Below are positions 1 to 38,572 of a DNA stretch of 38,572 bases, piece by piece (positions within the stretch are counted from its first letter, which is position 1; each line of letters opens with the position of its first letter). Under the pieces are notes generated by a model. The model saw only the letters and a list, made by a program, of their open reading frames with translations. It searched no databases and was not told the DNA's origin. Source of the DNA: Hahella sp. HN01 (GTDB lineage: Bacteria > Pseudomonadota > Gammaproteobacteria > Pseudomonadales > Oleiphilaceae); assembly GCF_018986435.1 (NCBI RefSeq), contig NZ_JAHMIN010000039.1:25028-63599 (forward strand), in the 5' to 3' direction. A program made the position numbers and the translations under genes.

Positions 1-3000
1 TGCTGCTGCAGATATTCCGCCAGTCTCTGGATGTTGTTGTAGCTGAACAAGGCGTTTGGCGGAACCTGAGCGCCAAAGGTCTTGCCGATATCCTGCGCCA
101 GGGTCTGCATCATGACGGAATTAAGACCCAGGTCGCCCCAGCTCTTATCCGCGCTGATATCCTCCTCCGAGAGCCTGGTTAAGGCTTCCACCAGACGAGT
201 CAGTCCCGCCCGGATCTGCGCTTCGGAGGCGGCCTGTGAGATATTTTGACTGGCGTTATTAGCCTGCTGTCCGGAGTCCTGTTGCATGGAATCCTGAACT
301 GCAGATGAGGTGAAATGCTCGCGAATCTTCTCCTGATCGCCCACCAGCCCCATGACCTGGTCATACTGATCGGGGACGCCGTTGATCCAGGTGATGAAAA
401 GCCCCGCGCCCTGAGCCAGCGTCAACGGAACAAACCCGTAATGACGCCGCAGGTAATCCGCCAGAGAGCGATATTGATCCATCAGGTTTTCGCTATCCTG
501 ATCGTCGATCCACAGAGGCCAGTTGATGGATAGCGTATGGCCTTTGCGCGCCCCTTGTTTGACCCGACGATTGCGTTCCGCCGCAAACTCGTCAAGGAAA
601 CGATTGGCGGCGACATAATCGCACTGCCCCACATTGCCCATGATGCTGGACATGGAAGAAAACAGGCAGAAGAAATCCAGCTCCAGGTGGGCCGTGCAGC
701 GATCCAGTTGCCGGGTTCCCGCCACCTTCGCCGCCATGACCGCGGAGAAGTCCGCCAGCGACTTGTTCTGCACCTGGGCGTCTTTCAATACGCCCGCGGA
801 CTGAATGACGCCATTTAAGCGACCGTACTTTTGCAGGACCTCGGCAATCAGGCGCTCCGCCTGAACCGGGTCGGCGATATCCGCCCGCTGGTAACTGATT
901 TCGCCTTGCGGCCACTGCTGCAACCAGGCTTTCCGCTCTGGCGACAGGGCGGAGCGTCCGACCAGAATCACTTTGGCGTTGTAGTCCGCGTGCAGACGTC
1001 GGGCGATTTCTCTGCCGATCATGCCCATGCCGCCGCTGATCAGATACACGCCATCCTGACGCAAACGCGTTCCTTGAGACGGTTCAATGCAGGTCAGGCT
1101 ACGCTCACTTTGTTCACCTTCCCGGCGTTCCACTTCCTTGAATTCGTCCCCGGTTTCGGCCTGTTCCGCCAACAGCCAGCGCCAGTCCTCCAACTCCCAG
1201 GACCCAGCGGGCTTGACGATCTGCGCCTGCCTGTAACGAACCGGGGTATTTTCCAGCGCCAGCACTCTGAAAACCCCGCCCATGGCGATGTTTTCAGGGG
1301 TCTGTCGGCTATCGCTGACATTTAATATTACGCAAGGGCGCGAACAGTCCTGCATCGCCTTCGCCAGGTTCAACGCCGACGCGTCGCTCCAGGAGACGTT
1401 ACAGTTAATCCAATAAATCTCTTGCTGATTCAGTTCATTGGCGATGTAATCCAGCGCCTGGGTGAAATCCTCCAGGTGATCAGGCCGCAGGGTCAGGACG
1501 TCGTGCTGGAAACTCAACGCCGTTCCTGGACTGACGCGCAGAACCCGCGCGCCGTCGATCATCGACGGCAACGCCTGCTCTGACGGCGCCATCACCGCCA
1601 CCAGCGGGATTGGCTTCAACAATGCTGGAGGGTCCCTGTGTCGCCATACCGGCGTCAACAATACCGCGGGCGTCGAGTCCGGCGTCGGCGCTAAACTTGG
1701 CGTGATTTGTTTAGCTGAATTAATCACCGCCGAAACGACTTCCGCCTGCAGCGTCGGCGCCCAGTAAACATCACGGGCGAACGGATACTTTGGAGCCCCT
1801 CGCAGCAGGGATTTCACTGGAAAGCTGCCAGCGAAGTCGACGCTGTCCCCTTGCAGGTAGGCGCGCATTAACGATGCAAATGCCCCGCTCGTCGGCCTGT
1901 TCGTTTCAGACGTATTTGCGCCTTCCAGTCTGTCGATCAATGCGGGAACTGACGCCACGACATAACATTCCCGCTCGGCGTGGTGTTGTCGAGCGCAGCA
2001 CAGGGTGTAGCTCAGACTGTATAAGCTGACTTGCGATTGATCGCGCAAATACGCCGCCAGTTGCTGTTTCACCCGTCGCAGACCGCTGCGATTGGGCGCC
2101 GACAAGGCGATAAGAGTCTCCGATTGCGCCGGGATCGCAGCGGACTCACTCGCAAGATATTGCTGCAGAATAACGTGTCCGTTAGCGCCCCCCGCTCCAA
2201 ACGAGCTGAGCCCGGCGAAGCGGGTGGCCGCTCCCGCCAGAGGCCAGGGCTGCTTCTCCCGCACCAGTTGAAAGCGGGTTTGTTCGATATTCAGATAGGG
2301 ATTCTCAATGGCGCAATGCAGCGTGGGAGCAAGCTGCTCATGGGCGAACTGCTGGACCACCTTGAAGAGTCCCGCCATCGCGGCGGCGGACTCCAGATGC
2401 CCGATATTGCTTTTCACCGAGCCGAGGTAACAAGGCGCGTCCGCCCCCTCCAGATCAGCGCCATATGCGTTTTGCAACGCCTGCAGTTCAATGGGGTCGC
2501 CCAGGCTGGTGCCGGTGCCGTGGGCCTCGATGTAGTTAACCTGGGCGGGATTCACGCCGGACTTTCGCAAAGCGTCCTGAATCACCCGTTGCTGCGCCCG
2601 CGCTGACGGAACCGTAAAGCTGCTGGTTTTGCCGCCGGAATTAATCGCCGTGGCGCGTACGATGGCGTAAATCACGTCCTGATCGCGTATGGCGTCGGCG
2701 ACAGTCTTCAACACCACTGCCGCAGCGCCTTCGCCGGGAACATAACCGTCCGCCTCCACGCCGAAAGCGTGACAATGTCCGCTGGCGCTGAGGAACTTGC
2801 CTTGCGACAGCAGCCGGTATTTGCCCGGGTGCGCCATGATATTCACGCCGCCGGCCAGGGCTATGCGGCACTCGCCCAGACGCAGGCTGTTGCACGCCAT
2901 ATGCAACGCGGTCAGAGATCCCGAGCACATGGTGTCCACGGTCAGGCTGGGGCCTTGCAGATCGAATGCATAAGATACGCGGTTGGCGATGGCGGCGAAG

Positions 3001-5192
3001 GAACTGCTCACGACCCTGCCGGGGGCGTTCATGTCCTGATAATGGCCGAACATGGCGGCGGCGAACACGCCCACCTCCTGGCTGGGGGAAACAAAGTACC
3101 CCGCGTCTTCCAGAGCATGGTAGCTGACTTGCAGAAAACGTCTTTCCTGAGGATCAAGCAGTTCTGCGTCCACCGGCGCAATGTTGAAAAAAGCTGGATC
3201 GAACTCCGCGACGCCCGGCATAAAACCGCCATGACGGCCGTAGGCGGCGTCCGCCTGCGCCGCGGAGGCGGAGTAATCCCGCCGCCAGTCCCAGCGATCT
3301 TGCGGGATGACGCGCACCGCGTCTTCGCCGTCCGCCAGAGACCGCCAGAACGCTTCCGGCGTCGCGCCATTGGGGAATTCCCCCGCCATGCCGATGATGG
3401 CGATGTCGTCGTCCCGATAAGCGTCCGTCGAGAGTTTGGGTTGGTTGGTCAACGTTGGTGCAGCGCCGCCGCCATGAGTTTTGACAAGCTCAGAGTTAGC
3501 CTCTTTGGCGTCAGGCGCTTTGTCTGTGGCGGCGATTTGCGCTTGTTCGGCAGGTGCTGTTTCCACTTGCTGGGACGCCGCAGCGCCGTCCGTGTCCGCC
3601 AGACAGGCGCATAGCAGCGGCTGCGCCCGCTCCATCAAATGCTCCGCCAGTTGCCTGATGGTGGAACACTCAAACAAGATAGCGCGACTGAGTTTGAAGT
3701 CGCCCTGGGGCGACAACTGCGCTGCAATGTCCGTGCTGATCTGAATGCTGGCGACGCTGTCGAGGCCTTTGTCCAGCAGGTTGTCATCATCCTTCAGCGT
3801 TTTTATTCCGCTATGGCGACGGAAGATTGCTTTCAGCCAGCGGCGCGTTTTTTCTTCCAATGCGCCCTGATCCATTGTCGATACAGGAGAGTCCGTGGAC
3901 GCCTGAGATTGCGTCTCGCTCGCTGGAACCACTATGTCCGTGCGCAACGCCCCCATTCCTTCCGCTACGCCTTCATAGATCACCAGATGACGTTCTCCCG
4001 CGGCCAGGGCGGACAGCATACGTTCACAGGCCGGCTGCGGCTCCAGAGGGCGCAGCGCTGATTCGTCCGTCATTTGCATGCCCTGGGAGCGCCACAGGCC
4101 CCAGGCGAAGCTATACCAGTTGGGTAGCTGCTCCGACGCCAGTTCGACGAACTCATTGGCCGCCCCGTAGGCGCATTGCCCCACATTGCCGATGGTCGCG
4201 GTCAGGGAACTGAAGTTGACCACGTACTGCGGCCGGTAATCCTGCTGCAACGCCGCCAGATTCAACACCACGCCGACTTTGGCGAGCAGCGTCCTGTGCA
4301 GGCGCTCCGCATTCAGGTTGTGAAACAGACAGTCGTCCAGGGTTCCGGCCAGGTTAAACACCGCCTTGATAGCGCCGAATCCCTGCTCAATATGGGTGAA
4401 AGCCGCTTTCAGCACGCCATAGTCCGTGGCGTCGACGCGCAGGTAGCTTCTCACGCCATACGCCTTCAAGGTCTGCGTTAATGCGGCGTCAGGCGCTTTA
4501 CGGCCCAATACGAATACATTCAGACGACGGGAGGATTGCAGTACGCGGATCAGTTCCTGACCCACGCCGCCAGCGCCGCCAATCAGCACGATATTGTCGC
4601 CATGGTTGAACGGGACGCCTCCGGCGTCACCCTGCCCGGCGGCGATCCAGGATTCCAAAGACAGGCCGGTCTCATCAAAACACAGGCGGCGTCCCGGCCA
4701 GGCGAGCGCAGCGGCGATACGACCGGATAAAGAAGCGCCAATGGGGCCAGAGGGAATACGTGCGGAAGTGAAAACACAACGGGGCATTTCCAGGCAGGCG
4801 GAGCGCGCCAGTCCGTCGAATAACGCGGTGAGCGCATCTTCCTGAGCATGAAATGACAGCAGACGCATTGGACGGTTTTGCGCGAATACCCAGCGCAGCA
4901 GCTCAAGGCTGCGACGACTACAGGACATCCAGCTCGCCTGAGTCAGCGACGCCAGGGGCTGATTGCGACCGACAATGACTGCAACGACGTCCCGACCACC
5001 GTCGATGCGAGCCAGCTCCGCCCGCATCGCCGCCTCATCCGCGACCTGATCCAGGCGCAGAACCGCCGCGCCCATATGGCGTGCGGCCTCCTCCGCCTCG
5101 GCGCTGTCCGTCGCCACCAGCACTCGCTCCGCCTGAATTTCGCCGTAGGGAGGCGCGGCGACCTCCGTCAATTGCCGTTTTAATATTTCCAT
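1..5192 (-). CDS. Trans-AT type I PKS, KR-ACP-KS-KR-ACP, 3' end outside the window (LkcF-like)
   Basis: The frame is open from the ATG at 5192 to the left edge (over 1,730 residues). Domains in order: ketoreductase 1 at about 195-380, with a GGAGGVG nucleotide-binding loop, an LDD motif and catalytic Tyr342 in YGAAN; an ACP with its phosphopantetheine Ser479 (GLDS); a ketosynthase at about 595-1010, with Cys756 in DTMCSGS, HGTGTSLGDP and NIGHLE, so all three catalytic residues are present; ketoreductase 2 with GGMGMIG, LKD and Tyr1526 in YVAAN; and an ACP with Ser1692 (GLNS). There is no AT domain, so it depends on the acyltransferase at 7317-8198. A KR-first start means it completes the module whose KS-DH ends the 8259-14042 protein. 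Six anchor residues fall in one frame, so I see no frameshift. The start has a poor ribosome-binding site. The role as the LkcF equivalent is inferred from domain and gene order. Confidence 0.93.
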   Translation of the reverse strand, partial: MEILKRQLTEVAAPPYGEIQAERVLVATDSAEAEEAARHMGAAVLRLDQVADEAAMRAELARIDGGRDVVAVIVGRNQPLASLTQASWMSCSRRSLELLRWVFAQNRPMRLLSFHAQEDALTALFDGLARSACLEMPRCVFTSARIPSGPIGASLSGRIAAALAWPGRRLCFDETGLSLESWIAAGQGDAGGVPFNHGDNIVLIGGAGGVGQELIRVLQSSRRLNVFVLGRKAPDAALTQTLKAYGVRSYLRVDATDYGVLKAAFTHIEQGFGAIKAVFNLAGTLDDCLFHNLNAERLHRTLLAKVGVVLNLAALQQDYRPQYVVNFSSLTATIGNVGQCAYGAANEFVELASEQLPNWYSFAWGLWRSQGMQMTDESALRPLEPQPACERMLSALAAGERHLVIYEGVAEGMGALRTDIVVPASETQSQASTDSPVSTMDQGALEEKTRRWLKAIFRRHSGIKTLKDDDNLLDKGLDSVASIQISTDIAAQLSPQGDFKLSRAILFECSTIRQLAEHLMERAQPLLCACLADTDGAAASQQVETAPAEQAQIAATDKAPDAKEANSELVKTHGGGAAPTLTNQPKLSTDAYRDDDIAIIGMAGEFPNGATPEAFWRSLADGEDAVRVIPQDRWDWRRDYSASAAQADAAYGRHGGFMPGVAEFDPAFFNIAPVDAELLDPQERRFLQVSYHALEDAGYFVSPSQEVGVFAAAMFGHYQDMNAPGRVVSSSFAAIANRVSYAFDLQGPSLTVDTMCSGSLTALHMACNSLRLGECRIALAGGVNIMAHPGKYRLLSQGKFLSASGHCHAFGVEADGYVPGEGAAAVVLKTVADAIRDQDVIYAIVRATAINSGGKTSSFTVPSARAQQRVIQDALRKSGVNPAQVNYIEAHGTGTSLGDPIELQALQNAYGADLEGADAPCYLGSVKSNIGHLESAAAMAGLFKVVQQFAHEQLAPTLHCAIENPYLNIEQTRFQLVREKQPWPLAGAATRFAGLSSFGAGGANGHVILQQYLASESAAIPAQSETLIALSAPNRSGLRRVKQQLAAYLRDQSQVSLYSLSYTLCCARQHHAERECYVVASVPALIDRLEGANTSETNRPTSGAFASLMRAYLQGDSVDFAGSFPVKSLLRGAPKYPFARDVYWAPTLQAEVVSAVINSAKQITPSLAPTPDSTPAVLLTPVWRHRDPPALLKPIPLVAVMAPSEQALPSMIDGARVLRVSPGTALSFQHDVLTLRPDHLEDFTQALDYIANELNQQEIYWINCNVSWSDASALNLAKAMQDCSRPCVILNVSDSRQTPENIAMGGVFRVLALENTPVRYRQAQIVKPAGSWELEDWRWLLAEQAETGDEFKEVERREGEQSERSLTCIEPSQGTRLRQDGVYLISGGMGMIGREIARRLHADYNAKVILVGRSALSPERKAWLQQWPQGEISYQRADIADPVQAERLIAEVLQKYGRLNGVIQSAGVLKDAQVQNKSLADFSAVMAAKVAGTRQLDRCTAHLELDFFCLFSSMSSIMGNVGQCDYVAANRFLDEFAAERNRRVKQGARKGHTLSINWPLWIDDQDSENLMDQYRSLADYLRRHYGFVPLTLAQGAGLFITWINGVPDQYDQVMGLVGDQEKIREHFTSSAVQDSMQQDSGQQANNASQNISQAASEAQIRAGLTRLVEALTRLSEEDISADKSWGDLGLNSVMMQTLAQDIGKTFGAQVPPNALFSYNNIQRLAEYLQQ

Positions 5193-5265
5193 TCAAACAC
5201 CACTGTAAATATGCGTTGAGTCTTCCGTGTTGCTGCGCCGAAGCCTTCTACAGCCAAACCATCCC

Positions 5266-5289
5266 CATAGCGCCGCCAGCGACGCTATG
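5266..5289. repeat. Short inverted repeat in the gap between the isochorismatase-like gene and the downstream PKS
   Basis: CATAGCG (5266-5272) and CGCTATG (5283-5289) can pair around a 10-nt loop in the 120-bp gap 5193-5312. No T-run follows on either strand, so this is at most a processing or weak pausing hairpin. The rest of the gap shows nothing I can name. Confidence 0.35.
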
Positions 5290-5312
5290 TTTTCGCCCAC
5301 AGTCAGGCGCGA

Positions 5313-5867
5313 TTAACGAATGTAGCGCCCATCCAGATACTTCATCGCCAGATCCAGATAATTGGGGTATTCGGAATGCCGGATCAGCTCGAAGAAGAAC
5401 ATTTCCCGGGTGATCAGTTGCACGCCGTTTTGCTCAAGACGTCGCAGCGCCGCCTGATGGTCGGTTTGCGAGCGCGCTGAGCAGGTGTCCGCCAGCAGAA
5501 AGACTTCTTTGCCCTGGGCTTTCAAACGCAGCGCGGATTGCAGGATGCAGACGTGGGTTTCCGCCCCCGCCAGCACGTAATGGTCGCGTCTGGCGGCTTC
5601 CACTGAATGGGCGACGGCCTGTTCCTGCATGAAATCGAAGTGGGTTTTCTCTAAATATTCCGCCTCTCTGGCCACTTCGGTCAGAGACTGCGACAGCTTG
5701 CCTAACTTTTTGTGCTCGATGATCTGGGTGGGAACCTGCAGATCGCAACACATGTCCGCCAGCCAGCGGCAGTCGTTCAATAACTGGGTGCCGTTTTGCA
5801 GCAGCGGAATCAGTTCCAACTGCATATTGAAAATAACCACAGACGCTTTTTCTTTTTGTAACAACAT
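5313..5867 (-). CDS. Isochorismatase-fold (YcaC/ISOC1-like) protein with the catalytic Asp replaced by Asn
   Basis: 184 residues, full length for the cysteine-hydrolase (isochorismatase) superfamily, which cleaves C-N or C-O bonds through an Asp-Lys-Cys triad. Cys107 (ETHVCILQ) and the probable Lys74 (LEKTHFDF) are present. The N-terminal strand that normally reads D-x-Q here reads VIFNMQ, with Asn14 (codon AAT) in place of the Asp. The overall pattern fits the ISOC1/YcaC branch rather than true isochorismatases. AAGGAG lies 7 nt before the ATG and overlaps the end of the amine oxidase gene, so the two are probably coupled in translation. A role in trimming or releasing the cluster's product is guesswork; it may be catalytically weak or act as a binding protein. 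No signal peptide, so cytoplasmic. Confidence 0.88.
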   Translation of the reverse strand: MLLQKEKASVVIFNMQLELIPLLQNGTQLLNDCRWLADMCCDLQVPTQIIEHKKLGKLSQSLTEVAREAEYLEKTHFDFMQEQAVAHSVEAARRDHYVLAGAETHVCILQSALRLKAQGKEVFLLADTCSARSQTDHQAALRRLEQNGVQLITREMFFFELIRHSEYPNYLDLAMKYLDGRYIR

Positions 5868-5879
5868 TGTCCGACTCCT

Positions 5880-7298
5880 TTAAACCATTAAGTCCTTGAT
5901 GAATTTGTGAGATTGTTCTTTGTGCAGGGATAGCGCCTTGGCCACTTTGAAGATCGCGTCGCCGACCCAGGAGGCGAATTTTTCCCCCGGCTTGTTGACG
6001 CCCATGATCTCCTTGATGACCTTGAACTGTACGTAGGCCAGCGTGTTGTCCCTGTAGGGGTAGGCGGCGCCCAGTCGATCCGCGATCACCATCGCCGAGA
6101 CAATGGCGCCTTCGTGCCCGGTCAGGCTGGTGTCTGTGCCGCAGAACCAAAGATTATTGACGCCCTGAATCTCTTTGATGCGGGTCTTGCGATAGAAGTC
6201 CACGGGCCTGAGCTTGGGCAGCTTCCACGACCTTTCGCAGGCGATGCGCTCCGGCCTGATCTCCGCCTTTGGATCGAACGTGACCAACAGCGGCTTGTCC
6301 ACGCCCCGATACGGCGGCAGCACGTTGTTGACCCGGGTCAACGTGCCGAATTGCGCCTCCGGCGCCGAGATATCGAAACTGTCCGGCATTTTGAACTGGC
6401 AATAGAGTCCTTCTCCCTGGGCGCTGATCCAACGTTCGTCATGATGCAGGTAGCTCTTCACGGGAACATGTTCGAAGCCGCCTAAAATCTCCTGATAGAC
6501 GGTTTCCGTGGCGCCCAGCAAGGAGAGCGTCACATCCGCGTGGGTGGCGAATATCACCTGGTCGAAGCGCTGGCTCTTTCCGTTAAACTCCACGGTGACG
6601 CCTGAGGCGGACGGGGTGACGCGCTGTACCGGCGTATTCAGTTTCACCCGATCGCCCAGCTCCTGCTCGATGCGTTTCAGGTAGCCGTTTATTCCCCCCT
6701 TGGCTTTGCGCCAGTAACCAGGCGAAAAGAACGATAACAGATTCATGTTGAAGGAAATGGCGACGTACATCAGCGTGTAGTCCAGGGACGGCGCGTTACA
6801 GCCGGAATAAACCGTCATCAACGGCGCCAGCGCCTGATGTTTGAACGCCTCCGAATAGCCGTTCGCGTCCAGATACTGGCCGATGCTCATTTTCTTGTAG
6901 CGCTCGTCCCCGGAACTCAGCACGGCGGCCATATCCAGATGAAAGCGGTCAAATTCCTGCAGCAGCTCTTCGCCCAGCTCACCTTTGCCGTTGAGATTGT
7001 TCCAGAAGCGCCCTTCCCCGGGAAAATCCACATGCATGGTCAGCGGAGCCACATAACTGTCGACGCCGAAATGCGTCAGCAACGCGCACAAGTTAGGGGT
7101 CAGGCGCTCATTGAAATACTCCACGCCCATGTCGATATACTGCGTTCCCGTCTCGGTTTCGACAGGATGACTGTAGGCGTGGCCGCCCAGATAGTCGGCG
7201 GCTTCGAACAAGGTGACCTGATTGTCTTTACTGAGCAGCCACGCGGCCATTGCGCCGGCGCCGCCCCCGCCGATCACGGCGATGTTGCTTCCTTTCAT
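5880..7298 (-). CDS. FAD-dependent amine oxidase, LkcE/CheE-like macrocyclase candidate
   Basis: 472 residues. The N-terminus has a Rossmann FAD-binding motif (IAVIGGGGAGAMAAW, residues 6-20) followed by E31 and the GG motif (YLGGHA) typical of flavin amine oxidases. The C-terminus has the second flavin-contact segment, LWFCGTDTSLTGHEGA, at about 390-407. In lankacidin biosynthesis the enzyme in this position (LkcE) oxidises the amide C-N bond of the linear polyketide and closes the ring by a Mannich-type reaction. Position immediately after the acyltransferase gene and linkage to a glycine-loading NRPS-PKS support the same role here. GAGG lies about 8 nt before the start, and the gap to the acyltransferase gene is 18 nt. 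Family assignment is firm; macrocyclase function is inferred from context. Confidence 0.92.
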   Translation of the reverse strand: MKGSNIAVIGGGGAGAMAAWLLSKDNQVTLFEAADYLGGHAYSHPVETETGTQYIDMGVEYFNERLTPNLCALLTHFGVDSYVAPLTMHVDFPGEGRFWNNLNGKGELGEELLQEFDRFHLDMAAVLSSGDERYKKMSIGQYLDANGYSEAFKHQALAPLMTVYSGCNAPSLDYTLMYVAISFNMNLLSFFSPGYWRKAKGGINGYLKRIEQELGDRVKLNTPVQRVTPSASGVTVEFNGKSQRFDQVIFATHADVTLSLLGATETVYQEILGGFEHVPVKSYLHHDERWISAQGEGLYCQFKMPDSFDISAPEAQFGTLTRVNNVLPPYRGVDKPLLVTFDPKAEIRPERIACERSWKLPKLRPVDFYRKTRIKEIQGVNNLWFCGTDTSLTGHEGAIVSAMVIADRLGAAYPYRDNTLAYVQFKVIKEIMGVNKPGEKFASWVGDAIFKVAKALSLHKEQSHKFIKDLMV

Positions 7299-7316
7299 AT
7301 TGATTACCTCTATGGG

Positions 7317-8198
7317 TTAAGCCTGTGCGTGCGTCGCAACCGCATGCTGAATTTTTCCCTGCAGATTGGTAAGCACCCGTCCCGGCCCCAGTTCGACAAA
7401 CTGCGCCTGCGGGTAGCGCCGCAACAGGCTCCGAATGGTCAGCGACCAGCGCACGGGTTTTACCAGCTGAAACGCCATTTCTTCGATGAGATGCTCGCCG
7501 CCAATGGCGCCGCCGCTGGTGCTGGAAATCACGGTTTTCTGCGGCGCTTTCAACTCAAGGCCCAGCAGAAAGTCAGTGAACTGCACCCGGCAGGGCTCCA
7601 TATAACGGGAATGAAACGCCCCGCTGACCGGCAACGGCACACAGCGAAGCCCCTCCTTTTCCAGCAGTGGAGATAGCCGCCGCATGCGCTCTTCCTGGCC
7701 GCTCAACACCACCTGGCCCGGCGCGTTATCATTCGCCACATCGACATCAAAACAGTCGAGCTGAATCAGCTTTTCTCTTAACCTGTCGGCGCTGACGCCC
7801 AACACCGCCAACATGCCGCCGCCACGGATGGCCTGCATCAGCTCTCCGCGTTTGGCGACGATGCGAAGCCCGGTCATCAGATCGAACACTCCCGCTGCGA
7901 ACAGCGCCGGAAACAGCCCCAGGCTGTGCCCGAGCAGACGTCCCTCAAAGGTGTTATGAAAGCGGCGGCCGGACTGACTCAGGTAGTCCAGGTAGGTCAG
8001 GCAGCACACAAAGTACAGCGCCGGCTGCGTATAGGCGGTCTGATTCAAACGCCCTTCCCGATCATGCAGGCACAGGTCGACGAGGGAGTAACCCAGGACC
8101 GCTTCCGCTTCCTGGCGCTGCGTCGGGTAGCGCTCGAACAAATCTTTTCCCATGCCCGGATGCTGCGATCCCTGGCCGGGGAACATCAGTATTTCCAT
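7317..8198 (-). CDS. Free-standing malonyl-CoA:ACP acyltransferase (trans-AT, LkcD-like)
   Basis: 293 residues from the ATG at 8198, chosen because GGAAG lies 10 nt upstream and the FabD-like FPGQGSQ starts at once; a start at 8228 would add ten unconserved residues. The FabD fold is complete: GQGSQ at 8-12, nucleophile Ser92 in GHSLG, Arg117 in KRGELM, which binds the malonyl carboxylate, and His196 in GAFHSRYM. It is closest in pattern to PksC/BaeC-type trans-acyltransferases. It should load malonyl units onto the ACPs of the three AT-less synthases encoded around it. The residue after GHSLG, usually Glu, is Leu95. The retained Arg argues for an acyltransferase rather than a proofreading acyl hydrolase. 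Confidence 0.93.
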   Translation of the reverse strand: MEILMFPGQGSQHPGMGKDLFERYPTQRQEAEAVLGYSLVDLCLHDREGRLNQTAYTQPALYFVCCLTYLDYLSQSGRRFHNTFEGRLLGHSLGLFPALFAAGVFDLMTGLRIVAKRGELMQAIRGGGMLAVLGVSADRLREKLIQLDCFDVDVANDNAPGQVVLSGQEERMRRLSPLLEKEGLRCVPLPVSGAFHSRYMEPCRVQFTDFLLGLELKAPQKTVISSTSGGAIGGEHLIEEMAFQLVKPVRWSLTIRSLLRRYPQAQFVELGPGRVLTNLQGKIQHAVATHAQA

Positions 8199-8258
8199 GA
8201 TTTCAACACTTCCATCGTTGTGATTCATCAGGCGGTTTCACTGCCGTTTGGACCGGCC

Positions 8259-11200
8259 TCAGCTAAGGTCAAACACTTCAAAACGAGGCTCCGGCCGCAC
8301 TTGTCGAGGGCGCGTATCGACCTCGTCTTCCCCGTGTGGACGCACCACGACGGACACCATGTCATCCAGCATGATCAGCACCTCTCCCTGTCTGTCGGTG
8401 AAGTAGAAATCAAAGCGTCTGGCTTTGCTGGTCTGGGCAGTGGTTTTCTCCAGGCAATAGCCGTAAACCGCTTCGTTGTCCGGCAGCCGGTTCACCACCA
8501 GACGCCCCAGGTGATAAGGCATAAAGACAGCCGTTTCGCCATCGCCACTGCTCTCTGCCGCGCCCGCCGGCGCCAGAATCGCCAGTTGCAGGCCGGCGTC
8601 CAGCAGCGCCGGAGACACCAGGCGCCCCCAGTCGTGGTCGACCTGTAGAAACGCCCTGACCAGGCCCGGTCTGATCTGCGCCCAGCGAATGCCCTGCAGG
8701 GGCGCGCCGTAGTCATAACCGCGTTGCTGGAAGTCCCCATAAATTTCCGCCTGAGAGCGGCGGGGAGCGTTATCTATGTCTATCGCCTGCAATGGGTTTT
8801 CCACACCCAGGCGCGCCAATACGGTCGAGATATGTTGCGGAGTACTCTCGTCGCGGGTTCGCTCTGCGCTGCAATACTCGGTGAAGCCGCCGCGTCCGAC
8901 GAAAAGTGTGCGGCCGCCCTCCTCGATCACCTCCACGTTGTGGGGGTCAGTGATCATGTCTTTCCACATAATGTTGGCGAAGCCGCCGTCATCGGCGCTT
9001 TCGCACAAAGTCGACAAGGTCCAGGCGGCGGGCGCCATGGTGCGACCGTTGATGCGGTGCGCCTGCGTCAACGAGTGGAAGCCCTTGAAGTTGGATTCAA
9101 TCGAGTCAATCCAGTGACGATGGCGACTGAACACATACTCCGGGACCGCCGCCAGCCGGCGCTGCGGATAGACGTCGCGCCAGGGCAAATCATTTCCGGC
9201 TTCATACATGGCGGCGACGTTTTCAGCGTTATCGCGGGTCAGACGTTGTGGGGCCGCCTGTGGCGTTTGTCCCGATGTCCCTTTCTGTGACGCGACGCCT
9301 GTCATTTGCAGATCCCGCCCCAGTTGCTGAATCAGATCAGCCTGATCGCGGCACACCAGCGCCCGACGGAAGCGCTCGTGATCCCGCGCGCAGGCCAGCG
9401 TGTACGCCAGCGCATCCATATCCACCGGCCCCTTCTGCAGCCAATCGCGCAGGGCGTCGAGGGTCTGCTGCAGTCCCGCGCTGCTGTGATGTGACAGCGG
9501 AATGACATAAATCTCTTGCCTGGTTGGGCCTTGTGCAGCGTCGGTAATGGTTTCTGGCGAGGTTAACGCCTGCGCCACGCCCTGAATCACCACATGGGCG
9601 TTGCCGCCGCCGGCGCCGAAAGAACTGACGGCGGAAACCCTGGGGGCTGCGGCGTCCCATTCTCTCCGCTCTCTGTTCAGCAGGAACGGGGTCTGAGTGA
9701 AATCCAGATGGGGATTGAGCTGCTCAGCGTGCAGTGAGGGAACCCACTCGCCGTGGCGCATTTGCAGAACGGCCTTTAGCACGCCGCAAAGTCCCGCCGC
9801 CGATTCCAGGTGGCCCACGTTCGACTTCACCGAGCCCAGACGAATACTCTGCGGCGCGGCCGCCCCGTAGCTTTTGCTTAACGCGCGCAGTTCAATGGGG
9901 TCGCCCAGTTCCGTACCAGTGCCGTGCGCCTCCACATAGCCCACCTCCTGTGCGGAGACGCCGGCGGCTCGCAGCGCTTTGCCGATCAGCGCCGCCTGAG
10001 CCTCAGGATTGGGCGCGGTATAGCCGTTGGAGCGACCGCCGGCGTTGATGGCGGAGCCCTTGATGAAGGCGTACACGCGATCATTATCGCGAATGGCGTC
10101 CTCCGCCCGTTTCATCACCAGGCAGATTACGCCTTCGCCATCCACAAAACCGTCCGCATTGGCGCCAAACGGCTTGCACTGTTCGCTGCGGGACAGCATG
10201 TGCAGACCGCACAGCTGCTCGTAATGACGGGGATGAGTAATGAGGTTCACGCCGCCCACTACCGCCTGTTCGCAGTCGCCGTTTTTCAGCGCCTGACAGG
10301 CCAGATGCAATGCGGTGAGCGAGGCGGAGCACGCCGTGTCCACCGCCATGCTGGGGCCGCGCCAGTCAAAAAAGTAGGACGCGCGATTCGCCATCGACCA
10401 GAACAAAGAGGTCGCTGGCGCTGTGGACGCTTCTACCGGGGTGTGCCAGGCGTAATCGCCATTCATCACCCCCACGAACACCGCCGTGTCGCTGCCCGCC
10501 CATTGCTTGCGGGTATAACCCGCGTCCAGCATTGAGCGATAAGTCTGCTCTAGCATAATCCGCTCTTGCGGGTCCATTCTGGCGGCTTCGTTGGGCGTCA
10601 GATTGAAAAACACATGATCGAAGGCGTCCACGTCGTCAATAAATGCGCCGCGATTGGTGTAGCTGCCGCGACCGTTGAGAGGAGCATCCGTGAGGAATCC
10701 TTCCTGCTTCCAGCGTTCCGCCGGAATCACATCGGTGCAATCGCGACCCTGACGTAGATTTTCCCAAAAATGCGCTACATCCCGCGCCTTCGGCAATCGC
10801 GCCGACATGCCGATAATGGCGATATCGCCGGGACGCCATAACGATTTTTCTGGCGCGCCAGAGGATGATTGCGCATCCCGTTCAGGCTCATCGGCGCCAC
10901 TACTGTCCGCATGTTGGCCTGTCTCAGAGGACTGGGCTGGCGTGCTATCTGATGTGGCCTCGTCTGAGGACGAAGTCGCCACCGTGGTCGCCAGATATTC
11001 CGCCAGTTGGCGCAGGCTGGGATATTCAAACAGCACCGTGGCGGGCAGATAGCCGAATATCTCCTTCAATGGACGAATCAGCTCCAGCGAAATAATAGAA
11101 TCAACGCCGTATTCCTGAAACGGCGTATCCGCCTCCACATCCTCCGGCTCCATCATCATGGTGTCCGCAATGACCGTGCGAACCTGGTTCATGATTTCCG

Positions 11201-14042
11201 CCAAACTGTCCCGGCTCGGCGGCGTTTTTTCTACCACAGGAACCGCAACCGGCTCAGCGCTCGACTCCCCTTCACCCCAGGCCAGCCCGGAGATGAATAT
11301 ATGCTCCGCCAGCTGTCGGATAGTGGGATATTCAAACAGGATCGTGGCGGGCAAATATCCCGTTTTCTCTTTGATCGGCTTCAACAGCTCCATAGAGATC
11401 AGCGAGTCGACGCCCATTTCACTGAAAGGCATATCGCGCTCGATTTCACTGGGATCAAATTGCAGCACTTCGGCGATAACCTGCTGCAAAAACGCTTCAA
11501 TAGACGCCTGACTGGCGACCCCAACCTGGGACACAGTTTGCGCCGCCGCACTGCCTTGAGATGGCTCTATGGGGACAGCTTCCGCCTGGGGCGCAGTGTT
11601 TTCGGACACAGCGCCTTGCTGCGCGGCAGCTCCGGCGAAGCCGACGATAACTTGCTGATCTTCGCCGCCATGGGCGTCCACGCCCTGGAATCCCGCCTGC
11701 ACAATCAAACGCCGCCAGCTATCGCCGGACAGCAAAGGACTGTTGGGAATGCGATACGCGTCCTGACTCAGCCACCAGCCGTCCGTCAGGCCGAAGGTCA
11801 ACGTCGCGTAATCCTGGCAGGAAGTGATTTCGTTGAGCACGAATACGCCGTCGTCACGCAGCAGGCGACGCACCTGGCGCAAGGTTTCCGGCAGGTCCGA
11901 GGTGGCGTGGATGACGTTGGTGGCGATGACCACATCGAAGGGTTCTTCGAACGCAGGCGGCTTCTCGATATTGCAGATTTTGTATTCTACAAAGGGGTAG
12001 TCAGCGAACCGGCGCCTGGCCTTGTTCAAAAACGCGAAAGACAGATCGGTAAAGGTGTAGCTCACATTGTCCGGGGCCAGTTCCGGCAGCACAAACTGGG
12101 TGGTGCTGCCGGTGCCGGCGCCGATTTCGATAATACGCAGAGGGCGTCCCGCGCGGGCCTTTTGCAAGTTGGCGACGATCCTCGCCACGACCTGGTTAAA
12201 GTAGTCCGCAATGGGATTGTCCCGGTATACCGGTTCAACCAGCTCAAAGCCGCCATCGGGGAAAATCACGCTCAGTGGGTTGGTCTCCCCGCGCAAAATA
12301 GCGGGCAGATTCTCAATACATTGATCCAGCAGGCGGATATGCCCTTGCAGCTCTGGATAGCGGCGTATCACTTCCTCGCGTTGCGGGGAATGTCCCGCCC
12401 TGATGCTACGGAGCGCCGCCGCCAGCTTGCCGAACTTCGGCGCAATGATTTCCGGCATAGGCGTCTGGCTCAAGCGCCAGCGCGCATACTCCTGCAAGGC
12501 GGCGGACATCGCCTCGTTGCGGGCGACTAACGGGTCCTGCGTGCGATACGCCGGGATCAAGTCATCGCCGGTTGCTGGAGCGGCAGGCGCCTGGTCCTTG
12601 AGTTGGGGAGGCGTTTGAGTCGTTACGTTTTTAGCCATTGCCTCTTGAAGTGCGGCATGAGGAGCGATATTCAGGCGTTTCAACGCCAGATCAGACGCTT
12701 TCACCACAGTGATTTGTCTGCGCTCGGTCACCAGAAAACGCTCAATAACGGCGAGGCCCTCGTCCACTTCGATAGAGCCGATTTGCAGCTTTTTCATGCG
12801 CTCGCGATAGTGCTCCGAGGCCACGACGCCCACCGAGCCCCAAAAGCCCCAGTTGATGACCTTGCTGTTGATCATCAGTCCGTTGTGCAATAAATCCGCG
12901 AAGGCGTCTTTGGCCACGCAGGCGGCGGTGTAGTTGCCCTGACCCGGATTGGCGATATAGGACTGAATGGAAGAGAAAAACAGGCAGAAATCCAGCGTTC
13001 GTCCCTTCAACGCCCGCGCCAGATTGTAGGCGCCGTGAACTTTCGGCCGCAGCACATTGAACAGGGTCTGCTCGGACATCGCCGCCAGAGACGCATCCTC
13101 CAGCACCAGAGCGGAATGCACCACGCCATGAATCACGGCGTACTGGTCCAACACGGCCTGCAATGCGGCGCGGTCGCTGAGATCGACGGAGTGATAATGC
13201 GCCTCAACGGCGCCCAGATCGCGCAGTCGCATCAGCAGGTCGTTCGCCTCAGACCGACGTCCGAGGATAACCAGTTTCGCCTGATAGCGGACGGCCAGAT
13301 ATTCCGCCAGCTTGCCGCCCAATCCGCCGGCGCCGCCGAGAATCACATAGGTTCCCTGCTGACGAAAAGCAGATTGGACAGGCCATGGACTCAAGGTCGT
13401 CGGCTGCATCTCGGCGACGCCGTAGCGTCCCTCGGCGATACAGACCGGCGTTCCGGGCAGCGTCGGAAGCGATATGCGCAACAGGTCTTGCAGCGCGTCC
13501 GCCGTCAGCTTTTGCAGCGAGAAACTGCGTACAATCCATTCCGGACGCTCCTTGGCCAGCGTCTGCGCCAGCCCCACGTAGACGCCGTCCACAGGATGGG
13601 TGACGCTCTCAAACAACGGGCTGGCGACGGCTTTGTCCGTAAATACGTCCAGCTTGACCGCAGGCTTGTCGCCCAGCGCTTTCAGCAGATGGAAAAAGGC
13701 GCTGATGTCTTCATCCGGCACGGCGGCGCGCCAGGGAGTACGGGTTACGAAACATAGACGCAAAGTGGCGGAGCCCGCGACGGCACGCGCCAAATCATCA
13801 ATGGACTGAGGAGTTAGCAGACGCACGTCAGCCTGGGGCAAACGGTCAGCGATTTCCTGGCGCAACGCCGCTTGCGACGGTGGAACAATAATGATCCGGG
13901 GCTCCACCTCTTGCGCCTTCTCTTGCTCCGTCTCTTGCTCTGCCGTGGACACCGCCGGTAAAGGCAGAATTTTCCATGCGGGAGAAAATACCAGCGAATC
14001 GATAGCCGTTTGAGAAATTCCGGCAAATTCCATATCCCTCAT
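8259..14042 (-). CDS. Trans-AT type I PKS, KR-MT-ACP-ACP-KS-DH (LkcC-like)
   Basis: 1,927 residues (ATG at 14042; an in-frame ATG at 14033 is better spaced from GGAG and may be the true start). Ketoreductase at about 225-445 with GGAGGLG, LED and Tyr371, but the usual YxxxN Asn is Cys375. Carbon methyltransferase at about 560-790 with the SAM motif EIGAGTGS. Two ACPs carry Ser880 and Ser982, both GVDS. The ketosynthase, about 1070-1490, has Cys1238 (DTACSAS), HGTGTELGDP and NVGHLE. The C-terminal dehydratase has His1662 in HxxxGxxxxP and Asp1815 in DxxxQ. The N-terminal KR-MT-ACP-ACP completes the module whose KS ends the 14875-19932 protein; the C-terminal KS-DH is completed by the KR of the next PKS. 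Three condensing domains in the window for a long polyketide suggests iteration, as in lankacidin. Confidence 0.95.
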   Translation of the reverse strand: MRDMEFAGISQTAIDSLVFSPAWKILPLPAVSTAEQETEQEKAQEVEPRIIIVPPSQAALRQEIADRLPQADVRLLTPQSIDDLARAVAGSATLRLCFVTRTPWRAAVPDEDISAFFHLLKALGDKPAVKLDVFTDKAVASPLFESVTHPVDGVYVGLAQTLAKERPEWIVRSFSLQKLTADALQDLLRISLPTLPGTPVCIAEGRYGVAEMQPTTLSPWPVQSAFRQQGTYVILGGAGGLGGKLAEYLAVRYQAKLVILGRRSEANDLLMRLRDLGAVEAHYHSVDLSDRAALQAVLDQYAVIHGVVHSALVLEDASLAAMSEQTLFNVLRPKVHGAYNLARALKGRTLDFCLFFSSIQSYIANPGQGNYTAACVAKDAFADLLHNGLMINSKVINWGFWGSVGVVASEHYRERMKKLQIGSIEVDEGLAVIERFLVTERRQITVVKASDLALKRLNIAPHAALQEAMAKNVTTQTPPQLKDQAPAAPATGDDLIPAYRTQDPLVARNEAMSAALQEYARWRLSQTPMPEIIAPKFGKLAAALRSIRAGHSPQREEVIRRYPELQGHIRLLDQCIENLPAILRGETNPLSVIFPDGGFELVEPVYRDNPIADYFNQVVARIVANLQKARAGRPLRIIEIGAGTGSTTQFVLPELAPDNVSYTFTDLSFAFLNKARRRFADYPFVEYKICNIEKPPAFEEPFDVVIATNVIHATSDLPETLRQVRRLLRDDGVFVLNEITSCQDYATLTFGLTDGWWLSQDAYRIPNSPLLSGDSWRRLIVQAGFQGVDAHGGEDQQVIVGFAGAAAQQGAVSENTAPQAEAVPIEPSQGSAAAQTVSQVGVASQASIEAFLQQVIAEVLQFDPSEIERDMPFSEMGVDSLISMELLKPIKEKTGYLPATILFEYPTIRQLAEHIFISGLAWGEGESSAEPVAVPVVEKTPPSRDSLAEIMNQVRTVIADTMMMEPEDVEADTPFQEYGVDSIISLELIRPLKEIFGYLPATVLFEYPSLRQLAEYLATTVATSSSDEATSDSTPAQSSETGQHADSSGADEPERDAQSSSGAPEKSLWRPGDIAIIGMSARLPKARDVAHFWENLRQGRDCTDVIPAERWKQEGFLTDAPLNGRGSYTNRGAFIDDVDAFDHVFFNLTPNEAARMDPQERIMLEQTYRSMLDAGYTRKQWAGSDTAVFVGVMNGDYAWHTPVEASTAPATSLFWSMANRASYFFDWRGPSMAVDTACSASLTALHLACQALKNGDCEQAVVGGVNLITHPRHYEQLCGLHMLSRSEQCKPFGANADGFVDGEGVICLVMKRAEDAIRDNDRVYAFIKGSAINAGGRSNGYTAPNPEAQAALIGKALRAAGVSAQEVGYVEAHGTGTELGDPIELRALSKSYGAAAPQSIRLGSVKSNVGHLESAAGLCGVLKAVLQMRHGEWVPSLHAEQLNPHLDFTQTPFLLNRERREWDAAAPRVSAVSSFGAGGGNAHVVIQGVAQALTSPETITDAAQGPTRQEIYVIPLSHHSSAGLQQTLDALRDWLQKGPVDMDALAYTLACARDHERFRRALVCRDQADLIQQLGRDLQMTGVASQKGTSGQTPQAAPQRLTRDNAENVAAMYEAGNDLPWRDVYPQRRLAAVPEYVFSRHRHWIDSIESNFKGFHSLTQAHRINGRTMAPAAWTLSTLCESADDGGFANIMWKDMITDPHNVEVIEEGGRTLFVGRGGFTEYCSAERTRDESTPQHISTVLARLGVENPLQAIDIDNAPRRSQAEIYGDFQQRGYDYGAPLQGIRWAQIRPGLVRAFLQVDHDWGRLVSPALLDAGLQLAILAPAGAAESSGDGETAVFMPYHLGRLVVNRLPDNEAVYGYCLEKTTAQTSKARRFDFYFTDRQGEVLIMLDDMVSVVVRPHGEDEVDTRPRQVRPEPRFEVFDLS

Positions 14043-14048
14043 ACTCCT

Positions 14049-14906
14049 TTATTGTAAATGTGATGGTTTGACGCCCAGGTCAAAAACAGACAGCAAGGGG
14101 GTGTAGGTTTCGTCAAAAATAGTGAGGTTGGTGCGAAACGGAGACAGTTTTTCCGTTAGCACGAAGGCGCTGCCCAGGGCCTGATCGGGCAGCGCTCGAT
14201 GCAAGGTCAGCCGGCCCAGGGAATACGGCATCAGACTCTCCCGGCGTTCGCCGATGGAAATCGCCATGCCCGCCTGAAACGCACAGTCCAGCAGGCTGGC
14301 CCAGCCCAAAAAAACGCCGTCGTAATTACTGAGCCAGGACAGCGCCTTGTTGGACAGACGTTGCACATAGCTGATGCGTTGAAAGTAAGGGCCGTAGACG
14401 ATCCCCATGTCGGCGAAGGCGGCGTAAACCTCGCTTCGCGGAAAGTGATCCCGGGTCTCAGCGCCGACCTGACTGCGTACGCACAACGGCGTCGCCAGAG
14501 GATCAGCGCGCCCGGATACCGCCTGCGCATTCAAAACACCGCCGCCGCACATCTCTCCCCCATGTTCTATGCGGAACTCAATGCGCGTCGGGCTGATCGA
14601 CGCCAGTTGCACGTCGATCTCCGTCTCAGGCGTATTGGCGAGAACGGGCCGCAGCCAGACCACTTCGTCGACAAATCCGGTTGTGAAATCCGGCCGCGCC
14701 CTGGCGACGGCGCTCAAGGCCAGCTCCAGGTACACCACCCCAGGCAGGACTTTCCAGCCGCGCACGCGATGATGCGAAAAATAAGGGTGATCGTCTCTCA
14801 GGCTGACGCGGAATCCATCACCGGTTGGCAGGCTGCGCCAATGTCCTTCTGTATCGAAAAAAGAGTCTCTGGCTCTAATGCTTGCGCTCATAATCTGTCT
14901 CGCCAT
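14049..14906 (-). CDS. Free-standing polyketide dehydratase (LkcB-like)
   Basis: 285 residues, the length of one double-hotdog dehydratase domain. It has His46 in HxxxGxxxxP (HRVRGWKVLP), a YGPYF motif at 171-175 and Asp207 with Gln211 (DCAFQ), the full catalytic set for removing water from beta-hydroxyacyl-ACP. It overlaps the end of the NRPS-PKS gene by 32 nt and ends 6 nt before the next PKS, so all three are co-translated. It supplies the dehydration missing from the module formed by the upstream KS and the downstream KR-MT-ACP-ACP. An in-frame ATG at 14891 is better placed for ribosome binding and would remove five residues. A separate dehydratase gene in this position is a hallmark of lkc-type clusters. 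Confidence 0.92.
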   Translation of the reverse strand: MARQIMSASIRARDSFFDTEGHWRSLPTGDGFRVSLRDDHPYFSHHRVRGWKVLPGVVYLELALSAVARARPDFTTGFVDEVVWLRPVLANTPETEIDVQLASISPTRIEFRIEHGGEMCGGGVLNAQAVSGRADPLATPLCVRSQVGAETRDHFPRSEVYAAFADMGIVYGPYFQRISYVQRLSNKALSWLSNYDGVFLGWASLLDCAFQAGMAISIGERRESLMPYSLGRLTLHRALPDQALGSAFVLTEKLSPFRTNLTIFDETYTPLLSVFDLGVKPSHLQ

Positions 14907-17900
14907 CCTTAGCTGTTGTCGTTACCTGCGCCAATCCTGTTTGCTGTTTGGCGTACCGCCCGGTCTGGTTCTTGGCGTACCAATAGTCGCGTTCGTCGAA
15001 CGCATAGGTCGGCAGCCTCATTTTGCCGGCGCCGGCGCCCTCATACAGACGCAGCCAGTCGATATGGCGTCCTTGTAGAAAATTCGATCGCACCTGCGCC
15101 AGATAATCTGGATCGTCCAGCGTTCCGGGATAGGTCGCCTCGTCTGGAGCCAGGCCTTGATTATCCTGACTTTGTTCATTCAGGGATTGACCGTGTCGAG
15201 GCGCATGCACGCCAACATGGCCGGAATGGAGTTGCGTCAGCAATTCGTCCGCGCCGCTCACCAGCCAGGCGTGGCGATACTCAAAATGCTCGCGCCCGCA
15301 GCTCAACGTGAAAGCCAGATCAAGCAAGCCGCTCTCCCCGAGTTCCGCGCGACGTTCGGCCACGAAACGCGCCAGCGCCGCCATACTTTTCTGCAACGCG
15401 CTTTCGGTACGGGCGGAAATGGGAATCAGGTATTGGTCAGGGTGATTGACCGAACGCCGCTCCCGCCGCGGAGGCGCGGACAAGACAACATGGGCGTTGG
15501 CGCCGCCGAAACCAAAGGAGCTGACGCCCGCCGTCAATGGCTGTTCGCTGCGCCAGGGAATACTGTCCGCCAACACCTGAAACGGTGATGATGACAGATC
15601 GATCTCCGGGTTCAGTTGCTGAAAATGCAGATTGGCGGGCAGTTGTTCGTACTCGAAGGCCTTGATGACTTTCACCACTGACGCCACGCCCGCCGCCGGC
15701 TCCAGATGGCCGATGTTGGATTTGACCGCGCCCAGCCAGACGGTTTGAGTCGCTTCGCCATTAGTGCGTTCCCGCAAGGCGCGTTTCAGCGCCGCCACTT
15801 CAATGGGGTCGCCCAGGCGGGTGCCTGTGCCATGGGTTTCGATATAGCTGACCCGCTGCGCCAGTTCCGGCGTGTAAGCGTCCAGCAACAGGCGATATTG
15901 CGCGTTGGGATTCGGCGCCGTCAGCGAGTTGGCTTTGCCGCCGTGATTTTCCGCCACACTTTCAATGACGGCGTGAATGAGGTCTCCGTCCGCCTGCGCG
16001 TCCTGCAAGCGTTTCACCATAAAACAGCCCACGCCTTCCCCTCTCACATAGCCATTGGCGCTGGCGTCAAAAGTGGCGCAGCGGCTGTCCGGGGACATAA
16101 AACGCCCCGCCTCCAATCCTTCGTTGATCTGCGCATCCAGAATCAGATTGACGCCTCCCACCATGGCGGCGTCGCAGGCCTGGGCTTGCAGATCCCGACA
16201 GGCCTTCACTAGCGCCGTCAGCACGCCGGAGCAGGCCGTATCCAGAGTAAAGGACGGGCCATTCCAGTCAAAGAAGGCGGAAATACGATTGGCCAGGATG
16301 CTCAGTGAGTGTCCCGACAAGGAGTACGGCGTCTGTTTTTCGCCGTCGCGAGCCTGCAGTAAGGCATAGTCGCTGCCGGTGGCCGCCATATAGCATCCGA
16401 TGCGGCCGCCAGCCAATTGAGATGGCGCATAGCCTGCGTCTTCCAATGTTCTCCAGGCGGCCTGCAGCAATAACCGCTGGCGCGGGTCCATCCTGGTGGC
16501 TTCCAGGGGAGAAATGGAGAAAAAGCGCGCGTCAAATCCTCTGACCGAAGAAATGAAACCGGCTCGGTAGCCCGGCAAAGAGCGGTCCGCCGGAGCCTCG
16601 GAGATACAATCCTTACGATCCAATAAGGCGCGCCAGAAACTTTCCGCATCGTCTCCGCCCGGCAAGGTGGCCGACATGCCGACAATCGCCAATCGGTCGT
16701 CTCCGTTGCCGTCACGACGACGGTCAACGCTTCGCTCTTGCGATCTGGCGATCCGCTCCGGGGATTGACGTTGACGGATAGCTCCGGCCACCTCATTGAT
16801 GGTGTTGAACTGATAGAACTCGTAGCTGCGAAACGCAATGTCGAAGCGCTGCTGAATCGCGGCGGCCAGCAGGTTGTAACTGATGGAGTTCAGACCCAGC
16901 CACCCAAGAGGCTGATCAAGATCGAGGGCGCAGACATCCAGCGTATCCAGCAGAATGCGCTGGATCTCCTGCTGAATTCCCTGCTCCTGCGGAACCGCCG
17001 CTGGCTGCGCTGACGAGGCTGACAACGTCTGAGTTCTAAGGGGTAAATCCGTCATCGCGGCTTCGCTCAGGAGTTTGACGTCCGCTTTGCCGTTGGCAGT
17101 TAGCGGAATACGGCTCAAACGATGCAGCGCTTTCGGCGTCATGTAATACGGCAAAGCGCGTCGACACCATTGCATGGCTGCGTCGACGTCCAATGTGCTG
17201 CTCTCAGGGGCCCAGACAAAGCAGCACAGATGCGCTTCCGGCGTGCGCCTGACCACGGTGAAAACGGCGGCGTCCGGGGCGAATTCTTTCAGGCGGTGAC
17301 TCACCTCGCCGGTATCGACCCGATAGCCGTTCACTTTGTACTGACTGTCCCGGCGGCCGACGTATTCAATGTCCTGATGGGACAGGTAATGCACGATGTC
17401 GCCGGTTTTGTAGGCGCGCACGCCATTCGGCAAAGTGACAAAAGCCCGCTCTGAGGGCGCGTTCAAATAGCCTTTGCCAACGCATTCGCCCGCGATCGTC
17501 AGTTCGCCCTGCATTCCCGGCGCTACGGAGTCACCCTGCGCATCCAGTATGTAGTAGTCAGTGTTGAACACCGGTTGCCCCAAAGGAATCCGTTCCGCTT
17601 CCGTCACCCGGCGGCAGCTGGCCCAGATCGTCGCCTCAGTGGGACCATACATGTTGTATAGCTGTCCAGTCTGTTGCAGCAGGTATTGCGCCAGTTCTTT
17701 ATCCAGAGCTTCGCCGCCGCACAGAATGGTCAATTCGCCGTCGGCGCGCCAACCCGCCTGTTGCAGCATACGCCAGGTTGACGGGGTCGCCTGCGCGACG
17801 TCCGCCCGCCGTTGATTGAGCGCAGCCCCCAGCAATTCAGCGCTCATGCGGACCTGATCGGAGACGATATGCAGCTCACCGCCGCACATCAGCGGCAATA

Positions 17901-19932
17901 GCAATTCAAGGATGGAAATGTCAAAACTGACAGGCGTCAGGGCGAGCATCCGTTCGCCAGCCTGAAACCCCGGCGAGGCCTGCATCGACAGGAGAAAGTT
18001 CGCCAGATTGCGTTCACTGATCACCACGCCTTTGGGCCTGCCGGTGGACCCGGAGGTGAACATCACGTAGGCGGTGGCGTCGGGGTTCGCGTCCTCCGCC
18101 AATGGCTGCTCAAGACCCTCTGCTCCACTGGCGGACTCTGTGATCACCAGAGCGAGTGCAGCGTCGACATTGATGATCGTCGCGTCGGGAAACAACGTTT
18201 CCGCTCTGGCGCGCGTGCGCTCATCCACCAATAGGACGCCGACATTGGCCACATCCATCATGTAGCTGAGCCGTTCATCCGGCAGCAGCGGGTCCATGGG
18301 CGTGAAAGCGCGCTGAGACGCCAGGGCGCTCAGATAGGCCACTGGCAACGCCGCCGACCGCTCCAGAAACACGCCTATGCTGATGCGCCCAGCAGAGACA
18401 TTCGTCGAGCCATTTGTAGAGACATCCAGATGCGTCTTGATTTCGCTATACAGAAGACCGACGGCGGCGCAGGTTTGACGATAAGTCAGACTCGTCCGCT
18501 CATCACTGATTGCAGGCGCATTGGCGTGCTGTTTACCAGCCTGGGCCACCCTCGCCAGAATGCGCGCATGCGGCGCAGCCTCGTTGCGTTCGCCGCAGAT
18601 AACTGGCGCCAAAGGCTGACTGATACTGCATTCACGCAGTGCACGCTCAGGCGATGCGGCGATAAAAGTCGCGACCTTGATAAAGTTATCCGCCAGCGTC
18701 GTCAGGGTTTCCCGCGCCAGAAAGCGGGATGATGAATCGAAAGACAAAAACAGCTGATCGCCGTCGCTGCTGAAGTTGATGGTGAGATCATTCTGACCTC
18801 CGGTATCCGGGCGTTCGGTCAACTCCACATTGCATCCCGTCAACACCGGAGCGGCATAAGGCACGAGTCCGTCAGAGGCGTTCACCACCAGATTAAACAA
18901 ACGGCCGCCATGATTGGCGCGCGGGTCCGCCCATTCAACCAACTGCAGCGCGGGCGTATGTTGATGCGGGCGTACAGCCTGTCGCGCCTGTTTGACGCAA
19001 GAGAGCAATGTCGCGCCGGCTTGATCGGGGTTAACCTTGACGAACAGCGGAATCAGGTTGGTGAAGCAGCCATAGGCTTGCGGCTCGCTCCGACAATTGA
19101 CCGTATGAGCGATAGTAACAGGCGCTTCATCCTGATCTTCCGTCGCTGAATACAGTCTTATGACAGCAGCGGTAACCGCGACGACGAACTGAAACAAAGT
19201 GAGGTCACGCTGTTCCAACAGGGAGCCGATTGCAACGACGCCCTCTCCCTCTGATGTCGTTTTCTCCGTCAGCGTAGGCTTGGCCAATGTACGTTTGATA
19301 GGCCATGTACGCTTGACCGAGAGATACACGCCTTTCTCTTTTGGCGTTTTGAAACAGAATGGCAGCGGCTGCGACAGACGCGCGCCTTGCAAGCCCGCCT
19401 TCCAATAATCAACGGACGTCTCTTTAACCGGCGTTTCGCCGATTTGCAGGAACGATATGTCCGCGTCTTCCCTGGCCTCACCAGCCAGGCTTTCCCGACG
19501 ATTCCAACAGTCAGACAATGTATTTATAAAAGGTTGATAACACTCGCCGTCAAAGACTAAATGACTAAACTCTAATTTCAGGTCAGTGATCTTTTCGTCT
19601 TCAATAAAGCAAGTAAATCTGAATAACTTATCGCCGGCCGGATCAATAGGCTCTGATTGCGTCCATTGCGATTTATCAGTGACGATATCCACCACTTTTT
19701 CCGGCAATCTATTATCGCCAACTAAAAGCGCATCGCCCCTTTCTAAAAAGTAACTTAACAGGCCGTTAAATCCTTTTAAAAGCGTCGCTTTTAAAATGGC
19801 ATTCAATACCTGAAACTCAATATTTCCGGCTACTTTAAACTGGTACTTTAGTGTCAGACCGGGGTCGTCAGGGTTACGTCGATAGCGCAGCCACTGAAAC
19901 TGTTCATAACGGGTTGCCTTACGTAATTTCAT
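14875..19932 (-). CDS. Hybrid NRPS-PKS loading protein, C-A-PCP-KS, glycine-specific (LkcA-like)
   Basis: 1,685 residues. The N-terminal condensation domain (1 to about 440) has SHLVFDG at 123-129: catalytic His124 and Asp128 are present, but the first His of HHxxxDG is Ser. The adenylation domain (about 455-960) has FTSGSTGRPKG near 624-634 and YGPTEATIW near 757. Aligned by eye to GrsA, its pocket reads D-I-L-Q-L-G-M-I-W, one step from the known glycine code. The carrier has Ser1016 (LGLNS). The ketosynthase (about 1080-1530) has Cys1234 in DTACSG, HGTGTRLGDP and NIGHLE. No carrier precedes the condensation domain within the protein, so it may N-acylate the loaded glycine, as proposed for lankacidin. 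The first gene of the operon, it starts with only a weak purine-rich site (GAGAAAG). Confidence 0.95.
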   Translation of the reverse strand: MKLRKATRYEQFQWLRYRRNPDDPGLTLKYQFKVAGNIEFQVLNAILKATLLKGFNGLLSYFLERGDALLVGDNRLPEKVVDIVTDKSQWTQSEPIDPAGDKLFRFTCFIEDEKITDLKLEFSHLVFDGECYQPFINTLSDCWNRRESLAGEAREDADISFLQIGETPVKETSVDYWKAGLQGARLSQPLPFCFKTPKEKGVYLSVKRTWPIKRTLAKPTLTEKTTSEGEGVVAIGSLLEQRDLTLFQFVVAVTAAVIRLYSATEDQDEAPVTIAHTVNCRSEPQAYGCFTNLIPLFVKVNPDQAGATLLSCVKQARQAVRPHQHTPALQLVEWADPRANHGGRLFNLVVNASDGLVPYAAPVLTGCNVELTERPDTGGQNDLTINFSSDGDQLFLSFDSSSRFLARETLTTLADNFIKVATFIAASPERALRECSISQPLAPVICGERNEAAPHARILARVAQAGKQHANAPAISDERTSLTYRQTCAAVGLLYSEIKTHLDVSTNGSTNVSAGRISIGVFLERSAALPVAYLSALASQRAFTPMDPLLPDERLSYMMDVANVGVLLVDERTRARAETLFPDATIINVDAALALVITESASGAEGLEQPLAEDANPDATAYVMFTSGSTGRPKGVVISERNLANFLLSMQASPGFQAGERMLALTPVSFDISILELLLPLMCGGELHIVSDQVRMSAELLGAALNQRRADVAQATPSTWRMLQQAGWRADGELTILCGGEALDKELAQYLLQQTGQLYNMYGPTEATIWASCRRVTEAERIPLGQPVFNTDYYILDAQGDSVAPGMQGELTIAGECVGKGYLNAPSERAFVTLPNGVRAYKTGDIVHYLSHQDIEYVGRRDSQYKVNGYRVDTGEVSHRLKEFAPDAAVFTVVRRTPEAHLCCFVWAPESSTLDVDAAMQWCRRALPYYMTPKALHRLSRIPLTANGKADVKLLSEAAMTDLPLRTQTLSASSAQPAAVPQEQGIQQEIQRILLDTLDVCALDLDQPLGWLGLNSISYNLLAAAIQQRFDIAFRSYEFYQFNTINEVAGAIRQRQSPERIARSQERSVDRRRDGNGDDRLAIVGMSATLPGGDDAESFWRALLDRKDCISEAPADRSLPGYRAGFISSVRGFDARFFSISPLEATRMDPRQRLLLQAAWRTLEDAGYAPSQLAGGRIGCYMAATGSDYALLQARDGEKQTPYSLSGHSLSILANRISAFFDWNGPSFTLDTACSGVLTALVKACRDLQAQACDAAMVGGVNLILDAQINEGLEAGRFMSPDSRCATFDASANGYVRGEGVGCFMVKRLQDAQADGDLIHAVIESVAENHGGKANSLTAPNPNAQYRLLLDAYTPELAQRVSYIETHGTGTRLGDPIEVAALKRALRERTNGEATQTVWLGAVKSNIGHLEPAAGVASVVKVIKAFEYEQLPANLHFQQLNPEIDLSSSPFQVLADSIPWRSEQPLTAGVSSFGFGGANAHVVLSAPPRRERRSVNHPDQYLIPISARTESALQKSMAALARFVAERRAELGESGLLDLAFTLSCGREHFEYRHAWLVSGADELLTQLHSGHVGVHAPRHGQSLNEQSQDNQGLAPDEATYPGTLDDPDYLAQVRSNFLQGRHIDWLRLYEGAGAGKMRLPTYAFDERDYWYAKNQTGRYAKQQTGLAQVTTTAKDGETDYERKH

Positions 19933-20926
19933 GAAACTTTCTCAAGCATTAAAATCCCTAATTTCACTTGATACGATGCCGACGCAAAGTTGCAGGGAAC
20001 AACTAGCGATAAAACAACAGCCGAAGGAAACAGCACGCAGTCGCCGTTCCTCTCAGAAGCGTTGGAAATGTTTGAATGGCCCGCGCCATCTGCGAAAAAT
20101 AAGCCAAAAGTCGCTCAGATAGAGTTTCTAAGCACCTGTTTTTAAATGGCTATTTTTCTGAATTAAAGTGCGGGCGGACGAGTGCGTCCTGGTGAAAGTC
20201 GGAAAAGTACATCCATCACTTATTTACTCCTCGCGGGGAAACCCCAGCTTGATACCCTTCAAGTCACAATATTGATATGAGACTGCATGCAAAAAAAGAA
20301 AGTATGCTTTCCTTTATGTACATAACACCTGAAGACATCCTCATTCTGCTATGTCTTCAGTGAAAAGTTTATGAATTTAACATTAATAAATGTTAGGAAT
20401 TGGATGCATCAATGCACTCTCTAAGCGCTACAACCACCGTGTGCAATGTATGTCACAGCAGTCAATATACAGCCAACTTCCACAGACCATTTGCAGCCAA
20501 TTGTTCACAAATGGCCAGCTCACGTTAGCGCATTATTTAAAACAGTTCAACCGGTAAAGAACAAGGTTATTAATACTTGGGAACGTTTACTTAAATTGAT
20601 CTGATATTAATTTGATTTGGCGCATTCTTTTAAATTTTATCGTTGTCAACCGTAGAAAATAACGTTGCGCAGTATGAATTGGCAGCCAATAGCGGGTTAC
20701 CTATAAATATAGTAGCTCTATTTATAATCAATATTAAAAATTAGTTAACAAATACACGCCATCCAAGTCACAACATTGCCTCATCTTTTCAACGCTCCAG
20801 CGCCACGGCGCCCACTCCCTGACAGAGGCGGAACCTCACCGGCCCGCACACACAGGATCGCCAGCAAGTCCAACCAGACGAAGTACGAAAGAAACGGCAA
20901 AGCGCCATAGGCATATCGTGGTGAAG

Positions 20927-20948
20927 TATTGCGACCGCAGTCGCAATA
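20927..20948. repeat. Perfect 9-bp inverted repeat upstream of the XRE regulator
   Basis: TATTGCGAC and GTCGCAATA are exact reverse complements separated by CGCA. The site lies 150 bp before the regulator start at 21099. It could be the regulator's own operator or an RNA hairpin; the sequence alone does not decide. Confidence 0.6.
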
Positions 20949-20952
20949 ACTG

Positions 20953-21001
20953 GCCTGGGTTCTGACGGGCTTTCGATACAGGCCCAGGCTTACGCTTTTT
21001 T
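20953..21001 (+). terminator. Terminator-like hairpin with T-run in the leader of the XRE regulator
   Basis: GCCTGGG (20953-20959) pairs with CCCAGGC (20983-20989) around a 23-nt loop, and a run of six T ends at 21001. No plus-strand gene is seen upstream, so it would act as a leader attenuator or be the leftover end of a lost gene. The loop is long for a classical terminator. Confidence 0.35.
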
Positions 21002-21098
21002 GCTAGCATCGAATGATAAAGACGTCTGGTATGATCCGAAGGTGTTAAACGCCTCTTGGGCGAGCATCCTAACAACAAAAATCACGGAGTCTGACGAG

Positions 21099-21863
21099 AT
21101 GCATATCGGGCCGAAGTTTTTACTTGCCGCCATCAGAAGAAGAATTAAAGACGAGGGGCTGAGTTACGGTTATTTGTCCGAGAAGACCGGTATTCCCCTC
21201 TCCAGCATCAAACGTCACCTGCATAACCCGTCTCTGGGGCTGGACAAGATCCTCATGTACGTCAGCTTTCTCAATACCGATCTGGTGGAGCTGACCAAAC
21301 TCGCTAACAAGCTTCAGCACGAAAACGAGCTGTTTATTTCCGACAAACAGAGCGAGCTGTTTCTGGAGCACCCCTACCTGCTCGACTTCATCAATATGGT
21401 GACCTCTCATAATATGACGCCGGACGCAGTGGCGGAGAAACATGGACTCAGCGAAACCAGCCTGCGCTTTTACCTGCGCATCGCTGAAATACTTGGCTAT
21501 ATCGATGACTTTGGCGACGGCTCCTTCTACCAGTCCGGACGTCGCTATCTATTAGAGGAAGGCTCTGCCCTGGACAGCCTGTTTCGCCGCCGCTTTCAGG
21601 AGGAATCCCTGTCCCACCCCATCCACCCCGGCGTCTGCGTCGGTCGCATCAGAATGACAGAAGCGCAGAGAACCCAACTCGAAGACGACCTCTACGACAA
21701 ACTGGTCGAACTCAACGCCGTGAACACCTCCAACGACGAAGGCGAACCCACCAACGTACTCATGCGCTGCACCCCAGGCAAACTAACCCAGTTTTCCGAC
21801 GGCCTGCCGGATATCGATGGGCAACTGCTGAAGTATGTGTCGGAGATGTTTGCTAAGGCTTAG
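21099..21863 (+). CDS. XRE-type helix-turn-helix transcriptional regulator
   Basis: 254 residues from the ATG at 21099, chosen because CGGAG lies 10 nt upstream and the helix-turn-helix begins at once; the frame is open further back to 21000 but without family-like sequence. Residues about 5-60 (LLAAIRRRIKDEGLSYGYLS, then EKTGIPLSSIKRHL) form a Cro/C1-type DNA-binding domain. The rest is a soluble acidic domain with a second helix-rich segment (AVAEKHGLSETSLRFYLRIA) that may be another winged or helix-turn-helix unit. It is transcribed divergently from the NRPS-PKS operon 1.17 kb away, so it is a candidate regulator of that operon, or it may be independent of it. It has no recognisable ligand-binding domain. 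Confidence 0.85.
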   Translation: MHIGPKFLLAAIRRRIKDEGLSYGYLSEKTGIPLSSIKRHLHNPSLGLDKILMYVSFLNTDLVELTKLANKLQHENELFISDKQSELFLEHPYLLDFINMVTSHNMTPDAVAEKHGLSETSLRFYLRIAEILGYIDDFGDGSFYQSGRRYLLEEGSALDSLFRRRFQEESLSHPIHPGVCVGRIRMTEAQRTQLEDDLYDKLVELNAVNTSNDEGEPTNVLMRCTPGKLTQFSDGLPDIDGQLLKYVSEMFAKA

Positions 21864-21955
21864 GGGGGATTTGGCGTGATTGTGCAGAGAGGGCGTGGTT
21901 ATGGATCTATTTTTCCCTGACTGACCGTATCAATGCCAGGAATTCTGTATAGCGC

Positions 21956-22366
21956 TTACCGCCATATATTTATAATTGCGCTGATAAGCAGCCCAAAAAC
22001 TAACACTGCAAATGTTTGCCATCCATAATCCCATATGCTTTTTTGGCGCCTCTTTGAAATAAGCTGGCATTTAACCAGGCAGGTATCTTTTGGAATGTCC
22101 AACTCAAAAGATATAGGATATGGCGAGTACGCCAAGAACTCTTCAGCCCAAGTAGAGCCTTTATCCACGCCAAGAAAGTTATCGTCTTTATCGTAGTATG
22201 AGAACGAGGCATGAAAGTCGTCGCCTTCAAGAAGGCTTGGAGCCTCTATCCTCGCCTGAAAAAATGCTCTCAATTTTTCTTCATCACCGTCGATAAATGA
22301 GCGGTCTCGTACTACGTATTCAAGAATTTTGATTTCAGCACCGACTTTTTCTAGTTCAATGTTCAA
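21956..22366 (-). CDS. Small protein with a C-terminal membrane anchor, function unknown
   Basis: 136 residues, not recognised. The first 110 are soluble, acidic and beta-rich in pattern (KILEYVVRD, DFHASFSYYDKDDNF, YPISFELDIPKDTCLVKC), followed by an RRQK positive patch and one hydrophobic segment (TFAVLVFGLLISAIINIW) at the very C-terminus, so a tail-anchored protein with its bulk in the cytoplasm is plausible. It is the last of a run of small minus-strand genes in AT-richer DNA. It could be an immunity-type protein by company, but nothing in its own sequence shows that. Confidence 0.65.
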   Translation of the reverse strand: MNIELEKVGAEIKILEYVVRDRSFIDGDEEKLRAFFQARIEAPSLLEGDDFHASFSYYDKDDNFLGVDKGSTWAEEFLAYSPYPISFELDIPKDTCLVKCQLISKRRQKSIWDYGWQTFAVLVFGLLISAIINIWR

Positions 22367-22551
22367 TTTAACGCCTCCAAAAACCTTTTTTGGATATAAC
22401 TTATTACCATTTCTGCATCCTCACAATTTACCATCCAGATTAAGATATAGACTTGATAAATGAGCAGCCCCCTAGCCTTAGGTTATGCCAAATTAGTACA
22501 CTCAAATACTCTGAGAAAGCAATTTATTTTTATAGACAACCAACTTCACAC

Positions 22552-22869
22552 TCATTCTTTTAAGTTGAAAGTAAACTTAATCCCATCAGGCAGAACGATA
22601 AATCTACCTTCTTGAAACCCTAAATATATAGCCCCTCCCTTTATGTTGGGGTTCCAGCCATTATTCAGACCAAAAATTATAGCTTCTCGAACAGTCTTTG
22701 GCCTAACCTCCACCCCCCAAGCGTATGGGTCTATATATAGAATTTGTCCGCTCGACTTTTTAAAAAATACAGTAATATGGCTAGCCCTGCTTTCTAAGCA
22801 TCCACCTCGGATACACCAGCTATACTCAACTCCATTTACAACTATTTTCCGAATGTTTGTGCTAGTCAT
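22552..22869 (-). CDS. Small soluble protein, possible immunity-type
   Basis: 105 residues from the ATG at 22869; an upstream start at 22902 is possible but would overlap the preceding gene. Features seen: a VNGVEYSW opening, SHITVFFKKSSGQILYIDPY, then RPKTVREAIIFGLNNGW, a mixed alpha/beta pattern. I remember small uncharacterised proteins with this layout beside toxin loci, but I cannot name the family. It begins one base after the stop codon of the 60-residue ORF upstream (TAA-A-ATG), so the two are likely one transcript. Confidence 0.65.
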   Translation of the reverse strand: MTSTNIRKIVVNGVEYSWCIRGGCLESRASHITVFFKKSSGQILYIDPYAWGVEVRPKTVREAIIFGLNNGWNPNIKGGAIYLGFQEGRFIVLPDGIKFTFNLKE

Positions 22870-22870
22870 T

Positions 22871-23053
22871 TTAATCAATATGCCCTTTAACACCACAACC
22901 AAATATAAAGCTCAAACACTTAGCCAAACACTCACCTGGGTCATCCTGAGGCGATTGGACATTTATCAAATCAGAAACAAAGTAAATGGTTTCACTCTTC
23001 ATTTTTGTCCACCAACCAGTTTTAAGTTCTAACTGCGGCAATGATTTGTTCAC
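22871..23053 (-). CDS. Small hypothetical protein (60 residues)
   Basis: 60 residues, or 43 if it starts at the internal Met18 (MKSETIYFVSDL). It is acidic in the middle (SPQDDPGE) and has two cysteines (CLAKCLSFIFGCG). Support for it being real is positional: the same strand as its neighbours, end-to-start spacing of one base with the next gene, and no competing ORF. No function can be suggested. Confidence 0.45.
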   Translation of the reverse strand: MNKSLPQLELKTGWWTKMKSETIYFVSDLINVQSPQDDPGECLAKCLSFIFGCGVKGHID

Positions 23054-23080
23054 AGTTTTGATGCTAATAACTGCTGACTA

Positions 23081-23719
23081 TCATATGCCAATGAACCTAA
23101 AGGCCTTGTCAGATTCAGTGTAGTCGCCAATGGATTGAGCAGTATGAATCCGACTTCCCACCGATATAAAGTTATAGCCGAGCGCTTCGGACGCCTTCCA
23201 ATCCCAAGGCCCATCACCAAAGTAAGTTTTAGAGTCGTAACTCCCCTTGCTTGCACGCATTTCAGCCACCCTCATGATCTCCGTCCTGCAGTAATGGTCT
23301 GAAGATGAAGCCATCGCTATCCCTGGAAGGCTGATGCCAGCCGCGTCCAGCTTCATCCTGGCGGTTTCGGCCCAACCACCTGTCGCAAAAGCGATCGCCA
23401 CATCCTGACGTTTTACGAGCCGTGACAAAAATTCAACCGCCCCACAAATGGGAGACAGTTCATGGTGCGAAATATATTCTTCTACGCGCCTAACAAATTG
23501 TGCTTTTACATCGAAAAAAATACGCTCCCGTTCCCTCTGAAGACCGGCTTTTTCAATTATCTCGGAAAGAATTCCTGCGTCAGTGACATGACGATACCGC
23601 CCCCAGTCAGAGCCAATCGAAATACCCATCACATCTTTTACGGCAGCCTGAAAGCACTCTGCATCGAAATCGTAGGATTCGACCAACGTTCCGTCTATGT
23701 CAAACATGACTAGATGCAC
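23081..23719 (-). CDS. HAD-superfamily hydrolase (phosphatase-like)
   Basis: 212 residues from the GTG at 23719, chosen for the strong GGGGAGAGG site 2 nt before it and because HAD motif I then follows directly; an ATG at 23737 is the alternative. Motif I is FDIDGT, with both Asp nucleophile and acid. Motif II is ATGG (near residue 105). The acidic motif IV is FGDGPWD. A helical cap lies between I and II. This is the pattern of phosphoglycolate-phosphatase-like haloacid dehalogenase enzymes that hydrolyse small phosphorylated metabolites in the cytoplasm; the usual conserved Lys of motif III is not obvious. It follows the 80-residue gene by 10 nt. Confidence 0.85.
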   Translation of the reverse strand: MHLVMFDIDGTLVESYDFDAECFQAAVKDVMGISIGSDWGRYRHVTDAGILSEIIEKAGLQRERERIFFDVKAQFVRRVEEYISHHELSPICGAVEFLSRLVKRQDVAIAFATGGWAETARMKLDAAGISLPGIAMASSSDHYCRTEIMRVAEMRASKGSYDSKTYFGDGPWDWKASEALGYNFISVGSRIHTAQSIGDYTESDKAFRFIGI

Positions 23720-23729
23720 GTCCTCTCCC

Positions 23730-23972
23730 CTAACCATCAAATTGCTGTCTGATTACCTGCCACTGCTCCCATGCCTTCTCGGGATCGATATCTGAGTACC
23801 CCCTCGATTCCTCAAGCGCTCTTACCTGATGAATCGTACCCATCTGGCATGTGGCGCTATCTCTTATTGCGATAACTTCATCTTCTGTAAGAGGTTCGCC
23901 TTTTTCACGCTCTTTATTGAGGAGCACCGCCACCAATGCCGGAATCGGTATTGGAATTAGATTATCAGCCAT
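23730..23972 (-). CDS. Small acidic hypothetical protein, upstream of the HAD hydrolase
   Basis: 80 residues. A proline-rich N-terminus (LIPIPIPALVAVLL) is followed by charged helices (KEREKGEPLTEDEVIAIRD) and a Trp-containing C-terminus (PEKAWEQWQVIRQQF). Its stop is 10 nt before the HAD hydrolase start and within its ribosome-binding region, so the two are co-transcribed and likely translated together. No known domain is recognised. Confidence 0.65.
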   Translation of the reverse strand: MADNLIPIPIPALVAVLLNKEREKGEPLTEDEVIAIRDSATCQMGTIHQVRALEESRGYSDIDPEKAWEQWQVIRQQFDG

Positions 23973-24155
23973 CTGTCACCTACCATTTTTAGCTATTTAG
24001 CCCTATAAACCCGATCATCCACTCGCTAAATACGATTTCAAGGAAATACTCTGTAGAAGAGAATCCCCGGAAACCATGGCATAGTGAGTAAAGTAGCGAA
24101 TTTGAGATATTGAGCGCCATTTTCACCTCTCATGGCGGAAAATATGCACAATTAT

Positions 24156-24278
24156 TCACCACATAGTGCGACTTGCCTGGATTAGGCCCCTTTCCTCAAG
24201 CCCTTTTTTAGTAAACATTTCTTTCGCAGTTTTATCTTTGAAAGGGTTACCGAGGCCTTTACTCCTTGTAACATCAAA
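24156..24278 (-). pseudogene. Broken C-terminal fragment of a polymorphic toxin
   Basis: Directly after the stop codon of the 147-residue gene, and in the same frame, 40 codons read DVTRSKGLGNPFKDKTAKEM and then FTKKGLEERG before TGA at 24156. The pattern GNPFK-x-KT-x-EM-F-x-KKG-x-x-x-RG is one I know from the C-terminal toxin domains of Rhs/CDI-type polymorphic toxins. The expected continuation after RG is missing (LIQASRTMW then stop), and there is no start codon or N-terminal body, so this is a relic. The family match is from memory; its degradation is seen directly. Confidence 0.6.
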
Positions 24279-24722
24279 TTATTGAGTAAATGTAATAGCA
24301 CTGCACTTTTCCGCAATATCTCGCTGCTTGATTTCTGAACCGAGAGCAACCAGTTGTACTATTACTGAGCGAGATTCAGTACTTTTCGCAAATTCAAGCT
24401 GAATTCCATCAAAGTAGCCTTGCTGATTATGAAGCATCCAAGACCATAGCAGCGGATTTCCAATTGCTAATGACCAAGGCCGTCTTTTCATAAATGATAT
24501 GGATTTCCATTTAGGGTCACTGCACCAATCGTTTGCATGCAGCACAAAACTGTCATCCTCTTGGACCACAATGTAAAGTTTTGACTCCTCGAAAATGAAT
24601 CCCATCGCGCATAAAACACACTCGGTACTGCTCTCTTCAGAATTCTCAAAATACCCAATAACATCTACTAACTTTTGCTCAGAATTTGCGTAGTATGATA
24701 ATATTTTTTGATTTACGCTCAT
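24279..24722 (-). CDS. Small hypothetical protein, possible orphan immunity protein
   Basis: 147 residues, not recognised by name. A soluble protein with several aromatic and acidic stretches (DVIGYFENSEESSTE, LYIVVQEDDSFVLHANDW, GYFDGIQLEF), of the size and composition common among single-domain immunity proteins, and lying directly in front of a toxin relic. No signal peptide or membrane segment. Its start ATG has only weak purine-rich sequence upstream. Confidence 0.65.
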   Translation of the reverse strand: MSVNQKILSYYANSEQKLVDVIGYFENSEESSTECVLCAMGFIFEESKLYIVVQEDDSFVLHANDWCSDPKWKSISFMKRRPWSLAIGNPLLWSWMLHNQQGYFDGIQLEFAKSTESRSVIVQLVALGSEIKQRDIAEKCSAITFTQ

Positions 24723-24766
24723 GCCTAATATTTCTGCCCTTTATTCCCGCCGGTTTGATAGTCTTG

Positions 24767-24825
24767 ATAACAACTGGGGAACGACCGCTAAGAGTCTTCT
24801 TTAAGGAATTTTAGCGGCTTGTTAT
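24767..24825. repeat. Nested inverted repeat between the Imm7-type and 147-residue genes
   Basis: ATAACAA (24767-24773) pairs with TTGTTAT (24819-24825), and inside it CCGCTAA (24785-24791) pairs with TTAGCGG (24811-24817). The two stems are separated by 11 nt on one side and 1 nt on the other. It looks like a folded recombination or RNA element but does not fit integron attC core sequences. Confidence 0.45.
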
Positions 24826-24866
24826 GAGCGCTCGCCAGGTTGCCTCTACTCAGATTCTTTACAGTT

Positions 24867-25262
24867 TTAAATTTCGTATGTCTCAATAATAGGATCGCAG
24901 GGAGATAGAAGACTATCCTTCATTTTAACAACCTTCCCTCTCGCCATTCGCCACACTTGAAATTCATTATCGTAATCTGAATTTTCCTGGTCTCTAATAT
25001 ACAAAAGCCCATGCGAGCCTTTGGCTATTTCGCCGATACGAATGAACAGCTCTAAAACCCATGACTTGTAATGATTTCTATCCCCATCAAACCTTACATA
25101 TGGCGAGCCATTTTGATAAAAGAGTTCGACTCTTGACATATTGTCTTTGTATTTCACAATTTCCAACTGAATTTCACGGCAGTTTTCCTCACGAAGAACT
25201 GTGTCGTCTTCAGCCTCACAAGAGCCCTCCCAGACAGTAACCCAGCCGTGATATTCGAACAT
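24867..25262 (-). CDS. Imm7-family immunity protein (orphan)
   Basis: 131 residues. The pattern matches what I know of Imm7 immunity proteins: an MFEYHGWVTVWE opening, an IQLEIVK strand early on, then GSHGLLYIRD and NEFQVWRMARGKVV, closing with LSPCDPIIETYEI. Members neutralise the toxin domain of polymorphic toxins (Rhs, CDI or T6SS-linked). No intact toxin gene lies beside it; the only toxin trace is the relic at 24156-24278. It probably protects the cell against toxins delivered by relatives. Cytoplasmic: no signal sequence. Confidence 0.8.
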   Translation of the reverse strand: MFEYHGWVTVWEGSCEAEDDTVLREENCREIQLEIVKYKDNMSRVELFYQNGSPYVRFDGDRNHYKSWVLELFIRIGEIAKGSHGLLYIRDQENSDYDNEFQVWRMARGKVVKMKDSLLSPCDPIIETYEI

Positions 25263-25299
25263 TTTTACACCTCATTCCGCATACACTGTGTGCTCAGAT

Positions 25300-25773
25300 T
25301 TAGTCGCCCCTATGTCTAGGCGGTTTATAGAAAAGGCCTTGTATACGCCCAGGCCTGTAAACAGCAAAATACCAAAACACAACGGCTGACACAGCGCCAA
25401 CGAAGCTGCAGAAAAGCGCCTGGATCAATAAGGATGGCTCAGCATCCTGACCGAAAGGTTTTAGCCAGTATACAAACACAAAACCAGGAAGAAGCGCGGG
25501 CGCGATATACCAAATCAGCTTGTCTTTCTTCAGTTTGTTTAGAAGCAAATGGCCGGGAATCGCCCAGATTACCAGAACCACTAGCGCCACCAATGTGGCC
25601 ACGCCAGCGATTACGGCGGAAATTCGGAAATCAGAGAACTCATTATTAATGGAGTCAATCACTGCTGTGAGAAATACCAGCAAAAATACCGTGAGCAGCA
25701 TGGCTAAGCTGGCTATTAGTGTGTTCTTCATAATATGTACGCCGACACTTACAACTGATGATGCGCCCACCAA
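25300..25773 (-). CDS. Integral membrane protein, about four transmembrane segments
   Basis: 157 residues from a TTG at 25773, which has AAGGAAG at a good distance; an ATG at 25731 would give 143 residues with the same membrane segments. Hydrophobic segments: LIASLAMLLTVFLLVFLTAV, VIAGVATLVALVVLVIWAI, LIWYIAPALLPGFVFVYWL and LIQALFCSFVGAVSAVVFWY. The C-terminus is basic (RPGRIQGLFYKPPRHRG) and probably cytoplasmic. Function not recognised. It sits in the run of small genes with the Imm7-type protein and could be a membrane immunity protein, but that is only context. Confidence 0.75.
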   Translation of the reverse strand: MVGASSVVSVGVHIMKNTLIASLAMLLTVFLLVFLTAVIDSINNEFSDFRISAVIAGVATLVALVVLVIWAIPGHLLLNKLKKDKLIWYIAPALLPGFVFVYWLKPFGQDAEPSLLIQALFCSFVGAVSAVVFWYFAVYRPGRIQGLFYKPPRHRGD

Positions 25774-25829
25774 TCATTGCTTCCTTTCAAATCTTAGTGG
25801 ACGAATTAATACCTGATGAAGAAAGTAGA

Positions 25830-26555
25830 CTACGTTGTCTTATAGACATACCAGTTCCCAACGACATGCTCTATGTAAATATAGTTATCATCTGACATGC
25901 TGGGGGCGTTTGATCCAGCTGGCACGAATAGGTAACCAACTGAATTGTCGAGCATTCCGCCTATGTTTACATCAACTATTCCGCTTCCCTTCTCGTAGCG
26001 CACAAGATTCAAATAAAGCGCTTTGGCCGCTACCGTGGCTTTATCTGTATCAATTTGTGCTTCTGAGGCAATGGCGCTCAGGCTGTCAATGTTGCTACGT
26101 AAAAACTCTTTCAGCTCAGAGTCTAACCGCAAAGTAAGCAGCATATTCTGATACTGACGCTCTTCTTCTTTTGTTCTTTCGGATTTACTTTGCGCCTCAT
26201 GTAAAGCCATAAAAAATAGGCCGGGTAAGGCGAGGTTTCTTACTGCGGAAATCTTCCATTTTTCCTGGTCATTTATTAAATAGATATACCAGTCCTGGGA
26301 TTTCCCATCTTTTGAAAGCAATACCGCGTAGATTTCCCTCTCGGGCGTTTTCTCAAGCGCTCTTAAGCTAATTTCTATGCCTGTTGGCAGACTTTCACCT
26401 AAAGTGGGGCGATCTAAATAGTGCTCCAGCATTTCACCGGCATACACTTCCTTTTTATTCTTTATTCCATCCTGACTAAAAAATTGCTTCACAAGTTGCT
26501 GCTCATCCGCAAAAGCAACCAGTGGCAAAAACAAAAGAATGCTCAAAATTCGCAC
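25830..26555 (-). CDS. Secreted or periplasmic protein of unknown function
   Basis: 241 residues. A short clear signal peptide (MRILSILLFLPLVAFA, cleaved before DEQ) exports it to the periplasm. The mature part begins with QLVKQFFSQDGIKNKKEVYA, has a beta-strand region (YAVLLSKDGKSQDWYIYLIN) and charged helices (AQSKSERTKEEERQYQNM), and ends with DNYIYIEHVVGNWYVYKTT. No lipobox cysteine. I do not recognise a family. It is the first gene of the minus-strand run and faces away from oppA. Confidence 0.75.
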   Translation of the reverse strand: MRILSILLFLPLVAFADEQQLVKQFFSQDGIKNKKEVYAGEMLEHYLDRPTLGESLPTGIEISLRALEKTPEREIYAVLLSKDGKSQDWYIYLINDQEKWKISAVRNLALPGLFFMALHEAQSKSERTKEEERQYQNMLLTLRLDSELKEFLRSNIDSLSAIASEAQIDTDKATVAAKALYLNLVRYEKGSGIVDVNIGGMLDNSVGYLFVPAGSNAPSMSDDNYIYIEHVVGNWYVYKTT

Positions 26556-26875
26556 AGTATTTCCTCAGTAACCCTAACGAGCTATTCAACCACAGCCGAT
26601 CCCAACTCCCCAACCGCTTTTTCACCCGACTTCAACACCCTGCAACGACACAAAATCCAGAATGAACCGATGACCGGGCGCTGTTTCTTGAGACGCAACT
26701 CAAGCTTCTAATGTTTCAAAAATCGACTCGTCATCCTCCAGCCAGTCTCACTTTCTGAGACCGCCAAGCTCTGATTCTGATCCTTCATATTGAGGTTTTC
26801 AAAGGGTGTTGAGAACGAATTGTATACAATATACATTCCCTCGTTGCATAACGAAAATAATACGACGAGGTAGTC
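26556..26875. other. Divergent intergenic region upstream of oppA
   Basis: 320 bp between the secreted-protein gene and oppA. It contains a small hairpin, GTCTCA-CTTTC-TGAGAC (26745-26761), and the 12-bp palindrome at 26819-26830 described separately. The oppA promoter probably lies near the palindrome, where TTGAGA and TATACA-like hexamers occur but with poor spacing. AGG precedes the oppA ATG by a few bases. Nothing else is seen. Confidence 0.5.
26819..26830. promoter_or_regulatory. 12-bp perfect palindrome, possible repressor site for opp
   Basis: ATTGTATACAAT is its own reverse complement and lies 46 bp before the oppA start. The TTGTATACAA core resembles operators of GntR-type regulators, and its place at or next to the -10 region would suit repression. 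Which regulator binds is unknown. Confidence 0.45.
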
Positions 26876-28492
26876 ATGAAGATAAGCAAACTACTGATGC
26901 TGGGCGCTATTTCTCTGATAAGCAGCGTGTGTACGGTAAGCGCAGTGGCGAAGCCCTACCCTCCAGGAACTCAACTCGCAGCCCGACAGGAAATTACGTT
27001 GAACAATGGTGGCGAGGTCACGTCTGTCGATCCCGCCAAGTATGCGGCGGAGCCCGCTTTTAATCTGGGTCGCGATCTGTTTGAAGGCCTCGCGATTCAG
27101 GACAAGACCGGTAAAACCATTCCCGGAGTGGCGGAGAGCTGGTCGGTCAATGACGACAACACCGTCTACACATTCAAATTGCGGCATTCACAGTGGTCAA
27201 ACGGCGATCCGGTGACCGCTCACGACTTTGTTTATAGCTGGCGTCGCCTGCTCGATCCCAAAACCGCCTCTCCTTACGCCTGGTTCGCCGCCATGCCGAA
27301 AATCAAGAACTCGGCGCAGATCATGAAAGGCGAAGCGGACCCCGCGACCCTCGGCGTGCGCGCGGTGGATGATTACACCTTTGAAGTCACCCTGGAGCAA
27401 TCCGTTCCTTTCTTCCTCAAGCTCATCACCCATCCAGTGCTGGTCCCTCTGCATGAGGCTACCGTTGAGAAATACGGCGCTGCGTGGACGCAGCCGGCGA
27501 ATATCGTCACCAACGGCGCTTTTACTGTGTCCGAGTGGAAAGTGAATGAAAAAATGGTGCTGAAGAAAAATCCTCATTACTGGGATGCGGATAATGTGGT
27601 GCTGGAAAAAATCACCTGGCTGCCCATCGGCGACGCCAATGTGGCCCTGAACCGCTATCTGGCTGGTGAAATTGATCAGGCGTTGTCCATTCCTTCCGCG
27701 CAGAAGAAGCAATTGCTGAAAAAGTTTCCAGAAGAAGTGGCCAACACCAGCGCGTCCCTGGGTTCCGTTTACTACTACATGAACACCGTCGCCGGCCCCA
27801 CCCAGGATGTACGCGTGCGCACCGCGCTGTCCTACGCCATTGACCGCGACATCATGACCAAGGCGATTCTGAATAACGGCGGCGTGCCTATGTACACCCT
27901 GGTGCCGCCGCAGACCGACGGCTACAAGCCTTACACGCCCGAGTACGCCACCTGGACGCAGAAGCAGCGCAACGAAAAAGCCAAACAACTGCTGACGGAA
28001 GCAGGCTATGGCAAAGACAAGCCGTTGAAGCTGACCTTCACCGTGCCCACGTTCTCCAATGACGTGAAGATCGCCACCGCCATGGCGGGCATGTGGAAGA
28101 GCGTGCTGGGCGTGCAGGTGGAGATCAAGCAGCTGGAGCCGAAAGTGTTCTACGCTTTGAAAGAAACCGGCGACATTCACCGCGGCGGCTGGGTCGCCGA
28201 CTACAATGAAGCCTCCTCCTGGCTGGACGTTTTCGTCTCCTCCGGCGAATTCAACGACTCCAAATACAGCAACCCGCGCTACGACCAACTCATGCAATCC
28301 TCCAAGGTATTGAGCGATCCCTCCAAAGAGTACCGTGAAGCGGAGACGCTGCTGATCAACGATATGGCGATCATCCCGGTGTACCGCTACGGCAATGATC
28401 AGTACCTGATCAAACCCTATATCGGCGGCTATGAACGCACCAATCCGGAAGCCTCCTACTACCGCAAGAACGTGTATGTGAAAGCCCATTAA
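26876..28492 (+). CDS. oppA: Oligopeptide ABC transporter, periplasmic substrate-binding protein
   Basis: 538 residues, the usual size for OppA (SBP_bac_5 family). A signal peptide at about 1-24 (LLMLGAISLISSVCTVSAVA) exports it to the periplasm. The mature protein has the family's NNGGEVTSVDPAK opening, GRDLFEGLAIQDKTGK, PGVAESWSVNDDNTVYTFKL and AHDFVYSWRRLLDP, all closely OppA-like. It captures peptides and delivers them to OppBC. It is separated from oppB by a hairpin that should let most transcripts end after oppA, giving the excess of binding protein normal for such systems. I see no defects. Confidence 0.96.
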   Translation: MKISKLLMLGAISLISSVCTVSAVAKPYPPGTQLAARQEITLNNGGEVTSVDPAKYAAEPAFNLGRDLFEGLAIQDKTGKTIPGVAESWSVNDDNTVYTFKLRHSQWSNGDPVTAHDFVYSWRRLLDPKTASPYAWFAAMPKIKNSAQIMKGEADPATLGVRAVDDYTFEVTLEQSVPFFLKLITHPVLVPLHEATVEKYGAAWTQPANIVTNGAFTVSEWKVNEKMVLKKNPHYWDADNVVLEKITWLPIGDANVALNRYLAGEIDQALSIPSAQKKQLLKKFPEEVANTSASLGSVYYYMNTVAGPTQDVRVRTALSYAIDRDIMTKAILNNGGVPMYTLVPPQTDGYKPYTPEYATWTQKQRNEKAKQLLTEAGYGKDKPLKLTFTVPTFSNDVKIATAMAGMWKSVLGVQVEIKQLEPKVFYALKETGDIHRGGWVADYNEASSWLDVFVSSGEFNDSKYSNPRYDQLMQSSKVLSDPSKEYREAETLLINDMAIIPVYRYGNDQYLIKPYIGGYERTNPEASYYRKNVYVKAH

Positions 28493-28507
28493 AGTGGGCG
28501 ATCTCTT

Positions 28508-28553
28508 GGCCTGGATGTCGGAAGTACAGAGCCGGTGCGTCCAGGCCCTTTTT
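28508..28553 (+). terminator. Partial terminator between oppA and oppB
   Basis: GGCCTGGA (28508-28515) pairs with TCCAGGCC (28540-28547), followed by CTTTTT. Its place in an operon, 15 nt after the oppA stop, suggests read-through control that keeps OppA in excess over the membrane parts. Confidence 0.7.
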
Positions 28554-28576
28554 AACGGATTCCTGAGAGCGTCATT

Positions 28577-29497
28577 ATGTTGCTATACATTTTGCGTCGC
28601 CTGTTGATCGCCATTCCGACGCTGCTGTTCATCGCCCTGGTGTCGTTCTGGCTGATGCACGTCGCTCCCGGCGGCCCTTTCGACATGGAGCGTCCCATGC
28701 CGGAAATCGTGCGCGCCAATATCGAAGCCAAATACCATCTGAACGAGCCGTTTTTCACCCAGTTTTTCATCTATATTCGCGATTTCGTACAAGGCGATCT
28801 GGGTCCGAGTTTCGTGTACCAGGACTTCACCGTGACGCAACTGGTGGGCCAGTCCTGGCCGGTGTCGGCGACGCTGGGCGTGTTGTCCTTCTGTATTTCC
28901 GTGCCGGTGGGCATGCTGCTGGGAACCCTGGCGGCGTTCAATCGCAACGGCAAGCTCGACTACTTTCTGATGTCGTTGTCCATGACTGGCGTGGTGGTGC
29001 CCGCTTTTGTGCTGGCGCCGGTGCTGGTCGCGATCTTCGCCATACGCCTGGATTGGCTGCCCGCCGGCGGCTGGGAAGGCGGCAAAACGGCCTTTCTGAT
29101 ATTACCTGTATTGAGCCTCGCCATCGGCTCCGTCGCCAGTATCGCCCGGGTCATGCGCGGCGCCATGATCGAGACCCTTAACCAGCCTTACATCCGCACC
29201 GCCATCGCCAAAGGTCTCTCCACGCCTTATCTGCTGTTTCATCACGCCTTGCGGCCCTCGCTGATTCCCGTGGTGGCGATGTTAGGCCCTGCGTTTGTCG
29301 CGGTGGTCACCGGATCAGTGATTATCGACATCTTCTTCGGCACCGGCGGCATGGGACAGCACTTCGTCTCCGGCGCGCTGAATCGGGACTATGGCCTGGT
29401 GATGGGCATCACCCTGATCGTGGCTTCGCTGACCATCTTTTTCAATCTGGTGGTGGACCTGCTGTACACCGTCATCGACCCGCGCATTCGCATTTAG
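28577..29497 (+). CDS. oppB: Oligopeptide ABC transporter permease OppB
   Basis: 306 residues, normal OppB length. It opens with a membrane segment (LLYILRRLLIAIPTLLFIAL) and has five further hydrophobic segments. The cytoplasmic EAA-type loop (RTAIAKGLSTPYLLFHHALR, about 210-230) contacts the ATPases, and the C-terminal IDIFFGTGGMGQHFVSGALN stretch is typical of the family. It forms the inner-membrane channel with OppC. Its gene ends 9 nt before oppC, where AGGAGG supplies the next ribosome-binding site. Confidence 0.96.
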   Translation: MLLYILRRLLIAIPTLLFIALVSFWLMHVAPGGPFDMERPMPEIVRANIEAKYHLNEPFFTQFFIYIRDFVQGDLGPSFVYQDFTVTQLVGQSWPVSATLGVLSFCISVPVGMLLGTLAAFNRNGKLDYFLMSLSMTGVVVPAFVLAPVLVAIFAIRLDWLPAGGWEGGKTAFLILPVLSLAIGSVASIARVMRGAMIETLNQPYIRTAIAKGLSTPYLLFHHALRPSLIPVVAMLGPAFVAVVTGSVIIDIFFGTGGMGQHFVSGALNRDYGLVMGITLIVASLTIFFNLVVDLLYTVIDPRIRI

Positions 29498-29506
29498 GAG
29501 GCCGTC

Positions 29507-30439
29507 GTGCTGACAACCAGAAAACTCGACCCGCAATGGTTCTCCGATCAAGTTACGGCTCCTGTCGAAGCGGTGGCGGGACGCAGTCTGTGGCAGGACG
29601 CCTGGATGCGTTTCCGCAAGAACCGCGCCGCCATGGCGTCGGTGTACGTGTTGCTGTTTATCGTCGTTTGTATCGTCATCGGACCTCATGTCGCGCCTTT
29701 CAGCCACGATGAAATCGATTGGAACGTGGTGGCCGATCCTTACGAGCTGGGCAAGCCCTCCCTGGAAACCGGGCATTACTTCGGCACCGACGACCTGGGT
29801 CAGGATCTGTTCGCCCGTACCATGCAAGGGGGGCGTCTCTCTATCATGGTGGGCTTTATGGGCGCCCTCGTCGCTGTGGTGATCGGCACGGTCTGGGGCG
29901 CCATTTCGGGCTATGTGGGCGGGCTGGTGGACAGCGTCATGATGCGTGTCATCGAAGTGCTGGATTCCGTGCCGTTCATGTTCATGGTGATCCTGTTCGT
30001 CACCCTGTTCGGCAACAATATCTATCTCATATTTATCGTCATCGGCATGGTGTCCTGGCTCAACATCGCCCGCGTGGTGCGCGGCGTCACCTTCAGCATC
30101 AAGCGGCGCGAGTTTATTGAAGCGGCGCACTCCATCGGCGTGTCCAAACTCACCATCGTACGTCGCCATGTGCTGCCCAACGTGCTGGGCATTGTGATGG
30201 TGTATTCGTCGCTGATGGTGCCCGGCTTCATCATGTTCGAATCCTTTCTGAGTTTTCTGGGCCTGGGCGTGCAGCCGCCGGACACCAGTTGGGGAATCCT
30301 CATCGCCGAAGGGGCGAAAACCATCGATGTAGCGCTCTGGTTACTGATGTTTCCATCCCTGTTTCTGGTCGCCACCCTGTTCTGTTTCAACTTCATCGGC
30401 GACGGCCTGCGCGACGCCCTTGATCCGAAGGACCGTTAA
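29507..30439 (+). CDS. oppC: Oligopeptide ABC transporter permease OppC
   Basis: 310 residues starting with GTG at 29507, supported by AGGAGG 6 nt upstream. An N-terminal cytoplasmic stretch with the OppC-type WQDAWMRFRKNRAAMASVYV entry precedes the first membrane segment; the DLGQDLFARTMQGGRLSIMV motif follows the periplasmic loop. Its EAA-type loop is EAAHSIGVSKLTIVRRHVLP (about 204-225). It pairs with OppB as the peptide channel. The next gene is 70 nt away. Confidence 0.96.
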   Translation: MLTTRKLDPQWFSDQVTAPVEAVAGRSLWQDAWMRFRKNRAAMASVYVLLFIVVCIVIGPHVAPFSHDEIDWNVVADPYELGKPSLETGHYFGTDDLGQDLFARTMQGGRLSIMVGFMGALVAVVIGTVWGAISGYVGGLVDSVMMRVIEVLDSVPFMFMVILFVTLFGNNIYLIFIVIGMVSWLNIARVVRGVTFSIKRREFIEAAHSIGVSKLTIVRRHVLPNVLGIVMVYSSLMVPGFIMFESFLSFLGLGVQPPDTSWGILIAEGAKTIDVALWLLMFPSLFLVATLFCFNFIGDGLRDALDPKDR

Positions 30440-30509
30440 CTCTCATGCGCCCCGGACCTCTCATGCATCTAATAAAAAAGCAATCAGCCAGTAAGCGCCA
30501 GGAGCTCTC

Positions 30510-31499
30510 ATGACCATATTGTCCATCGAAAACATGAATGTTCGCTTCGAAACGCCGGACGGACTGGTGCAGGCGGTCAGCGATCTTTCCTTCACCGTGC
30601 GCGCCGGCGAAACTCTCGGCATTGTCGGGGAGTCAGGCTCCGGCAAAAGTCAGTCGGTGTTCGCCCTGATGGGACTCACCGCCGATAACGGCCGGGTGTC
30701 CGGCGCCGCCAATTTTCATGGCGAAAATCTGCTGGCCATGAGTAAACGACAACTCAACCGCATTCGCGCGGAGAAAATCGGCATGATTTTTCAGGACCCG
30801 ATGACCTCTCTGCATCCATTCCTGAAGATCGACAAGCAGCTCACCGAAGTGCTGATGATTCATAAGGGCATGAGCAAAGCGGCGGCGCGGGCGGAATCCA
30901 TCCGCATGCTGGACGCGGTGCGCATTCCCTCGCCGCAGGCGCGTATGGGCCAGTATCCCCACGAGCTGTCCGGCGGCATGCGGCAGCGCATCATGATCGC
31001 CATGGCGTTGCTGTGTCATCCAGAACTGTTGATCGCCGACGAGCCCACCACCGCCCTGGACGTGACCGTGCAGGCGCAGATTCTGTCGTTGTTGTGGGAG
31101 CTGCAGGGGGAATTCAATACCGCCATTCTGCTGATCACCCACGACATGGGCGTGGTTGCGGAAATGTGCGACCGGGTGCTGGTGATGTATGGCGGGCGCA
31201 AGATGGAAGAAGCGGACACGGAAACCCTGTTCGAACGTCCGGCCCACCCTTACACCCAGGGCCTGCTGAAGGCGATTCCGTCGATCACCGAAGATATGCC
31301 GCGCCTGCCGACCATTCCCGGCAATCCGCCCAACGCGCTGATCAACAGCAAAGGCTGTCCGTTCCGGGAGCGCTGCGACTTGCAAAAGCCCAACTGCGAG
31401 ACCGCCCTTCCGCCCCTGACGCGGCTCGGCGCCACGCAACTGGCCGCCTGCCATGCACTGGCGCAGAACAAAACCACGCCACTGGCGCGCACCGCCTGA
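30510..31499 (+). CDS. oppD: Oligopeptide ABC transporter ATP-binding protein OppD
   Basis: 329 residues. Walker A is GESGSGKS (residues 40-48 region), the signature motif is LSGGMRQR, and Walker B is [12 protein letters not shown]. The C-terminal oligopeptide-transporter extension includes [14 protein letters not shown], with the spaced cysteines that in some homologues hold an iron-sulfur cluster. It powers uptake together with OppF on the cytoplasmic face of the membrane. AGGAG lies before the ATG. Confidence 0.96.
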
Positions 31500-31523
31500 C
31501 GCCATCGACACAGGATCTGCTGG

Positions 31524-32519
31524 ATGAACGCAAAAGAAGTCTTACTCTCCGCCCGAAACCTGGAAGTGCACTTTGCCATCGGCAAACACATTCTGCCCAG
31601 CCGACGTCCGCGTCTGAAGGCGGTCAACGGCATTGACGTGGATGTCTATCGCGGCGAAACCCTGGGCATTGTGGGCGAATCCGGCTGCGGCAAGTCCACC
31701 CTGGCGCGCGCTTTGTTACGGCTTATCGAGCCCACTCGGGGCGAGTTGCGCTGGAAAGGCGAAGACATGCGCGGTTTCGACAAAAAAGCTCTGGTGCGCC
31801 GTCGCCGGGAGTTCCAGATGGTGTTTCAGGACCCCACCGCCAGTCTCAACCCCCGTTTGACGGTATCGGAATGCATCGCCGAGCCTCTGCTGACCCATGA
31901 GCCCGGTCTGCAACGCCGGGAAATCGAGCGCCGGGTGATCGCCATGATGGATAAGGTTGGTCTGTCCGCGAGTCAGCGCAACCGCTATCCCCACGAATTT
32001 TCCGGCGGCCAGTGTCAGCGCGTCGGCATCGCCCGCGCCCTGATTCTCAACCCGGATCTGGTGGTGTGCGACGAACCGGTCAGCGCGCTGGACGTGTCTA
32101 TCCAGGCGCAGGTGATCAATCTGCTGGACGACCTCAAACAGGAAATGGGACTGACCCTGGTGATGATCGCCCACGACCTGAGCGTGGTGCGTCATATCAG
32201 CGATAGAGTCATGGTCATGTACCTGGGCAAGCCCATGGAAGTCGGCCTGTATGACCGGGTTTTCGATCAGGCGCAGCACCCCTACACCAAGGCGCTATTG
32301 TCCGCGGTCCCGATCGCCAATCCCAGACTGGCGCGGCAACGGGAGGTGCAGCTTTTGCCCGGCGATCTGCCCTCGCCGCTCAACCCGCCCAGCGGCTGCG
32401 TCTTTCGCACCAGATGCCCAGAGGCCACCGACCTCTGCGGGAGCCAGCCGCCCACTCAGAGCGGCTCTGACGAGCATCATATTTTCTGTTCCAACACTTT
32501 GTTATTGGCGGGCCAATGA
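31524..32519 (+). CDS. oppF: Oligopeptide ABC transporter ATP-binding protein OppF
   Basis: 331 residues. Walker A is GESGCGKST (51-59), signature [15 protein letters not shown], Walker [13 protein letters not shown], and the switch His is in MIAHDLSVV. The C-terminal extension has [15 protein letters not shown], the oligopeptide-type cysteine-bearing tail. It is the second ATPase of the Opp transporter. The gene follows oppD by 24 nt and is followed by a 126-bp gap leading to the aminopeptidase gene. Confidence 0.96.
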
Positions 32520-32645
32520 GATCGCTCGCCAACATGCCGGCGCCGGGATGCGCTTATCGTGGGAGACAGCACCTGACACGCGCAGGGTCTGTCGTTTTCA
32601 GTTTTTCCGCTGATTTAATCGTCTGTCATTAGGAAGTTTTAAACT

Positions 32646-34433
32646 ATGAGCACGCCCTCAGTCACGCAACGACTCGAACACCTTCGCAAGGCGATGGACA
32701 AGCAGGCGTTCGCCGCCTATATCGTCACCAACAACGACCCGCATTCCAGTGAGTATTCGGCTGATCATTGGCTGACTCGGACCTGGATTTCCGGTTTCAA
32801 CGGTTCGGCGGGCAATGTGGTCGTCACCGGCGATGGCGGCGGCCTGTGGACGGACGGTCGTTACTTTATTCAGGCGGAGGAGCAACTGGCGGGGTCAGGC
32901 CTCAAGCTCTTCAAAGCCAGGCTGCCGGAGACGCCTACGATTCCCCAGTGGCTGGCCGCCACGCTGCCGGAAAACGCACGCGTGGGCGTGGACGGTCGCT
33001 CCATCAGCCGCACATTTTATCAGGAGCTGTTGGAAGCCTTCGCGCCCAAGTCGATTCAGTTGGTTCTGGATCAGGATCTGATCACGCCGCTCTGGTATGA
33101 CCGCCCCGCTCGCCCCAAAGCGCCAGTGTTCAACCATGAGTTACGTTACGCCGGCGTGGACGCCCAGGAAAAAATGCAGCGCATTCGTGACTGGATGACG
33201 GAACAACAGGTGGACGGTCTGCTGGTCTCCACGCTGGACGATGTCATGTGGGCGCTGAATATTCGCGGCGGCGATACGCCCTATTGCCCGATATCCGAGT
33301 CCTATCTGCTGGTCACCGCGCAGCAAAGTCAGGTCTTCATCGATCGCGACAAGTTGCCCGAAGCGGTGGAATGCACCCTGGCGGAATATGGCGTGACGGC
33401 GCACAGCTATGAGCTTGTCGTCGAAGCGGTGAATCAATTGCCGGAAGGCTGCAAGCTGTCCATCAATCCCGCCAGCGCCAACAGCCTGTTGGTCAACCAG
33501 ATCAAGCCTGAGATCACGCTGGTGGAAACGCCCTGCCCGGTCACCGACATGAAGGCGCAGAAGAACCCCACGGAAATGGAGAACTTCGAGCAAGCGCTGC
33601 GTCTGGACGGCGTGGCCATGGTGAATTTCATGTACTGGCTGCAGGCGCAGGTTCCCGGCGGCAAGGTCACCGAGTTATCTGCGGAGAAGCAGTTGCGGGA
33701 GTATCGTCGCGCCACGTCCAGCTATATCAGCGACAGTTTCCGCACCATCGCCGGGTTTGGTCCTCACGCGGCGAAGATGCACTATTCCGCCGGCGCCGAC
33801 AGCAACGCCACCGTGGATGAGAGCAACTTCTTCCTGGTGGATTCCGGCGGCCAGTATCCGGGCGGCACCACCGACATCACCCGCACCTTTCATTTTGGAA
33901 CGCCCACCGCGCAGCAATGCAAGGACTACACGCTAGTGCTCAAGGCGGTGATGCGGCTGACCCAGACCGTGTTTCTGAAAGGGGCCACCGGCGCCAATCT
34001 GGATATCATGGCGCGGGGCATGCTGTGGCGTCATCGCATCGACTATAAGTGCGGCACCGGCCATGGCGTCGGTCTGTGTCTGAACGTGCATGAAGGCCCG
34101 CAGAATTTCTCGCAGAATCCCAAAGAAGTCGCCCTCAAACCCGGTATGGTCATCACCAATGAACCCGGCGTGTATCGCGAAGGCGAGTATGGCGTGCGCA
34201 TCGAGAACATCATGAAAGTAGTGGAGCTGGAGGAAAACGAGTTTGGCGTCTTCTATGGATTCGAAACCATCACCCTGGCGCCCATCGCGGTCAACGCTCT
34301 GGATATGTCCATGCTCAGCACGGAGGAAACCGATTGGCTCAACGCCTATCACTGGCGCGTGTACGAAGCGCTCAGCCCCTATCTGGAAGCGGCGCAAACC
34401 GCCTGGTTGAGGAACGCCACCAAGCCGGTTTAA
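32646..34433 (+). CDS. Aminopeptidase P family (M24B) metallopeptidase
   Basis: 595 residues, the length of the long, eukaryote-like (XPNPEP1-type) aminopeptidases P, which have two creatinase-like N-terminal domains before the pita-bread catalytic domain. All five metal ligands are visible: Asp399 and Asp410 (VDSGGQYPGGTTDIT), His473 (GTGHGVGL), Glu506 (TNEPGVY) and Glu520 (GVRIENI). It should remove N-terminal residues before proline in the cytoplasm, using two divalent metal ions. AGGAAG lies 9 nt before the ATG. Its place after oppF suits a job of digesting imported proline-containing peptides. Confidence 0.94.
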   Translation: MSTPSVTQRLEHLRKAMDKQAFAAYIVTNNDPHSSEYSADHWLTRTWISGFNGSAGNVVVTGDGGGLWTDGRYFIQAEEQLAGSGLKLFKARLPETPTIPQWLAATLPENARVGVDGRSISRTFYQELLEAFAPKSIQLVLDQDLITPLWYDRPARPKAPVFNHELRYAGVDAQEKMQRIRDWMTEQQVDGLLVSTLDDVMWALNIRGGDTPYCPISESYLLVTAQQSQVFIDRDKLPEAVECTLAEYGVTAHSYELVVEAVNQLPEGCKLSINPASANSLLVNQIKPEITLVETPCPVTDMKAQKNPTEMENFEQALRLDGVAMVNFMYWLQAQVPGGKVTELSAEKQLREYRRATSSYISDSFRTIAGFGPHAAKMHYSAGADSNATVDESNFFLVDSGGQYPGGTTDITRTFHFGTPTAQQCKDYTLVLKAVMRLTQTVFLKGATGANLDIMARGMLWRHRIDYKCGTGHGVGLCLNVHEGPQNFSQNPKEVALKPGMVITNEPGVYREGEYGVRIENIMKVVELEENEFGVFYGFETITLAPIAVNALDMSMLSTEETDWLNAYHWRVYEALSPYLEAAQTAWLRNATKPV

Positions 34434-34561
34434 CCGCGCATATCAAACAAACACGCCGTTTTTAGCTTTACCCGTTTATCTGAAATTGGCAGGGCCTGTT
34501 CATGTTCGGGCCCTGCCTCTCGCGGCGTATCGCCGCACCAGCGCATCCGTGCGCCCGGTTA

Positions 34562-34630
34562 TTAACCTGTCAATGTTGGCGTCAGGTTAATAACAAGCAG
34601 TACAGGTAGTAGAAGTACAAGAAGGTCCAT
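34562..34630 (-). CDS. Very small hydrophobic ORF, possible type I toxin-like peptide
   Basis: 22 residues (MDLLVLLLPVLLVINLTPTL plus two), almost wholly one membrane segment. It lies opposite the 12-bp stem and linker of the structured region. Its size and composition recall type I toxins of the Ibs kind, whose antisense RNA is encoded on the opposite strand. There is no clear ribosome-binding site, so it may be chance coding within the hairpin sequence. Confidence 0.2.
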   Translation of the reverse strand: MDLLVLLLPVLLVINLTPTLTG

Positions 34631-34639
34631 CCATGTATT

Positions 34640-34664
34640 GCCCGGCGTTCGCCGGGCTTTTTTT
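34640..34664 (+). terminator. Strong rho-independent terminator
   Basis: GCCCGGC-GTTC-GCCGGGC followed by seven T. It ends plus-strand transcripts from the aminopeptidase/opp operon or from the structured RNA. On the minus strand its A-run side faces the end of the oxidoreductase gene, which stops 17 nt away. Confidence 0.9.
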
Positions 34665-34680
34665 GCGGGATTCGAAGCAC

Positions 34681-35232
34681 CTACTGACCCCGTACAAATT
34701 CGCTCCGCCAGTTTTGGATATGGGTGAGATAACGCTGACAGGCGACATCCAGTTCCGCATCGGTCAGGTAGTCGGCCTGATACACCACAAACGGATCTCC
34801 CCAGGGCAGACGGCAACGATTGGCGGTCGCTTGCAGCGGCGTCAGCAGGGTTTCCATGGTGAAACGATTCTGCCCGCGAGGTTGATAAGCCGCCTCGGTA
34901 TTGCCAGCGGTGGTGGCGATCATGACAGGCGCGCCTTCGAAGCGGCGCCCGGTGTTTTCGTAATCCAGGTAGTACATGTGGGTCAGCACGAGGTCCTGCC
35001 AGCGCTGCAACAATGGCGGCGTGGAGTACCACTGTATAGGAAACTGCAGAATCAGGCGCTCGCTTTGCAACAGTCTGTCAATCTCCGTGGCGACGTCTAT
35101 ACGCTCATCCGGATACAGCCGATTCATATCCACCACATCCAGATTGTCGAGGGTTTGCGCCGCCGCCATCAGTGCAGCGTTGATGCGTGAAGGGCGATAA
35201 CGGGAGTGAAACATCAGCAGTGTGGTTTTCAT
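34681..35232 (-). CDS. NAD(P)H-dependent oxidoreductase, flavodoxin-like fold (KefF/MdaB type)
   Basis: 183 residues, usual length for the Flavodoxin_2 family. It has the N-terminal strand-loop for FMN/FAD phosphate (LLMFHSRYRPSRIN), the family motif LQFPIQWYSTPPLLQRWQDL at about 85-104 and a TTAGNTEAAY loop near 127-136. Such enzymes carry out two-electron reduction of quinones or act as ancillary subunits of KefC potassium efflux systems; no kef gene is near. It is transcribed away from the LysR-type gene next door, so that regulator probably controls it. Confidence 0.9.
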   Translation of the reverse strand: MKTTLLMFHSRYRPSRINAALMAAAQTLDNLDVVDMNRLYPDERIDVATEIDRLLQSERLILQFPIQWYSTPPLLQRWQDLVLTHMYYLDYENTGRRFEGAPVMIATTAGNTEAAYQPRGQNRFTMETLLTPLQATANRCRLPWGDPFVVYQADYLTDAELDVACQRYLTHIQNWRSEFVRGQ

Positions 35233-35354
35233 CGTTGGCAGTCCTATTCAGTTGGTTTTCAGCGCGTTGCTGCGCTGTGTGTCGATAGGTGCTAGATTGC
35301 GCCACGGGCTTATATTAATCTAATCGATAGTTTATATATTTGATTATTCGTTTT

Positions 35355-36248
35355 ATGAATTTACGCGGCGTCGATTTAAATCTGTTAGTGATTCTGGATG
35401 CGTTAATGGACGAGCGTCATGTCACGCGCGCAGCGAAGCGCCTGCACTTGTCGCAGCCAGCCACTTCCAGCGCCCTGGAACGCTGTCGCCACCTGTTTGG
35501 CGATCCTCTGCTGATTCGCGGTCGTGGCGAGATGCGCCTCAGCGCCAAAGCGGAATCCCTGCGTGAGCCGATCAAGGCGCTGTTGACGCAGGCGGAGCGC
35601 GTGATTAATCAGGCTGATACGCCTCTGGCTGAACTGCGCCAGACCATACACATCCTGATGGCGGACTTTCCCGTTTCCGCGCTGCTGGGGCCATTACATC
35701 AACGCCTGCTGACCAGCGCCCCCAACCTGGATTTGATCGTGCAGCCCTGGCATGGCGCCAAGTCCGCGCTGGAGCAGCTTGCCAAAGGAGAAGCCGATCT
35801 GGCCGTGTCAGTGTTTCCCAATGTCGGCGCCTCATTCCGCTGCGTTGAATTGTTGTATGAAGACTATTGCGTGCTGATGCGCAAAGACCATCCCGCCGCC
35901 CAGGACTTCAACCTGCAACAATGGCTCGCCTATCCCCATGTCCTGGTCTCCGGCCGCGGCGACGCCGACAGCCCCGTCGACCAAACCCTGCAAGCCCACG
36001 GACTCCGCCGCCGCGTCGCCCTCGTCGTCCCCTACTTCCAAATGGCCCCGGACCTCGTCGCCCAATCCGACTACATCGCCCTCCTGCCCATCCACTGCGT
36101 CCCCCAAGACACCACAAAATTCACCGTCTTCCCGCCCCCCATACCAGTAGAAGGCTTCCCACTGCACCTGGCATGGCACGTGAGACGCCAGGCGGATCAG
36201 GCGGTGAGTCATGTGGCTGGGGTGATTCGGGAGGTTACTGGGGGGTGA
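35355..36248 (+). CDS. LysR-family transcriptional regulator
   Basis: 297 residues from the ATG at 35355 (MNLRGVDLNLLVILDAL, a classic LysR opening); a TTG at 35340 adds five residues. Residues about 5-65 form the winged helix-turn-helix (HVTRAAKRLHLSQPATSSAL, then FGDPLLIRGRGEM), closest to the NodD/SyrM-like group. The rest is a periplasmic-binding-protein-like effector domain. It diverges from the oxidoreductase gene across a 122-bp AT-rich gap, the usual arrangement for a LysR regulator and its target. No ligand can be deduced, and I see no clear ribosome-binding site. Confidence 0.92.
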   Translation: MNLRGVDLNLLVILDALMDERHVTRAAKRLHLSQPATSSALERCRHLFGDPLLIRGRGEMRLSAKAESLREPIKALLTQAERVINQADTPLAELRQTIHILMADFPVSALLGPLHQRLLTSAPNLDLIVQPWHGAKSALEQLAKGEADLAVSVFPNVGASFRCVELLYEDYCVLMRKDHPAAQDFNLQQWLAYPHVLVSGRGDADSPVDQTLQAHGLRRRVALVVPYFQMAPDLVAQSDYIALLPIHCVPQDTTKFTVFPPPIPVEGFPLHLAWHVRRQADQAVSHVAGVIREVTGG

Positions 36249-36273
36249 GTTGTGTAATTATCCCCCATACACT

Positions 36274-36420
36274 TAGGGAACCTCTGAAAAACTACCTGCG
36301 TTGCCATTGCGGCGTCAAAATTCGGCTCAAAATGCTCATTTATATCACGATAAACTGCGCTTTTTCGCCGACTTTTTCCTTGCACTGGCGGCCTCGCCGA
36401 CGTTTTTCAGAGGCTCCTTA
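36274..36420. mobile_element. MITE-like repeat element with terminal inverted repeats
   Basis: About 147 bp bounded by AGGGAACCTCTGAAAAAC at the left and, at the right, GTTTTTCAGAGGCTCCTTA, which inverted matches the left end at 17 of 20 positions. It has no coding capacity. The ends look like those of small non-autonomous elements dispersed in marine gammaproteobacterial genomes. It fills most of the gap between the LysR gene and the next minus-strand gene; the remaining 80 bp hold nothing recognisable. Confidence 0.65.
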
Positions 36421-36501
36421 GTACCACAGAGCCTAACTCGTTATGTTTATTAAAAATATAAACATACCCATTAAATGTAGAAGCAAGAAAAGTTAAAACT
36501 T

Positions 36502-37251
36502 CTATACTTTAATAAGCTCAACCATAGACATGATACGTTTGGCATCTTCGTACATACGTTGATAACTCAACTTCTTATCACTGACTTCTGACGTCATCCG
36601 AAAGTTAAATGTCAGATAATAGTTATTGGTTAATGGGTAAGCCCAATAATAAGTAATACCAGTTCCCGGAATTCCTTCTCCGTCAATGCAATATTTCAAC
36701 CACTGCACTCCATTGAGAGACAATCTTTCATATGTTTCAGGCAACTTTACGAGCAAAGGAGATAGTCCGTACCCATGAGGGTTTTCTTCACGCTTGTTAC
36801 GTTTTTCCCAGTTGACTCCTACATTGCCATCATTGTTGCGCTCCGTTTCGTAGTACTCCCAATAGTCCCTTTTTAAATATGATTCAAGGCTATCAAGGCA
36901 ACCCTCTTGAAGCGAGGTATGGTGTTCTACACGGTTTACGTCAATGTATAAGCACACACGGCTAAGTTGACCGAAATAGCCTTGTAGGAACGAGCCTTTA
37001 TAGGCCCACCATTCAAATTCCATCCGTACGAATGTGCGATTGTATTCTTTTTCGCAACCATAAGAATTGAATATGTCGCTCCCCAGATTGACTTGTGCGG
37101 GTCTTGGTTTCTTGGGTCTGCCGATATCAATAGCGTTCCCCGGCAACTTATACCCTAGCCTGTAGTCACCTATACCGCACTCCTTTGCGGTCAGATTTGA
37201 AAAGTTCGGCCCTTTACCGGTTATAAGCGGCCTTACCAATTGCTTGATCAT
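36502..37251 (-). CDS. Hypothetical protein paired with the alpha/beta hydrolase
   Basis: 249 residues, not recognised. It is rich in aromatic and basic residues, with segments such as EFEWWAYKGSFLQGYFGQLS, YWEYYETERNNDGNVG and TGITYYWAYPLTNNYYLTFN. No signal peptide or membrane segment. Its ATG overlaps the stop of the hydrolase gene by 4 nt (ATGA), so it is translationally coupled and the two proteins probably act together. By analogy with effector-immunity pairs it could be a neutralising partner or accessory protein, but the sequence does not show this. Confidence 0.75.
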   Translation of the reverse strand: MIKQLVRPLITGKGPNFSNLTAKECGIGDYRLGYKLPGNAIDIGRPKKPRPAQVNLGSDIFNSYGCEKEYNRTFVRMEFEWWAYKGSFLQGYFGQLSRVCLYIDVNRVEHHTSLQEGCLDSLESYLKRDYWEYYETERNNDGNVGVNWEKRNKREENPHGYGLSPLLVKLPETYERLSLNGVQWLKYCIDGEGIPGTGITYYWAYPLTNNYYLTFNFRMTSEVSDKKLSYQRMYEDAKRIMSMVELIKV

Positions 37252-38399
37252 GATATGCCAAATTCCTTCATAGTAAGCTTCGCCAGCTTTTCCGCTCTCT
37301 TGTGATAACCGTTCATCTGTAAGTGGCGAATGGCTGACTCTCTACTGAGATAGGGTAATGTGTGTGGGCTGGCCTCAACAGGGCGCTTATCACCAAATAC
37401 TAAATCCATGTTACTTAAACTACGCCAAAACGAACGAGGAGATAGGTCATTGAATCCCGCAAGGTTCGGCACCAGGTCGTTGGGATGATCCCGTTTAATC
37501 TCATCTATGATCATACCCGCTTTCATAAAAGCATTCTCTGCACGTGTCTTTTCATTTCCACCCGCATGTATAGATACCCTTTGCCCTTTCAGGCTAATGC
37601 CACGCATATTTACTAGTTCTACAGCGCGAGTCAGAATAATGCCGCCCTGACTGTGAGCGGTCCACTTCCGCGTTATGCCTTTCTGCTGAGTCTCTATCAT
37701 CGTAACCGCCAAGAATTCAGCCACTTTTGTGGTTGAAACTTTGTCCTGAATACACTCGAAAAAGTCGAAAACCGCGCCTCGGGTTGGGTTATACACTAAC
37801 GTATAAGATTTCGCGTAGTCTTCCCAATAAGCTGTGTCCACATGAACACCCATTAACCATCTGGCTTTGCCCAGGTCATTTGACATTCCATTAACGGCGA
37901 CATGTTCTGTGTTAATTGTTCTAACTAGCTGAGGCTCACCCCATGCTCTTTCTAGTTCAGGGATGCTATCGGGGCCTAACTCTTCATGCCAGCGAACACC
38001 AGAAGTACGCTGTACCTCGAACAACCCCATTTGCTGCATTTTCTTTGGCGTCTCAAGATTTGTAGCGCCTCGCTCCAACCTCATCCGGTTAATAACTATC
38101 ATTTCTGGGTTCACGTTGTACATGAAGCTGATTCCACCCGGACACCTCTTTTCACGCGTGAACATAGGCTCTTTCTTGAACCCTTTACTATTCCATCCAT
38201 AGCCACCGTCACTGGTCAGTTTGAGCGCCTCATTGTAAACCTTCGTTCTATCATACATGTTCAGAGTGCGCATGAAGGTATCGGCTTCTTTGGTGATCAT
38301 CAATTTCTTGCCAGCCTTCTTTTGTTTTAGATTCCATGAAGGCAGAGGGTTTTCCAAGTCGATAAGCTGGTGTTGGGCGGGGAGATTGCTTTCTTGCAT
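37248..38399 (-). CDS. Alpha/beta-hydrolase-like protein with AHSQGG nucleophile elbow (putative lipase or effector)
   Basis: 383 residues from the ATG at 38399, chosen because AAGGAAAG lies about 7 nt upstream; a longer frame up to 38474 is created by the end of the inserted IS element. The central WTAHSQGGIILTRAVE segment (Ser250) is a nucleophile elbow of the lipase/esterase type, with Ala in the usual first Gly position, followed by the helix expected of this fold. Other features: DKVSTTKVAEFLAVTMIETQ before it and an Asp/His-containing C-terminal third. No secretion signal. Possible roles are phospholipase or interbacterial effector, with the overlapping downstream gene as partner. Its low GC suggests horizontal acquisition. 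Confidence 0.75.
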   Translation of the reverse strand: MQESNLPAQHQLIDLENPLPSWNLKQKKAGKKLMITKEADTFMRTLNMYDRTKVYNEALKLTSDGGYGWNSKGFKKEPMFTREKRCPGGISFMYNVNPEMIVINRMRLERGATNLETPKKMQQMGLFEVQRTSGVRWHEELGPDSIPELERAWGEPQLVRTINTEHVAVNGMSNDLGKARWLMGVHVDTAYWEDYAKSYTLVYNPTRGAVFDFFECIQDKVSTTKVAEFLAVTMIETQQKGITRKWTAHSQGGIILTRAVELVNMRGISLKGQRVSIHAGGNEKTRAENAFMKAGMIIDEIKRDHPNDLVPNLAGFNDLSPRSFWRSLSNMDLVFGDKRPVEASPHTLPYLSRESAIRHLQMNGYHKRAEKLAKLTMKEFGIS

Positions 38400-38443
38400 G
38401 GAGCTTTCCTTAGTTGAGTAGAAAAGCAAGAATGCTAGCAATA

Positions 38444-38572
38444 TGATCCTGCCCACAAAGATTAGACACGTCATTAAGCGACTTTCGATACTTCATAACT
38501 CTCTGGGCTGAGATATCCATTTGCGCTGTGAAGACGGGTTCGATTGTAATCCACTTCGATATACTCAAACAC
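38444..38572. mobile_element. End of an IS3-family insertion sequence (continues past the window)
   Basis: The terminal inverted repeat starts at 38444 with TGATCCTGCCCACAAAGATT and runs to about 38469, the TGA/CA-ended pattern typical of IS3 elements. The transposase tail lies just inside it. The insertion point is 45 bp upstream of the hydrolase start and would have separated that gene from its original promoter. Confidence 0.8.
38474..38572 (-). CDS. IS3-family transposase, C-terminal end (partial)
   Basis: The last 32 residues read [20 protein letters not shown] and then [12 protein letters not shown] before TAA at 38474. The IE-x-x-YNR-x-R-x-HS-x-x-GY-x-SP-x-x-YE pattern is the standard end of the IS3-family OrfB integrase domain (DDE transposase). 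The rest of the gene and its catalytic residues lie beyond the right edge. Confidence 0.93.

Follow-up and report, generated by a model that had tools for sequence, protein, structure and literature searches.

Known lankacidin and chejuenolide systems

The closest described relatives of the locus analyzed here are the chejuenolide (che) cluster of Hahella and the lankacidin (lkc) cluster of Streptomyces. Chejuenolides are ring-shaped products of marine Hahella and are closely related to lankacidin, an antibiotic. The che cluster was reportedly published in J. Antibiot. in 2018, and its proteins were compared here through genome G753, which we take to be H. chejuensis KCTC 2396. For the lkc cluster, described on plasmid pSLA2-L of S. 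rochei, the comparison was made through plasmid pSGRIFU1 of S. griseofuscus.

Papers are cited below from the sections that we consulted. The pSLA2-L cluster is also given in PMC3570484, which describes an lkc-type cluster without PQQ genes in H. chejuensis KCTC 2396 and a putative lankacidin cluster in P. fluorescens F113. Chejuenolides have been reported from Hahella (PMC9030710, PMC9881209). They contain an acetamide in place of the 2-hydroxypropanamide branch of lankacidins (PMC9881209).

Organization of the cluster

The window, a stretch of 38,572 nucleotides from Hahella sp. HN01, spans positions 25028-63599 of its contig, and its right edge is the right end of the contig. The draft genome comprises 7,128,576 bases in 134 contigs. 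Open reading frames and Pfam domains confirmed the order read by an earlier note on this DNA, namely C-A-PCP-KS, free DH, KR-MT-ACP-ACP-KS-DH, free AT and FAD amine oxidase (Table 1). Beyond the genes listed there, an isochorismatase-like gene was found, and the open reading frame at the left edge was recognized as the first part of a synthase of the LkcF type. The contig to the left of the window completes cheF and then encodes CheG (ACP-KS-ACP-TE, LkcG type, 1048 aa) and an MFS pump, identified by Pfam. The three ketosynthase (KS) domains noted earlier are all present in the window, and the left flank brings the total in the cluster to five. Among the cluster proteins scanned, Acyl_transf_1 was found only in the 303-aa protein, indicating a discrete AT and modules without an AT domain. 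No NCBIfam family scored above its cut-off for the genes of the oxidase, the isochorismatase-like protein, the AT and the DH.

Table 1. Features of the cluster and identity of the encoded proteins to their counterparts. Coordinates are those of the window unless marked.
Feature	Coordinates	Strand	Basis	aa identity to G753 (%)	aa identity to S. griseofuscus (%)
CheA/LkcA-type hybrid NRPS-PKS, C-A-PCP-KS, 1685 aa	14875..19932	-	Pfam, homology	84.5	48.4
CheB/LkcB-type free dehydratase, 285 aa	14049..14906	-	Pfam, homology	92.6	51.5
CheC/LkcC-type KR-MT-ACP-ACP-KS-DH, 1927 aa	8259..14042	-	Pfam, active-site motifs, homology	88.5	53.1
CheD/LkcD-type free acyltransferase (trans-AT), 303 aa, GHSLG motif	7317..8228	-	Pfam, motif, homology	90.8	53.3
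CheE/LkcE-type amide oxidase and macrocyclase, flavin amine oxidase by Pfam, 472 aa	5880..7298	-	PDB match, catalytic residues	96.7 (first 429 residues)	62.4
LkcH-type isochorismatase-fold protein, 184 aa	5313..5867	-	Pfam, alignment to 2b34	95.7	60.3
CheF/LkcF-type synthase KR-ACP-KS-KR-ACP-KS, first 1730 residues in window	1..5192	-	Pfam, motifs, homology		
Full cheF, 2350 aa, crosses left window edge	contig 23167-30219			88.6	47.7
cheG	10031-13177 of left-flank stretch L005			88.5	51.5 (residues 115-1045)
MFS pump				97.6	53.7
KS domains in window	2691-3410, 10095-10826, 15997-16698				
KS domains left of window	contig 24187-24876, 22110-22817				
Candidate regulator, small ORF divergent from cheA	21099..21863	+	weak Pfam HTH_26, E 5e-4, under cut-off		

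The candidate regulator lies within a DNA block common to three other Hahella genomes (G752, G753 and G756), and is thus conserved beside the cluster. Further right, positions 22300-26560 are AT-rich (about 43% GC, compared to 59% in the cluster) and contain small open reading frames, including a HAD hydrolase (23081-23740). This segment looks like a variable region, since only pieces of at most 1.1 kb align to the compared flanks of the three sister genomes. At the other side, two tandem Imm11-family immunity genes directly follow the MFS pump (L005:7130-8202). Type I restriction-modification genes HsdM, HsdS and HsdR are located at the left end of the contig (L006:511-8443).

Orthology with the che and lkc clusters

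Gene-by-gene comparison with the Hahella and lankacidin-type clusters found counterparts for all nine genes. The order and orientation in the H. chejuensis che cluster are the same, and the two align as one block of 28.6 kb with 88.1% DNA identity. They also share the N-terminal ACP of CheG, the isochorismatase-like gene between the E and F genes and the MFS pump after the G gene. With amino acid identities of 84.5-97.6%, they differ by species-level divergence only. In G753 the LkcE frame breaks near residue 429, past the catalytic residues, whereas the frame in the window is open to 472 aa. Blocks of 28.4-29.0 kb with 85.8-88.3% DNA identity are found in all three Hahella genomes compared (G752, G753, G756), the left end of the shared block being the end of the sequence compared.

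LkcE was searched in 38 genomes, our own included, and 27 pass E 1e-40. A close LkcE (E 4.4e-264 or better) is present in four of them, all Hahella and including our own; the rest are weaker amine oxidases (3.7e-58 or worse). The close LkcE thus occurs in three of the six other congeneric genomes. The 16S rRNA is about 100% identical (rounded) to those of G752, G753 and G756, 96% to G755 and 95% to G757, and 94% to a fragment from G754 over 356 bases. Identity is about 91% to Pseudomonas sp. TH31 and 80% to Haematospirillum, so an alphaproteobacterial host, which the similarity of LkcE to that of Haematospirillum had suggested, was rejected.

The cluster on pSGRIFU1 shares the LkcA-G order, the five KS domains, the LkcE catalytic residues and an LkcH homologue, at 47.7-62.4% amino acid identity. 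Unlike the window, the plasmid carries HAD-IIIC and free ACP genes close to the cluster and encodes PqqC, LkcH is placed after LkcG, and LkcG has no N-terminal ACP. In Pseudomonas sp. TH31 and BGI-2, homologues of LkcA-G are found in the part compared (about 39-62% identity), and LkcH is located between the E and F genes as in the window. They differ from the window in that the part compared contains no match to the MFS pump, and PqqC is encoded elsewhere in the genome.

Ketosynthase phylogeny and module iteration

A total of 62 KS stretches were extracted, and 60 were used in a first tree; two partial Klebsiella KS (<300 aa) were left out. A second tree with 63 rows includes Rickettsiella, and Burkholderia KS 1 and 3 were dropped from its original 65 for long branches. 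No KS scored above the 100-bit limit in our own FabF stretch or in the initial 3 kb of the S. griseofuscus locus. For Pseudomonas sp. TH31 and S. longispororuber the comparison was by tblastn, outside the tree, and Streptomyces SID14478 was unused.

KS domains group by position. Positions A (9 rows), C (10), F1 (9), F2 (9) and G (8) form five clades with support of 100/99 or better, in trees for which the program warned of several long branches. These clades hold rows from Streptomyces, Pseudomonas and Hahella. In the first tree each positional group is set apart by a single branch in all 200 bootstrap trees, and over both trees in 99-100% of them. The first tree also contains 15 other KS, three from our own genome, and none of these is located inside a positional clade. 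The KS therefore do not group with unrelated trans-AT clades, and an unrelated trans-AT assembly line was ruled out by the five positional clades. The earlier note had proposed a match to lkcA-lkcE and to the chejuenolide cluster of Hahella, and both the orthology and the KS tree support it.

The Cys-His-His triad is present in all 60 KS rows, including the five of our cluster. KS_A pairs with KS_F2 (100/100), and KS_C with KS_F1 (98/93; 88/82 in the second tree). This pairing may point to an origin of LkcF by duplication. Five KS were also found in the clusters of S. griseofuscus and NBC_01224. For the lankacidin system, four KS and eight KS-mediated extension cycles were counted (PMC6162330). 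Since lankacidin requires eight extensions, modules must be used iteratively with five KS or with four as in that count. The iterative use that was proposed when only three KS were in view therefore still follows.

The CheE macrocyclase

Among PDB entries, CheE matches LkcE (6f32) with an E value of 6.3e-192, and the next family (2z5x) only with 5.9e-08. The residues E64, Y168, Y182, R326, T397 and Q428 in the LkcE structures (6f32, 6fjh, 6f7l, 6f7v) are all present in the window protein. E64, R326 and Q428 are found in 13 of 13 LkcE rows, and Y182 and T397 in 12, the exception being a homologue in genome G222. The roles of these residues are described in PMC6162330, and inactivation of cheE is reported to show its role in macrocyclization (PMC9881209). 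Compared to LkcE, H65 is replaced by Tyr and N179 by Thr, both in the window protein and in the remaining rows from Hahella, Haematospirillum and Pseudomonas; Tyr at position 65 occurs in eight of the 13 rows.

The G222 homologue (L044:9752-18216) is an LkcE-like oxidase with 48% identity, in which E64 and R326 are kept and Y182 and T397 are Phe and Ala. It is located outside any lkc cluster. Its neighbors are A-PCP, AT-like, aldehyde-dehydrogenase-like and glucose/sorbosone dehydrogenase genes.

LkcH and the N terminus of CheG

Alignment of the LkcH-type protein to 2b34 revealed an Asn14-Lys-Cys triad instead of the Asp-Lys-Cys triad of isochorismatases. Asp is replaced by Asn and Cys is kept in all seven proteobacterial LkcH rows, whereas the three Streptomyces rows keep Asp and have Val for Cys; these counts cover the proteobacterial and Streptomyces rows. 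LkcH has been named as a candidate for C-7 acetyl transfer (PMC6162330). Because the triad is broken at a different site in each lineage, a shared Cys-dependent hydrolase or transferase mechanism is unlikely.

The N-terminal ACP of CheG (GVDSI at residue 32) aligns in all four Hahella clusters. It was not seen in LkcG of the five further clusters for which the beginning of the gene was examined (S. griseofuscus, NBC_01224, S. cellostaticus, Pseudomonas BGI-2 and Rickettsiella). In Rickettsiella LkcG the KS begins at residue 21, and the Haematospirillum contig ends short of this gene.

Starter unit and product

The adenylation code of CheA, DILQLGMIWK, is identical in LkcA of our strain, G753, S. 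griseofuscus and NBC_01224. We set the code positions by motif and take the code to specify glycine. A HAD-IIIC gene, presumed to provide the lactoyl starter, and PqqC (TIGR02111) were found in none of the four Hahella genomes with the cluster. On pSGRIFU1 the HAD-IIIC gene near the cluster is a self-match, as the query is from that plasmid, which also encodes PqqC. This gene would serve the lankacidin starter, although the plasmid carries another PKS too. PqqC is present and no HAD-IIIC gene was found in both Pseudomonas genomes with an lkc-type cluster. The one Haematospirillum genome has no PqqC match, and a partial 36% HAD-IIIC match is located on a different contig. With neither HAD-IIIC nor PqqC found in the four Hahella genomes, the product is likely to be chejuenolides built on an acetyl starter.

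The cluster is thus very probably the che cluster of Hahella, which belongs to the lankacidin/chejuenolide family of iterative trans-AT NRPS-PKS systems. This assignment is based on gene content and order, orthology, active-site residues, KS grouping and the lack of HAD-IIIC and PqqC matches. LkcE chemistry, the cheE inactivation and the chejuenolide structures are taken from papers. The use of modules and chejuenolides as the product of this strain we infer, together with an acetyl starter in CheA, which is suggested by the lack of a match to the presumed lactoyl-starter gene. A sister species is already known to have this pathway, and the window provides one more che cluster.

In the proposed pathway, CheA would load glycine, and its C domain would acylate the glycine, most probably with an acetyl group. 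Malonyl units, which CheD as the discrete AT would load, would then be added to the chain by CheA, CheB (the discrete DH), CheC and CheF, and some modules would act more than once. CheG would end the chain, and its TE would release a β-oxo-δ-lactone. CheE would then oxidize the amide of the N-acylglycyl group, giving an iminium, and would close the 17-membered carbocycle through an intramolecular Mannich reaction (C2-C18). Loss of the lactone by decarboxylation would give chejuenolides.

Compared to G753, the C domain (80.7%) and the C-terminal stretch (79.8%) are the least conserved parts of CheA, and PCP-KS is 90.3% identical. Another acyl starter is therefore conceivable. This divergence would also fit a variant che cluster that makes a new congener, unlike chejuenolides A-C in starter, oxidation or stereochemistry. 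We consider this very unlikely, as the proteins can be aligned from end to end with those of three sister clusters, no domain-sized gain or loss was seen, and chejuenolides A-C are still produced by strain NBU794, which has 88.2% ANI to KCTC 2396 (PMC9030710). The earlier suggestion of a new family member, which applied to a host not known as a producer, is likewise weak, because the host genus is the source of the described che cluster and of chejuenolides. A true lankacidin cluster, with a lactoyl or pyruvoyl starter, C-7 acetylation, PQQ-dependent oxidation and lankacidin C as product, would also contain the LkcA-G and LkcH homologues and the adenylation code of Streptomyces LkcA, but it is scarcely credible here, with HAD-IIIC and PqqC not found in our own or the three sister genomes and with 84.5-97.6% identity to G753 against only 47.7-62.4% to S. 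griseofuscus. We therefore assign the locus as a further che cluster for Hahella, complete and with open reading frames.

Distribution of lkc-type clusters

A survey that excluded records near the window's own genome yielded 67 pattern matches, which correspond to eight loci in Haematospirillum, Streptomyces (four), Pseudomonas (two) and a bin labeled Candidatus Melainabacteria. The nearest named LkcE in this survey is from Haematospirillum, an alphaproteobacterium, with 80% identity. At E 1e-60, LkcE was found in two of 398 genomes of the sampled phylum (our own and G222), and in two of 369 of the sampled class (our own and G669, a Rickettsiella described below). Orthologous clusters from Actinomycetota, Alphaproteobacteria and Gammaproteobacteria, some complete and others cut or partly compared, can now be placed side by side. 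This comparison allows tests of which modules iterate, of the role of LkcH and of how LkcE controls stereochemistry.

The Melainabacteria-labeled bin (L012) contains an lkc fragment with the end of LkcC, LkcD and LkcE, 50-60% identical to the window. The label is doubtful, because its KS groups with Streptomyces. 'Lankacidin-like' clusters of the redox-cofactor type, with 13% similarity, have been reported in Pseudomonas (PMC8704066); they carry no weight as evidence here.

A divergent cluster in Rickettsiella

The comparison also points to a family member in an intracellular bacterium of woodlice. The 1.5 Mb genome of 'Candidatus Rickettsiella isopodorum' (G669) contains a divergent lkc-type cluster (C31:85939-107863; L065/L066), and it is the only one of the 16 genomes of the family with LkcE at E 1e-60. 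The genes are rearranged into two sets on opposite strands, F-G-A and C-D-E. LkcA is 36% identical, has the C-motif SHLIFDG and contains a C-terminal DH, a fused LkcB, that is 33% identical to LkcB. Identities are 38% for LkcG, 37-46% for LkcF, 39-40% for LkcC, 48% for LkcD and 49% for LkcE, which is cut by the contig end. LkcH was not found in this genome at E 1e-15. In the 63-row tree, each of the five Rickettsiella KS is located within one of the five positional groups.

The 1862-aa open reading frame at C31:85939-91527 matches A1D18_02135 (1,862 aa, contig_196: 85,801-89,600; PMC5181103). That paper, from 2016, lists a single gene that carries a polyketide synthase domain and has matches in Legionella, Pseudomonas, Hahella and Streptomyces; neither lankacidin nor chejuenolide is mentioned in the main text. 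The Legionella match may represent a further lkc-type member. In the related R. viridis, the sections consulted of PMC6016236 report no PKS genes. The literature searched contained nothing that links Rickettsiella with lankacidin.

Taken together, the five-KS line and its Mannich macrocyclase are probably a wandering unit that reached an intracellular arthropod bacterium. Rickettsiella would then make its own lankacidin-like carbocycle in the woodlouse, and the Hahella line would have changed its end, by the extra ACP of CheG, and its starter. The Rickettsiella cluster adjoins a PPTase gene and VirB8/CagX/TrbI genes.
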